Below are positions 1 through 64,000 of a stretch of 64,000 bases of DNA, one piece after another. The position numbers were made by a program, and so were the translations under genes. How positions within the stretch are numbered: the first letter of the stretch is position 1; every line of letters begins with the position of its first letter. Source of the DNA: Eutreptiella sp. 'Long Island Sound 2002' (lineage: Eukaryota > Euglenozoa > Euglenophyceae > Eutreptiales > Eutreptiaceae); the NCBI GenBank assembly GCA_964036045.1, contig OZ038379.1, forward strand, positions 117,069,104-117,133,103, in the 5' to 3' direction. The notes below the pieces were generated by a model that saw only the letters and a program-made list of their open reading frames with translations, ran no database searches and had not been told where the DNA came from.

Positions 1-2987
1 AGTGGTCCGGGAACAACTTTGGAAAAAATCATTTTTTTCGCCCCAGGGACCTTGGTGGACCCACTGTTCGCCCTGTCGTGCGCGGGCCGGGCTGCCCTCC
101 GACTGCACCAAGTGACCACTAGTACGGGGGTCTACGCGTCTCGTTGGGCCATTCCGAGGGGTGGAAACCACAAAAAGTTGGGGGTTGCGGGTGGACTAGG
201 TGCCCTCGGAATCGGATTTTGAGCCACGTAGACCAAGATACGGTCCGTGCTTGATTTCGGGGGGTTGGTGCACATTGCGCCGTTTTTGGGGCTTTTTGGC
301 ACCTTTTTGGGCCGTTTCTCGGACATATCGTGGATTTGAAGGGCACTAGAGGGCTCTTTGACACGGTGAAGTCAAGCCGCACGTGGACTGTGGCTAGCGT
401 TTCCCTTCGTTTGGCCGTTTTGGCTAGGTTTGGGGGCCGTTTTGGGCCAAAAAAGGCTGTTTTGGGGCACAAAACAGCGCAGATTTGGGAGGGCACCTCC
501 CGACTTGGCGCCACCGCCCCGGGCCGCCACTGGTGAGTTTTTGGCTCAAAATTTGGATTTGGCAAGGGCACCACCTAGGCTCCAAGATGGCTACATGGGC
601 AAATGATCCGAAGCGTTGGGACGGAGCAATGGCCAAAACAGCAAGGAGACGTGTTGTTGTTGCTTGTTGCTTGTTGTTGTTGCTTGTTGTTAGCTAAATT
701 TAAGGGGAGAGGGGTGTAGTAATATATATGTATATCCTCCAATCTACACCCCTCTCCCAACTCTAGGTGGCTCCACCACACGGCTCTAAGGTACGTGCGA
801 AGGGCACAAAGTGGTGCATACACGTGGTGGAAGGGCCTAAACTCCGTCAAAACGGGCACAAAACGGGCTGAAAACACTTGTTTGAGCATCCCAAATGGTC
901 CGGGATCACTTTTCGAAAAATGCATTTTTGACCCATTTTTGACCCATTTTTGGTCCCAAAATGGCCCATTTTCAAGGCATTTTGGGATTTACCATGAGCC
1001 AAAACCCGTCGCCACGGGCTCAAAATGGGCTAAAACCACTTGTTTGAGCATCATAAATGGTCCAGGATCATTTTTGGAAAAACGCGTTTTTGACCCATTT
1101 TTGACGCATTGTTGGTCCCAAAACAGCCCATTTTCAAGGCATTTTGGGATTTTCCATGGCCCAAAACGCGCCACCACGGGCTCAAAACGGCCTGAAACCA
1201 CTTGTTTGAGCATCCCAAGTGGTCTAGGAACAACTTTGGAAAAAATCATTTTTTTCGCCCTGGGGACCCTGTTGGACCCACCGTTGGCCCCCACTGTGCG
1301 TGGGCTGGGCTGCCGTCCGGCTGCACCAAGTGACCACTGTTACGGGGGTCTACGTGTCTCGTTGGGCGATTCTGAGGCTTGGAAACAATAAAAAGTGGGG
1401 GGTTCCGGGTGGACTAGGTGCCCTCGGAATTCGTTTTTGAGCCACGTAGCCCAAGATACGGCCCGTTCTTGGTTTCGGGGTGCTGGTGCACATTGCGCGG
1501 TTTTTGGGGCTTTTTGGCGCATTTTTGGGCCGTTTCTCGGACATATCGTGGATTTAGAGGGCACCAAAGGTCCCTTGGTTGCGAGAAAGTCAAGCCGCAC
1601 GTGGAGTGTAGCAGCCGTTTGCCTTCGTTTGGCTGTTTGGCACCCTTATTAGGGCTGTTTTGGGCGAAAAATGGCTGCTTTTGGCCCAAAACTGCGCAGA
1701 TTTGGGAGGGCACCTCCCGACTTGGCGCCACTGCCCGGGCCGCCACCGGTGAGTTTCTGGCTCAAAACTTGGATTTGGCAAGGCCACCACCTAGGCTCCA
1801 AGATGGCTACATGGGCAAAAGATCCGAAGCGTTGGGACAAAGCAATGGCCAAAACGGCATGGAGACGTGTTGTTGTTGTTGCTTGTTGTTGTTGTTGTTA
1901 GCTAAATTTAAGGGGAGAGGGTGTAGTAATATATATATCCTCCAATCTACACCCCTCTCCCAACTCTAGGTGGCTCCACCACACGGCTCTAAGGTACGTG
2001 CGAAGGGCACAAAGTGGTGCATACATGTGGTGGAAGTGGGTAAACTTGGTCAAAACGGGCTCAATACGGGCTAAAAACACTTGTTTGAGCATCATAAATG
2101 GTCCAGGATCACTTTTGGAAAAACGCGTTTTTGACCCATTTTTGACCGATTGTTGGTCCCAAAACGGCCCATTTTCAAGGCATTTTGGGATTTTCCATGG
2201 CCCAAAACGCGCCACCACGGGCTCAAAATGGCCCAAAATCACTTGTTTGAGCATCCCAAGTGGTCTAGGAACAACTTTGGAAAAAATGATTTTTTTCGCC
2301 CCGGGGACCCTGGTGGACCCACCGTTGGCCCCCACTGTGCGTGGGCTGGCCGGCCCTCCGGCTGCACCAAGTGACCACCAAGTGACCACTGGTACGGGGC
2401 TCTACGTGTCTCGTTGGGCGAGTCTGAGGCTTGGAAACCATAAAAAGTGGAGGGTTGCGGGTGGACTAGGTGCCCTCGGAATTCGTTTTTGAGCCACGTA
2501 GCCCAAGATACGGCCTGTGCGTGGTTTCGGGCTGCTGGTGCACATTGCGCAGATTTTGGGGCTTTCTGGCGCCTTTTTGGGCCGTTTCTTGGACATATCG
2601 TGGAGTTAGAGGGCACCAAAGGTCACTTGGTCACGAGAAAGTCAAGCCGCACGTGGAGTGTACCAGCCGTTTGCCTTCGTTTGGCTGTTTTGAACCCTTA
2701 GTAGGGCTATTTTGGGCGAAAAATGGCTGATTTTGTCCCAAAACTGCGCAGATTTGGGAGGGCACCTCCCAACTTAGCGCCACCGCCCTGGGCCGCCACC
2801 GGTGAGTTTCTGGCTCAAAACTTGGATTTGGCAAGGCCACCACCTAGGCTCCAAGGTTGCTACGTGGGCAAAAGATCCGAGGCGTTGGGACGCGGCAATG
2901 GCCAAAACGGCACGGAGAAGTGCTTGTTGTTGTTGTTGTTGTTGTTGTCGTTGCTTGTTAGCTAAATTTAAGGGGAGAGGGGTGTAG

Positions 2988-2990
<3 letters not shown>
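1..2990. repeat. Tandem satellite of ~1.1-1.2 kb units with ~160-bp sub-repeats
   Basis: Three head-to-tail copies are visible. The first is cut by the window edge; the others end at about 1935 and 2990. Each unit ends with a GTT-type triplet run, then the word AAGGGGAGAGG and a short TA run. Units 2 and 3 are about 1205 and 1066 bp long. The difference is explained by an internal ~160-bp sub-repeat that starts with CTTGTTTGAGCATC (near 878, 1040 and 1200 in unit 2; one fewer in unit 3). Open frames here occur on both strands in all phases and follow the repeat, so I call no gene. A diverged copy occurs at 56.7-57.5 kb. Confidence 0.9.

Positions 2991-3039
<49 letters not shown>
2989..3039. 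repeat. (TA)n microsatellite, left border of piggyBac fragment 1
   Basis: An uninterrupted TA run of about 50 bp. It continues the TA stub that ends each satellite unit and is followed at once by the piggyBac-derived sequence. An equivalent run at 7792-7847 precedes the second piggyBac copy, so the pair marks the borders of a direct duplication. Confidence 0.95.
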
Positions 3040-3043
<4 letters not shown>

Positions 3044-3412
3044 CATCAATGATTGTCATGGACTGTTTCTCGGAAAAAGCGTTTTGACCCCGCGTTATTT
3101 GTGCTCTACGTGTTGCGCATGCTGTCTCTCCTCGTGTCCCCGGCATCAGGTACGGTCGTTGTGCGCGTTCAGAGCGTCCCGGGCGTTCACTCCGTGTAGG
3201 GCTCCGGGGACAACTTTAGTGTTAGGCGCGTCCATCGTCCTTTGTGCGGACAGCTTCTTCGGAAGTCATGGGCTTGCTGAGGAATTCGCGGCCCAACGTC
3301 GGCCGTTTCTCATGCTTTCAAAGCGTGATAAGCGAGATGCCGGCCTTACAAGGGCAGCCGCCCTTACCCAGGAGGGCGACATGGCACGGGCAATTGTGGC
3401 CGACAAGAACTA
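3040..3412 (+). pseudogene. piggyBac transposase fragment, copy 1 (fused to LHC sequence)
   Basis: Nearly identical over ~370 bp to 7848-8221. The frame opening at 3084 carries the piggyBac core signature [13 protein letters not shown], which matches the strand holding the second catalytic Asp of piggyBac transposases. It then reads to ADKNY, where similarity to copy 2 stops abruptly near 3412. The frame continues without a break into a light-harvesting protein ([12 protein letters not shown]), giving a 268-codon chimeric ORF (3084-3890). N-terminal transposase parts, the third catalytic residue and the Cys-rich tail are missing. The fusion is most simply a rearrangement product; whether the chimera is transcribed cannot be seen. 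Confidence 0.8.
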
Positions 3413-4097
3413 TGCTGCAAGAACTAAGAAGGCTGGTGCTCATATCTTCCCTGAGGGCGGTCTGGGCTACCTTGGCAGATCCAACCTGGTGCACGCCCAG
3501 TCCATCTTTGCTATCGCGGCCCGCCAGTTTGTCCTGATGGGTGCCTTCGAGGCCTACCGTGTGAAGGGTGGTCCTCTGCGCGTGGATCTGTATCTGCTCC
3601 ACCCTGGTGAAGCCTTCGACCCTCTGGTTTTGGCTGACGACCCTGACACTTTTGCTGAGCTGAACTTGAAGAAGATCAAGAACGGCCGTTTGGCTATATT
3701 TTCTGTGTTCGGCTACTACGTGCGGGCCATCGCGACTTGTGAGGGTCCCGTTGAGAGCTGGGGCTCCCACATCGCCGACCCATACGCCGTGAAAGGTATG
3801 ACTAGCGTCAACGTTACCCTGTTCGCTCGTACCCCTATGGCCATGTACGCCACCGCTGTCTGGTACGGCCTAGAGCGCCACAAGTGGTAGGGCCCATTCT
3901 CTGATGCCTCCACCCCTGATTACCTCACTGGTGAGTACCCTGGTGACTACGGTTGGTACTTCGCCGCATACCGTGAGGCCCAGTTGATCCACGCATGTTG
4001 GGCTATGTTTGGCACTTTGGGCTGCTTGACCCCTGAGTTGTTGGCCAAGTACGCAGGTGTGCAGTTCGATGCGTCTGCGTGGTTCCAAGCCATCTGA
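3413..4097 (+). pseudogene. LHCII-type chlorophyll a/b-binding repeat, block 1 and start of next repeat
   Basis: Translated sequence shows hallmarks of the LHC family: the helix-1 region ([20 protein letters not shown]), the GGP linker, [15 protein letters not shown], and the pigment-binding helix-3 motif [16 protein letters not shown]. One repeat runs without a Met into the next (WYGLERHKW, then [22 protein letters not shown]), so the ancestral gene was a polyprotein of tandem antenna units, normally cleaved and inserted in thylakoid membranes to bind chlorophyll. Decay: TAG at 3888-3890 exactly at the repeat junction, loss of the usual stretch between GDYGW and FAAYREA, and TGA at 4095-4097 after AWFQAI. 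The upstream end is fused to the piggyBac fragment. Function as an antenna protein is unlikely. Confidence 0.9.
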
Positions 4098-4489
4098 GTG
4101 TTTAACAGTGTCTATCAGGTGGCCAAGGTGCGTGTCGTGCGACGTGCTTCGCAACCTGTCATGCATCGTGCTTCGCATAGTGCGCGAGAACCACCGGAGG
4201 GGGCAGAAGCAGGGCAACTAGAAGGCAGGAGAAGGTGAGGGCAATAGCAACATAGGTGCCCAAACAACGGGCGCGGGAAGGGAGAGGGAGGGGGGAGGGG
4301 ACGGGTTAAGCTGCGCACATTGCTTGCATAGTGCGTGCGCAGACAGAGGGGGCAGGAGAAGGACGGAGGGGCGGGGACAGAGCGCCAGGAGGTGGGACGC
4401 CGCACGGCCAGGTGCAGGGGTGAAGGGTGCGGCATGACAGGGTGTGCCTCGTATGGTGTCACGCGTAGTGCCTGTAGTAATGAACTGGC
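4098..4489. repeat. Non-coding spacer inside the LHC array, copy 1
   Basis: About 390 bp separating two LHC blocks. It is closely related to 4825-5214: both start near GTTTAACAG and the word GTGGCCAAGGTG, contain a purine-rich stretch with GAACCACCGGAGGGGGCAG, and end in GTGCCTGTAGTAAT just before GAGGTGCTGCAC of the LHC coding sequence. It may be a former intron amplified with the array or an inserted repeat; no clear GT-AG pair restores a frame. Confidence 0.8.
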
Positions 4490-4824
4490 CTGAGGTGCTG
4501 CACGGCCGCTGGGCTATGTTGGGTACACACTGGTGCCAGACCTCCGAGCTGCAGCAGCAGTACAGTGCTATGGGCAATGGGGCCAGCAAAGGTGTGTGGT
4601 TCAAGGCTGGTGCCTCCACCCCTGACTTCCTTACTGGTGAGTACCCTGGTGATTTCGGTTGGGACGCCGCCGGTTTGGCCGCAGACCCTACCACCTTTCC
4701 CGCATACCGTGAGGCCGAGTAGATCCACGCTCGTTGGGCTATGTAGGGCACTAAGGGCTGGTGGACCCCAGAGCTGTTCGCCAAGTACGTTGGTGTGCAA
4801 TTCGATGTGTCTGCGTGGTTCTAG
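4490..4824 (+). pseudogene. LHCII-type repeat, block 2 (internally deleted)
   Basis: Reads [16 protein letters not shown] (first-helix chlorophyll-binding E/H-R motif), then [10 protein letters not shown], and jumps directly to [20 protein letters not shown], the N-terminal segment of the following unit. The middle and last helices are therefore deleted. In-frame stops follow at 4720-4722, 4744-4746 and 4822-4824. Flanked on both sides by the repeated ~390-bp spacer. Confidence 0.85.
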
Positions 4825-5214
4825 GCTTTCAAGGTGTTTAACAGGTGGCCAAGGTGCATGTCGTGCGACGTGCTTTGCAACTTGTCATGCATAGTGCTTC
4901 GCGTAATGTGCGAGAACCACCGGAGGGGGCAGAAGCAGGGCAACCAGAAGGCAGGAGAAGGAGAGGGCAACAGCAACACAGGTGCCCAAACAACGGGCGC
5001 GGGGAGGGAGAGGGAGGGGCGGGGGGACGGGTGTGCATCGCACATTGCACGCACAGTACGTGCACAGACAGAGGGGGCAGGAGAAGGACGGAGGGGCGGG
5101 GACGGAGTGCTAGGAGGTAGGACGCCGCACGGCCATGTGCAGGGGTGACGAGTGGGGCAGGGCAGGGTGTGCCTCGTATAGTGTCACGCGTAGTGCCTGT
5201 AGTAATAAACTGGC
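4825..5214. repeat. Non-coding spacer inside the LHC array, copy 2
   Basis: Second copy of the spacer at 4098-4489, in the same orientation and position relative to LHC coding blocks, giving a spacer-plus-block period of about 720-730 bp here. Differences from copy 1 are scattered point changes and small indels, so duplication is not very recent. Confidence 0.8.
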
Positions 5215-5759
5215 CTGAGGTGCTGCACGGCCGCTTGGCATGCTCTGGTGCGTGACCCCTGAGCTGCTGCAGAAGTACACTGCTATCGACAATGGTGCTA
5301 GTAAAGGTGTGTGGTTCAAGGTTGCTGCCGCGATCTTCGAGTCTCATGGCTTGAACTACATGGGTGCCCCCGCGTTGGTGCGTGCCCAGTCCATCTTTGC
5401 CGTGTTGGCCTGCCAGCTTGTCATGATGGGTGCCATCGAGGCTTTCCGTGTGATCGGTGGTCCATTCGGTGGACGAGATCTTGATCTGGTGTACCCTAGT
5501 GACAAGTCATTTTACCCTCTGGGTTTGGCCGACGACCCTGATGTGGCTGCCGAGCTGAAGGAGAAGGAGATCAGGAGCGGCCATTTGGCGATGCTCTCCA
5601 AGTTCGGCTACTATGTGCAGGTGCTGTCACCGGCCAAGGCCCTGTTGAGAACTGGGCCTCCGACATTGCTGATCCATTTGCGGTGAACAGGTTGACCCTT
5701 GAGATTGGCACCGAATACACGCCATCTGTTGCCATGTTCGCAGCTGCTGGGAAGTAGAC
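5215..5759 (+). pseudogene. LHCII-type repeat, block 3
   Basis: Carries [20 protein letters not shown], the helix-2 stretch with [55 protein letters not shown] and the third-helix motif [16 protein letters not shown] one-base loss relative to the later units near 5623 shifts the frame after YYVQ. The repeat end reads [19 protein letters not shown] and then TAG. The ATG at 5240 is only an internal Met created by a small deletion in the first-helix segment. Length and motif order match a full antenna unit, so it was a complete repeat before decay. Confidence 0.9.
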
Positions 5760-6504
5760 GGCCGCCGCCCCAAGGTGGATTTGTCTGGCTGGTATGGCCC
5801 TAACTGCAAGAAGTGGTTGGGCCCTAACGCTGCAGGCAGCAGCGTCCCAGACTACTTGACCGGTGAGTACCCTGGTGACGACGGTTGGGACAGCGCTAGG
5901 CCTGCAACAGACCCTAAGGCCATCAAGCGCCTCCGCAAGGCTGAGGTGCTGCACGATCGCTGGGCTATGTTGGGTACTCTCTGGTGCCTAACCCTGTAAC
6001 CCGCGAGCTGCTACAGAAGTACACCTCTATCGACAATGGTGCCAGTAAAGGTGTGTGGTTCAAGGCTGCTGCCGTGATCTTCGAGTCTTACCGCTTGAAC
6101 TACATGGGTCCCCCCGCGTTGGTGCGCGCCCAGGCCATCCTTGCCTTGTTGGCCTGCCAGCTTGTCCTGATGGGTGCCATCGAGGCTTACCGTGTGATCG
6201 GTGGTCCATTCGGTGGACGAGACCTTGATCTGGTGTACCCCGGTGGCGAGTGATTTAACCCTCTGGGTTTGGGCGACGACCCTGATGTGGCTGCCGAGCT
6301 GAAGGAGAAGGAGATTAGGAGCGGCCATTTGGCGATGGTCTCCAAGTTCGGCTACTATGAGCAGCCTGCCGTCACCGGCCAGGGCCCTGCTGAGAACTGG
6401 GCCTCCCACATTGCTTATCCATTTGCGGTGAACAGGTTGACCCTTGAGATTGGCACCCAGTACACGCCATCTGTTGCCATGTTCACAGTTGCTGGGAAGT
6501 AGAC
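5760..6504 (+). pseudogene. LHCII-type repeat, block 4
   Basis: A full-length antenna unit about 745 bp long: [17 protein letters not shown] at the start, [23 protein letters not shown], helix 2 and helix 3 motifs, ending VAMFTVAGK followed by TAG. Breaks: a frameshift near 5990 in CLTPELLQ, TGA at 6251-6253 where a Ser codon is expected before FNPLG, and the terminal TAG near 6498. The terminal TAG plus shift is shared with block 3, and the TGA with block 5, so the units were amplified after those mutations arose. Confidence 0.9.
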
Positions 6505-7397
6505 GGCCGCCGCCCCAAGGTGGATTTGTCTGGCTGGTATGGCCCTAACTGCAAGAAGTGGTTGGGCCCTAACACTGCAGGCAGCAGCGTCCCAGACTAC
6601 TTGACCGGTGAGTACCCTGGTGACTACGGTTGGGGCAGGGTTGGGCCTGCAGCAGACCCCAATGCCATCGAGCGCCTCCGCAAGGCTGAGGTGCTGCACG
6701 ATCGCTGGGCTATGTTGGGTACTGTCTGGTGCCTAACCCGCGAGCTGCTACAGAAGTACACCTCTATCGACAATGGTGCCAGCAAAGGTGTGTAGTTCAA
6801 GGCTGGTGCCGTGATCTTCGAGTCTTATGGCTTGAACTACATGGGTGCCCCCGCGTTGGTGCGCGCCCAGTCCATCCTTGCCGTGTTGGCCTGCCAGCTT
6901 GTCGTGATGGGTGCCATCGAGGCTTACCGTGTGATCGGTGGTCCGTTCGGTGGACAGGACCTTGATCTGGTGTACCCTAGTGGCAAGTGATTTAACCCTC
7001 TGGGTTTGGCCGACGACCTTGATGTGGCTGCCGAGCTGAAGGTGAAGGAGATCAGGAGCGGCCGTTTGGCGATGGTCTCCAAGTTCGGCTACTATGTGCA
7101 AGCTGCCGTCACCGGCCAGGGCCCTGTTGAGAACTGGGCCTCCCACGTTGCTGATTTATTGGCGTTGAACAGGTTGACCCTTGAGATTGCCATGCACTCC
7201 ATGCCATCAGTTGCCATGTTCGTAGCTGCTGGGCAGAAGCAGGAGGCCACCCCCAAGGTGGATTTGTCTGACTGGTATGGTCTTGACCGCAAGAAGTGGT
7301 TGGGCCCCAACACGGCGGACAGCTATGTTTTTGATTACTTGACCGGTGAGTACCCTGGTGACCACGGTTGGGACAGCGCTGGGCCTGCAGCAGGCCC
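6505..7397 (+). pseudogene. LHCII-type repeat, block 5 with start of a sixth unit
   Basis: One reading frame runs through the whole block except for TAG at 6793-6795 and TGA at 6988-6990. All expected motifs are present: [20 protein letters not shown], helix 2, [13 protein letters not shown], and the pigment-binding [15 protein letters not shown]. The unit end ([24 protein letters not shown]) passes directly into the next N-terminus and stops being LHC-like at about 7397, inside [11 protein letters not shown]. This junction proves the head-to-tail polyprotein layout. It is the best-preserved unit of the array. Confidence 0.9.
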
Positions 7398-7787
7398 CAA
7401 GACATACGGGCCAGCACGTGGGTTGCATCAACATCTTCAATCTCGTCTTGTGCCCATGCTTGCTGCTTTGTTTCTTGGTTGCTGCAGTGCTGCCCCCCTA
7501 GGCATTGTGCTTGCTTGTTGCAGTGCTGCTGCTCTGCCATGCCTTGCCCCTTACCCCCGGCGAACAAACGGACCAGCGTCCGTCGCCGTTGCTAATGCTA
7601 ATGCTCTGCAGTTGCCACTGCCCTCAAAGCCTGGTTGGCCGGTATCCGCGGTCCTCTTGGTCCCCCGTCATGCTGTGGGCCACCTCAGGCAGCCCTGGGA
7701 CCCACGGGATTGAGCAAGGCACGAACCACCTGTCGGTGCGAGATGCCCGGTAACTCCAGTAGACGGCATGATAAGTGGTTATGACTA

Positions 7788-7791
<4 letters not shown>
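7398..7791. other. Non-LHC segment between the array and the second piggyBac copy
   Basis: About 390 bp with T/C-rich stretches and CTGCTG words. The frame of LHC block 5 stays open into it until 7713, but the translation has no LHC or other recognisable character. No counterpart was seen next to the first piggyBac copy. Confidence 0.6.

Positions 7792-7847
<56 letters not shown>
7792..7847. repeat. (TA)n microsatellite, left border of piggyBac fragment 2
   Basis: A TA run of about 56 bp followed immediately by the same sequence that follows the TA run at 2989-3039. Confidence 0.95.
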
Positions 7848-7849
<2 letters not shown>

Positions 7850-8751
7850 TCACCAATGATTGTCATGGACTGTTTCTCGGAAAAACCGTTGTGACCCCGC
7901 GTTCTTCGTTTTCTACGTGTTGCGCATGCTGTCTCTCCTCGCGTCCCCGGCATCAGGTACGGTCGTTGTGCGCGTTCAGAGCGTCCCGGGCGTTGTCTCC
8001 GTGTAGGGCTCCGGGGACAGCTTTAGTGTTAGGCGCGTCCACCGTCCTTTGTGCGGACAGCTTCTTCGGAAGTCATGGGCTTGCCGAGGAATTCGCGGCC
8101 CAACGTCGGCCGTTTCTCATGCTTTCAAAGCGTGATAAGCGAGATGCCGGCCTTACAAGGGCAGCCGCCCTTACCCAGGAGGGCGACATGGCACGGGCAA
8201 TTTTGGCCGACAAGAACTATGAACTTGCCGTGTACAAGAACCCGAAGGTGGGGCACAAACCCCCACGCTTGGTCCCCTTCCTTACCAATTGTTGCTATGG
8301 GGAGGAGGTGCCCAAAGACCGGAGAGGGAACCCTCTCCCTCCGGTCGTAGCGTGCTACCGGGAGTCCTCCCGTGCCGTAGAAGGGGCCAACCAAATGGCG
8401 CTGCAAATGCGCCAACTGGGGAGGCAAATGACCTGGAGCCACGTTGTGCGCGCGTTCATGGTGCGGTACGCGGCCGGCAATGCCCTTGCCACCGCCAAGG
8501 CATTGGGATTGGTGGACGACAAGACCACCATGTGGGAATTCCACTGGGACATCCTCAAGCAGCGGTACTTTAGCGGCGCGGAGTTCAACAACACAACGCC
8601 AACCGCTGCGGTCCCTACGGTGCATGCACCGAAGTGCTTTGCGGGCCGCCTGTTGTGCACGCATTGCCGCAATGGGAGTACGCGTTGGGCGTGTGGAGCG
8701 TGCGGGAAGCACATGCACATCAAGTGCTTCGGGGACGCCCACGACGTGTAG
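7848..8751 (+). pseudogene. piggyBac-like transposase, C-terminal two-thirds
   Basis: The frame 7891-8751 (286 codons) matches the distal catalytic half of piggyBac transposases, the DDE enzymes that cut and paste at TTAA. Residue 56 is the Asp of [25 protein letters not shown] and GNPLPPVVACYRESSRAVEGANQM (residues 124-169) align with the region of the third catalytic Asp, where this copy has Glu at 164. A Cys/His tail (C256, C259, C268, C271, H274, C279) fits the piggyBac C-terminal zinc-binding domain. The N-terminal domain and first catalytic Asp are absent upstream of the TA run, so the copy is 5'-truncated or its early exons lie elsewhere. The first ~40 residues do not resemble piggyBac; a possible intron is bounded by CAG-GTACGG and GGGGACAG. 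Stop is TAG. Confidence 0.8.
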
Positions 8752-9497
8752 TCTGTCCTGGGCGTGGTGGGGCAGAACGAGATGGTCATGGGGGCGGAGC
8801 CTCTGCCATCCCTACCCATGGGACCAGTGCGAACCCTGGAGGAACAGCCGCGCAGGCTGGATACCCAACCGTGAGGACGCCCCCCCCCCCCCCCCCCAAC
8901 AATGGTACTCTGTTCCACAACACGTCGTGCGCGTCGTACGCGTTGCACGCGTATTCCACGCGTGGCTCTCCATGTGTCCCTGGAGCCACACCAATTCGTT
9001 CTGCGCGTTCCGGACGTTGTGCGTGTCGTACAACCTTTTTTTAAATTCGTCCAGAACGCCTGGAACATTTCATGTGTCTCTCGTCACAAATGATGTCTCC
9101 GTAGACAAAGGAATATGACGTCGGGAGGGAGTTCATGAGCCAATTGGCCACAGAGTCCCACAAAGTGTGACTCTCCCGTCCCGAGGCACAAGAGTGCCTC
9201 AACAAGTCCCGAGTACGCCCCAGGGGCACCATGCCATGGGCATCGTGGGAGTTGTAGCTACACCAACTGGCGGAGCGACAAGGGGTTCCCGGCACGGTCT
9301 TGAACTAGGTGTGCCAGGCGCTGGGGCGCACGTAGCTGCCGCACAGGTGCAAAACAAAGCGCGCGCTCACACACACACACACACCCCTACCTGTTTTGCT
9401 ATGCCCGAAAGCAAGACATCCCGACTTTGCATTCTCGTAACAGCCCCTTTTGCACACCACACCACACCACACCAAGAAGCGCGGCGGTGTATTGCCA
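8752..9497. other. No recognisable gene; homopolymer and CA run
   Basis: Contains a C-tract near 8880-8898 and a short (CA)n run near 9369-9382. Overlapping frames on both strands translate to low-information Cys/Arg-rich sequence. I see no gene. Confidence 0.6.
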
Positions 9498-9905
9498 CAA
9501 TTCCACTGCCCAGTACCCCCACGCAATGTGGCAACGTTCTGCAAGCTTTCCACTGCCCAATGCCGCCGGGAGTCGCTTGGTATTGCGGCTGTTCCACTGC
9601 CCACTGCCCCCACGTAGTATGGCAGTCTTCCGCAGGAGTTCCACTGCCCGGTGCCCCGCGGCCGTGCGGCAGTATATCGCACGACTTCTACTGCTCACTA
9701 CTCCCACGGGGTGTGTCATTGCGCTACCGGAGTTACATTGCCCGGTGCCCCCGGGCAGAGCGGTGGCATATTGCACGAGTTCCACCGTCCGCTGCCCCTT
9801 GCCTCTGAGGCAGTGTGCTGCAAGAGTTTCACTGCCCATTGCCGCGAGGCAGCGAGCCAATATGCCATAGGAGCCCCACCGCCCAGTGCCCTCAGGGAGT
9901 GCAGG
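9498..9905. repeat. ~47-bp tandem minisatellite
   Basis: Eight to nine degenerate head-to-tail copies, each opening with a variant of TTCCACTGCCC and ending with a variant of GCACGAG, at spacings of 42-48 bp (starts near 9499, 9547, 9592, 9639, 9687, 9733, 9779, 9826). A period not divisible by three and open frames in several phases argue against a coding repeat. Confidence 0.85.
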
Positions 9906-10142
9906 GAGAGGGATTTGAACTCAAAAGTTGCCGCATGCCGGCCCACCTAATCACACAAAACGCCGGAACTATGCCTCCGCCACCTTCAACAAGCGATATG
10001 TGACTAGGCACAAAGTCGCCTCGAAGTGCGGAAGCTCACTTTTTAGGGGTACTGTCTGTGACAACTCCCGCCGGAGCCCCCCCCCCCCCCACCGCGGTCC
10101 GCCCCGTGTCAAGGGGGGCTACTCTTAACCCCCCCCCCCGTG

Positions 10143-10395
10143 GTTGGGGAGGAGGCCACGCCACCATCCATTGCCTAACCCCGGCCAGCCTACCAACAAG
10201 GGGCTATTGGGGTGCCCCCTAGCCTTGGGAGCGGGCCGCCATACGAGCCATTGACAAACCACGGCCACAAAACCAAAATCGGGACATCCCGGTGCTTGCT
10301 AGTATGGGGAGTGGGCCACCCCAACCACCGATCAATAAACACCGGCCACCTTGCCAATGGGTGGCTTTCAGGGTGCCCCGTAGGCTAGGGAGGGC
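10143..10395. repeat. ~84-bp degenerate tandem repeat, three copies
   Basis: Three copies share the order GGCCGCC/GGCCACC, CCATTGAC/CCGATCAA, CCGGCCAxC, a GGTGCC(C/T) core and an ending (C/A)TxGGGA. The copy junctions fall near 10226 and 10311. Preceded by C-tracts at about 10080-10140. Confidence 0.6.
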
Positions 10396-10769
10396 GTTGC
10401 CCCACACAACCGCACGTCCTCATGTCCCAAGGCCCACCCCATCCCCGTCTTGAGGACTGCCGCACCCATAGAAATCGCCCCAAAACCCGTTGGGGCAAAA
10501 TGCAATATGGGCAGTAGGATGCCTAGTTCTACAAGCACTAGCGCGATCCACCACAGCCTAGGCACCTATGCTGCCCCATCGCGTCTACCCCGCGGTGGCC
10601 AAAGGGGGTTGAAGCACGCAACCGCACCGTCGGCCGCGCCCCATGCTGCACTTTAGCCCACCACCGGACCTGGATACACAGACACACACACACACACAAA
10701 CATAGAGAGACATAGAGAGGAACACACCCACACCAGAGGAGGAGGAGACGCGGACTGCTCCCTAGCGTA

Positions 10770-11150
10770 ATAGGGTGCGCGTTACAGAGGGTCACGGGGT
10801 GCCTATTGCATAGCGTGATAGAATGCCTACTCGACCGCATCACACTAGGCTTGCTACACGGCGTGACGGGTTTCATGCGGCATGGTGAGCAGCGAGCTTA
10901 CTGTAAAGCTTCATAGAGCGTGGCGCAACGCCTAATGTCGAACATCACCATGTTTGCTACACAACATGACACGGTGCTTGATGAACAATGTGAGGGGCTG
11001 CCTCCTCCGTAGATCCTCACAAAGTGTTAGATCCGCAGTGTGACAAGGGGCATGTTCCACAACGCGATGGCAAGCTTGCTAAAGTGCATGAGAGAGTGCC
11101 TAACCGGTGCTGGTTGCATAGCATGCCAAAGTGCCGGTGCACGGTGTTAA
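10770..11150. repeat. Very degenerate ~27-32-bp tandem repeat
   Basis: Recurring cores such as GCATAGCGTGATAGAATGCC, TACACGGCGTGACGGG and ACACAACATGACACGGTGC follow each other. In the minus frame near 10538-10876 this appears as repeated xITLCNxHPVTLCN. The copies differ a lot, so the period is approximate. Confidence 0.4.
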
Positions 11151-12386
11151 AGAGGGCCAACAAGTTGCGGGGTAGGAGCATGAGGAGCGAACTAGGCGAG
11201 TTTAGGAGTAGTGCCAAGGGAAGGCATTGGCGCGGGATAACGCGAAGGAAGATGGCGGTCTTTAATTCGCGGCACCCCCACAACAGCATGGAGCGCAGCC
11301 CGGCACTGGTCCGTCAACATGGCGGGCGCAGTGGGAGGGTCTATTGAGGGCCATAACGGGCATCATATGGTAAGCCGATATGTCGATTTATTGGGCATGT
11401 CATTGCGCACCCCATGTCAAAGGAGGTCCTATGAGCATTAAGATCAGCCCCAAAATCCAAAAAAAAATCCTTGCCCTGCCTTTGCCTCTTACCCCTCCCC
11501 CCCCACCCGCTACAACCGCTCTTCACTCAGAGCCGTGGCCTTGCTTTGGGGGTCATCTAGTTCCAGATGTATGATACATATCCCTAGGAGATTATTAAGC
11601 CCCTTTGGATTTGGGTTAGGACCCCAAGGCACCCTTAGATAAGCACTCTTGCAAGAGCAAGCAATCGTCCCGATCATGAAGATCCATTCCTAAGTCCGAA
11701 GTACGGGCGTGACGCCCTCCCCTTGCGCCTTCCTTGCCCTTGCCTTATCCGCAATTCAGGCCGTAGACGATGCCACCCACCTTGGGCCAAAGGTGTTGCC
11801 TGTGAGGAGTACATGCACACCACTACCTCACCAAGTGTGCCTACACCAACCACACCCCGTGCACGTACGCCAAGGGTAGCAAGAAATAGGAGGCCAAGAA
11901 CAGGACCGCGGCAAGTGCGGGCCACAGACTCCGGGGAGGAAGAGGGGGGGGGAAAGTAGGGCTCCCGGCAGTAGCGGTTGGGGTGCACCCTATAGATGGG
12001 CCGGACCCCCTCTCTTCAACGCCCGGTGACACCACCGCAGCCTCTCCCCAATGAGACCTTTCAGCCGTGGCACCAGCAAATGTGCCGGCACGGCGCAACC
12101 ATATGGACGGTGTGCGTCACACAGCACGGGCCCGGAGCAACGTCCACGGTGCCGTGATATGCTGGCCCACGTGGTATGTGAGCAGGGCCCCCTTGTCCCA
12201 TAGGAGACCTAGCATTCCCTCCGGCGGGCCATTGGCCAATGAAGCCGCTATGCCATGTAGGCGTGCGCTTGCCGGCAGAGCGCCGCCACTCTAGAGTGAT
12301 GTGGATGGCGAGGCGCATCAATCGTCTCAACGCCCATGGTGGTTCACGTAGCAAGTGTGGTTATTGGTGAGCTCGCCTGTGGTCAT
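11151..12386. other. No recognisable gene
   Basis: GC-rich, with frames open on both strands for 60-105 codons and no family signature. A G-run occurs near 11945-11953 and an A-run at 11460-11466. Confidence 0.5.
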
Positions 12387-12638
12387 CTAAGGGAGGAACG
12401 CCTCCACGAGGAAGGCCTTGACCGTAAGCAGCCCCGGAAAGAGCTCTACGGGCAGTGGGCGACCACCTTTGTCAGGCATAGAGCGCTCTGACCGCAAGTC
12501 GAGATTGGAAATCGGCTCGACGATGTGGTCCATTCTCCAGTGTGCCCATGCTGCGGCACCCCGCAAAGGCAGATAGGTGTTGCCCGCAACACGACGTACC
12601 ACTCCGCGTACACAACTGGCATGTGGTGCAAAATACAT
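12387..12638 (-). CDS. Short ORF fragment, unknown
   Basis: An 83-codon frame with coding-like composition in HWRMDHIVEPISNLDLRSE. I do not recognise it. It may be one piece of a broken minus-strand gene together with 12967-13863, since both lie on the same strand and share GC-rich codon use, but their frames differ. Confidence 0.2.
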   Translation of the reverse strand: MYFAPHASCVRGVVRRVAGNTYLPLRGAAAWAHWRMDHIVEPISNLDLRSERSMPDKGGRPLPVELFPGLLTVKAFLVEAFLP

Positions 12639-12966
12639 GCAGTGGCCTATGCGGTATTTGGGGAGGGGCCGATCACAACATCACCCTTTAGTTTGTCGAG
12701 GAAGCGCCCGTGGAAGGGTAGGAGACCGAACTTGCCCCCTGCCTTGTCCTCTAGGTCCCGCCACCCCCACCTGAGGAGGAAGCATAAATATTTTTTCGCA
12801 CGTACCGCGGTTTGTGATGTGTAGGAGGGCGGATAGGATGTCCGCGGGTACGTCCGCCCCGTATGCCATTGTGGTTGCTACCGTTGTGAACGGTCATGTG
12901 CCGGGCAAGGCCTCCACTACGTTCCGCAAGCGCTACACGTTGCTTGTAGGCCGATTTAACGAAGAG

Positions 12967-13863
12967 CTAGAAGTTGTTGAACCCCGGCCGTCCCGTCAAT
13001 TCCTTGAGAGCCGCCCCCATCCGCGGCACCTCAGCCCCATAGCGCGCCGCACTTGTCATGAGCACTTTCACCATGAGGTCCCTCACCTGCGTGGCTCGGA
13101 GGGTTGCCACCATGCCTAGCGCCGCGGGAAAGGCCGCACACGCGAGAGAGGGAGAGAGAGAGTTGTACAGCATGGCTGTTAGCCTTGCTCGCCGCCCTCG
13201 TCGTGCGTTGGGTGCTGCCGTGGATGAATGTGTGCCCCTTGTGCGGCGGGCGGGGCACCGTGGCACGTGCAGGGGGGTTGCGAAGTTTAGAGGGGCTGAT
13301 CCCGCCGCGGGTGTAGCTCCTTGTGAGGGTAGTACATCGGGGACAGTGCGCAGGGGCCTAGGGGTAGTGTGCCCGAGGCTGCGGGTGAGGCGTCGGGCCA
13401 AGGGCTTGCTACCACAAGACCCCCGGGTGCCGATACTTGTTTCCAAGTAAAAGTGAAGAATCTCATCAAACTTGTTTCTTGGTCTCCAATCTGACACCCC
13501 ATCCATTGCATCAAGGCAGTGAAACATGGAATAGGGCATATGGGACGGGAACACGTACCAACTTGGGAACTTCGGGTTCTCCAGAGGTTCCTTGTCCAAG
13601 AATTTTGTCGTTCCTTCGACGTCACTTATCTGTATTATTTTTTTATTGCTCAATAATTTGAGTTTACTAGCTAGGGGGTTTGTTACCCTCTGTGTGCTGC
13701 TGCCCACGGCGCATGGCTCAACGCCATATAGGGCTATTCCGCGGCATGTGCCCACATCGCCACCTTGGTGGCATGGCGCATTGGGTGTCAATATGGGCCC
13801 CTTCAACAAAGGGCATGCCGAGGCGTGATGGTTCCAACTCCGCAGGGTTGTGAGGGCCACCAC
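12967..13863 (-). CDS. Hypothetical protein, 298 codons
   Basis: One of the longest minus frames in the window. The C-terminal part (about residues 225-298) is Ala/Leu-rich and looks helical and coding-like (AALGMVATLRATQVRDLMVKV). The middle is Arg/Pro/Thr-rich and low in information. No domain, signal peptide or membrane segment is evident, and the opposite strand is also open over part of the length. It could be a decayed transposon ORF; I assign no function. Confidence 0.25.
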   Translation of the reverse strand: MVALTTLRSWNHHASACPLLKGPILTPNAPCHQGGDVGTCRGIALYGVEPCAVGSSTQRVTNPLASKLKLLSNKKIIQISDVEGTTKFLDKEPLENPKFPSWYVFPSHMPYSMFHCLDAMDGVSDWRPRNKFDEILHFYLETSIGTRGSCGSKPLARRLTRSLGHTTPRPLRTVPDVLPSQGATPAAGSAPLNFATPLHVPRCPARRTRGTHSSTAAPNARRGRRARLTAMLYNSLSPSLACAAFPAALGMVATLRATQVRDLMVKVLMTSAARYGAEVPRMGAALKELTGRPGFNNF

Positions 13864-15206
13864 GGTTTGACGCCAGCTTAGCCACGGCTACACCTACCCA
13901 GGTCAACCTCCCGCGATGGCCCCCCGCCCAGCGCTTAATGAACTGCGAGGCCATGCTCCGATGTGGGAGGCTCCCAGCCGTGCCATCACGGTACCAGGGG
14001 AAAACTTGTGCACTGGGTAATGCGGCCCACGGCGCTTGCGCCCAGGTTACCCCGTTGAGTTGAATCGCTTGTGTCTACAGGGGGCATTGGGGTTTTAGGC
14101 AATAGGGCTGGGTGTTCCCCTCTTGCAGCCATCTCGCGACAAGGCGCGTGACGTGGCGCGACGCGAAGTTACGTTCGGGAGGGGGGGGGGGGGCGAGCGA
14201 TGCGTGCGGTCATGAGGAAATAGTGCTCAATTGGCGCTACGGGCAAGGCCACCAAGATGCAAACCCAATGAAGGGTGATGTGCGGGCGATGCGGCACCAC
14301 CACGACTCGGCTAGGGGCAGACCTAATAGGTGTCGCAGTTCACATAGGAATTGCACCAATGCTACTCTAAAGGCCACCAAATTTTGCTAAGGATGAAATA
14401 CACAATGCATAGGACATGGTGTTTTTTTTAACAAACAGATGACGGGATTTCAGTAAGGGGGGGGCGGGTCTACTCGCCGTGCGCGCATCTACCACCACAC
14501 CCGTGTTCCGCGTCTTGGCCAAGACCCCATGCGGCTTTCCACTTTCCGCCAGGTGGGTAGCTTTCAATGCCTCTCGTCCACCGCAGTCCGTCCGAGTCAC
14601 TGTCTTCAATTTACTGTCGTGGCTGCGACAGTGTGCAATTTGGCGGGGATCTTGCTATGCGCCGTGGCACTTTATCCACAGGGACCACTATACAGATGTT
14701 TGTGCCCACTAGTCGTCCGATGTCTTGCTCTCTCAAGACCTACAGTCCGTCCTTTCATCCAAACCACGGGTGGATTGGGGAGTCCATCGGGGGAGGCGGC
14801 CATTGCTGCTGTGTGACGTCTTGGAGTTCTGCCTGGTGCCTGGTGGCATGCTCAGCTGCCCTATTACCAAACAGAATTTTGTCGCACGACCGTAGGTGTA
14901 GTGCACTCGTCTTGTTTACTCTTTGTCTCTTTCGCTACAGTGAAAGGCGCCTATGACATGTCACTAGAGGTCCCTTCTTTCTTTGCTGTTGTTGTGTCAC
15001 ACCTTTTTTTGCTCACCAGCGCAGATTCATGCACACGCATCTGTTACCCGTAGCAGGGTTCTGCCTCCTCTTCCTATTACCCCTTGAATCCAGGGTCATC
15101 ACACAACACACCTCTTTGGCAGTGGTAATTGACATGAAAAACAAGGTGCATTCGATCATCAAGAAAAGCACCCCCAAAGCATATACAGCATTTCGCATTT
15201 TCATGA
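13864..15206. other. No recognisable gene; G-tract
   Basis: A pure G-tract lies near 14180-14193. Base composition becomes more AT-rich after about 14.9 kb, where the neighbouring transposon-like locus begins. Only short unassigned frames. Confidence 0.5.
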
Positions 15207-15535
15207 AGCTGGCCGAAATTTTGCCTAGCTTTTTGAAGAAAATCAAAAATACATAGGCTTATTTACCAAAATAGGCCAAGCTTGCCGAAATTTCGGCCAG
15301 GTCCTTCAAAATTGGTAATATTATCAAAGAAATGGGTACCTATGAGAGCAGGAGGCACAATGAATGCAGGAGCATTGACATTTCAAGCAGCTGTCTGTAT
15401 ACACCACTTAATTACAAACAAGAGCTTGCCACGTGAACAAGTCATGCACAAACTCGTAGGGGCTGTGTAGACGAACAATAGAAATCTGCAAAATTCACCG
15501 GAGATGCTGTGGCTGGCCGAAATTTCCCGCCGGCC
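15207..15535. repeat. Palindrome family P1, three copies (3' side of locus D)
   Basis: Copies at 15207-15230, 15278-15305 and 15511-15535 share GGCCGAAATTTC(G/C) with flanking GGCC/GGCCAG arms. The idealised form is CTGGGCGAAATTTCGCCCAG. Together with a copy at 17129-17150 they bracket the minus-strand coding sequence of locus D. The related locus C at 48.5-51.1 kb is bracketed by the same family. Confidence 0.75.
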
Positions 15536-15896
15536 TTCATTTTGGCACCCAATACAGCTGAAATATGATAATACTAGCGCTTCCACAGGCCTGAGGCACG
15601 GGCCTTCTTGGGAGGCGCAGCAACTGCCGGCTTGGGTTGCGCATTGCGAGTGGCACCACCATGTGACTGTGTTTTGCCATCCTACGATAGTGAAAAATGG
15701 TTCGAAAAGGTATTGAGACCCTTTCTAGATGGGACGTGACTACCATAGGAGGATGCAGGCTTGTGTGCATTGCGTGGCGTCGGTGGGGTCAACAACCTTG
15801 GTAGCGGCAGGTTTTGGTTTTTTCCGGGGTGTGGTTATGCCCTCTGCCTGCGGTCGTGCATGGCCTTCATCCTCCTGTTGGTCCTAATCAACATAC

Positions 15897-16636
15897 CTAG
15901 GCCCCGTACAAGCAACAGGAAACCCAGTGCTCATCATACACATCATTCCAGTCCTTGGGGGGACAGGTGTCAACGTTGGTAATAGAGGCTCTCAGGCGTT
16001 GAAAACAGTCATGAGGCACAACTGCCTCTTCGCCCAAAAAGGCCAACACAACATTGCAGTCACGCGAAAATTTGGGAGATAGCATGCTAGCTAACTGAAC
16101 AGACAAATTCCCAAGCGGAAACCACCTCCCTACAGTTCCGGGGACAAGCACCAACCTCAACATATACGAGAATATGTCGATAGGTAGCACAAAGGACATG
16201 GGTCCCTCATGATAAGCTTCGTAACGTGGAAGTTTCTTTTCAAAGGCTGCACTGGAGCAAATTGAAAGCAGATGGGAACAATGAGTAGTAGTGGTACACA
16301 GTGTCTAGTGCAGTGTTCAACAGATGTCATATCGCATACAAGCTGCAACAGCTCCTTGTGTGCCATATCCAAAGGGGCACAAACCCGTACTCTCTGAACA
16401 GCTCGGTTGGCGACATCGATGCGATCAAAATATGCAACATGTGAGCGGAAGATGTCATGTGCCTCAACTTCGGCTAGTTGTGGTAGACCCGAGTAGGTGG
16501 GTAAAGCGGTAGTGTGCCACACTGCAATTGCACTAAAATTCAAAGTCAAATCAAATGTATGGGGATCAACGCCTGACCTATAACGGCTCAAATTAGCAAA
16601 CCATATACAAGTTGCCGATGAAGCATGGAGTTCCAC
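15897..16636 (-). pseudogene. Transposon-like unknown protein, locus D copy
   Basis: Two overlapping minus frames (16636-16157 and 16199-15897) carry segments homologous to the plus-strand locus C. The N-terminal part reads WFANLSRYRSGVDPHTFD..LNFSAIAVWHTT, against WFDNYRRYINGVDPHSPD..LNVTAVGVLHTT in locus C. The C-terminal part reads LSVQLASMLSP...EEAVVPHDCFQRLRASITNVDTC, against LSIQSMFPVN...EEKSILESFVTDLRAAVSNCDT. The frame change near 16160-16190 is a frameshift or an unseen intron. The DN(F/Y) motif of locus C is AN(L) here, so a catalytic residue may be lost. The family is not known to me; the P1 repeats around both copies suggest a DNA transposon. AT-richer than its neighbours. Confidence 0.5.
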
Positions 16637-17128
16637 GAGGTATGAAGTGCAAGTCTAGCACGCTGGTGAATGGAACCCTCCTCTGCGTACGTTGCACTGC
16701 CCAAGGAGTCTTACTTTGTGTCGCTGCCGGCAAGACATACTTCCCCAATCATACCCCGACCCACAGTTAGACAAGGGGAGGGCCACACAACGTAGAAGGC
16801 AATACAAGGCATGGAACTGCTGCAAAAGATATGGGTACCATCGTGGAAGCCTCTTCTGCGCAAACGCCGCCTTGAGATTGGTAGTTGAACGACGGAACGT
16901 GCGATTCCTCCTCAACGCGAGGCATATTTGGAAAAGGTTGTGAAGAGTTGCAGCACGTAAAGCATTTCAAGCAAGCCCTTTGGCTCTAGGAGCAAAGGCA
17001 CCATTGAGTGCCGCATGTACGACATTTATAGTAAGAGGTGAAGACATTAAAAACTGTGTAGAATAAGAAGGGAGCTTTGTAGGATAGTAGGGAAAATGAC
17101 AACCTTTAGACACACTAACAAACCAAAT

Positions 17129-17150
17129 CTTGGTGAAATTTCGGCCAAAT
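17129..17150. repeat. P1 palindrome, 5' side of locus D
   Basis: CTTGGTGAAATTTCGGCCAA, a member of the P1 family, about 490 bp upstream of the start of the locus D frame. Confidence 0.6.
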
Positions 17151-17389
17151 CACAAAGCCAATAACAGCCAAAGAGAGGCACAGGCACCACAGCCAAAAAA
17201 CGCTCATTTTGTCCTCACGACACCGAGAACGATCAAAAACCCCGTTTGACGGCAATGCGGTTTTAAATTGAAAATGTAAAATTGCACAATGCAAATTGCT
17301 TGTCTTTGAGCCAAATTTCCGGAGGACATTTGGGGAATCAGCAGGGTGTGTGGAAAAACACTTTTGGTTCCAAGAAAAAGCCACACATA

Positions 17390-18429
17390 GCCAGCCGTAG
17401 TCACACAGAGCTACCCAGAGCCACTGAGTGCAACCCACAAGCACTCAAAACCACTCACAGCCGAACAGAGCCAGCCACACCAACACAAGCCCACCGCCGC
17501 CCCACACAATACCCACAACCAACCACACCCACACACACACACCACAACACATTTGGCATTTCCGCCCCCAACAATGCCCCAAGTGTTTCCCCGCCATGAA
17601 CGCTCCCCACTCCAGCAGCGGGAGTGGAGGCGTAAGCATTGTGGGCCCCAACGGCTCCGCCCTCACCACCGATGGCGCTTGCGGCCTCCTTGGTGCCTTG
17701 GGCACCCTAGACGGCGACCTTCAATGTCCTTGGGGGGGCCCGAGGGTGCGTGGGACGGTTCCAAATGGCACGAAATGTCTCCTAGGTGGTCCATAGCCTA
17801 CCACGGCTGGGTACCCTAGTACAAGGCCTCCGGTGGAGCCCATGCCAAATGCGGTGCAGGGATGCTGGTCTGGCTGTGCAACATGTTGTGAGACACATCG
17901 CTGCATCCCGACGTCCAAGGACGCGCCGCCACAGTTGACGGGGGCGGCAAGGGCTAGGCTTGCTTGGTGTGTGGGGTGCGGTCTAGCGTTCCGCTGCGCA
18001 CTGTAGCGCCTTGGGTGCCGGAGATTGGCAACGTGAACTCGGTGCAACTGCTAGGCACCATGGCATGGCACGCATGGCGTGCCACCTTAGAATGCACAAT
18101 AGGGTGGGGAAGTGAGAGAAGCCACTACAACAACCCACCGTGCGCAAAGACGTGCGCGGTACGTGACCCGGCCCTGCATGTTCCAGCTCCGGCACCGGCG
18201 GAACCCTAGACACAACCCCTTGGCACCATTCCCACCATGACGACACAGACGGATGCCGCCACAAGCAGGGCACCCCGCTAGACAGAAGAACTAGGCCAGC
18301 GCCCTACCCCGGGACCGCCACAACCACAAGGTCCCCCAGGTCCTAGGGCCCACGCCGACGCGCCCGGCGACAACACCCCTGGCCCACACCAGCAGTCAAC
18401 TGGTACCCACGACGACGCCCAAGGAGCAA
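17390..18429. other. CA/CCA-rich stretch followed by GC-rich DNA; no supported gene
   Basis: 17400-17560 is rich in CCACA words. After 17600 the composition becomes GC-rich. A plus frame 17428-17796 ends in a coding-like stretch (SSSGSGGVSIVGPNGSALTTDG), but the opposite strand is open too. I do not call a gene. Confidence 0.4.
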
Positions 18430-18815
18430 CCTAGCAGGCAGTCGCAACCAGCCTTCACTACAATCACCACCTCTCTAGCCCCGAGCACGCCGCCCAGGAC
18501 GCATCGGCGCACAAGGAGCTGACCTCTTGGATCACCCGCCTCACGCCCGGGGAGCCACAAGCCTTGGTGGTGAGAGTGAGGTGGGCCGCCGCGCAAAGCT
18601 TGCCCCGGCTAACTTCGGGGCAACACGGCATGGCCGACGTCATCTTTTGTCACCGCCCTGAGTCCCAATCCCTGGTGGTGGAACACACCCACCACTGGGC
18701 GTACGTAGCGGACCGCCTGAGGGCACACCTTGGGCCCCACAGCCCAGAAGAGGTGGAGGCGGTGCACCCCACGGCACAGCGCCAGATGCCAGCTGACTTG
18801 AGAGGAACCAAATGA
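18430..18815 (+). CDS. Hypothetical protein fragment without its own start
   Basis: An open frame begins after a stop near 18430 and reads coding-like: HLSSPEHAAQDASAHKELTS, then WITRLTPGEPQALVVRVRWA, and on to DVIFCHRPESQSLVVEHTHHW and LRAHLGPHSPEEVEAVHPTA, ending at 18815. The only useful Met (18564) lies well inside, so the true N-terminus is missing or in another exon. No family recognised. It lies 228 bp upstream of the MITE at 19044. Confidence 0.3.
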
Positions 18816-19043
18816 CTAGCGCATTGTGGTATGGAGGCGGTGATGGAGATAGAAGAGTTATAGGATGCATCCCTTAGTGTTTTGTCCATACATGATAAAC
18901 AGCAATTGGAAATATGCCCCTTCACCAGGTGCGCCAAAAATTCGGTCACGCTGAATATGGATGGCTTCAATGCCTATCTAGACATGGCCCAAACACGAAT
19001 GTACATTTCACTTGTTGGGGATCAATTCAGAATGGACGTAAGC

Positions 19044-19418
19044 AGGGGAGGGGGGTTTCTGAGAAATCTGATAGCGTGGGGGGTTTTGAACCCCCCCCCT
19101 TTTTTTAAAATGGTCTGTGGGGGGGTTTTAAGGGTGTTTTTCGACGCAGACACACCATTTGTGCGAAAAAAAATTTTGGTGGTATTCTTTTGGACTGCAC
19201 ATCCAAAGTTTTGTCCTTGCCCCCAATTCAGCCGACACGATGTATTTCATTCGGGGGGGGGGGGGGTTGGGGGGCCGGGGTGCCCTTCCGCGGACAATAC
19301 CCCCGCACAGCGAAAAACCCCCTTAAAACCCCCCCCCAAACCTCCCCCTTTTTTTTAAATTTGGCTCTGGGGTGGTTTTTAAGCATGATATCCGATTTCC
19401 GAGAAACCCCCCTCCCCT
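19044..19418. mobile_element. 375-bp MITE with long imperfect TIRs and 10-bp target duplication
   Basis: The ends are inverted copies of each other: both begin AGGGGAGGGGGGTTTCT (17 bp identical) and remain similar for ~35 bp. Inverted similarity resumes further in at GGGGGGGTTTTAAGGG (about 19122 and its complement near 19320), so the TIRs are long but imperfect. The element is flanked by direct GGACGTAAGC at 19034-19043 and 19419-19428. A 10-bp duplication is within the range of Mutator-like elements. Internal G/C homopolymer runs make accidental frames; there is no transposase. Confidence 0.9.
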
Positions 19419-19717
19419 GGACGTAAGCCTCGCTTTGTAGTGGCTTTGTCGCCCTTTAGCATTGTCTAACATTGTGGGAGAGCGTGTTTGTGCCACGGGC
19501 AAACAAGCGATTGTGACTTCCCCTGTGGGATAACCTGTATGGTGGGGCTCCCTCATGGCCATCACCAAACAAGCATTTAGCCTTCCCCTACCTTCACCTT
19601 CAGCAGGTTCAAAAACTGCAAAGACAAGAGGCTCATGCCATTACCCCAAAGGCATTGGGCTACGGCCACCCTTTTTGTTGCTGAACAGCTTTCCCATCGT
19701 GCTGATTTTGATGATTT

Positions 19718-19823
19718 GTGCACATTGCAACATTTTGAGGAAGTCAAAGGCGAATGAAAAAATCCTAATCGTGCACATCGCAACATTTTGAGGAAGTCAA
19801 AGACGAATGAAAAAATCCTAATC
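19718..19823. repeat. 53-bp tandem duplication
   Basis: Two copies beginning GTGCACATYGCAACATTTTG and ending in AAAAAATCCTAATC lie head to tail (19718-19770, 19771-19823), differing at two positions. Confidence 0.95.
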
Positions 19824-19829
19824 GAAAGA

Positions 19830-22635
19830 ATACAAGGTACATCATGACTTCTAATCCTAGCGTGCTGTCAGTGACCAGAACACCACTTTCATTGCTGGCT
19901 CCATGGCTCCAGTACTGTATGGGGCCATCTCAGCAGAAATTGAGTTCTGAGTCCTGAAGTGTGAAGTTGGCCCTGAAATGTGAAATTGGCAGCGCCATGC
20001 TCAGACTGGGTTCACACCACTTGCAACCTTCCACACCATGAGTGACAGCACCCTGGTAAGAAACCTGCTTCCCCTTGGTCGTGCCGTGCTGTGCATGCAA
20101 ACTCCTTTGCATGCAATGTAGCTCATGTCCAGGCCCAGTGAAGGACTGTTGCAAAGGCTGTTGCAACACATGGCATTGTAGATTGGAAGCAGCGGATATT
20201 CTACACGATCTCATGCTTGGTGCTCATTTTCATTTTCATGGTTGTGCTCATTTCACAGTGCTCACGTGCTTTGGCTGTTGCCCCATCACAATCTATGACA
20301 ATCCTTTCTCTTGTTTATTTTCCTTCCCAGTACCACTTCTCCAGCTCCAGTTCCTTTCTCTCTCTACTTCCACGCTGAGCTCTTGCAATATTAGCCCACA
20401 TGTGAACTTCTTTCAACGTGGCCAACAAGGTCAGCATTGCCAAGCGACAGGTGAATGTATGATGTACAATGTAGTTGCTCTACCGGTGCTTCTACGGTAC
20501 ATTCTGTGTGATGGCATATGACTTGTGAGAACCAATCCACCATATTCTGGTCTGTGAGAGTCTGTGAGACAGAGAGCCTGACCACATATTTTCAGGAGCG
20601 GCTGCAGGTCGAGGAAGCAAACAGCAAAAAGTACCAGAGCATGGCGGACGGCACTAGCAAGCTGTTGGACCAAATCATTGGTCTTGTTACCAAGTTATTC
20701 AACACATTGGAGTGTGACGACCAGAAGATTGCTGAAGCTCAAGGTTTGACACAGTAGTCAAACAGCAGGAGGATGTGATGGGAAGCCAGGGAAAAGCGCA
20801 TATAGCATCCCATGAATTGCGAACATGTACACATTGCTGTGGTATTTTTGAGAGAAAAGGGTGTTTACCCAGCCACTAGCACAAAACAATTGCGGAGGTG
20901 CATCGATGTGGCAAACCATGACTGACGGTTTTTCGTCGTTTTCTGCTGTGTTGTGTTGTCGTCAGTTGATTTTTCATCTGGTCGTCAGGTGTGGTAGGTA
21001 CTTCCTGCAATACCAGGCTTCACGTTTTATACTTGAAGCAGTGTGATCTTATCGACACGGAGTGCAGGCTGTGCTGAATCATGTCCGTAGTGCGAGGTTC
21101 TCTCGAGAGCTTGTCAGGCATAAGCAATCCAAAGAACCAGCTATTGTGACTGTGGTTCAGGGTGGTGGTGCCAAAGGGTTGTCACAGAGCTCAAGATGCT
21201 GACATATTGAGGAATTTCCCATATATTTGCTGTGTGCTTGTTTAGGCACAGCAATTCCTTCTGAGAACAACATTCATTTATACCTTGCGGCTGTTGAGTT
21301 GAGGACCGATGAACACCTGCTCCGCTGGAGGAGGGTGCAGAGTATGTTTGGAATGCATTGTGGGCGTGTCCGTACATGCTTTTGTTACAGCCATCTACCG
21401 AATCTACCTTCTTACCCACAGTTGTTGGAAGCAGTAGGCCTACCGTGTCACTCCGTTGAGGCACCCTGCACATGGGTTGATGGCACAAGCAATCACCACT
21501 GCTGCCAACCACACTGCTGCTTCACAAAATCGCTTGTCTTCCCCATGACTTAAACACAGGCAAAATTAGTTTGGTATTGTTGTGTGCCAACAGTGTGTTG
21601 GCACACGAAGGGGCAGGGTTTGGACCATTTTGTTCATCAGCCCCACATGCACATCTCTCTTTTGAAGCCACAAACAGTCAGTGGCCCTGGCTATCAGATG
21701 TGCTGTGTTGCGCAAACTGTCATCACAAAAAGGAAAAATTAACAAGGCAGCAATGCCTATTATGGGCTGGAGGGAATCGTCCGGTAGTGGCTTCGGTGGT
21801 GGTTTGGCTTGGCTAATTAGGGTCCGGCAGTTCGGCTCGGCGGCGGTTTGGCTGGCCGAACTGCCCGCTGACTGGCCGACCGGACTGCTGGATGGTGGTT
21901 CAGCCGTCCGATTCTAAACTTATGGGCCGATTCTAAAATTATGGAGAACAGACCATCAAATCCCCCCCCCCTAAACACACAGGGCAAAATCTAGAGCCAC
22001 ACGACATGACCTTATCATGAACCGCAAATCACAGTTACGTCACCCCCATGCCATGATTCTCTTGAATGGCGTTTGGGTCACTTGGCGACCTGTAGTGCCT
22101 TGCCGTAGTGGAGTTGATTGGCTGCAGACAGTCATTGTTTGAACACTGGGATGATGCACAGCTGCAGGTAGCAGTGCTGACATTTGTAGATATGAAGAGG
22201 TTTAATTCAGTGTATTCAGAGTTTCTCCCAGGGGATGTCCACCAATTGGTTTGGCGCATGCCCCAAAACTGTTGGTGTGCAAGAAAAATGAAACACTTCA
22301 ACAGAGGAAGATCAGACTGCCCTCTTCTTCAGCAGGTACCGTAAACCTGGTTGATTCCTTGACTCCTAGCCACATGGGTAGTGCTCTATGCAAAGATCCA
22401 AGGATTTTTTTTCACTCGTGAGCACAGACGATATGATCATGCTGCCGTGTTCCGCTGAGATTGTAATGTGCCTTCAATTGCACAAGCATGAAGCAGGTAG
22501 AGATTGTTTCTCTAACTGGTTTTTGAGGAGGTAGAGGAGGAGATCTAGCTTTACTAGGCTGCCATATCATCCAATGTGTGGGTCCCTGGTCATGATTTTG
22601 ACTCTAATTTCATTGATCACCTGGAAATGTTCAGT
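19830..22635. other. AT-richer region with only short unassigned frames
   Basis: The most coding-like piece is 20518-20757 (+), with a charged helical stretch (ERLQVEEANSKKYQSMADGT) ending in a normal stop; another is 22108-22344 (+). They could be exons of an unrecognised gene, but I cannot join them. No repeats of the P1-P4 families were seen here. Confidence 0.4.
21826..21865. repeat. Perfect 11-bp inverted repeat (hairpin)
   Basis: GGCAGTTCGGC at 21826-21836 pairs with GCCGAACTGCC at 21855-21865 across an 18-base loop. It lies in a local cluster of CCGGNxx/CGGCxG words (21780-21910) that looks like a decayed tandem repeat. Confidence 0.7.
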
Positions 22636-22712
22636 GTTGTTGTTGCTTGCTATTGCTTATTGTTGTTGTTGTTTTTGTTGTTGTTGTTTTTGTTGTTGTT
22701 GTTGTTATTGTT
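22636..22712. repeat. (TTG)n microsatellite
   Basis: Imperfect TTG/GTT triplet run, similar to the triplet runs near the unit ends of the satellite at 1-2990. Confidence 0.85.
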
Positions 22713-22714
22713 CC

Positions 22715-23101
22715 CTAGAATTCAGTTGAGAGGGGTGTCATTTGATATAAGTCCCCTGTTTTCAAGAACCAGAGTTCACATTCCCAACCCGCTCTTTTGG
22801 GTGTGGGCACCGGTGACCCGCCCCCATATGGGACGTGGGCCGTGGTCACAACGAGGGGATCGCTGGGACACCCCCCCCCCTCCTTCTTCTCCCCCCCCTT
22901 CTGCCCCCCCCTCCCTTCTCCCCCCCCTTCTCTTTGGCGGCGGGGGCACCCTTTGTCTGGGGAGGGGGGCTTTCTTCTTGGGGGGGGTTTCCTTGTTTGA
23001 GGAGGAGGAGGAGGAGGAGGAGGCATAGTGGTCGCAATCGTTGTCCGACTACGACTGAAACATGTTCCTCTTTCCTGTGGCTTTGCCATGCTTGGCTTTT
23101 T

Positions 23102-23158
<57 letters not shown>

Positions 23159-23641
23159 TGGTTTTGGTGCCCCCCTCCTTTTTCCTCCTTCACCACCAGG
23201 CGCTTCCATGTCCCGCCAAATACTCCCATCCTCACACCCCAACCACGCCACCTCCGCCATGTGTGCCCATTGGCTGGGCTTGTAGGGCCTTGATGGCCCC
23301 CACAATTTGGAGCACATGCGGCCGTGCTCCCAATCTTTGAGGCCGCGAAGGACGGCCAATCCAAGCAGGGGATCTTGGGCAAGGAGCTTGTGCAAGCCCC
23401 CCAAGCCCACGCATTGCTCCCCATCCTTGTCCGTCCAAAGGATGCGGATAGAGCGAGCGGCGTCCCCACAAACAACAACGTCCTTCACGGAAGCGTAACA
23501 GGTGCATGCCAGCGAATGGGCAAAAAGTAAATCACCTCGAAGAGAGGTTGTTAGATCAAGCGCAGGCGCGGGCGTCGTATACCCCCCCTTTTTGGGGGTC
23601 ATTCGTGTAGCATACCCCAAGGCATGATATTGGATGTCCAA
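22715..23641 (-). CDS. Hypothetical ORF, 308 codons, low-complexity C-terminal half
   Basis: Residues 1-160 look coding-like (DLLFAHSLACTCYASVKDVV, HKLLAQDPLLGLAVLRGLKD, WAHMAEVAWLGCEDGSIWRD). The rest runs through the (TG)n microsatellite as a His-Thr repeat and then Pro/Gly/Lys-rich sequence from C/G tracts, which is unlikely to be genuine protein. If there is a gene, its real coding part is about 23160-23641 and it is truncated by repeat expansion. No family recognised. Confidence 0.3.
23103..23157. repeat. (TG)n microsatellite
   Basis: About 27 uninterrupted TG units. A (GGA)n run lies nearby at about 23001-23023. Confidence 0.98.
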
Positions 23642-23830
23642 CCCGTGGTATAATCATTATTTTGCCCAATAAGACCATCCCCCAGTGGATTTTTGATTCT
23701 GAGGCCTCTAACCCCTAAAACTGGATATCACTTATTTGAGGGGGGTTGGGTGGGGGTGGGGTGGGGGGGGTCAAAAGTTTTCGCTTAGAAGGCTCCAAGC
23801 AGTGGGGAAGCTTATTGCTATCACACCACC

Positions 23831-23893
23831 GCCGGTCAAATGGTAACGCAGCCGACACAAAGTTTTTGGTCGGCGGTTCGAATCCTGGTCGGC
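23831..23893 (+). other. tRNA-like module (degenerate)
   Basis: A box-A-like segment (GGTCAAATGGTAACGC) lies ~35 bp before a good B box (GGTTCGAATCC). The ends GCCGGTC and GGTCGGC can pair over seven positions with two G-U pairs. An internal hairpin GCCGAC/GTCGGC has a 12-base loop, so no standard anticodon arm forms. A related module faces it at 23927-23992. Probably a tRNA-derived SINE remnant or tRNA pseudogene. Confidence 0.35.
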
Positions 23894-23926
23894 CGACTAT
23901 TGGTGGTGGCAGCGGCGCCGTATTCA

Positions 23927-23992
23927 CCCGACCGGGGTTCGAATCGCCGACCAAAAAGAATCCGGCCAGCTACACTACCACTCGGCCACTGC
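23927..23992 (-). other. tRNA-like module (degenerate), facing the previous one
   Basis: On the minus strand a near-perfect box A (TGGCCGAGTGGTAG) is followed by TTTTTGGTCGGC, shared with the plus-strand module, and a B box (GATTCGAACCC). A weak anticodon arm with loop ATTCTTT can be drawn, but the acceptor ends do not pair well. Confidence 0.35.
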
Positions 23993-24191
23993 TTGGTCTC
24001 AGGCAAAATGTCTCCCCATTGCTTGGGGGGCCATTGACAAAAAACCCAAACTGTGTGTTTCTGTCTGACTGATCGCTCGCCTGGGACTGATTGGCTTACT
24101 GTCAACCTCTCTTCGAGGTGCACCGCCGAAGGCAATAGAATTTTTTCGGACGCCTTTTCCAATTTTTTTCGTTTAATTGTAATGACAGTAC

Positions 24192-24768
24192 GTTCTACTG
24201 CTAACGGTAGAAGATTTGATGTTGCCATGTCTGTCGTACGAACACCGCGGCGATGTGACCCTCTGTGTTCAGCAAGAAATATGCATTCCCATTGTTGTTG
24301 TCGCAACAAGAGCGGGCGGTGACAGAGTGGCGGGGAGTTGCAAACTTTGTTGGCATGATGTATGGTGATCCCGATCTCAGCCTGGCAATTGAAAAGTTCG
24401 ACGAGTCAAGGGTCGTGGGCCAGCACCCTTTAAATATTCAACTGGGGATATGCAATACAGGTACTGCGAGGAGTTCATGGAGTGGTTGACGGATCCGTTG
24501 ACAAAAAAGGCCACGGTGAGCATAGTGAACCGCAAAGTGAAGGAGTTGCGACAATTGCAGGGGATAGGCACCCATGTATACCACCTAGACTTGCCGATCC
24601 ACGACTCTCAATGTGTGCTATATGCTTCATGTGGGGAAGATGCTTTGTTGTACACCGATTTTTGCTGCTGGCAATAGAACAAATTTTAGACGGATCTTTG
24701 TGACCCTATCAATGCGACAGGCATTGTGTATGCAACTACAAGTTCGTTTTACTGCTGGTGGTAGAACA
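24192..24768. repeat. Palindrome family P2, first cluster
   Basis: Copies at 24192-24213, 24661-24681 and 24745-24768 match the pattern TTCTACTGCTGGCAGTAGAA with changes in the arms or loop. The last two lie in the same orientation at either end of a ~108-bp gap between two coding-like stretches. The gap is followed by a pyrimidine-rich TTTCCTTAG that would suit a 3' splice site. Confidence 0.75.
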
Positions 24769-25690
24769 CCCTGTCCTATCGGCAATGTCATGTCCTATTT
24801 CCTTAGGCACTGAGAGCACAGTGAAACACGCGACGGCTTTGGACAGCCGGCTGTGGAGTTGGGGACTGCGGGGACGAGCAGCAGTGATATGGAGATTGGA
24901 ACGACTTTTGGTGAAGGCAAAGGATTTGCTGAAGGCCAAGTTCTGGACCTAGGCAGCCTACCAGGGGTTGAGGAAGAGCCTGCTAGCAGACATAGAAGGT
25001 AATGTGAGCACAGATGCCGCACAAGATGGAGTGGTTGAGGTGGTGGTGAACAACAAGATGCGGACATTGCAATATTGCAAGGACAAGATGGCAACTGTGA
25101 GTGCGGCCCACCTGGTGTACCTTGAGCTTGGGCCCCAGGAACCAATGGACATGATCCCTGTGGTGCTAGGTGGCACGTTGGTAGCTGATGGGACCCCTTG
25201 CATTGTGTATGGAGCCAACGCAAGGGAGCAAGCCGCATCCCTGCAGTAGAGGTAGCCTGTACAGGCAACCTCGTACAAGACAGAGATCGCGGTATACAAC
25301 ACAAGGGAAACGGACATGGTTGTGAAGGGCAGCCGGACTGAGTTCACATGCAGTGTTCTTTGTACTGTGTTGTTGTAGCCCAAGAAAGTCGTGCTGCATC
25401 CGCTATACATGGTTATGAATTACCCATGGCCAACCTCGATGTTCCACTGGTATGAACTTTTGGTCCCATCGATGAATGTGCCAACTGATCCGGCACAGCC
25501 CATGCTGTTGGTGTTTCCCGTGTGCAGCCGCTCAGCCCAACAAATTTTGAAGACTGTGTCCGCCAACTCTAGCCAACTCTACTCTATGCGATGGACCATC
25601 CGTTTCTGGGATTGCACTGGCCTACCACCCAAAAGCATGCAAAAGGCGTTGTTGGATGAGGTGAGCTCCACAAAGCTTAGGCCACGCTAA
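24310..25690 (+). pseudogene. Broken or intron-containing plus-strand gene, unknown
   Basis: Pieces: 24310-24489 (FVGMMYGDPDLSLAIEKFDE), 24450-24677 (ECxEFMEWLTDPLTKK; LDLPIHDSQCVLYASCGEDA), 24758-25249 and 25391-25690. The last two share one frame and contain coding-like sequence (AAHLVYLELGPQEPMDMIPV; MRWTIRFWDCTGLPPKSMQK). Stops at 24950-24952 (TAG), 25247-25249 (TAG) and shortly before 25380 interrupt the frame. The 24.66-24.81 kb gap may be an intron that carries two P2 palindromes. Total coding would exceed 380 codons. I do not recognise the protein; neighbouring P2 repeats suggest it belongs to a mobile element like loci A-D. Confidence 0.4.
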
Positions 25691-28600
25691 CTACCCGCCC
25701 CTTACGACCCAAACATGTGCACTTCGTCGCCTTTTCTGTGTCTTGTTTTTGTGCCTATGTTTTCCATGTGTCGCCTGTACTGTAATAGGTGGTGACGAAT
25801 AATTGTACATTTATTGCGTGTACTATGCATACACACTTTGCAACTCAAATTCACTGTCTCTATTTGCCAATTTGCCAAGCTTCTCAGGTGTCTCATAGTC
25901 TTTGTACTCCAAACCCCGATCTTCAATGATGCTCAAGGTCTCATCTCCATCCAGTGGCACCTTTTTCTTGGTCTTCCCGCCTCTTTGCTGGCACAATTCT
26001 GCTGGCCTTCCAATGATCTCGCTGAACATGGTCTCCTCATTGCTCCGCTAGGCTCCCTGGTGTAGGCCTCCCGCCATCCTCAGCACCGCTGTGGGTGTGT
26101 CTGGTTTCATCACCACGGCTTGAGTCTGTGTGTAGGGCTTCGGCAGGTTTGCTTCATCAACCCGCCCCCCCCTTGTACCACGGGTGCCGTCTTCCAGCTA
26201 AATATCTCATGTACTCCGGCGGAAATGTGCTAACCCGCAATGGGGAAGTACGTGATGTATGTAGAGGAACGGAGTACAGGTCTCTACTGTCAGCGGTAAA
26301 ACTAACATCGAACGTTTCTTGGGGGCCTTTCGGAATATTGCACCGGCTCAAATTGTTTTCCACTACTAGCAGTAAAACTCAAACGACAGTGTTGTACTAC
26401 ATGCAAAAATACCTTGTAGGTCAAGTAAGTCTGCATCTCCGCCACCAAGCCTCTCAAATGCAGGCCTGCCCTGATCTTGCCGAATCGCCTGTTGCTGAAC
26501 AGACATGACTGTCCACAGCATCTGGGTCCTCACCACACCAGGTGCTTCAACGGTATGCACCCCAGGGATGCAATCCATTTGCGGACCTCTGTGAGCGCTG
26601 CTTCGGCCTCCTCATCCTTCTAGTGCCGTGTCGCATCCACTTTCTCCCCCTCTCCACTGTCCTATGTGTCCTCATCTTCGTCCTCCTCATCCTCCTCATG
26701 GTCATTGTGGTCGCCTGCATGCCCATCTACATCCAGGGGCTCTCCTCCAACACTGCCATGGCTTGCCACTGCACTAGAGTGCACTTCCTCGACTTAGTCG
26801 TCGGAGGAGTCAGCGGGAGGATCCGGCAATGGACCGGTTGGCACAGGGGCGGCCTCTAATGGGGTGGCTCATTATGCGGACCGCCCTGTGTCCTGCGCCC
26901 CCCCCGCGAGCGTTGCCATCTTCAAAAACCATTTTTCCCAATGAAGGCTACCAAGGATAGTTACGGAAGAAATTGGGAACAACAGGCCCAAATGGTCTAT
27001 GTTGCGGGCAAATTTGGCACTGTACCCACTATGTTTCGTCACATTGCATCACACATTCACTTTGCATCTCCCCTACTGCGCTGGGTTTTGCACTCTCAAG
27101 TTTCCTTCGGACGGGTGCATAGGCACTATGTAGCCACACCGGTGCGTTGCGAGAAATGAAAGATCACAGTGCTCGTGGCTTGTGTCGCAGACCATGTCTG
27201 CAATGTTTGGCTGGTACAAATCTATACCTCAAGCCCACAATACGCTTCAGCGGTCGAGAAGTTCCGTCACCTTTTACTACTCATAGTAGGGTGTCGGGCA
27301 TCGACTTTTTGCGAAAAAGGTGATTGCACGTTTCCTTTAACGCCAAAATGGTGTTGTACGCATTTGACATGGCATGACGCAACGCACATCCTCGTCCATC
27401 ATCGCCACCCCACGTACCTTCTCCCACCGTTGGCAGCAAAACAGCACTCAAACTCAACACACGTAACAGCATATCACAACAGTACCGTGTATGCGTGCAC
27501 TGCATCCGAAAAGGCGGTAATGAGCACAGTGTGGCTTTCTGCTGCTGGTAGTAAAACCATGGCGTTAATCCATTCTAGTCACACCACGGCCGCCATATGA
27601 GTTGTCACTGTCCACAACTGCAGACGACAAGCGGGAGACGTCGCATGATGATGCATCATTGTTGGAGGCAGCGTCCCCATCCAAAATAGGGGCCGCGGGG
27701 TGTGCAGGTGCAGCACCAGCCGCAGCAGCAAGTCCGGGTGCTGCAGGGGGGGGGGGGGGTATTGGAACCGCCCCCCTGCCACCGCGTGGGGGGGGGGGGA
27801 TCGCCCACAACATCCCCACTAGTGGGGAAGGGATGCAGGCGTGTATACCCGAAATGCGCACAAACGTTTATGAATCGCCGCTCCGGGCGCAGGGTGCACG
27901 GCCATCTCATCCGCATCACGCGGCAGATGCGCCCTTATTGCTGCAAACTTATGCTGACTTTCTACCCTAGTCTCACTAAACAAATAACACATCCAATGAA
28001 CAATATGCACGATATAGGACCGTAGCATCGGCAACCCGGGTACTGCAGGGTGGAAAAGCAGGGTCCTCCGACCACTCCATGGTAGCCACCAGGGTGTTGG
28101 CGGCGCGGGCACCCTGCCGTGGCCGAACAGCCATCTTTCTTACAAAGGGTATGGTACCTGCATGAATGCATGCTAGCAACCGTGTAAAGTGCATGGGTAC
28201 GGCCCCAACTGTTTCGCGGGTGCCGTGGGGGCTACCGAGGCGCTTGCGGGTACCCGGCTGCTGGTGGCGCACCCCAACACACGTGCTGTGGCAGTCCACA
28301 ACACTAGTAATGCTGGTGTCCTCGCCCAAAAATATCCCCTCAAGCTCCAGTAGGAATCAGTGCCTTTGCGGTTGTTGACAATGCTACGTCACGTCGAGTG
28401 GCTGGGTTTTTGGAGTACCGGGCTTTGTTGAATTGGTCGACCCAAGCAACAAGTGTACCCCCCGGTGTTGCAACATTCATAGAACCTCCTGATCACTAGT
28501 ATCTACACGTGTCGCCAAAGGCGCCTAACGCCCTGACAACAAAACGGAAGCAGCAAGCTGAACACAAACTCTTTTGGAAACCCTTGAAGTGTCCTCAGGC

Positions 28601-30273
28601 AGGCCGGCCCGGGCACTATCTAGATGACTAAGCTTAATCAGCGTACAGTACAACACAATGCTGGTTGGTATCAACCTCCGCAACCATTGCTTCCGCCCAT
28701 GGTCCTCCGGGTCCTCCTTGATGTTCACAGAGTGCTGCTGACGGGTCTTGGGGTTGATGCGCAGCTACGGACAAACGTCAGCAAGGAACTCAGCGGTCCG
28801 CCATCAATAGCATCGCCACACGGGTCCTTAGCGAACGCATGGGAGGTCTCCATATTGAGGAAACTACGCCACATGTCCAAGTCAATGGCACCGGAGGGCG
28901 GGGTGCAAGACATGGGTGTCTAGTAAAAGACGACGGCGCACAGGGAGCTTCTGCTGTTGGCCGTAAAACACATGTGCCTTTGGGCACAGTTGACCCAACT
29001 GTAGCATACGAGCGTACAAGGGGTGACTGTGTCATATAACAAACTAGTTCATAGACGTGCATGTATTACACAATGATGGCTGATGGGGCACATTCCATTA
29101 CCGTGTATTCTACTACCGGCAGTAGAACTGTATCTCAACCCGGAACATCATGGATATATGTCCCACCATTGACAAAACACAATAGTAACGTGGAAGACGT
29201 CATGCAAGTACCCGTGAACACGTCGCATGTACGTTGGTGTATGCTGACAAGGAGACATATGTATGTACCATGGGCCTGATTACATACATCCTCCAAACTT
29301 GTGACATGGAGTTCAATAGGGTAGGATAGTAAAGCAACGGGACACGAAAAATAAACATGGCATACCCAGGTGATGGTATCAACAGGGCAGTAGTCACCAG
29401 GGAGGAACCCATGGAGCACTGTTGCAGCAACGCACCGCAGTGTCAGGCTTGGTGAATACGGCGAGCTGCTTTACTACCAGCAGTAGAATCATGGTGGGGG
29501 TTTTATTGCGGGCCTACATCAGGGACATATGGAAGGACATGTGTGGTAGGGTACTGTACAGCAACTGTACAGTGGACCATGACGGTGGGAGTGTTGTACT
29601 TGTCACCCCAGTAATACGGGGTACACTACGGGCGTAGCCCGTAGTTTTATGGTCATACCACATGTATTAACGAGCACGTGTCATCTTGGAGTAGGTCTAC
29701 TGTCAACAATAAAAGGACACACCAAAACTGAAAAAGAGTTTGTTGGGCTACTAAGTAGAGCACTAGTATCACCATGAAGCAACCATGGTAACACAGAACG
29801 CGGTGTGCAGTAGCAGTATAGACAGGCTGCATAGATGGAAAGATACTGCCACTTCAAAACAAGTCATGCCTTTCTCACCCGCCCAAAAGACAACCTTGCC
29901 TCTTGTAATATGCGTAGGACGAGTAGCAACCCTGTGCGGTAAAACATATACCCATGTGCGTGTAGGCGCCCCGGAGCCCAAACCCCTCCCCTTTGAACCC
30001 CATTACTTCCGGACGCGAACTGCAACCCGATAGGCCTGGCCACCCTCCCCTTCAACGCCCAGGCTGCTACGGATGAAAAGCCCATCCACGGTTTCTTCAA
30101 CTAGTGGTGTGCCCTCCACGAGAAGAGTTGCTAGGACTGTGGTGATGTGCACACGCCGCTCACTTCATGCAGGGCCCTTGAGTTGCGAATAGGCCGCTAG
30201 GGGGGGCAGTGCTTGCGTAAACGCTGCCACAGCCTTGTCGATTTAAGACCCCTATGGACCAAGATTGGGCGAT
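25691..30273. other. Region with many P2 palindromes and weak frames
   Basis: No gene could be assembled. Coding-like scraps include 26095-26508 (+), 27169-27600 (+), 27976-28329 (-) and 28624-28923 (+). G-tracts occur near 27746-27760 and 27787-27799 and a C-tract near 26900. The repeated feature is P2, listed separately. Confidence 0.5.
26281..29716. repeat. Palindrome family P2, dispersed copies
   Basis: Copies at 26281-26302, 26357-26379, 27271-27293, 27536-27558, 28947-28970, 29107-29130, 29468-29490 and 29695-29716. The clearest is TATTCTACTACCGGCAGTAG at 29106. All read in the same orientation (TTCTACTG arm first, an A-rich GTAAAAC or GTAGAAC arm second). Several begin just after a GT, such as TACAG|GTCTCTACTG near 26278 and GTAG|GTCTACTG near 29694. 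Copies tend to come in pairs 75-265 bp apart. Confidence 0.7.
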
Positions 30274-30443
30274 GGAACCCCTGCTAGAACCCCCTTCCAG
30301 CGCTAGAACCCCCGCTGCAACCGCTACTACCCCCCTTCCAGCACTGGAACCCCCCTTCCAACGCTGGAACCCCCCCCTCCCTTCTAGCGCTAGAACCCCC
30401 CCCCCCTCCAGCGCCGGAACCCCCTTCCAGCGGCCTTTCCAAC
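30274..30443. repeat. Repeat family P3 (CTGGAACCCCC/TTCCAGC), cluster 1
   Basis: About ten copies of GGAACCCCCCTTCCAGCGCT in variants. The junction CCAGCGCTGG is itself palindromic. Lies ~200 bp beyond the stop of locus A. Confidence 0.85.
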
Positions 30444-30642
30444 GGTGTCATGTACTACCACCTCATGCATCATTTACAAGCAGTTACCATGGTTCCTGTC
30501 CCGGGGCATGCTCTGCACCCAGAAATTTTTTGGGTTTTTTTTTGGCATCCATCAGTCCACATCCGAAATGGCCCACATGTGGCACAATGCACAATGTGCC
30601 ATACATATATCTGCACCCTCACTCAGAAGAGGCGAACATTCT

Positions 30643-31735
30643 TCACTTCTGCTTCTGAAAAACGGGGAGGTACTTGTTGGACCGCTCCTTCTCTTCCTCC
30701 CACTTCTCTCGCATGTGCTTCAATTCGCCGTCTACCACTAGCTTCTGCCTTTTGTCGTCGTCCATTGTCTCCTCGACCTCCTGTGCTTGCTTCTCTGCGG
30801 TCTTTACCTGACTCTTTGCTACAATGAGCTCCCCTCGAAGCCTCTGCACCTCACGGGTTGTCCTCGCTGCCGATTTTGCCTTCAGAGCCTCGCGCATGGC
30901 AGCAGGCAAAATATCCTTCAATGTGGTTTGGAGATGTCCCTCCAATGTGCGCACTACGCCATCAGAAATGCCCCGCGCTGTTTCCTCCAGGGGAAATGGA
31001 ATGGGGGACGGGTCCGCAAGGGGCACGCTGACAAGGGGTGTGGGCTTGGTCGGGGGCTTTGCGGGCGTGCCCGTTGCCTGCACGTCCTCCCCTAGGGGTA
31101 CCTTGGGAAGGAGCTGCGGACTCCTCCTCGACGACCAAGGGTTCAACCTTATGGCCCCGCCCTGTCAACGGCTCCGCCACCCGCTCGTCAACCCACTCGT
31201 GCACACGGGTCTGAACTTGTGCAAGAACACAGGCTCCACCCACACTGGCAAACTGCTTCAAAGAGTGCCAAACCTCCCACTCACCCGCTGAAGCATCCCA
31301 CACGTGGTAGGTGTATGATTCGTGTGCCTGTGCTGTGGCAGCAGCACACAAAAATAACTCCTGGTGTGCCGGGTTCTTATTGTCTGTGATGCGCAAAGGC
31401 AAGCGGAGTACCAACAACTGTGTTGGTTGTGCCTTAACCCGCAAACTTAGGCATCGGTATCAATTAGTCTTCCCCTTCAGAAAAAAACTCTGGGACCAGT
31501 CCTCCGAATTCACACCCGCGGTTGCCGGCCACATTATCGCCTGCGTGTCCACCTCCCCACCAATCTCTAACATCATACCCTGGGGCTTCGCAACGACACC
31601 CTTTACCGAAATCTCCACCTTCGGGACTACCTCGGCTTCCTCGCTGCAAATCCCGTCCACCAAAAACAGCGACAACCAAACGTCCAACGTGGCCTGCGGC
31701 ACAAAACGAAGCTGGTAAATAAACATGGCAACCAT
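30643..31735 (-). pseudogene. Locus A, C-terminal part of a large unknown protein (coiled coil)
   Basis: Reading on the minus strand: ATLDVWLSLFLVDG...VPKVEISVKGVVAKPQG (end of 32134-31460), then QLLVLRLPLRITDNKNPAHQ...VWHSLKQFASVGG (31444-30962), then a frame change near 31105 into 31146-30643, which has a Pro/Thr-rich stretch and a C-terminal coiled coil (LRGELIVAKSQVKTAEKQAQ; LKHMREKWEEEKERSNKYLP). TAG near 31460 separates the first two pieces. The same order of motifs occurs in locus B (37.5-39.0 kb), which supports coding origin. An AG preceded by TTTTGTGCCGC just upstream of GCCACGTTGGACG fits the 3' end of an intron holding the second P3 cluster. Function unknown. Confidence 0.5.
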
Positions 31736-31740
31736 GCAGT

Positions 31741-31935
31741 GGAGCTGGAACCCCTGAATGTGAATGCTGGAACCCCCTTCCGCTGTTGGAACCCGTGCTG
31801 GAACCCCCGCTAGAACTCCCCTTCCAGAGCTGGTGCCCCCCTTCCAGCGACGGAACCCCCCCCCCTTCCGGAATGGAACCCCCCCCTTCCAGCAACCCTT
31901 CCAGCGCTGGAACCCCCTTCCAGCACCCCTTCCAG
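31741..31935. repeat. Repeat family P3, cluster 2 (inside locus A, probable intron)
   Basis: Dense run of GGAACCCC.../CTTCCAGC units. It splits the N- and C-terminal coding parts of locus A at the place where locus B has its P4-bearing intron (39007-39161). Confidence 0.85.
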
Positions 31936-31939
31936 CAGA

Positions 31940-34098
31940 GCGCAAGGTGTCCGTATGCAATCCCAAACCACACCATCGAAAGGAGATGTCACCACACGAG
32001 AGCCAGCGACGGCTACCTGTTGGCATGCGCACCAGTACTCGCCCGCCTCCTTTGGATTCTCCACCAGCAGGCCAGATTGCACCAGGATCGTGGGGTGCAC
32101 GACGTTTTGTGTCTCCCTTGGTACTTGATCCCATCGTAGCACACGTACTTTATCCCCATGGGGGTCCCCACAATAGGCTGTGCCGCCAAACAGTCCAGAC
32201 CGGATGATGAGGATGGTGCCGGGGTTTGTTTTGAGGAGTGGGAAGGGCGGAACTGGGTTGCGGTAGGCGCTCCTCCTCATGGGTGTGTGGTATGAAGTGG
32301 TAGTTGTCAGGGAGGCATGGCGTTGCTTGCACGTGCACGGGCTGTTGAGCGGTGATAGGCCCCGGGTGTTGTGGCAGGTGTTGTGTGATAAGTCCAGTGT
32401 TTCCCAGCGGCATGAGGCATGTGGCGGCGAAAGTATAGACAAAACTTGGTCCCACGGATGCTAAAGAACCTTGCGACGGACTACCAAGGGGGGAATCCGG
32501 AGAAGGCGCTTTAAAGAGTTCGGGCGTTGGGGCGGTAAGTGTTGCATCGCAGGCGCAGCAAGGTCCAGTTCCATGCATTTGGCACAGTGCCACCTTACGG
32601 CACATGAAGCATACGGGCGGGGGCTGTGCGACCTTCTTGCGACATCCATTGCACCCACATTTCTCCGTCTCTGTTGGTACCTACGCTTCGGCATACGCCC
32701 ACGGTGGGGGGGGAATTGGCACGGTGTTGTTGTAGTGCAAATTGTAATTGGCCAACGCGATGAAGGCAATGACTCGAGGAGTGCCTGCAGGTAGTCCAAC
32801 CAGAACGACTCCGCCACAGTGGATCAACTCCGACATGAAGACGACCATATCCCAAATATCCATGTCCAGCGGGTATTCGTACCAGCGTGTCGGCACCCCC
32901 TCATGGGACAATAGCACACATCGACCACAAGAGGCATGTGCTTAAAGATCCACGTTGCACGGCACAAATACGGACAGGGCTTTGCCTTGAGTCTTGTGTG
33001 TCAAGGGGTGCCAATGTTGCCGCATGTCATTGGTAGCGCGGATATAGCCGGCCCGAACAACCACAACATCCTCAAATTCCTCTACTTTTTGCAACCCCCA
33101 CTGTACTTCCTTCGAGATGGCGTCCAAGGCCGGCGGCTCCATCCCCTCTTCGCCCCGTAGTGGTAGTTTCAAGCGGCGATAGCAGGCACTTCGACTAGAG
33201 CTGTCTTCGTGACGACCTCCAGCCGGCACACTGTCGTTCAAGACGGACCCCCATTTGTGAACCGGAATGGTGATGCAATCGTCCTTGGTGGCGTTGTGGA
33301 CCGGGGAGTTGGCAAAGATACCACAGTAGCGGCAAAGCCCAAAGTTGGCGATGGCATTGGGGTTCTCATTGGTGGGTGTGCCAGGGGCTGGGCCAGAGAC
33401 AACCTCCTCGTTGCTGCCCATCAATAGAAGGGGGTGGCACATAGAAAAAGGAAGTAAAGGCTCCTCGTCAGTAGTGGATATCATGGTGGCCTTGGTAAGG
33501 CCATAGCGGTCGTTAGGTCTCCACTGCAACTGGCTGGACGTGGGCAACAAGTAGATGGGAATCTATCTATGTGCGTCTTTGAGGGAGAGGAAGCAGGGTG
33601 TGTGAGTCGTGGGCTGGGGGAGTAAATACTTGTCCTTGCCCATGTTCTTGCTTGTGGGGCGCCTCCTAGCAAGGAGGATGTCACCGGACTGGTCGTCCCC
33701 CCCATGCAGCTTCACGGTGCCGTTGGAGTCCGTGGGGAGCTGAGCAGTGACGCTGAGGTGAAAAGTCTCCACGTCTTTGGGATGAAAGGGGAATAGAAAA
33801 GTGGGAACGTGGGGGTTTTTGTCCATAACGTGGGTGATGTAATCGCTCACCACTCATGATCATGATCATGCATGATGGACCCCCTCACTTGGACACGACC
33901 CACGCTGGTGGTGGGGTTGAAAATGACTGCAGCACCTGTGGTTTGAACTGTGAGGGTTTCAAGTTCATACCCAAAAGGGGCTGAATATCCACGAGTCCCC
34001 ACAAGGGCATTGGCCTTGTCAAGCCAAGATGCAAGAACCACAAAATTCGAGCGATCCATGATCAAGGTGAAAAAATGGCACAATAGTGTGAGAAACAT
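31940..34098 (-). pseudogene. Locus A, N-terminal part of the large unknown protein
   Basis: A start at 34062 or 34098 gives DRSNFVVLASWLDKANALVG and YELETLTVQTTGAAVIFNPT. A shift inside a CATGAT repeat near 33855 moves to a frame that stays coding-like to 32150, broken only by TAG 33563-33565, TAA at 32942, TAG at 32681 and TAA at 32150. Motifs: NFGLCRYCGIFANSPVH near 33350, IWDMVVFMSELIHCGGVVLV near 32830, a Cys cluster CGCNGC..CFMC..C..H..CCAC (32645-32550), and in another frame NPGTILIIRSGLFGGTAYCG near 32200, which looks like a beta-rich (possibly cupin-like) segment. Equivalents of most of these occur in locus B. Four stops and at least two frameshifts mean this copy cannot make the whole protein unless introns hide them. 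Confidence 0.5.
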
Positions 34099-34132
34099 GG
34101 ATGGAGAGCAGCAAATGTGGAGGTAGAACCAG

Positions 34133-34282
34133 TGCTGGAACCCCTACTAGAACCCTTCTGGAACCCCCCTTCCAGTGGTGGAACCTCTGCTGGAACTCCG
34201 TTCAAGTGCTGGAACCCCCCCTCTTCTAGCGCTAAAACCCCCTTCCAGCGAAGTGCTGGAAGGGGTTCCAGCGGGGGTTCCA
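34133..34282. repeat. Repeat family P3, cluster 3 (5' side of locus A)
   Basis: Variants of CTGGAACCCCC and CTTCCAGC, the last ones in inverted order, 35-185 bp upstream of the locus A start. Confidence 0.85.
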
Positions 34283-35295
34283 CGCTTTTTGAACCCACCT
34301 CAAATCCAGCAAGCGGGCAAAGGTACACCTTGTTTCCTGCACTAACAAACACTAGGAACAACATATTTCTTAACTGAGGAAACGTGGCATGGTAGCCCTC
34401 ACCCACCGAGTGTCCTAGAAAGGGGGGGGGGGCTTCCAGCGGAACACTTTCAGCGGCGCACCCCACGCCAATGCAAGCACAGAAATGAATGTGAACGGCT
34501 AGGGTAGCTTTTATGGGGGTCTGTGGGAGATGGCGCCGGCCCAAGGCTTTGTCAGCCAATTTGATGTGTTGTGCGCCCTTGTAGGCACATGACATAGACA
34601 TGTCATGCACATAACCAAAAAATAATCACCGCTAACACTCAAACCAAATGATACATAGGGCACGGTGCGTTTTCCCATTTGAAGCTGTTGTCAAATTGTC
34701 CTTACCTAGTCATTCGAACGTGTATGCGCCGTGTCGGATGCCTCCTATTTCGCTCTCACCAAAAAAAAGTAATTGAAATTGGTTGCACACAAGCGCTTTC
34801 ATTCCTTGCGCACAGTTGGTTCTCCTAATGCAAACATGTAGAACTTCGCAAACAAAATGTCCCAACCAAGGGGGGAGGGAACGAGTCACATTTATAAGAT
34901 TGCCTGATACGTTGGTTGACCTAGCCGCTGCGCAGCGTGCTTCAGACTTGTTACTTTGTTAGTTGGGGCCCCTCCCACTGCCTAACGATTACGTTAGCGC
35001 GGCCCCAATAGGGCCAATGAAAAAGACACCAATAGGAGGCCCCAATTGGCTCCCCTTTGCGAATGGCCGTTAAGGGAACTACGGAATGAGAATGTGAATA
35101 TGGGTGTCCAAAACTACTGTTTCGTCCGAAAAGAGCCCTTTTCAATGGGTTGGAACGGAGGATATGGTTTCAAAAATTCTAAAAAAATAAAATACAGGTC
35201 CCTGCGAGAAAACACCACCCCTTTTCCACACGCTGGGTGGCCATAGTGGCCGTTTGATGCCCTACTCGTATTGTGTTGTTCGCCTGTGTTTGGTG
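34283..35295. other. No gene; contains a fragment of the repeat seen at 41.3 and 53.7 kb
   Basis: 34990-35060 (GGCCCCAATAGGGCCAATGA... ACCAATAGGAGGCCCCAATT) resembles, in opposite orientation, the sequence at about 54060-54110. Otherwise only short unassigned frames, and a G-tract near 34422-34431. Confidence 0.5.
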
Positions 35296-35356
35296 CAACC
35301 CTTGCGAATGCGAATTTGGGCCAAGTTCGGGCCGATTTCGCCTGAACTTTGCACGA
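35296..35356. repeat. Repeat family P4, weak cluster at the 3' side of the transposase gene
   Basis: GCGAATTTGGGCCAAGTTCG and CGAATGTGG-type words related to the TTCGCGCGAA motifs at 37.4, 39.1 and 41.1 kb. Degenerate. Confidence 0.4.
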
Positions 35357-35410
35357 ATGTGGCCCCATTTACACGTACGGGCATGCACATCTTCAAGTCC
35401 TTTTTGCCAT

Positions 35411-36589
35411 GAACTATCTAATCGTGCAGACGTGATATGCTCGCCGCTGTTTGCGGCGTGTGACACGTTGACTAAGGGTATGTACATAGTTCAAGCCACT
35501 AAGGGCCATCTTGCGGGCCCGCCTAGCCAATTGTTGTACGGTCAACGGGCCTTGCCCACGCATGGACCTCTGTGCGACGTCCCACCACTCTGCACGGATG
35601 GTGTGGTTGTCAACGACAACCTGCACACGTAGGCGCCCACGTAGAAGGCTTAGGCCCCCGCTGTTGCGCAACGTGCGCTTGAGGCTACAGTGGTCGTCTT
35701 TCATGGCGAAGCATGAAAATTTGGAAAAGTTTCTCCAGTGGCGGGCAAAAAAGTACATGTGGTGGATCCACAAATGTGGCCACAACACCTTAGGCCATTC
35801 CAAGAGTAAGTGGGCTTTGCCCATCGCTATACTACACCCACGTAACCTTCCCAGATCTGCCCCCGACAGCCAAGATGTCCGTCATGCATATATACACATG
35901 TTGGCAACATTGTCCCACCACTGCCTACAAACATCCCCCCATGGTCTCCCCCCCACCCACTTGTTGTTCATACCCCCCTCTTCAAGGCACACAGCAATGA
36001 GTGCCTCCCACCTCCGGGTGCGCATGAATTGCACAGCCCCGGCACACTTCAACCTAACGTTGCCCTTCGTGTTGGCGTTGTCATTGCCCTTTGCCATCCT
36101 ACCCTTTGTTACCGTCTTGGCTGCCATGCGCGCTACATCTAGGATCGGTTGGAAAAAATTGCGGACCACGACCGCCGCGGACTTGCCAACGGCAGCCGAC
36201 ACCGCATCCCTCATGCTGGAAATACCACAATTAGTTACTCGCATCACCCCGTGCAACCCGTAGTCGGGAATGCGACGTTTGGCTGGGATGTGTCTATATA
36301 TTGCTCTCATGGGGAGCACAACCTCACAGCACCCGTCAATGGTGGCTTCCAAGCCGAAGGTGGCATGGCAGTGTGCCCTATTGCGGCCGCAAACCCAACA
36401 CACCATGGCTTGTGAAGCCTCGGCTTTAAAATTTTTACAACTGGCCATTAAAATTTGTGCCTTGCCATCAGCACAGAGGAAAAAGAGTGTTTCCCGGTCA
36501 GCACCGGAAGTATGCTGGAAGACAATCTTACTAGCATCCCACAAGTGTTGGTCGAAGTCAACCTCTTGAGCAGCCGCGTACAAGGTCAC
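35411..36589 (-). pseudogene. KDZ/Plavaka-like transposase, core and C-terminal part
   Basis: One minus frame of about 390 codons interrupted only by TGA at 35882-35884. The core has FLCADGKAQILMASCKNFKA and AMVCWVCGRNRAHCH, a D-x-K segment followed by a C-x-x-C pair, as in the catalytic Asp plus 'CxWC' region of KDZ/Plavaka-type transposases. The end has LLEWPKVLWPHLWIHHMYFF, FSCFAMKDDHCSLKRTLRNS and VQVVVDNHTI, resembling the conserved C-terminal H..H..F...S..E/D..H..K block of those enzymes. Expected role is excision and integration of the element in the nucleus. The assignment rests on motif pattern, not on a search. It lies downstream of locus B on the same strand and inside the same P4-bordered interval, so it may be the enzyme of that element. 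Confidence 0.45.
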
Positions 36590-36728
36590 TCACTCCTCAC
36601 TACCCCCCAGTAGCCACCAGCTTGCTAGTTGATCGGGGCTACTAGTTCCCCCGAGGGTGCAATGCACGTACGAAGGCTCGTGCCACGATGTGCCGTCCAC
36701 TGCTAGTGGTATCCAATGCAGCCTTGGA

Positions 36729-37194
36729 TTACCGGTTCAACCGGTCGGCAGCGGTACAGGCTCGCAACTGCGCCGGTAACGGGCAGAAGGCTCCGTATAG
36801 CTCCGTGTCATCCCCCGTCTTGGCTACAAACCCCTCGGATGCGGGGTGTGCAAGCTGCTGCATGGTGACCCACATGTCCTGCCACGGTACCCCCTCGACT
36901 AGATGGGGAGTGAGGTACTGTGCCTGTGTCCTGGACACGTGCAGCGACGGAATGCGCCACACAGCAGCGACGGCCTTCTCCCACATGGATGGTGTGGTGG
37001 GCAGAGCACAACTACCACCCCGTCTACCGGCGTGAGGACGATCTGGCCCGTGTCGGGGAGGTGCTTCACCAGATCTCGGCTCCAAGGTCCTCGGAGACAG
37101 CGTCCTGCAATGTCCTCAAGCGGCGGGCCCGGTGCTGCCTGGTTTTGACATGGGCAAAGGCCTTCTTACCCTTGGCGCCACTGCCACGTCCCAT
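36729..37194 (-). pseudogene. N-terminal part of the KDZ-like transposase gene
   Basis: ATG at 37194 opens a basic leader (MGRGSGAKGKKAFAHVKTRQ, then LRTLQDAVSEDLGAEIW) ending in TGA at 37066-37068. One frame over it continues as DLVKHLPDTGQIVLTPVDGV, and the third frame as WEKAVAAVWRIPSLHVSRTQ to 36729. Two small indels or short introns would join these to the core at 36589. The polarity, the strand and the short gaps make one gene the best reading. Confidence 0.4.
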
Positions 37195-37334
37195 GACAAA
37201 AAACCGACATTAGGCAATAGGCAATGCATATCAATTTGCAATGTCGAGAAAGTCAAACAAAGTCAGCCCCGTTGGCAAACACCGCAAAACAAAAAATTTG
37301 TACAACCACCCCATGCGTTGGGAACTAGCATTAA

Positions 37335-37448
37335 ACACAAATATTGTATAAGTTCGCGCAAAGTTCGCATAAACCTCAGGACAGTAGTCGGCTGAGTTGT
37401 TCGCGTATTTGCACAAAATCACGCGAAGTTCGTGCGAAATTCGCGGCA
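37335..37448. repeat. Repeat family P4, cluster between locus B and the transposase gene
   Basis: GTTCGCGCAAAGTTCGCATA, ACGCGAAGTTCGTGCGAAAT and TTCGCG words; arms of the form TTCGCGCGAA. Confidence 0.75.
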
Positions 37449-37509
37449 CGATGAGGACAGCGGTCGGCCCCGTTGTAATTTACAATGGTTAAAAAGGCCG
37501 TTCGCAGGG

Positions 37510-39006
37510 CTACACTACGGGGTCGCAGTGCTTGTGGAGGTCCCAGACCCGTGGGCTGCGGGGGGCTGGGAGGGCTGGGGAGGGGGGGGGGGGGGGCTCC
37601 AAGGCGGGGTTAGTGGCGGCCTCCACCAGGGCGTCCCCCGGGTACCGCCTCTCGACAGCGTCATGGCTCTCCATGGCACCTTGATACCCCGGCACCACCA
37701 GATCGAAGGTCGGCCCGTCCTTCTTGTGAAGCAGCAGGCGCTCGGTGGAGGTCACTGCTTAGAGCTCCCCCTTCACCTTCTCTTCATGAGCCTTCCAAGC
37801 TTGGCTTCCCGCCATAAGGTACTTCGTACCGGCCCCCACCCCCGCCCCTGTCCCCACGCCTTCCGTCTCCTTTTCCTACTGCTGCCAGTGCGCGACGCCT
37901 TCGGCTTGGGTTTGCGGGCCCCCGCCCGGAGAAGGTCCCGGTCCGGCTCCGCCGCCCTTGCCCGCCGCTCCGCCTCCGGCCCGCTGCTCTACCTCCTGGA
38001 GCTTACCTCGCAGTAGGAGAACCTCCCCCTCCGCCGCCACCGCCCGCTTCTGCCACTCGGGCATGGCCCCCGCCTGCGCAGCCACCCAAGCGTCCACGTG
38101 TGCGGCGGCCTGCGTTGCCGGCAGGGGCTTTGCACCCGAGGGCTGGCCACCGATTTGGAGGGAAGTTTGTGGCCTTGCGGGGCCAGCCCACCTTGCCCCT
38201 TGACGTGCCGCTCTTGGAGCTCCGCATGGAGGAGGCATCGTCCCCCTCCCCCCCCCCCCCTCCTCTGCATCCACCTCCACCACTCCCCCCACCACCCCCA
38301 AATGCTTGCGCTGCCCCTCTTTTGCCCGCGTGAACATTTGGAGCCAGGCATAGCTCATGTGCGCCTCCGCCTGGTCCCCCCATCCCCTCAGCCCCGTCAA
38401 TGCCAACAATGCCAACCGGTTCAGCTGCCCCTCCGGCGGCCCCACCCTACCCTTCAACGCAACAATGCATTCTCCAATGCCCTCCACGCAGCCGGCATGC
38501 GTAGAGGGCAATAATTGTCTCGCCCTCCTTCCACCTTCCCCCGGGGTTGAGGAACGTGATGGCACAGGGGAAAGAGATTTTGAGGGGCGGCTCCCGCGCC
38601 CCATCCTGCGTCTCTACCTCGACCTCCCAGGTCATTGCCACGAACTCCTCCCTTGCCCCCTTCCGTCGCGGGAGGTTGAGCTTCCATGCGAACGGGAGGT
38701 GGGACCGCGGCATGGAGAGGTAGGTGATGGGGCGGAGGTCGTCGGGGTAGGCCGTGCCCTCCCCCCCCCCCCCGCCACAAGGTTTGCGACGACCACGGGG
38801 TTTGGGGCGGGGGGTGCATGGGGGGTTGCAAGAATGGCCGCCCGGGCGTCTGCGGGGGCGGCGCCGGCCGACCTCGAGGGCACGTCCAGGGTCACGTGGC
38901 GGACTGTGCCCGACTGTGCAAGAGCATCAATGTGCCCGGCCGGGCGGAATCGCTTGTGGGCGTGCATGGCTGCACGGGGATCGGGAAGCCAGCAGTGCCA
39001 TGGCTC
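37510..39006 (-). pseudogene. Locus B, C-terminal part of the large unknown protein
   Basis: The exon starting at 39006 reads EPWHCWLPDPRAAMHAHKRF... TVRHVTLDV...NPVVVANLVAGG, then (shifted frame, 38713-38447) LPFAWKLNLPRRKGAREEFV, LKISFPCAITFLNPGGRWKE and IIALYACRL, then 38604-37876 ECIVALKGRVGPPEGQLNRL, AHMSYAWLQMFTRAKEG and a coiled coil (EGEVLLLRGKLQEVEQRA), ending in Gly/Pro-rich sequence. A further frame 37755-37510 may be the C-terminus. Motif order equals locus A. Frame changes near 38640 and 38510 and C/G homopolymer runs suggest decay, although some could be introns. Very GC-rich. Confidence 0.5.
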
Positions 39007-39161
39007 CTGAGAATGACATGAAAGGGAATAGTGTAACTATTCATGCCAAATTCGCGCGAAATTCGTGCGAAATTTGTGAATCTGCATGCCTGACCGAATA
39101 TGAAGCATTTGCAAATGCGCAGCACAATCTCGCGAAGTTCGCGCGAACTTCGCGCGAATAC
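39007..39161 (-). other. Spliceable GT-AG intron carrying P4 palindromes
   Basis: On the minus strand the gap begins C|GTATTCGCGCGAAG and ends TCATTCTCAG|GAG after a pyrimidine-rich stretch. Removing 155 nt joins ...CDVSIVFYP in phase 0 to EPWHCWLPDPRAA... of the downstream frame, with no stop. Most of the intron is P4 sequence (TTCGCGCGAA repeated, with spacers). This is the clearest intron in the window. Confidence 0.6.
39040..39161. repeat. Repeat family P4, cluster inside the locus B intron
   Basis: Two groups, 39045-39080 (TTCGCGCGAAATTCGTGCGA) and 39129-39161 (CGAAGTTCGCGCGAACTTCG), about 80 bp apart. Confidence 0.85.
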
Positions 39162-41038
39162 GGGGTAGAAGACAATGGATACGTCACATTCACACGGGCA
39201 GGTCACTGTCCACGTCCCTTTCTTGCACTCCTTTGCCCGCTTCCACGCCGGCTCAGCGTGCAGTATAGCCCCAAGTGCCCTCGTCACCTCCACGTCCCCG
39301 TCCGTTGAATCCCCCTTCATGACCTCCATCTCGTACGCCCCATTCCACATCAAGATGTCCCCCGCGTGCACGAGGACGGGGGAGATGTCGTGGGCGGAGC
39401 GGGAGAGGAACAGGGGGTGGTGTGTGCACACGGGGGGGGGGGGCTGGCTCCACCTCAGGGGGGCTGAAGATGTCGTCCACCATGTCCCGGGTGGCCAGTC
39501 CGACCCGAGCCTCCAGTCCAACCCCCAATAGCAACAGTTGCCCAAAAGTGGGCACGTCCTCCCCGCCCTCCCCGTCCAGCAGGCCGAGGCAATCCTTGAG
39601 CGCCACGGGGAGGGGGGGGTCGAGATGCGTCGTATTTGGCTTAACCCACGAATGACGCCCCTCGGGGGTCCACTGCGTGACCAGTGCCCCCTGCATCTTT
39701 TGCCCGGGGGGGGGGGGGGGCATGGTGCCGGGCAGTGCTGACGAGGACAAGGATCTCCCCCTGTTGGAGGAGGACCTCATCCCACCTCTCCTCTGTGGCC
39801 TCCCCCAGCGCCGTTCCCGCCTGGACGTTGATGCGGTACTGGGGAGAGAGGGCCACGAAGGTCGAGATGTGGCAGCTCGAGGGGTTGCGGTCAGTGGGGG
39901 GCAGTCGAAACATCCGTGTGGGGGAGCTGGTCCCCCGACTCAGCACCCGACATGATGACGGAACAAGGCATGTCAAACAAGTCTTTAAACGGATCGGGGA
40001 CACGGTCGTCGATGCTGTTAATAAATTTTTTAATAGGGGCACTTGCCATTATCCCGGTTTTGGTGGGCTTGGACTGGTACCGCTAGGGGCGGGTGGGGTC
40101 CTTCCTCTGCTCCACCACCGGTTTCACATTGAACACCGGGTCAAAATGTTCACGAACTTAGTTCCCCGCCCCCCAAAATTGTCCGCGACAAGAATATCAC
40201 GGTGATTTGTATAGCTGAGGCCGTCCACGAAGTTATGAGCCATCGGGGGGGCTGAGCGGTGAGCCAAAACAGAGGGGTTGGCGGTGGCATACGAGGGGGG
40301 GTCCTGCAGGGGTGCCCTGCGCAAGGGGGGCTTGGGCGTAATGAAGGGGGGGGGGGGTCCGCGATTCCCCGATACCAACTGAGCCCCTTGAATCCTATGG
40401 AGAGTGGGCAGAGTGATATCCGGGATGTGGTGGAGAGGCGGCACGGTTGGGTGGCTGGGCAAGATGCCCACATTGTCCCACCACTCGACTTGCACTGCCT
40501 ACCATTCAAAATGAAAGGTTAGAGTGGTCAGCCTGCGGCAGACCGGCGGGAAAGTGGTTATTGATGGCCATCATGTCCATCCGCATGGGGCAGTGAACGA
40601 GGCCACTGGTGGGGTAGATGGCACAGAGGCCAGGCTTGGGTTTGCCCACGGTGTGCTTGGCCATGATTCCCAAAAGGCTGTCCACGGTTGAACCGGCGGG
40701 AATGAGCCGGACGGCCCGCAACCCCGGGAGGGCCACCTGCAACTCCCGAAAAAGGTGAGTGGGCCAACCTTTTTCCCCAAACCATCCCACTCTTTCGGCT
40801 GTTCGCATGTCAACATGAATCAGCTGCGGGGGCGTGGCAAACCCCTTCGCCCACCGCACCACGTCCTCCACTGCCAAGCCCCCGCACTCAACGGTCGCGT
40901 CCCCTCTCCCAGATTGGGTCACTCTCACTCCCAACCCGTCCGATGGCACCCTGGGCCCCTACTAGGGCATCCCCCTTCGCTCCGGCAAATAGGAGGAGGC
41001 CACGTACATATTTTCACAAAGAAAGCAAAGGTGAGGTC
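39162..41038 (-). pseudogene. Locus B, N-terminal part of the large unknown protein
   Basis: Pieces in transcription order: 40949-40506 (GLGVRVTQSGRGDATVECGG; VRLIPAGSTVDSLLGIM; KPGLCAIYPTSGLVHCPM), 40495-40124 (MQVEWWDNVGILPSHP; NFVDGLSYTNHRDILVADNF), 40042-39641 (YRINVQAGTALGEATEERWD; EVLLQQGEILVLVSTARHH) and 39545-39162 (VLVHAGDILMWNGAYEMEVM; KKGTWTVTCPCECDVSIVFY). These line up with YELETLTVQ, GLCRYCGIFANSPVH, DMVVFMSELIHCGG and GTILIIRSGLFGG of locus A. The repeated 'GxILxxxS/N' pattern suggests beta-sandwich or cupin-like folds, but I cannot name the protein. Frame changes between pieces are introns or frameshifts; homopolymer C/G runs interrupt several places. Confidence 0.5.
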
Positions 41039-41090
41039 TGAACAAAAGACGTACGACAAGAACAGCATGCTCATGCACAAATCAAAGGAT

Positions 41091-41170
41091 ATTCGTGCGA
41101 AGTTCGCGCGAATGTGAATGTGGATACTGATGCGAATACGATTGCGCACGAGGTTGCGAATTCGAACGGG
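41091..41170. repeat. Repeat family P4, cluster at the 5' side of locus B
   Basis: ATTCGTGCGAAGTTCGCGCG followed by GCGAATACG and GCGAATTCGAACG words. On the minus strand this begins GTATTCGCATCAG and ends near TTTTGTTCAG|ACC, so it may be another intron (about 41145-41039). Confidence 0.8.
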
Positions 41171-41339
41171 AACTTGTTTTTTTTTTGTGAATTTAAGCTA
41201 CATTATGACCGATTCGAGCTACAATTCACGTCGTTTGAATTCTATGAATTTTTGGCGAAGTAAGCATAGCAAACGGGCACAAAGACAAGGCACCACGGGC
41301 AAAACGGGCAAGAAATCAAGAAAGTGAGCGTACTCATTC

Positions 41340-42850
41340 AAAAGTTCCGTTTGCAGTGGGTACATGGTGCTACCTATTCCGGATGCCCCCATTGGAATCA
41401 ATCCATACTCCCATTATCATCAAAAGATCACCCAACAAGCCCAAGGGTCACCAAGGGTTGTTCAAGGGGCAAATTGAAATTTCTTACTTCGCACTTCTTA
41501 ACTCAATCCATGTAAGCTCAGTCCAATAAGTGGGCCAGTGAGGGCCCATAACGGGGGCCGATCTTGGAATTTTGGAGATGGCATCCGGGACCCCGAGCAT
41601 TGGTTAGGGGGTCCATATGGAGAAAAAAAAGACCGTTCAAAATTGATGCATATTAGGAACTATATGCCAAACTTTTGTGCACCGCAGTGCGAAAAATCCC
41701 AAAACGGCAATTTTCTAGACCCATGAGCAACACTCATAGGGGCTAATTGGTGCCACATTGCTCCCCATAGGTTCATATGTACTCCCATTGTCACCAAATG
41801 ATCACCTAACAACACCCCAAGGATACCTGGGGTTATCAAAGGTCGCGCTCAAATCACGATTCCTTGACCGGTCCATGCCGGCAAAAAAGCTTCCTAGACC
41901 ACCGCAGCTTCCCTAAACCCATTGTATTGAGCCGAATAACCCCATCCGGAAGAGGATGGTGGGCGCACAGCTCTATAAGATAAGGCAAAGGCAGTTGCCG
42001 TCGGCGGCCGTAGTCACGTGACACACATATGTTTGATTAGAGCCCTAGCAAAACGTGAGCCGCTACCCTTCTACGCCATGTTGTGACAAGGGCCTTCAAG
42101 GGTTACATACTGGTCAGCCAAAAGCACTTGAAGCCCCCTACAGCTCATCGACCTCAGCCCTTGGGGCCTCCAAAGCCACTTGGGTGGCCTATGTGGTCTA
42201 TCTCCCTTCCGAGAATACGAGGCCTTGGGCGGTTGGCAGGGATGAATCACGGGTTGACTTGTCACGGGTCAGTCCGAGGCAGGCGAAGGGAGGGCGTAAA
42301 TCTGCAACGAGAGTATTGTTAGACCACAAGGGTCGGTTCTCGTCCTCTCTGGATCATGCCTTCCCCGCTCTCTCTCCTCTTCCCTTGCGCCGCAAATTTT
42401 CTCCCATGCCTCATGTCTCTAGCAAACCTAAAGAAATATACACTAGCACACCTCTGCTTGCAACAATGTCTAGCACATGTCGCCCTCCCTCCCCTACCCG
42501 TGAAGTCTGAACCTTGGCGTCCAGTGGCGTGCACGTACAGCTTCTCCGCGCTTGCATTGCTGCGGTCAAGAGGGCTCCATCTAGTGGTGTAGTGATGCTC
42601 TTCACGCTCAGCTCGGAGCACCGTGCCACAGTTCAATTTGCTGGCTTGCGCCGCCACAACCAGCGTATGGCATTCTCGTGCATCTATGTTGTGACTGGCA
42701 TCATGCATGGCCCCCCGAGGCTGCTAGGTAACTGTACGCAAGGTTCCTCTACGATAGAGGTGGCCGGCGTGGAGCTGCATGATGGCCTACTCTTTGCTCC
42801 TCCATTGTGGCTATCGGTGTTTCGTGGGTCTACCTCTGCGATGCACCTTG
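41340..42850 (+). repeat. Non-coding repeat R1, copy 1 (segments A-B-C)
   Basis: Segments: A 41340-41760, B 41770-42240 and C 42240-42850. A and B both begin with a variant of CCCATTGTCACCAAATGATC (near 41410 and 41779), so they contain a direct sub-repeat about 370 bp apart. All three segments recur at 52640-54060, with A and C inverted and B direct. C keeps a short reading-frame similarity between copies (SCIYVVTGIMHGPPRLLGN; IEVAGVELHDGL), which may be a decayed exon. Confidence 0.75.
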
Positions 42851-43740
42851 TTCTGTCGTGCAAACATCGCCCACGCTAGGCCTGCATGTGTGAAGCTGCT
42901 GCGCCGTGAGATCGCCGTTTTCTTTGGGCCCCCTTGTGCGTGTGAGGAGCTGCTAATTTGCTTTGCCATTTCGTGTGAGATCCCGGAAAGTGGAGACGGA
43001 ATTCCGCACGGTGGTGGACGCCAGCTGCTGTCCCATGCGCATCCTCTATCACCTACGTCATGTTCCAAGGTCTAGCGTGGATGGCTTTGGTTGTGTCCGG
43101 CTGTCTGCGCTAAGGCCCTGGCTTGACACCGAAACACCGACGGCCGGCCGTCCCTCATTCCCGCCCTTGGGCCGACATTTGCTGCACTATGCTAGCTGTG
43201 CCTCTAATTCGGACCTGATCAATGTTCCGGCTAAGGCATGTGTGGCAACGGCTCCCAAGATATTCCGCGCTGGCATTGAGTTAGCGGGTATGAGCACTAA
43301 AATTCTGCATGCAAAACTCGATCTCGCGCCGAATTTGTGCAGTTCTATGTCCGATTAGCTCTTGGCCAAAGCCGATATTAGTCTCCAACTGTGCCCTAGA
43401 GACCCACATTAAATCCAATATGTTAGTTTTTCAAATTTAATATATGAAGGGCGTCAAAAGTAACACATGTAAAATTTTAACACGTTGAACGTAAAAACTT
43501 TGAATTTTCAAGATGTTAAACTTTTGGACTGTCGCGTGCATGTGTATAATCGGGCCCCGGGGGGGGTTTATGTGGTAGAATGCTCCGCAATGGGTTAGTA
43601 GCAATTTTGCATTGCCTAAGCGTTGGGTGTCCAACCCCGAGTCCATTGCTTTGGGTTCACCTCCAACCCCACTCCACACCCCCTTTTCTCTTGTGTAGTG
43701 CTTGTTATATCTTGCTCTCGCGACACCATTCTCGAGCTTA
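42851..43740. other. No recognisable gene
   Basis: The plus frame 42963-43358 is open for 131 codons but has no recognisable character. 43440-43530 is AT-rich. Confidence 0.4.
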
Positions 43741-43749
43741 GTATGACAC

Positions 43750-45550
43750 TTGTGTGTTTGTGTGGAGCCACGAGTTTGCGGGACCCTTTGGTCTCCCAAC
43801 TCCTTGGTGAGTGGGTGGCTTCATCTCCCTTGGCTAAATCCCGAAGCGTGGAGGGCACGGAGGTTGGCCCCTTCCCTAATTCGCACTAAGCAACTGGAGG
43901 CAGTGAAGCATTACGCTTCCTTCCTCTTTCCCGCGCCCGATTTTATTGGGCTACTCAGGGACCTCAATGTCACCAATGCAGGGTTCCACCACTTCTCCGC
44001 GTTGGTGACCCGGCGAGGGATTGACTATACGGCCGCTACCGGCCACGCTTTCCCCCGGCCCATCCCCACACGGCAAGCCTTTTTCGACACGTTGAAGGAC
44101 ATGGCTAAACCGCTAGAGTTGCGGCTGCCCATGACCGCGGCGGACACCCTTGTTAGTGGCCGCAGTTGGCCCATGCACTCATGGGCCTATTACATTCAAT
44201 CGTGTCCACCGCTACAGCACTAATGGACAACATTGATTGGGAGCCGCCCCTCAAATTTATAGGATGCGGGGATGCACATCCGTGGGCGAATGGGGGCGCA
44301 TACCCGCCTATTTGTGGGTGATTGGGATGGCCGTGTGCGGGGACAAAGAGATAGCCGCCTTGGACACTATATGGGGTGAGCACCTTCCGTAATTTGGCCC
44401 TTTTGCGTTGCATTGTGTTTCGGCACGTTTTTTTCCCCATTTGTTTTGTTTCAAAGCAAAAATCGTGTGAAATTTAAAGCAAATGAAAATTTAAGGTACC
44501 ATTCAAAGGAAAACGATTTGCCTGAATGCACGGGTGCCGGCTGCCTTGGTTTTTGGGGGGGCACAAGCCCTTTATTCGCCGCCTCATTCGGGTTTCTACA
44601 TCGCCCAAGGTGGGCCTACTTACAACATGGGGGTGTGGGACATGACGGCGGCGACGTGGGTGAGGGTACACGTGCAGAGGACATTGGTCGCCCAGGCGGA
44701 ACCCCGGCAGCAGAATGATGGGCCACGGCTTGGATGATGGGGGGTGCATAGCACAACGTCACATCGTGGTGGACTGGTGGTTGGTTTTCCTGCATTGTTG
44801 TAGGGCCATTGGCCACCCTTAGGTGGCGTTCATTGAGGCGCGCATGGAGGCACTCCTCAAGGAGAACACCGAGGCCCTGCAACGTTTGCTGTACTAGGTG
44901 CGCAGTGGCGTGAAACTGGGTGCCGCCGCTGCACGCGATGGGGTGGAGGCCAGGGCCCTCTTCCTTGCTTGGGAGGAGATGGAGCCATTGTCGGTCTATG
45001 CCTTGGAGGACCCTGAATGGCACGCCGTTGTTGCCATGCGGGATCAGCTCCCGGACTTGTACAGTGACACCTGCGCCACCATTCACCTGGGGGTGCAAGT
45101 ACAGGAGATAGTTGGACGGGTAGGCGGCCTTGTAGCAAGGTGCGCGTTAGTTCCTCGCAACAGTAGGAGGATGTCACCAAGGCTGTGGCCAATCTAGCAT
45201 GCTTGGGGGTGGGGTTGGGGGCGGTGTGTGCATATGTCATCGAAAAACTCAACGCCATCCTTAAACGGGCCTACAATGACCACACAGCCCGTTGGGGGAG
45301 ATGCTAAAGGCAACATCACTCGAAAAGGAGGTGGAGGTGGTGTTGCAAGTATGGGAGTGGTGGTTTCTGGAATTTGATCTCCCCCTTAGAACCCACGGTC
45401 CCCCCATGTGGCCGCATGTACCTTGGCAACCCTTATGTCCGCCCGGAGCCGCCAGCCGCCACCCTTATGCATTCACCCCGAGCTCTTCGCTCCCCACCCA
45501 TGGACCCTGCAATGATGGAGTTGATAATGGAAAACAATGGAAAAAAATGG
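43750..45550 (+). pseudogene. Decayed plus-strand gene, unknown
   Basis: Coding-like pieces in different plus frames: 43870-44223 (LEAVKHYASFLFPAPDFIGL; FDTLKDMAKPLELRLPMTAA; SWPMHSWAYYIQS), ~44310-44395 (WVIGMAVCGDKEIAALDTIW), 44820-45197 (FIEARMEALLKENTEALQRL; LFLAWEEMEPLSVYALEDPE; DLYSDTCATIHLGVQVQEIV) and ~45165-45300 (DVTKAVANLACLGVGLGAVC). The stops and frame changes between them show a broken gene or many small introns. The ATG at 43750 is not convincing as a start because the first ~40 residues look non-coding. I do not recognise the family; it could be another transposon protein. Confidence 0.35.
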
Positions 45551-45753
45551 TGACCGATCGTGTGGTATGCCTTGCTTGTGTGCTTTTGGTGTGCTTTTTT
45601 GCTTGAGTTCGTTTCGTTTAGATTTTAACACGAGCGCAAATGTTTTTCGTTGAATTTAAACACCGGCGTCCGTTTCACATTTAAAAATTAAAATCGAAAA
45701 TAGCAATGAAAATTTAAAGTACAGATTTTGACCAAAGGTAAATTGGTTTTTTT

Positions 45754-46056
45754 TTGTGTTCAGATGCCGTGCATCGAGGGGAGGCTGCAGTCCACCCTAG
45801 GGCAGCTCTAGCAACAGGAGTAGCTGCACCAGCATCAGCTGCTGCATCAGCAATAGCGCCAACCCCTTCGGAGGGGGCAGGGGGGGGCTCTCCGTTTGGC
45901 GCCGCCTGCTTTGAGGCGCGTCGCAAGGAGAAGAAGAAGCACCGCCGCGTAAAGAAGGAGCGGCACAAGGAGAAGGAGGAGAGGAGGGTGAAGGAGGAGA
46001 GGCGGGCCACCCAGGCACAAGAGGGGCTGGGGGAGGTGAAGGGTGAGGAGGTGTAG
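45754..46056 (+). CDS. Lys/Glu/Arg-rich ORF, 100 codons
   Basis: Ala-rich first half, then an extremely basic-acidic helix (EARRKEKKKHRRVKKERHKE) continuing after TAG at 46054-46056 as an Asp/Glu run. It lies between two pieces of the decayed plus-strand gene and could be a linker of that protein. Low complexity; function unknown. Confidence 0.3.
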   Translation: MCSDAVHRGEAAVHPRAALATGVAAPASAAASAIAPTPSEGAGGGSPFGAACFEARRKEKKKHRRVKKERHKEKEERRVKEERRATQAQEGLGEVKGEEV

Positions 46057-46208
46057 GTGGTGGTACAGGAGGACGAGGAGGACGAGGAGGACGGGGAGGA
46101 TGAGGAACAGAACCCCCCCCCCAAAAAAACCCAGTTCTGCCACTCCCCGAATCGTTGCCAAAAACCTTGGGGAAGGGCTCAACGGTCTGTCGCAAACTAG
46201 CCGCTGTC

Positions 46209-46547
46209 CCCTAGTCTGCCGAACTCCTAGAACAGGGATGCGGGCCAGACCGCCCCATTGCTAGCGACCCCCTAAAGGCGCACTACACCCTGCAGTGGTG
46301 CATGCCCCGCCTTTTTCGGTGACTAATTAGAAAGAACGGGGAGGGCAAGGGGGAGTGGTGGAAAGAGCCCGCCAAAGGGGGGCCCCGGCACAAGCAGCTA
46401 GTGCTTGGGGGTGCCATGTATCCGGTGGGGGAAAGGATTAGTTCGGGGGCACTGGGGGCCCTCAACCTCCTCGCCGACGTACGGGGGGTGCGGTTTGGCA
46501 CCGGCCACTACGTAGTGTGCTTGCAACATTGGGTAGCTCTTGGCTAG
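46209..46547 (+). pseudogene. Coding-like fragment downstream of the charged ORF
   Basis: A frame with no ATG reads AELLEQGCGPDRPIASDPLK, LQWCMPRLFR, TGA (46320-46322), then LIRKNGEGKGEWWKEPAKGG, RHKQLVLGGAMYPVGERISS and GVRFGTGHYVVCLQHWVALG, ending TAG 46545-46547. The 75 codons after the TGA are clearly protein-like, and composition fits the pieces at 43.8-45.5 kb. Probably the distal part of that gene, in which case the gene spans about 3 kb. Confidence 0.35.
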
Positions 46548-47078
46548 TGCCAACAGCGGCCACAGCGCAAATCAGTGCTCTTTGCACTGTCGTGGCCTGT
46601 GCTGCTAGCACTGCCCACCCCCCCATTCGACCCCGGGGCCCAGCACACGTAAAAAAGGCTAGTGCCTGGGTCCCACACCACAAGAAGTGTGGTTGGTGTC
46701 ACTCGGGCGGTGAAGCCCGCGGCTGCAACTGTAGCTCCCACCGTCGGCGAGCCTGTGGAGGCCTTCGATGCGGCCTCAAACTTCCGCATGGCCATGGGGA
46801 TCCTACATGCCTAGGTCTGTCAAGGGTTTCAACAGGTATTTTTGAAGGCTTGCATGGGGGGTGTTTTCGCACAGCGCGCGCACAGCGCCAGTTATTACGG
46901 TGTTTACCCCGGTAACGGCCCTGAAAACCTGCCACCTCTAGAAGCATGCATGAGCAATTCAAAACTCGGAAATTCAAACGTGTCGTGTTCTCCGAATTAT
47001 CCAATGTCCAAAACAATGCAATGTAGACAATAAAATTGTCTTGCGGGTGTTAAAGAACACCTAAAAATATATTAGGGG
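46548..47078. other. Mostly non-coding; scrap of the same decayed gene
   Basis: A short plus frame near 46690-46815 reads VGVTRAVKPAAATVAPTVGE and EAFDAASNFRMAMGILHA before TAG; the rest shows nothing. 46840-47060 is probably 3' flank of the Harbinger element. Confidence 0.3.
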
Positions 47079-48168
47079 CTACTGAGGAACATCAATATCG
47101 CAAGTATGCTCATCCATGCAACCTCTACACAAGTAAAGGTCACACGTGGAGCATTCCGATGTGTCCCTTTTGCCACAAACTTGGCGAAGGAAAGTATCCT
47201 CCTCTTCCTCATCAACCTCACGGGCCTGTTCCTCTGTCCAAATGGAAGAAGGAATGTGCTCCCATGGGCCATAAGGTTGATACCTTTTCTGCCTTCGCAA
47301 CATGAATTGTGAAAAGTGCAGAAGTATGCGTGTGTTGGCATGCAAATCTTGATGGGACCCCAGCCAAATGTCACGCACTACTCTCCAAGACCAAAGGTGG
47401 GCAAACAAGTGTTCCACCCGTGCCCTATAATACCCATGCACATCATTATATGTTTTTTTTCCGCAGGGTCAAAGTCTTTCGACCAATGAAAAGGACATGT
47501 GAATGCAATCGCCCCTTGTATGCTCCATCATGCGCACCACCCTCAAACTCCATGAAACAACCCTTGGTACGTTGCGGCCCATATTTGTCCCATATCTTAA
47601 CATCGGCACTAGTGCTGGGTGGGACAGGGCATATCCATACAATGTTACCCAAGTTGTCCACGGCCACGGTAATCTTCCACACACAACCCGCATACTTGGG
47701 GTTGAATAGTATATCGGAAAGAGCACCACCAATAGAACTGATTGGCATGGCATCAGTGAAATGGGTCACAAGATACGGGAAATGAGGGTTATGATTGAAC
47801 CTATTCAAACGGTCCGACCAATGCACCTCATCAACCGCCAAGTTCAGGTACCGCCGGACCTTACATACAATGCGATCAATTGCTTGGGGGCTTGCCTTTG
47901 GCTTGCCAACCATTCTTGGGCTTGTGTCATGGGTGGGGTTGGTTTTCAATGTTACTAAATATATGAACATCTCCTCGCGCGTCAAATAGGCGCCATGCCC
48001 ATATTTCTCATACCACTCTTCGGCCGTGATGCCATCACACCCCATGAGTGCAATTTGCTTGCGCAAAACTGGGGCGCCACACATTTCAATCCAAGTATCA
48101 ACATTGCATTGCTCAACAGGCAAAGGGTGAGCCATCTTGTTGTACACTTTGTACAAAAACTCGAGCAA
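47079..48168 (-). pseudogene. PIF/Harbinger-type transposase with one frameshift
   Basis: Two minus frames (48168-47446 and 47441-47079) join through an A8 run (plus-strand T8 at 47453-47460); one base lost or gained there breaks an otherwise continuous ~360-codon protein. Features of the DDE_Tnp_4/Harbinger nuclease: FPYLVTHFTDAMPIS (first Asp), YAGCVWKITVAVDNLGNIVW, PPSTSADVKIW, GGAHDGAYKG (second Asp), and YRARVEHLFAHLWSWRVVRD (Glu), followed by a Cys-rich acidic tail (CSTCDLYLCRGCMDEHTC). The N-terminal ~100 residues include EEWYEKYGHGAYLTREEMFI. Expected role is cut-and-paste transposition with 3-bp duplications; I could not find the element's terminal repeats by eye. Start at 48168 is the first Met; the true start could lie upstream. 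Confidence 0.75.
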
Positions 48169-48504
48169 TTGGTTCTCAGTTCTGGCATCCGCCTTTGCAC
48201 GCTCCGCCGGGGTGGCTTCCCTTGTCGGAGTGTATCACCATATACCGGCCTCAGGGTGCCTGTTCGCAAGGGTACATACACCCAAGAAGGGGGAGGGTTG
48301 ATGCTACAAGGACACACAATGGTAATAGTACCCTGCGGCAATCCTACACCCAAAAAAATGCCTACCGGTGGTGGAGAATGGCCTACTTTTCGCACAGCGC
48401 ACGGTACCGCCCCTTGGTTGCTTGTATTCAACGTTTTAGACTGTCGTTTCAATTTGTTGGTGCAATATTTCAAATTTTGATCGGTGGTGAAAATGTTAAA
48501 AAGA

Positions 48505-48781
48505 CCTGGGCGAAATTTCCCCCAGCCCCCCCGGATAGCAAAAAAGGTATACATATTTTGATGTCTTGATGACCCTGGGCGAAATTTCCCCCAGCTCCGC
48601 CTCTTATGCAAAATGTATAGGTCAAAAACACCAATCAGTGATCCTCGGCGAAATTTCTTCCAGCCCCCCCCCCCCTGTTGTTTCTTTGCTTCGCCTGTGC
48701 CTGATATGTTGCCCTTTCCCTCACTGTCACTTAGGTCGGGGAGTCGATAAAGTTGAACCTGGGCGAAATTTCTTCCAGCTT
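48505..48781. repeat. P1 palindromes, left cluster of locus C
   Basis: Four copies: 48505-48525, 48574-48594, 48643-48663 and 48758-48780, each (G)GGCGAAATTTCYYCCAG. The last is TGGGCGAAATTTCTTCCAGC inside a 26-bp stretch that is the exact reverse complement of the right-hand copy at 51042-51067. Confidence 0.9.
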
Positions 48782-48871
48782 GCCTTGACACCCTTTACCT
48801 ACAGGGTGGTACCTCTGTTGGGTTCTGTTCACTAACTCTTAGGGGTGCTTCTGCCAATGTGGCTGTGAGAC

Positions 48872-49453
48872 ATGATTGATGTGCGCTTTCTTCAAACAGC
48901 CGCGGGGGGTACTCGCGCTCGTACCCCGAAGGCTGTCATTCGGGTGGCATTGAACAAAGGGAGGACACTCCCACTGCTGCAGCTGGCTTTGCGTCACAAT
49001 AGAAACACTAGACGTAATGTTGGGCATGTGCGGGCTGTGTGGGGTTCTAGTCGTCCACCAAGATGGTTGTTGGTCCTGCAGAAGCAAGTTTTCTCACTGT
49101 ATAACATTGTGCGAGTGCTGACGTATCCTTGTGCTGAGAGAGCCACTGGAGCCTCATATGGCGGTACAATGACCCAGTCCATCCGCCGTAAGCTGGCAAT
49201 GGCAGGGGAATGCACTATCAATGCCCCTACTATCTCGGCCCAAGCCTGTGTTCAAGCTTCATGCCTATGGGATTCATTTGAGAGACAGCAAATTACACTG
49301 TGGTTCGACAATTACCGTCGCTACATCAATGGGGTGGACCCCCATAGCCCTGATAAGACTTTGAATGTGACTGCTGTCGGTGTGTTGCACACCACTCAGG
49401 TGCCCCAATGCCACGGTCTGCCCGGTCTGCACGGTATGCACTCTGAGTGGTAG
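48872..49453 (+). CDS. Locus C transposon-like protein, N-terminal exon
   Basis: 194 codons from ATG 48872: TPKAVIRVALNKGRTLPLLQ, LRHNRNTRRNVGHVRAVWGS, SIRRKLAMAGECTINAPTIS, WFDNYRRYINGVDP and LNVTAVGVLHTTQ. The last segment is shared with locus D. A donor-like CAG|GTGCCC follows HTTQ at about 49400, and the next ~180 bp contain a P1 palindrome and end in a pyrimidine-rich TACCCTCTGCAG, so the frame after HTTQ may be intron. The DNY after a conserved Trp recalls 'DNF/DNx' motifs of some eukaryotic transposases, but I cannot name the family. Confidence 0.45.
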   Translation: MIDVRFLQTAAGGTRARTPKAVIRVALNKGRTLPLLQLALRHNRNTRRNVGHVRAVWGSSRPPRWLLVLQKQVFSLYNIVRVLTYPCAERATGASYGGTMTQSIRRKLAMAGECTINAPTISAQACVQASCLWDSFERQQITLWFDNYRRYINGVDPHSPDKTLNVTAVGVLHTTQVPQCHGLPGLHGMHSEW

Positions 49454-49488
49454 TGATTTCGTGGTCTTTATTTCGTTTCTGACGATGA

Positions 49489-49510
49489 GCTGGGCGAAAT
49501 TTCGCCCACG
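49489..49510. repeat. P1 palindrome in the probable intron of locus C
   Basis: GCTGGGCGAAATTTCGCCCA, the most symmetrical P1 copy, between the N-terminal exon and the next coding piece. Confidence 0.85.
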
Positions 49511-49596
49511 TCTCTCGATTTTCGTTCATAAGCATACCATTTTTCAACTGCCTCATTCGTGTCCTGTGTATACCCTCTGCAGCAAATCTAGGTACT

Positions 49597-50523
49597 GTGA
49601 CCATGTGCAAAGAACAATGTCGTCTTATGGCCCATATCCGGGTCTTGTACTGCAACTGGGTGTGGAGTCCCGAGTCCCCTTGGCCACCGTGGGCTTCTCT
49701 TGTCAAGGCAATCTTTTGGACCTCCGACCCTTACCAAGGGTTATGTGACAGGCTTCGCAAGCCCCGTGTGACACCAAGTATTGGAAAGGCTGACGGTGGG
49801 CATATGAGTCTTAAGTTGGGTGACACCATTATTGAGACAGACACAGGGAAAGTTCTGAAGGAGGAGGGTAGAGTTGAGCTACTCCCTTTGTGGGCAGGCT
49901 GCCCTGTTCCCAGCTTTATTAGTGCACTGCCATTTGTCTGCATCATGATTGAGGTCCCACGTATGTGGACGTTGGCCCTGCACAATATTGTGGCACAATT
50001 TGTATTGAATGGTATTTTGGTGGCAGTCACCGGTGAGACTGCTGATCTTCGGGCCTATGTTAGCAACCTGAAAGCTGCCTGTGCTGAGGAATTTTTCCAT
50101 GCCGATGTATGTGTGTACAACCTGTCCAACCCATGAGCACTGTACAGCATGGGACAGACTGCTCTTGCACTGTGTAGTCTGCACCAGTTTTCTGCGCGCC
50201 TACCCCGATATCTTTCTTATATTCAGGGCCCCCTGACGACTGCCATTCTTGTTGAAGTGTTTTGTCATTTGCTGTATGCTTTGGATTTAATTCAGCAGAA
50301 TGGTACATGGGTAATGGTCTGCACACAGCAGCCACATTTTTCTGCAGCCCTGTCTATTCAAAGCATGTTCCCTGTGAACATTGCAGCTGCCTACTTGTCT
50401 GAGGAGAAATCTATTCTTGAGTCATTTGTTACTGATTTGAGGGCTGCTGTGTCGAACTGCGACACTGTGGCCCAATCCAGTGGGGCCGAGTGTGTGAAGA
50501 CCTTGCACATGGGTTTCCAGTAG
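49597..50523 (+). pseudogene. Locus C transposon-like protein, central and C-terminal parts
   Basis: From about 49735 one frame reads RLRKPRVTPSIGKADGGHMS, SLKLGDTIIETDTGKVLKEE, SFISALPFVCIMIEVPRMW and DLRAYVSNLKAACAEEFFHA to TGA 50134-50136. It then resumes in the same frame (SMGQTALALCSLHQFSARLP; GTWVMVCTQQPHFSAALSIQ; SEEKSILESFVTDLRAAVSN) to TAG at 50521-50523. The last segment matches the C-terminal part of locus D. Before 49735 a different frame (YGPYPGLVLQLGVESRVPLA) looks more coding-like, implying a frameshift there. The two LRA(Y/A)VSN-type stretches may be an internal duplication. Confidence 0.45.
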
Positions 50524-50915
50524 ATTGTACGGGAAGGAGGTATATAGAGCAAGAAGAGGAGGCCACCCAACCAGAGGAAGAGGACGGTGAAATACAGAAA
50601 CGCCCCCACCCCCCCCCCCCCCCCAAAGGCAACCGTCAGGCGGAGACGGCACCCCCGCCAAGGCCAAAAAAATCAAAGGCTAGAGGAAGCCCCTCACAGC
50701 AGAGCCCCAAGCCTGGAGCAAAGCCCCCACCCAACAAGGCGCTGGGCACGTTTGCACCCCAGTTCACACCGTCCCAGCAGACACAGAATGGACATGGTGC
50801 CACTGGTAGTGCTAACAGTGAGATGCCTGGTGACCAGGCAGCACAAGCAAATGGCGGGTAGTTTACTGGTAAGGGTGCCAAACCAAAGGCACGTGGCCTG
50901 AGGAAGCGGCGATAG
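50524..50915 (+). CDS. Locus C, Pro/Gln-rich C-terminal tail or separate ORF
   Basis: Directly after the previous stop, in another frame: RRYIEQEEEATQPEEEDGEI, a Pro run, RPKKSKARGSPSQQSPKPGA, and (after TAG 50859-50861) FTGKGAKPKARGLRKRR. Acidic, then proline-rich, then basic; looks disordered. Probably the C-terminal tail of the locus C protein displaced by a frameshift or intron. Confidence 0.35.
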
Positions 50916-51043
50916 AGTGACACTGCTATGTGCTCTAACTGCTGTGTTGTATGTTTTCCCTGTTGCACGTCAGGATGCCGTTCTGCGCTGTCTCTGCAGA
51001 TACCATTGACGTTTTGCGCACTGTTTTTTTGTGTTTTACTAAA

Positions 51044-51134
51044 GCTGGAAGAAATTTCGCCCAGGTTCAGGTATTTTTTGGAATACACGGTTCGTTTTTA
51101 CATTTTTCTAAAGCTGGAAGAAATTTCGCCCAGA
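51044..51134. repeat. P1 palindromes, right cluster of locus C
   Basis: Two copies, 51044-51065 and 51113-51134, both GCTGGAAGAAATTTCGCCCA, i.e. the reverse complement of the left-hand form at 48758. This orientation rule gives locus C (about 48755-51068) a terminal-inverted arrangement. Confidence 0.9.
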
Positions 51135-51882
51135 GGTCTCATTAATGGCAAATAGAGACCTTGATTATGATGCATGAATTTGAGTGACTGTCAATTGACA
51201 GTTTTTGGGCACACACAGGGTGCAGCAACCCTTTGCCAAGTGTGTGCTACCCTACTTCTTGCACTGCATCGCCTCGCAGGTTCATACATTTGTGTGTAAC
51301 ACTGGAAAGGTTTGTTGTATTCTAGAAACCTTCTTTCTTCCTCTGCTTTTCCAGTATGCATGCATGCTTATTGTGTTTTGACACCTGGGGTGTGGTTACA
51401 TGAGAATGGCATTTTAGGTAAATAGAGATACTCATTTTTTGTTACCAGGTGCAAGGGGTCCCCTAGGTGCAGAATTCATGCCCTGTTTTTTTTGGGGGGG
51501 GGGGTACAGTATGGCCCCGCGGAGCCCAGCCTGTGGGTAGGGGGGTGGGCAGCTAGCGTGGCCTAAGCAAAGAATGCACTGCCTCCGGACTTTGAAGAAG
51601 AGTTATCGTTGTTCACCACGCGCTCCACCAATTCTAGCTCGGCAGCCACCAAGATCCCTACTGCATAGGACATGCAAAAGTTTGTCGAGAAGAGTGGGGT
51701 TAAGGGAAAGAAGAAGTAGTCCTAGTGTCTGCTGGATGTTGGTGTTCTATTGTTGGCAGTCCCCCCCCCCCCCCCGCGCGGAGGATTTTGGTTGCTGTTT
51801 GTCGCTGTGATGGGTTTCTGCCGTGTGGGGCGAACTGTGTTCCTGTGCACTTTGCACTTGCTGCCTGTCACCGTGCACCTGT
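51135..51882. other. AT-richer spacer, no gene
   Basis: G-tract near 51494-51503 and C-tract near 51763-51775. Only short frames. Confidence 0.5.
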
Positions 51883-52495
51883 GTTCTACTGCTAGTAGTA
51901 AAAGACAGTGTGTGCATCCATGCGACATGCACCTTGTTTGCAGCATCAGTGCACACACACTGCCCGTCATGATCCAGCCCTACCGGGCTTATTTCTGACA
52001 GTGTACCAGTGTTGTGCTGGTCACTTCTACTGCTGGCAGCAATACCGTTATTTTTGTTTGCTTCGCCATATGGGTTCACTTCTAAGCCACGCATCGCTCT
52101 CACTTCACCGTATAGCAAACCTGCATACCGTTGGGATTACATTGCATGTTTTTGCGCATTTGGACTGTGATGCATTCTTTTTGTTCCTCGAGTCAGGACG
52201 TCCACAGGTGTGTGGTGAACAAAGTTTTCCGAACAGCTTTTTGTGGTGCAAGTTCTACTGCTGACGATAAAAAAAAACATTGCAGCCTTGTAACACACTG
52301 GTATCAGCCTTGCGGCTGTGTTTCGTTGCCATGTGGATACATTTTTGTTCTTGCCTGTCTTCCACTGTTTCCTAACACATCAACGTACCGGGTTGTGTGC
52401 TTTTGCTTCAGAACACCGCATTTTCAGTTTACCATTTCGTCCCACATTCGTGTTTTCCACCGTCTACCGACGAGTTCTACTGTCAACAGTAGAAC
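51883..52495. repeat. Palindrome family P2, second cluster
   Basis: Copies at 51883-51906, 52023-52046, 52252-52275 and 52474-52495. The last is perfect (TTCTACTGTCAACAGTAGAA plus one more pair at each end). Spacings are 140, 229 and 222 bp, all in the same orientation. No protein is assigned here; this may be the tail of a P2-type element 22 kb from the first cluster. Confidence 0.85.
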
Positions 52496-52632
52496 GAGTT
52501 TGCAACGGGGATGCGGTTTTACAAGGGATGCTGTGAAGCATACAATCCAATTTTGCCTCCGTGCACAGGCCTGAGATTTTGTTGCAAAAAAAAGGGGGTG
52601 TTTGTGGTGCCCCCTAAACCCCCCTTTAGTAA

Positions 52633-52652
52633 GTTACCCGAAAAAGGGTAAC
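52633..52652. repeat. Hairpin next to R1 copy 2
   Basis: GTTACCC-GAAAAA-GGGTAAC, a perfect 7-bp stem with a 6-base loop, flanked by G- and C-runs. Confidence 0.8.
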
Positions 52653-54060
52653 TTTGCACCCCCAAGGTTAGGCCATCAAATAGCTCCACGCCCGCCACCT
52701 CTATCTTGGAGGGACAATGGGTACCGTCGCAAAGTAGCGCCGGGGAGTGGTGGATGATGCGGGTCACAACCGAGATGCAGGACAATGTCATCTGCTCACT
52801 GTGGCGATGTGGGCTCAGCGACTTGACGTGGGGCATTATGCTAGGAGCTAATTGAAGAGAGCGTTAGTGGATGGAGCCTTGCTAGCGTGCGTAGTGCAAG
52901 CGTGGACAAGGTGTATGTTAACGGCATGAGACGGTGGGGTTGAGGGTGAGCGTGTAGGGGAGGGAGGGGGACTGGGGTAGACAAAGTTGCCACTGGAGGT
53001 GGGCCGGGATATTGTTCTTCACGTCTACAAGAGAGAGGTGGCAAGACAGGAACCTGATAGCAGAAGGCAAGAGGAGAGGGGAGGGGGATGACATGAGCCC
53101 GAGAGGGAAAAAACCGACCGCTGTGGTCTACCCCCCACCTCGCTGCGGCCCTACCGCCTTTCCCAGCCTTCCCTGCTGCCGCCTGTGACCAGGCAAAGGG
53201 TGATTCATGCATGTCAACTGCCCATGGTCAAGTATCGTGAGCCCATTGTCACCAAATGATCACCCAACAACAGCCCAAGGGTCCCTAGGGGTTGTCAGGG
53301 GTCACTCGGAGATCACATTTTTTTGACTAGTCCATGCCGGCCCAAAATTCCCCTAGACCCCCCCAACCCACCTAAACCCACTTTATTGAGCCGAATAATC
53401 CCATCCGGAATAGGATGGTGCTAGGTGCGGAGCTCCATATGACAAGGTAGAGGCGGTTGCCGCCAGTGACCCTAGCAACATGTGTCGCACATGTGTCAGA
53501 TCACAACCCCAACAAAATGTGAGCCCCTGCCCCTCCTCCCCCCCCTCATGTGACAAGGGCCTCCCAGGGTGACATAGTAGTCAGCCAAGGGCACGTGAGG
53601 TCCCCCGCAGCTCATCAACCTCAGCCCTTGGGGCGTTCTAAGCCATTTGGGTGGCCTGAGTATGTATAAACCTATGGGGAGCAATGCAGCACCAATTAGG
53701 CCCTCTGAGTGGTGTTTATGGACCCTGAAAATTGCCTTTTGGGGATTTTTTGCACTACAGTGGGCAAAAGTTGGTTGGCCTATACCTGCCGCTGTGCATC
53801 GATTTGGACCGCGGTTCTTTTTCTCTCTATATGGGCCCCCTAACCAATGATGAGGGTCCCCGATGCCATCTCCAAGTTTCCAAGACCGGCCCCTGTTATG
53901 GGGCCCCACTGGCCCCACTTATGGGACTGGACTGGCATGGATTGACTGAAGAATTGCAATTTTGGGATGCCCCCTGAACAACCCTCGGTCTTGGGCTTGT
54001 TGGGTGATCATTTGATGACAATGGGAGAATTTATGAACCCATCGGGGCCACCGGGAATAG
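52640..54060 (-). repeat. Non-coding repeat R1, copy 2, with its middle segment inverted
   Basis: Read on the minus strand, segment A (54060-53660) and segment C (53190-52640) match copy 1 at 41340-41760 and 42240-42850. The middle segment B (53230-53650) instead matches 41770-42240 on the plus strand. Key landmarks are CCCATTGTCACCAAATGATC at 53245 and its inverted relative near 54005. Segment C retains SCISVVTRIIHHSPALL and IEVAGVELFDGL in the minus frame. Confidence 0.75.
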
Positions 54061-54741
54061 GTAGCACCAATTGGGCCCTCCTAATGGTGCTTATTGGCCC
54101 CGGAAAGAACCGTTTTAAGCTTGTTTGCACCGTGGTGGTCAAAATATGGTTGGCCTCTAGCTGCCACTGTGCCTCGATCCGGACCAAGGTCCATTCCACT
54201 TTTTCTTCTATATGGGCAACGTAGCTGATATCATTCCTGAAGCGAAACGTTTTTTAGCGGTTGCTTTGTGTCATGCATGCAGGCTCTCCCGTTTTGGGCC
54301 CTCATACATGATGGGAGAACAAAGTCCACAACTTTGCTCCGGTTTTCTGTTCCTGAGCTCGAAGCATTCACCTGAACCAGTGGATCTTCCAGCCTGAAAA
54401 CTGGAACCGGCATCAGCCATGTCCCATTTCGAAACAGGGAGGGGGTTGGGCTGCAAGTTCCATGTCATACACCCCCTCTGTATGAGGATTTCAGATCGGT
54501 GACCCTAAAAGACTGTCCAGTGGCAGGTGCAGCATAACAGACAGCTGGATCGTCACATCTCTCGTCCAGGAAGGCTCTGAAAAACAGCCACACTTCTAGA
54601 GCCGTTCTTGTACAAACATGGCACACGTGGACATGTTGAGCTGTCCTGCTTCTTTGGCTTTCAAGTTCTATTGACGTTCTATTCAAGTTTTCATCTGTAC
54701 CTCTGCAGTGTGTCATATTCTCTCATTGCATCCAATGTGCA
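54061..54741. other. No recognisable gene
   Basis: Continuation of R1-like sequence to about 54200 (GCACCAATTGGGCCCTCCTA), then only short frames. Confidence 0.4.
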
Positions 54742-55284
54742 TTGCATCCACATTGCATCCAATGCGGATGCCAATGTGTGTACCCTGTTATCATGTCCTC
54801 CATTTATATAATGCCTGTCCTGGGCTTGCTTCTAGATGTACCGGAGAAGGGTCCTGCGTTTCCATTCGGCGCCAACAGCATCCAAATTGATATTCCTAAC
54901 ACAGGGTGTGCCAAACTTTACGCCTGGGTGGGATACTTAGTGTTTGTTGTGCTCCGATGTCATTTGTCAGGGGATTCATTTGCTGTCTTCCATTTGCTGG
55001 TTGCTCAGTCCCATTGCTGTACTCAGGTGTGGCACGTATGGCAAGTGACTACTGGATTGCACACCCACTGTACATTCCGCACACTGTTCTGCAGCGACGA
55101 TTATAATGACGGTTTCAGTGATGAGGAAGAGCGGGTGCTGACACGAGAGGAGTTGTTGCGGAAAACGAACCAAAAGGTCCGCAAATTGCTTGTGCTGGCA
55201 TGGACCCAGCCACCCCCCCCCACATCCTGTGCATCGGCAAGCATCGACGTTGTGACTTTCCTATTCCGCATGCAATGGACCTAG
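54742..55284 (+). CDS. Hypothetical protein fragment, 180 codons
   Basis: Coding-like from about residue 27: SIYIMPVLGLLLDVPEKGPA, NSIQIDIPNTGCAKLYAWVG, a hydrophobic stretch (YLVFVVLRCHLSGDSFAVF), then an acidic/basic helix (DDYNDGFSDEEERVLTREEL; RKTNQKVRKLLVLAWTQ) and a Pro run at 55208-55217. It may include unspliced introns. No family recognised. Confidence 0.25.
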   Translation: MHPHCIQCGCQCVYPVIMSSIYIMPVLGLLLDVPEKGPAFPFGANSIQIDIPNTGCAKLYAWVGYLVFVVLRCHLSGDSFAVFHLLVAQSHCCTQVWHVWQVTTGLHTHCTFRTLFCSDDYNDGFSDEEERVLTREELLRKTNQKVRKLLVLAWTQPPPPTSCASASIDVVTFLFRMQWT

Positions 55285-55684
55285 TCTACCAAATACTTGT
55301 GGCCCATTTCATCACATCTGAGGTTTTGTGCTTCTTGAGCAGAGCTGTGGCCCAATTGAACTACCTCCCCGCATGTGCACACGCAAAGTGAGAGTGCACC
55401 TGCCAGGTGCATTGTGAAGCAATGCGCAGACTTTGGACAGCATACTCACATCATGCCAATGAACTCATGAGGGCTCTTAGGGAGTATCTTGTGCGCTCCA
55501 AATGGAGTTTTTGACACGTGCCGAAACACAGTCTTCCTTGCATGGTTTGGCTTTGGCGAGCTGCGCATGGTGAGTCAAGTGAGCCACGAAGGGGGAGCCG
55601 CAAAATTTCGGTTTCGGTAGGGATGGGGAACTCTGTCAAATCCTCAACTTGTGTCCAAACAATTTTCTGACCAATGAACAACTT
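55285..55684. other. No recognisable gene
   Basis: Short frames only; a minus frame 55681-55451 has no family signature. Confidence 0.4.
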
Positions 55685-56110
55685 TCAACCTGCCAACCGT
55701 TAAAAGAACCCTTGACAACCCTGACCCTTAGTAACTCTCCATCTTGCACAGAAGCATCTCTTGACAACCGCCTGCAAGGAACACTCAGCAACCCTCCCAA
55801 CTTATCAAGTAACCCTGTACAACCCGCAAGAACTCCCAGCACCACAACAAGCCACCTGGCAGAGAACTGTAAAGAAACCCCCAACTATCCAAAACCCGCA
55901 GTAACTCTTAAAAGCCCTTCAACTGGTAGAAGCTTCCACAACCCTCAATATCAAACTAAGAATCTGCCTGCAGGCCCTTCCATGATCGCTCCAATCGGTA
56001 GAGAAGCTTCTGAGTAAAGGTCCAACCAACAAGGGCATTCTCATCAACCCTAACACCACGACTTGCCGTTCAAATGGTCAAGAAATACTCCGCAACCCTC
56101 TGACCCTCCG
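55685..56110. repeat. CAACCCT-rich degenerate tract
   Basis: Many CAACCCT, TAACCCT and CAACCCG words at irregular 20-60 bp spacing, e.g. near 55700, 55710, 55790, 55812 and 55941. It may be an eroded satellite; the plus frame 55649-56017 follows its composition and is not called. Confidence 0.4.
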
Positions 56111-56504
56111 ACCCTCCCACGGGGGTGCTACTTGCGGGTCCTAGGACGCCAACTACCCCCCCCCCCCCCCTCCCCTTGACCTGGGAGAGGGCAGGGAGCG
56201 AGCACGCAAGACATTGGCTGTGCGGACGATCGGCGGACATTGGCTCGAACAATGGACAGTAGGCGGTGAAGGCCGTGGGGAGCAGGTGCGGCTGGAGCCT
56301 AATGCGGACATTGCAACCTGACCCATTGCAGCCCCCCCCCCTCCCCTTTGGGGGCCTGCGGCCAACAGTCAGCCTTAGGAGTCCACAGGCGCCAAAGGCG
56401 CCCGATGCTCCACGGGCACAAAAGGCACCCGAAGGAAATTTTTGTCCACTTTGCACCCCAACACTATCCTTCAACCAATCCCTGACCCTAAAGTCCACCC
56501 CAAC

Positions 56505-56560
56505 CCTGCGCCTAGTCCTAATCCTACCCCTACCCCTAGCCGTAACCCTAACCCCAATCA
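56505..56560. repeat. Degenerate telomere-like tract (CCCTAx)n
   Basis: CGCCTAGTCCTAATCCTACC, then CCTACCCCTAGCCGTAACCC and TAACCCC: about eight 6-7-bp units related to CCCTAAA/CCCTAA. Confidence 0.5.
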
Positions 56561-56699
56561 AGACTCAATATTGGGACCGAGCTGGTGGGGGAGGGAACAT
56601 TAGCTATGACTGGTGAGGGACATCAAGAATGATTCACACATTGATGGCTCTTGACAAAGTGAAATCAGCTTGCAAGTGAACCCCATTACCACGAGGCCC

Positions 56700-57490
56700 A
56701 CTTTGAAGGCTTTTTGGACTTCTGAGGGGCCAAAATGCCGCAAAATGGGCTCAAAATGGGCTCATTTCACCCGTTTGTGCACCCCAAATGGTCTAGGATG
56801 AGGTTTGGAAAAATGCGTTTTGGACCCATTTTTGACCCATTTTTGGTCCCAAAACAGCCCATTTTCAAGGCATTTTGGGATTTTCGGAGGACCAAAACGG
56901 GCCACCACAAGCTCAAAACGGTCCAAAAACACTTGTTTTAGCGTCGCACATGGTCGAGGATCATTTTTGAGAAAAGTCATCTTTTTGCCCCTACTGGACC
57001 CTGTTCACCCATTTGGGCACCCACCTGTTTGGGCTTGAGCTTGCAGCTTGCCGCAACCTAGTGGGCCTAGGTATTGGGGTCTAGGCGTCCGTTTGGGCAA
57101 TTCTGAGCGGTGGAAACCACAAAAAGTGGGGGGTTGCGGGTGGAGTAGGTGCCCTCGGAATCGCATTTTGAGCCATGTAGCCAAAGATATGGCCTGTTCT
57201 TGGTTTGTGGCTGCTGGCATTTGGAGCTTGTGGGGGCCTTTTTGGGCCGTTTCCCGGACGTACCATAGAGTTAAAGGGCCGCAAAGAGCTCGTTGATACG
57301 GGGAAGTCAAGCCGCACGTGCAGTGTACCCACCGTTTCCCTTTGTTTGGCCGTTTGGAATGTGTTCCAGGGCTTTTTTGGCCCCAAAATGGCTGTTTTTG
57401 GCCCTAAACTGCAGGTGCTGAAACTGAGGTCCGCCCTTTGCGAATCCCGTTACCGGCCGCCACCGTTGAGTTTCTCGCTCAAACTTTGTG
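56700..57490 (+). repeat. Diverged single copy of the satellite at 1-2990
   Basis: Matches the satellite unit in order: TTTTTGACCCATTTTTGGTC, CATTTTCAAGGCATTTTGGG, ACACTTGTTT, GGTGCCCTCGGAAT, GTCAAGCCGCACGTG, TTTGGCCGTTT and finally CCGCCACCGTTGAGTTTCTC. Similarity fades after about 57490 where the triplet run and TA run would be expected. It lies 54 kb from the tandem array. Confidence 0.85.
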
Positions 57491-57689
57491 TGATTGTACT
57501 TCACACCCATAGGTATCATGCACCAAAATTTCACGTGAATCTGAAGCACCACGACGGAGTTCTGATTTTTCCCCATTTCGCGCGTGCTGCTTGCTTGCTG
57601 CTTCCTGCTGCTGCTGCTGCTGCTAAACCTGGTAGGTCCGCCCTAGACACTAAAAAGAGTTATAAAACCAAGACTGGTTCCACCAGCTC

Positions 57690-57880
57690 GGTGACCCTAG
57701 CCCTAACCAGAGCCCTAGCTCTAAAACCTAGGTTAGGGTCAAAGTTAGTGTTGGGGTCCAAAATCGAGAGCAACAATTTCACAAAAAGGTGGCACGTCTT
57801 TGTTTAGCCTAATCAACATGGCTGGCATGGCCAAACCAACCTGCTGCAAAGATTAGGGTTAGGTTTAGGGTGATGGTATG
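57690..57880. repeat. Degenerate telomere-like tract (TTAGGG/CCCTAA-like)
   Basis: GACCCTAGCCCTAACCAGAG, AAACCTAGGTTAGGGTCAAA and, near 57853, GATTAGGGTTAGGTTTAGGG. Both strands' motifs meet within 60 bp. Too short and impure for a telomere; an interstitial remnant or chance-enriched tract. Confidence 0.5.
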
Positions 57881-59418
57881 GTTAGAAGGCGGGCAAGGGG
57901 GGGTAAGGGGAGCTTGTGATTGAACAAGGCTTGGCCTTGGGGCCTTTTCCCCTCCAATCGCCCTGCTCCCCCCCCCCCCCCCCCTTCAAGCGACCCTCCC
58001 GGACCCCAGCGCCGAAAACACCTCCCGGACCCCTCCCCCATTGGCCCTCCCAGACCCCCCCCCCCTACGCTAAGGGTGCCAAACCCCGGTGCAGGTAGCC
58101 CAGTGTGAAAGGTGAGGGTAGTCGGTACGGGGCCGACCCCGGTGTCCCGTGGTCCATGCAGATTACCGGGCAAGGGTGCATGCCTCCCTTTATCCCGGGG
58201 CCATGTGGCAGTATGGCTATGCATACGTGCATGTGTGCCTATGCGACGATGATACGCTGCTGGCGATGATGCCGGGTGATATATGTCAGATGCAGGCAGC
58301 CCGAGGCGCCCGCAAGAGTGTGCGACGATCAGCTGAGGTTTCCAGGTTCCCAGGTTTCCAGTTCACGCTCCATGGGGGGTACCAATGGCCCGGAGCCGGA
58401 TGGTGACTAGGAGGGTGATATACAGCAGGGCCTGTGCTACGGCGACACAGCCCGCTGCGTGAAATGATGACCGGCGCAGTCGCGCAGACCACACCAGCCA
58501 AGAGTGGCGAGGCGCTAGACTAATAGTGGACTACGCTTTGGGTGGGGCCCACATGGTCAGGACTTAGGTGGCTAGGGACCGGCGTCCTCGCGCGATAAGC
58601 ATGGTAACTATGATGCCCTACGGAAAGTAGAGATCCGTGCATGTGGGGCGACGTGAGATGAGGGCGTGGCTAAGGGTAGGTAGCATAGTGCCGCCCGGCT
58701 AGCGGCTAGTGGCGAACTAAAGAGCCACGGGCTCACGAGATGGCACACTAGGCAGGGACGGGTGTGCATCCCCGCGTGCGCAGCGGCAATGACGAAGAAG
58801 TGACCACGGGCCCGGGCGAGACGACGAGACAAGGTGGGATTAGGGGAAGCCCGCCTAGTGACGGCCGAGCTGAAGCCTTGACAGCTACCCGGCGCGGCAC
58901 GGACGGATGGCGCGGAGAGCGGCCTGCATACTATTTGGGGCAGAGCCAAGGCGGGGTCGCCGGAGTGCGCGATGTGCCCCCCCCCCCCCCCCCCCGCGCC
59001 TGGAAGAGGGGCGGGGGGAGCGTCGGTGGAACGGCATACGGGCCGGAGAGGCCGAGATTGGCCCGACAGGGAGGGCAGAGCCTGATGGCCTAAGACCGGG
59101 GAGTGGAGTGCCGCACCCCAAGGTAGAGAGCTCGTGATACGAGCGGAGTGCGGTAAGGTAGGTGCCTGCGGGGGCAATGTGCTGGGGGCTAGAATGATAA
59201 AGTGCAGGTCCCCGTGGAAGCAGCAGGCGCGGGGCGAAGCGAGAGTGAGAAAGGGGCAAAGTTCGGGTGGCAGTGGTGGCAGCGGCGTGTGGGGCGGGAA
59301 ATACAGCCCACCGTGGCACAGAGGCGGGCCTCCTCTAATGCGGGTATGCGTAGCGGCAGTGACTAAGAATGGGGCGTTGGGGCGCCGGGGGAGGAGCCCG
59401 GGCCCTCCTTGCCCTCCG
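57881..59418. other. GC-rich region, no supported gene
   Basis: A long minus frame (59435-58608, 275 codons) is Pro/Arg/Ser-rich with no recognisable domain and runs through a C-tract (about 58978-58994). Sub-segments such as GCAGCGGCAATGACGAAGAA (58782) and GTAGCGGCAGTGACTAAGAA (59352) are similar, so part of this region is a decayed tandem repeat. Not called as a gene. Confidence 0.4.
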
Positions 59419-59420
59419 TA

Positions 59421-59862
59421 AACCCCCGCCCCCATAATTAGTACCCTAGGCTACTAATTATGGCAGACTGCTCAATAAGGCTGGGGGGGTACTAAATATG
59501 GGGGAGTACTAATTTTGGGGGTGGGAACTAACTTAGGGTGTCTGCGATGTTGTAAACCCTGTGTGCCTTCAATGTTGTCTGTTGAGTCTTTTTGTTGGCT
59601 GCATGGAACATTCAGATTTTGAGTCTGATTTTGAGCTGCAGGCGGTAGACCCAGGACTTGCTGATTTGTCTGATGAACTTTCTGAGACCTTTTCGGATAT
59701 TTGCAGCTCTGAGAAGTGTGCCCCAGATTTCTTCATGTTCCGTTTGCTTGGGAGGCTGAAGGGGGGTACTAATTTTGGCAGACTGCTCAATAGGGCCAGG
59801 GGGGTACTAAATATGGGGGGGTACTAAATATGAGGGGGGTACTAAATATGGGGGCGGGGGTT
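59421..59862. mobile_element. 442-bp MITE with TA duplication and an internal ORF
   Basis: The two ends are inverted copies: AACCCCCGCCCCCATA is perfect, and the match extends to ~26 bp with one mismatch (ATTAGTACCC against TTTAGTACCC). TA flanks both sides (59419-59420 and 59863-59864). Inside, ACTAATTxTGGCAGACTGCT occurs at both ends in direct orientation and GGGGGGTACTAAATATG repeats up to three times at the right. The internal frame 59561-59827 encodes an acidic peptide (DFESDFELQAVDPGLADLSD; ELSETFSDICSSEKCAPDFF). TA duplication fits Tc1/mariner- or pogo-like mobilisation. Confidence 0.75.
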
Positions 59863-60019
59863 TATTGGACCCTGACCGTCCGCGGATACCGGAGGAAGAA
59901 GACAGAGGTCCTATGACAACGCTGAGGCGCACAATGAACGTGCTAGCCCTCATCGAGACCTAGTCCAGGACACAGTTTTGATGTGGAGGGTGGAGGGTGA
60001 GGACCACGGGCCGTGGGAC

Positions 60020-60260
60020 TCAGGAGCCGAGAGGGCATAGGGCAAGGCCCTCTTGGTGCACACAGGAGGCCAATTCTGGGCGGAGCTCGATGCCATCACG
60101 GAGGAGGTGTTGGTCCTGACCATGAAGTACAAGGAAAAAGACGCTGCCCGCGTGGGTGTGGTGTATGCCACGCCGAACAAACTAGAAAGAGAAGTTCTCC
60201 AGGGGCTACAAGATATGGTACCTGGAGCCCCTAATGCTGCCGGGCGGCTTCCACAAAGAC
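60020..60260 (+). pseudogene. LINE ORF2 linker between endonuclease and RT
   Basis: Frame 60053 reads GGQFWAELDAITEEVLVLTM, KYKEKDAARVGVVYATPNKL and EREVLQGLQDMVPGAP, a charged helical stretch typical of the segment between EN and RT in LINE ORF2 proteins. It is direct with respect to the RT, but the adjacent EN piece is inverted. Confidence 0.4.
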
Positions 60261-60377
60261 GCGCACCGACGACTGGCGTAGTACGAGCGCCTTCAAGCGT
60301 GGGGATACATAGCCTAACCCACCAAGTGGGTATGGACGTGGCGAGGAGGGGGTGCACGCCCATGATAGGTCGATGAT

Positions 60378-60720
60378 TGGCTTCATCATGGTCCCGCACG
60401 ACATGCCAATTACCTAGGTGTGTGAGGATCTCCATCGTAGCCTCCGACCACGCCCGAACCGGCAGGTATGGGTTTGGCTCATACCAGTGGGCCCACTGGT
60501 CATGTTCTTCCCGGAGTTGTTGCCACTGCTCCAATGCTAGAGCTTGGTGCTTCATGTGGGCAGGGTGCAGCTGGGGTCCCATTTGGGCCACTCTGTATGT
60601 TCCCCGTATCTGTAATTCCGCCAAGACCATGGGATGGTCCGTGCGCACCGGGATGCGCCCCAAGACTAGTATCTATGGGGGCCCCCGTCTACGATGCCGG
60701 GGCGTGAGTTGAAGCCCAAG
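60378..60720 (-). pseudogene. LINE endonuclease C-terminal end, inverted
   Basis: On the minus strand: LGRIPVRTDHPMVLAELQIR, where the (S/T)DHxxV motif is the last catalytic box of APE-type endonucleases. It is followed by the usual linker (HMKHQALALEQWQQLREEHD; YLPVRAWSEATMEILTHLGN). The RT on the other strand starts within ~120 bp, so this piece was inverted relative to the rest. Confidence 0.55.
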
Positions 60721-60836
60721 AATGGGGCGCGTTGATGGTGTGAAAAAGGATGTCGCAAGCGAGGGCGGGGTGCCAAGAACAACAGAGCGTATTCTTGGAC
60801 TAGGGGCCGGGGGACCTCAGAAGCGCCCGAGGGGAG

Positions 60837-61910
60837 GTGAGGAAGCGGCAGGGAAATGTCTTCGCGCCAATCAGGACAATCAACGACATGGAGCCACTTG
60901 CAGAGAGGGGCGGCCAGGATGCAATATTTTGCCACACCAATGGAGAGGTAGCCGGGGCGACCAGCGCAGATATTCCCGGACATGGGAGTAGGGCAGACTG
61001 GCGTAGACTTCCCAATTGAGGCCTGGATCACGGTGGTCAACATGAGTGATCCAGGAGCCCCAGGCAAGTTAGGCATGCTGACGGCAGCCGTCAAGCAAGT
61101 GACGGCGATGTGGTTGTTGACCGTGCAAGTGGCGGTGAGCCGCACAGGGGCACTCGCGTACATCGAGCCGGTGCTCTGGTTCCTGCTACGGTTGCCAATT
61201 CGCAAGCGCCCGGTCTTACGGACGGGGGGAGACGCACGGCCCATAGCGATGGAGGAAGAGACCGCAAAGATAGTAGCGGTCATGATCATCGCCCAAACGG
61301 AACAGTATGTGAGTGACACACGGTGGGCATCTCAGAAGGGGCTATTAGCGGGGGATGTGGCACGCATGCTGACGTTGCTGCTGGACCACACATGCAAACA
61401 ACATAGCAAAGTGGCTCGTAAGAAACGTGATCGGAGGAATGTGTACGGCAAGGTCAACCCCTCCGGCTTAGCGCATCTCCTGCAAGAGGCGGGCGTCGAC
61501 GCTGCCCAACGCGCTGGTACTAACCATACGTAAGGTGGTCCGGGATAGTCTCAATGACGGCGGTAGGAACCACGATGGCGTGGAGATTCCAAGTAGGAGT
61601 CTTCCAGGGGTCACCCCTGGAGCTCAGGGTGTACTTTTACCAAGAGGTACAGTACATGGCGGCGGTGCGGCCTGAGTATACGGGCATCCCTAGCGTGTGG
61701 ACCAACGGGGTGGAGTTTGCGTTTAACGGGGAGCGGTACTTAGAGGACGCCGTCGTGCCAGCGACGTTGGTAGAGTAGCTGGTAGAGATGCTAAGTTGGC
61801 AAGATGCGAGAGCGCTGCAATTCCGAGTTCGGCAGTCCCATGGAAAGACGAGTACTTGTACATCGAATGGAGGAGGTGGGTAGGGACCACAATGGCCATC
61901 TAGCACGCGG
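60837..61910 (+). pseudogene. LINE reverse transcriptase domain
   Basis: Frames 60837, 60982-61533 and 61554-61778 together cover fingers and palm: NVFAPIRTINDMEPLAERGG, DARPIAMEEETAKIVAVMII, RWASQKGLLAGDVARML, motif A as DRRNVYGKVNPSGLAHLLQE (Asp codon at about 61429), motif B as VGVFQGSPLELRVYF (~61604), and motif C as YLEDAVV (61737-61757), where the expected Y-x-D-D has Glu for the first Asp. After it, LSWQDARALQFRVRQSHGKT leads to the thumb. Frameshifts fall between A and B and near 60980. The Glu substitution and the breaks mean it is inactive. Confidence 0.7.
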
Positions 61911-61999
61911 TGTATGGGCACGCCAAACGGCGCACGAAACCGTAGGGCGTCTGGGTGCTGGGCAGCCAGGTTCTGGGCGAGGCGGCGTAGGGTCTGGGC

Positions 62000-62600
62000 A
62001 GCACTAGTGGAGTGGTCCCGGACGACCATCCATCTCAGGATGATGCAGCATGTGGCGCAAGTGTTGACGGAGAAGGTCGTTGCGGAAGCGGTGGCCCGCA
62101 CACAGGGGGCGCTAATGAAGGAGGTGGACATGTACCGTATGGCCGCGCCCATGGGGCGAGTCTTGGAGACAAAAGATACACGTACAATGAAAGGTAGACG
62201 CCTGTACATTGTGGAAAGTCTTGTGGGTGGCGTTCCAAGTGCGGCACCCCCGGTCCACAACGTACAAACCCGCCGTACGGCAGCAGTTGCGGGTCATGAG
62301 CGCGACCCGGCAGCCACTGCAAAAATGGTAACCTGTGCAGTGGTACCACAATGGCGACGGGGAGACGGAAATCGTTTTGTGGCGCGCGCTCAAAGAAATG
62401 GAATGGGAGATAGTAGATGTGACCGCTCAGCTCCGCCGAAGAGAGGGCCTGCCGACGCTACAACTGCCCTCGGAAATGTGGGCGGACACCGTCGCAGCGA
62501 GGGGCGTGCCTGTACACTCGGATGCCGGGGCTTGACAAGACCCGGACGCACGAAGTGGGTGCAGAGTGGGCTGACCAGGATCGGCCAAAACTAGTGGGGT
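62000..62600 (+). pseudogene. LINE RT thumb / connection region
   Basis: Frame 61914-62594 reads LRMMQHVAQVLTEKVVAEAV and KEVDMYRMAAPMGRVLETKD, consistent with the helical connection between RT and RNase H. Later residues are low-information. Assigned only by position. Confidence 0.35.
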
Positions 62601-62990
62601 GTGGCGTTGCCCCTGGAGGACTGGACCAACAACACAACGGCCGAGCTGCTGGGGATAGTGCTCGGATTGCATGTCGTGGAGCGCTTACATGACGTGGGAG
62701 CGTGATCGATAGAGCAGGCATATGGCGTGCAAGCGGCGGCAGCGGTGGCGGAGTCGCCTCCGGAGAGATCGTGGCACCCTTGGCGGAGGGCGTTGCAGTG
62801 GTCTGTAGGGCAAGCGGCAAATGCGCACCGGTGGGTGAAGTCTCACCAAGAGGTGTGTGCCCTTCCTGCAGCATGGGAGGTCACGACAATGGGCAACATC
62901 ATGGCGGACGCATCGGCCCCGGAAGCTATGGACTGGAGCGCTCGAGGACAGAGGGTAGCGGTGCCGCTGCCATTGCAGCCGACGTGCGGA
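62600..62990 (+). pseudogene. LINE RNase H domain
   Basis: TAELLGIVLGLHVVERLHDV (from about 62638) matches RNase H helix A with its catalytic Glu, followed after TGA at 62703-62705 by QAAAAVAESPPERSWHPWRR, HRWVKSHQE (~62830) and GNIMADASA, the distal VKxH...N..AD block with the last catalytic Asp. The first Asp strand is not recognisable. RNase H in a LINE points to L1/Tad/I-like clades. Confidence 0.55.
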
Positions 62991-63060
62991 GTGCGCGTGA
63001 TGTCGTGAAGCATGTCAAACATGGAGTGGCGCATCCACGAGCTGCATAAATGCAGACCCC

Positions 63061-63699
63061 CACGGCACCTTCATCATAAGATGGAACAGCTCCTTTGAGA
63101 GTTCCCTGAAACAGGGATAATGCTCGTACCGCTGCACCTGGGTATGTGGCACGCGGTCCTAGAAGCCTGCTAGCCCTGTGAACACCACAAAGAAGTGACG
63201 ACTCGATTTTGGTGCCTGTGCTACAGGTTGGAAGGCGTTGGTCCCTGCAAGCAGCAGACCCGCCTTGGCGATTGCATGGAGGGGTGGCATTGAGCATCAT
63301 CGGCGAGGTCCCCCGATGGCGCACATGCATAGCTGCCGAGGGCACGCACGCCTATGGTGGTGTGTCGGTGCACAGCAATTGGAAAGTGGAGTATGGTGCA
63401 CTTGCAACAATGCACCATGTGGACGAGCAAGCATGCATGACAATGGAATCAATGAAACAGCAAGTTTGTGTTTGCTTCTTGTCGTTCTAGTATTCTTCTA
63501 ATCCAGGCTAGAGCGTTCTAGGGTAGAAGTCATAGCCGAGAGGGAGATTGGCCGTTCTAGCATGTGCAAAGGGTACGTCCGCACCTCTTTTGGATAGTTC
63601 ATTTTCTCATTTCAAGATTGGCGGAACGTGCATTTTGGTGTATTGTACTTCTGCGTTGCTTGTGGAGCAGAGAAGGCAAGGAGCTGTGCTCGTTGCCGC
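63061..63699. other. No recognisable gene
   Basis: Short frames only; a CAAC/TGCACC-type short inverted pair near 63390-63420 is weak. Confidence 0.4.
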
Positions 63700-64000
63700 A
63701 TCCACCCTCATGGAAACACCGATGAAGGTGTGCAGGGGAAGGGGGATATTGCAAAAGGGGCCATTGAAGAGAAGACCACTTCCAACAAGGCCCCCAACTA
63801 GGGGGCTTCCCGCATAGCCGCTAAAACGAGGTTTGCTGCCACAAAGACGTCTACCAGGGACACGATTGCCAAGAAAGGGTTTCCCTTTGTTGCGACTAAA
63901 CAGAAGGTTGCTGCCAAGAAGTCCACTAACGAGGAGATTGCCGCAGAGCATACTACCCACCTGTGGGCTACCCGCTTTGCCAATGAACAACAAGCCCGAA
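63700..64000 (+). CDS. Lys/Ala/Thr-rich ORF, cut by the window end
   Basis: A frame without ATG from about 63703 reads GNTDEGVQGKGDIAKGAIEE, TAG at 63799-63801, then RIAAKTRFAATKTSTRDTIA, KKGFPFVATKQKVAAKKSTN and EEIAAEHTTHLWATRFANEQ to the edge. Recurrent AAKT/AAxK words recall basic linker-histone-like or repeat-rich tails, but composition alone is not proof. Partial; one internal stop. Confidence 0.3.

Follow-up and report, generated by a model that had tools for sequence, protein, structure and literature searches.

The DNA analysed here (the window) is a stretch of 64,000 nucleotides from Eutreptiella sp. 'Long Island Sound 2002', and it is a nest of mobile elements in which a transposon carrying the palindrome P1 lies within an element carrying the palindrome P2, with 22.6 kb of other material lying within P1 (Table 1). 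The left 204 bp of the window P1 copy are separated by 22.6 kb from the remainder of that copy, and the DNA between them, at 25880-48500, is therefore material inserted into P1. Two further elements, C and D, carry the palindromes P3 and P4, respectively, and a relic at 15.2-17.2 kb belongs to a sister family of P1, which we refer to as P1'.

Table 1. Features of the nested elements in the window (TIR, terminal inverted repeat; TSD, target duplication).
Feature	Position	Strand	Details
P1' relic	15209..17151	-	palindromes at 15209, 15281, ~15513 (by eye) and 17132
P1' relic, transposase fragment	17047-16259	-	P0103, 57% identity over 290 aa
P1' relic, gene 2 fragment	16286-15875	-	gene 2 profile, i-E 1.3e-13
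P2 element A, left part	24192..25675	+	sites 24193, 24660, 24747; cut by P1 insertion; left border provisional
TSD CAAAG, left	25671..25675	.	perfect pair with right
P1 left terminal 204 bp, TIR CTTAGGCCACGCTAACTACCCGCC	25676..25879	+	90.7% identity to left end of copy L014; TIR and TSD
P2 element B, truncated	25880..30003	-	sites 26282, 26358, 27422, 27537, 28949, 29108, 29468, 29694
Element C	30004..34466	-	P3 arrays ~30293-30422, 31742-31937, 34125-34281; about 30 other places
Element D	35053..41367	-	P4 clusters 37353-37449, 39040-39159, 41092-41112; 24 other copies, 81-88%
Remainder of window P1 copy, including right end	48501-49429 + 49437-51567	+	comparison with full copies
P1 left subterminal array	48506..48778	+	sites 48506, 48575, 48644, 48759; offsets match other copies
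P1 transposase gene, N-terminal part	48872..49429	+	84.6% identity to P0079 over 188 aa
P1 gene 2 (second protein)	49489..50591	+	
P1 internal site	49490..49509	.	probable gene 2 intron, from the sequence
P1 right subterminal pair	51045..51133	-	69 bp apart; reverse complement of third/fourth left-site type
TSD CAAAG, right	51568..51572	.	perfect pair with left
P2 element A, right part	51568..52495	+	sites 51884, 52025, 52253, 52475; right border provisional

Relative to full copies, as much as ~3.1 kb is missing from the interior of the window P1 copy, between positions 49429 and 49437, and the transposase profile matched this copy at 48878-49444 (i-E 1.2e-53). A DNA search with 48.5-51.1 kb as the query, in which 40 of 679 candidates were scored, gave long matches of which most began at query position 938 (window 49437), at 89-94% identity. 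P2 sites flank the P1 element on both sides, and the best reading of the P2 DNA at 24.2-25.7 kb and at 51.6-52.5 kb is a single element (A) split by the insertion of P1; a weak gene 2-like match was found in it at 24887-24982 (E 0.16-0.9). The P2 sites at 26.3-29.7 kb belong to a separate, truncated copy (B), which is multicopy, its other copies running on past both of its borders in the window, and which has a transposase-like motif at 28349-28462 from one weak match. The complement of the P2 palindrome begins with GT and contains AG, for which reason a GT-AG mini-intron was considered for P2 and then set aside.

Element C is truncated at its left end, past which two other copies run on, and its right terminus is common to three copies. 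The P3 arrays recur at matching places in other C copies, and one strand is kept in all clusters of a copy, so the mirrored layout seen in P1 (below) is not general. Element D has the TIR CCCTTTGCGAATGG..., seen at the ends of two copies, and from these copies its target duplication is likely TA, by which, together with the TIR, D differs in type from P1. Those ORFs of D that were scanned had no Pfam family, C gave only sub-threshold matches, and neither element matched the A3 profile.

To define the palindromes, consensus scans of both strands of the window were compared with 40 local dinucleotide shuffles each and with a reversed-pattern control. P1 (up to 3 mismatches) gave 9 sites, with none in the reversed pattern or the shuffles, and P2 (up to 5) gave 23 match lines, which we counted as 15 distinct places (reversed 0; shuffle mean 0.28). 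The 14-bp core of P3 (up to 2) was found at 9 sites (reversed 0; shuffles 0.17). The 18-bp form of P3 (up to 4) gave 13 matches against 3 reversed and a shuffle mean of 0.40 (maximum 3), and is less specific because of these control matches. For P4, the 21-mer (up to 5) gave 9 matches, some of them overlapping (reversed 0; shuffles 0.07), and the 10-bp core (up to 1) also gave 9 (reversed 0; shuffles 0.80). The existence of the four palindromes, proposed in a first-pass annotation of this DNA, is thus borne out against both kinds of control. All P1, P2, P3-core and P4 21-mer matches fell within the intervals assigned to them in that annotation, and the matches outside these intervals were at 18179 (P3 18-bp form) and 60861 (P4 core). 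The assignments of P1 and P4 need amending: P1 had been placed at both 15.2-17.2 and 48.5-51.1 kb, of which the second interval holds and the copies in the first are those of P1', and P4 had been placed at 35.3-41.2 kb, which holds from 37.35 kb on, the match at 35337 being weak. The window contains 104 perfect inverted repeats (arms of at least 8, loop of at most 8) against a shuffle mean of 9.7; by count, 28 remain outside two AT runs, and only 5 of these are P1-P4 sites, so most copies of P1-P4 are imperfect palindromes. An Rfam gathering search of the window gave 0 matches, and a Pfam search of 10 window ORFs gave nothing above threshold, with sub-threshold matches only.

Comparison of P1 copies showed a transposon of ~6.4 kb with the inverted repeat CTTAGGCC and a 5-bp target duplication; the left terminus reads CTTAGGCCACGCTAACTACCCGCC, with its inverse at the right, so that the element ends in CTTAGG. 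The duplication was 5 bp and perfect in the window copy and in 9 of 12 fetched copies, the exceptions being L017 (one mismatch), L009 (6 bp) and L010 (rearranged). With L010 left out, the other 11 fetched copies were aligned with the window copy, and sites were located at 207, 277, 346 and 461 near the left end, as a pair at 2805 and 2875 between the genes, at 4314 in a probable intron, and at 5863 and 5932 near the right end of 6383 positions. The clusters sit about 200-520 bp inside the element ends, in addition to the sites in internal non-coding gaps, and some copies carry individual sites in decayed form or lack them, in part through deletion. On the left, the first two sites have CCCCCAG at their end and the third and fourth are CTGGGCGAAATTTCTTCCAG, of which the right sites carry the reverse complement; the middle sites are symmetric. 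The pair at 2805/2875 lies 3' of the gene 1 stop and, read by eye, site 4314 is probably within an intron of gene 2; the proposal that palindromes occupy introns therefore fits some internal sites, and fails for the pair in full P1 copies. Conservation within the family was 0.915-0.967 at the sites and 0.906-0.970 in their flanks, with no clear excess, which neutral decay of the copies would lead one to expect and which gives no positive support.

The 2.28-Gb genome was scanned by pattern matching with reversed patterns as controls, and 415 matches were found for P1, 70 exact ones for P2, 373 for P3, 232 for P4 and 6168 exact ones for the P1' palindrome, every reversed pattern giving 0. The palindrome sets had been described as private to their loci, which is wrong since each has tens to thousands of matches across the genome; they are private to element families. 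For P1, 30 of 50 listed places had a neighbour at most 6.5 kb away, and 25 were at element spacings. For P4, 68 of 100 listed places had a listed neighbour within the same distance, against 0.29 expected if the places were uniform, and 56 were at the spacings of element D, which were fixed after seeing the window and the list of places. The 50 listed P1' places, all on contig C1, each had another listed place no more than 7 kb away, and 18 of the gaps measured 68-72 bp. Seven of 50 listed P2 places lay inside known B copies, the other 43 being unplaced, and 7 of the 13 B copies on contigs 1-11 carried an exact site that, by arithmetic, corresponds closely in place to window site 29108. For P3, 39 of 100 listed places were inside the eight C copies known on contigs 1-3, five of which had a cluster ~250-310 bp from the right end and two of which had no exact site; the C copy in the window has one internal exact site only. 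The uniform scatter that the first-pass annotation had named as the contrary outcome was not seen among the listed places, and its proposal that each set is owned by an element is upheld by the recurring P1 offsets and by P2, P3 and P4 sites that match in place in other copies. Together, these data show that each palindrome set is tied to one element family, at set offsets, and recurs genome-wide in that family, and ownership of P1-P4 by mobile-element families is strongly supported.

The sister family allowed a comparison of P1 with a related element. The P1' palindrome, CTGGCCGAAATTTCGGCCAG, differs from that of P1 by one base in each arm, and the P1' transposase P0103 shares about 43-49% of its protein sequence with P1 transposases. 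A P1' copy (ends L055 and L056) of 6539 bp had the TIR CTTAGGCGTCACAAGTTGCCCACCC and the 5-bp TSD TGTTA. In this one copy, on which the P1' offsets rest, the left sites were at 206, 277, 347, 418 and 487, compared with 207, 276, 345 and 460 in the P1 copy L011, and at the right end the distance from the terminus to the outer edge of a site was 418, 489 and, for a third site, 722 bp, compared with 429 and 498 bp in L011. Between the sites, the two families resemble each other no more than shuffled DNA does; over the first 205 bp the value is 0.605, and the mean of the shuffles is 0.626. In addition, three P1'-family protein records read through the palindrome, and P0137 has two palindrome copies after gene 1, counted as 23 codons (69 bp) apart. 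Co-evolution of the palindrome with its element, which had been one of two explanations put forward, is supported for P1 and P1' because the bases changed symmetrically, a single one per arm, while the offsets (from one P1' copy) and the ~70-bp spacing were kept.

The transposase belongs to no Pfam family at E 0.1 in any of 29 members, and none was found for gene 2 in the window piece or the L020 copy. An AlphaFold model of the transposase, built from a deeper alignment (a shallow one gave a pLDDT of 50.1), has a predicted fold that may be nearest those of P element, Hermes and RAG, with weak Foldseek E values (6.5e-3 to 0.05), and we infer that the catalytic residues are D150, D282 and a conserved E. 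The model had no match at E 0.001 in a viral structure library, a sequence search of solved structures with the first profile matched nothing but ribosomal proteins (best E 0.053), and no relative was found among viral contigs with a DDE_Tnp_4-like protein. Relatives of the transposase occur in other records on short contigs, which are probably metagenomic. The genome also has chlorophyll a/b-binding genes, and the best LHC match was a 620-residue LHCI-2 chain of 9vfj, which may be a polyprotein antenna.

DNA sites of an element-encoded dimer are indicated by the recurring offsets, the regular spacing, the mirrored orientation, the dyad symmetry and the symmetric change from one sister family to the other, and we consider it probable that P1-P4 are family-specific cis sites, bound as DNA by such dimers, of the several mobile-element families nested here. 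Chance or low-complexity clustering has in its favor that P3 lies in C-rich sequence, in which TRF finds tandem arrays of 20-41 bp, and that its 18-bp form had reversed matches. However, the shuffles and reversed controls in the window and the reversed controls across the genome, all of them 0, refute chance, and we give it next to no credence. A function in RNA is unlikely rather than far-fetched: the palindromes can fold as hairpins, and most P1 sites are where transcripts could run (the 5' leader, the spacer between genes 1 and 2, the probable intron and the 3' trailer), such that hairpins in UTRs and introns might affect transcript stability, splicing or small-RNA production. The mirrored P1 ends and the 68-72 bp spacing in separate clusters nevertheless suit a DNA architecture better, and a palindrome lacking a loop is a poor hairpin.

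Host proteins, such as silencing, replication or chromatin factors, might also bind the palindromes, and for any single family a host factor is compatible with the data. Yet the palindrome differs in each family, and one host factor is not expected to track the symmetric change between P1 and P1', which makes this explanation quite improbable. The palindromes are short, repeated and in non-coding gaps, as small selfish hairpins spreading locally inside the introns and UTRs of elements would be, and such palindromes are reported for the organelle DNA of Volvocales. Local spread, the other explanation put forward in the first-pass annotation, is disfavored since the positions are nearly fixed across copies and in both P1 and P1', families only ~43-49% alike in protein; in addition, all 50 listed P1' places had their listed neighbour close by. 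We regard selfish hairpins as very unlikely.

Cut-and-paste DNA transposons are defined by features that include a DDE transposase with an RNase H fold, TIRs and a TSD of constant length, which is 8 bp in hAT and in P elements and 5 bp in Transib/RAG, where the ends are of CACA type; KDZ is the name of the Pfam domain for Zisupton-type elements. P1 and P1' have TIRs and a TSD of 5 bp, and their transposase has the predicted fold described above. That length is shared with Transib/RAG and differs from hAT and P elements, and the CTTAGG ends of P1 and P1' are not CACA-type. At E 0.1, the 29 transposase members had no hAT or KDZ domain; they likewise had no THAP or P-element match, and no Pfam match links P1 to Transib/RAG. 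In Hermes (hAT), subterminal repeats are bound by BED domains at several sites per end (PMC10368747, excerpt), and differ from P1 in being short AAGT-type repeats, whereas in Galileo, of the P-element superfamily, multiple THAP sites, several per end, are located inside long TIRs (PMC3688188, excerpt).

En/Spm is among the closest known systems. An excerpt of the report on the soybean CACTA elements (Tgmt* and Tgm1) describes family-specific subterminal repeats able to form palindromes, and TNPA of En/Spm working through its subterminal motifs (PMC2613891). Because of these repeats, the earlier statement that no described family has private palindrome sets was too strong. As far as this excerpt goes, P1 and En/Spm are alike in having two element proteins and clustered direct and inverted subterminal motifs that differ between families of one genome. 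They differ in their ends and TSD (CACTA and 3 bp, compared with CTTAGG and 5 bp in P1), in the P1 proteins having no Pfam match, and in the internal sites of P1, none being mentioned for soybean CACTA in the same excerpt. By analogy, the family-specific subterminal arrays of P1 would resemble En/Spm in working and not in membership. Private palindromes combined with regular internal sites had no match among the titles and abstract openings of the literature searched, and within the P1 layout it is the internal sites that are less usual relative to known systems.

If P1-P4 are DNA sites of element-encoded proteins, a dimer of the transposase or of the gene 2 product would bind the palindromes, and the subterminal clusters would pair the two ends and let a transposase pick its own family. 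We infer that the internal sites may serve to load this protein or to titrate it, or may repress the element genes, in the manner of TNPA in En/Spm. Protein and palindrome would then diverge together, such that families stop cross-mobilising. It is possible, and we propose it only tentatively, that P1, P1' and probably P2 form an undescribed superfamily of DDE transposons marked by a palindromic "address" with a period of ~70 bp at the ends and in the interior, in which a symmetric change of the address, in step with its protein, gives rise to new families, the unrelated elements C and D having converged on this layout. If this is correct, the elements would represent a lock-and-key radiation in which the ruler (offset and spacing) is conserved and the letters are not. 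In sister families that share a ruler and differ by a symmetric change in the palindrome, nature offers an experiment on how the DNA-recognition code of a transposon changes without loss of function, and the P1' sites, in their thousands, would allow that code to be read statistically.

Across the genome, among the copies listed, the P3 palindrome arrays of element C have C-tract linkers that lie on the same strand in every cluster of a given copy, in contrast to the mirrored layout of P1, a transposon family. In element D, the mobile element that carries the P4 palindromes, a 124 bp segment looks to be inverted in the window copy, since the remaining D copies in that listing carry the segment on the reverse strand. 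Seven D copies with near-equal scores were found inside 0.8 Mb of contig C3 of the host genome (170.96-171.74 Mb), which suggests a segmental duplication there.

Locations of features in the window
Feature	Position	Strand
Segment of element D	40885-41008	
Further repeat family, partial copy 1	41405-42794	
Further repeat family, partial copy 2	52664-54216	
Transposase-like gene	47082-48186	-
Tandem units, ~1.04-1.22 kb each	1-2750 and 56700-57480	
Light-harvesting (chlorophyll a/b-binding) genes	2990-8750	

On either side of the nest of mobile elements were partial copies of one further repeat family, mutually inverted in part. The transposase-like gene, distinct from P1, is immediately left of the P1 part starting at 48501. 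Its protein has 92-94% identity to a database protein (P0001) listed with PF13359; a Pfam search with the window's own ORF returned no family.

The tandem units at the left margin have a diverged copy 54 kb away. The light-harvesting genes contain tandem units at ~740 bp intervals, and their top match in a PDB search was an LHCI-2 chain of 620 residues. Their arrangement is polyprotein-like.
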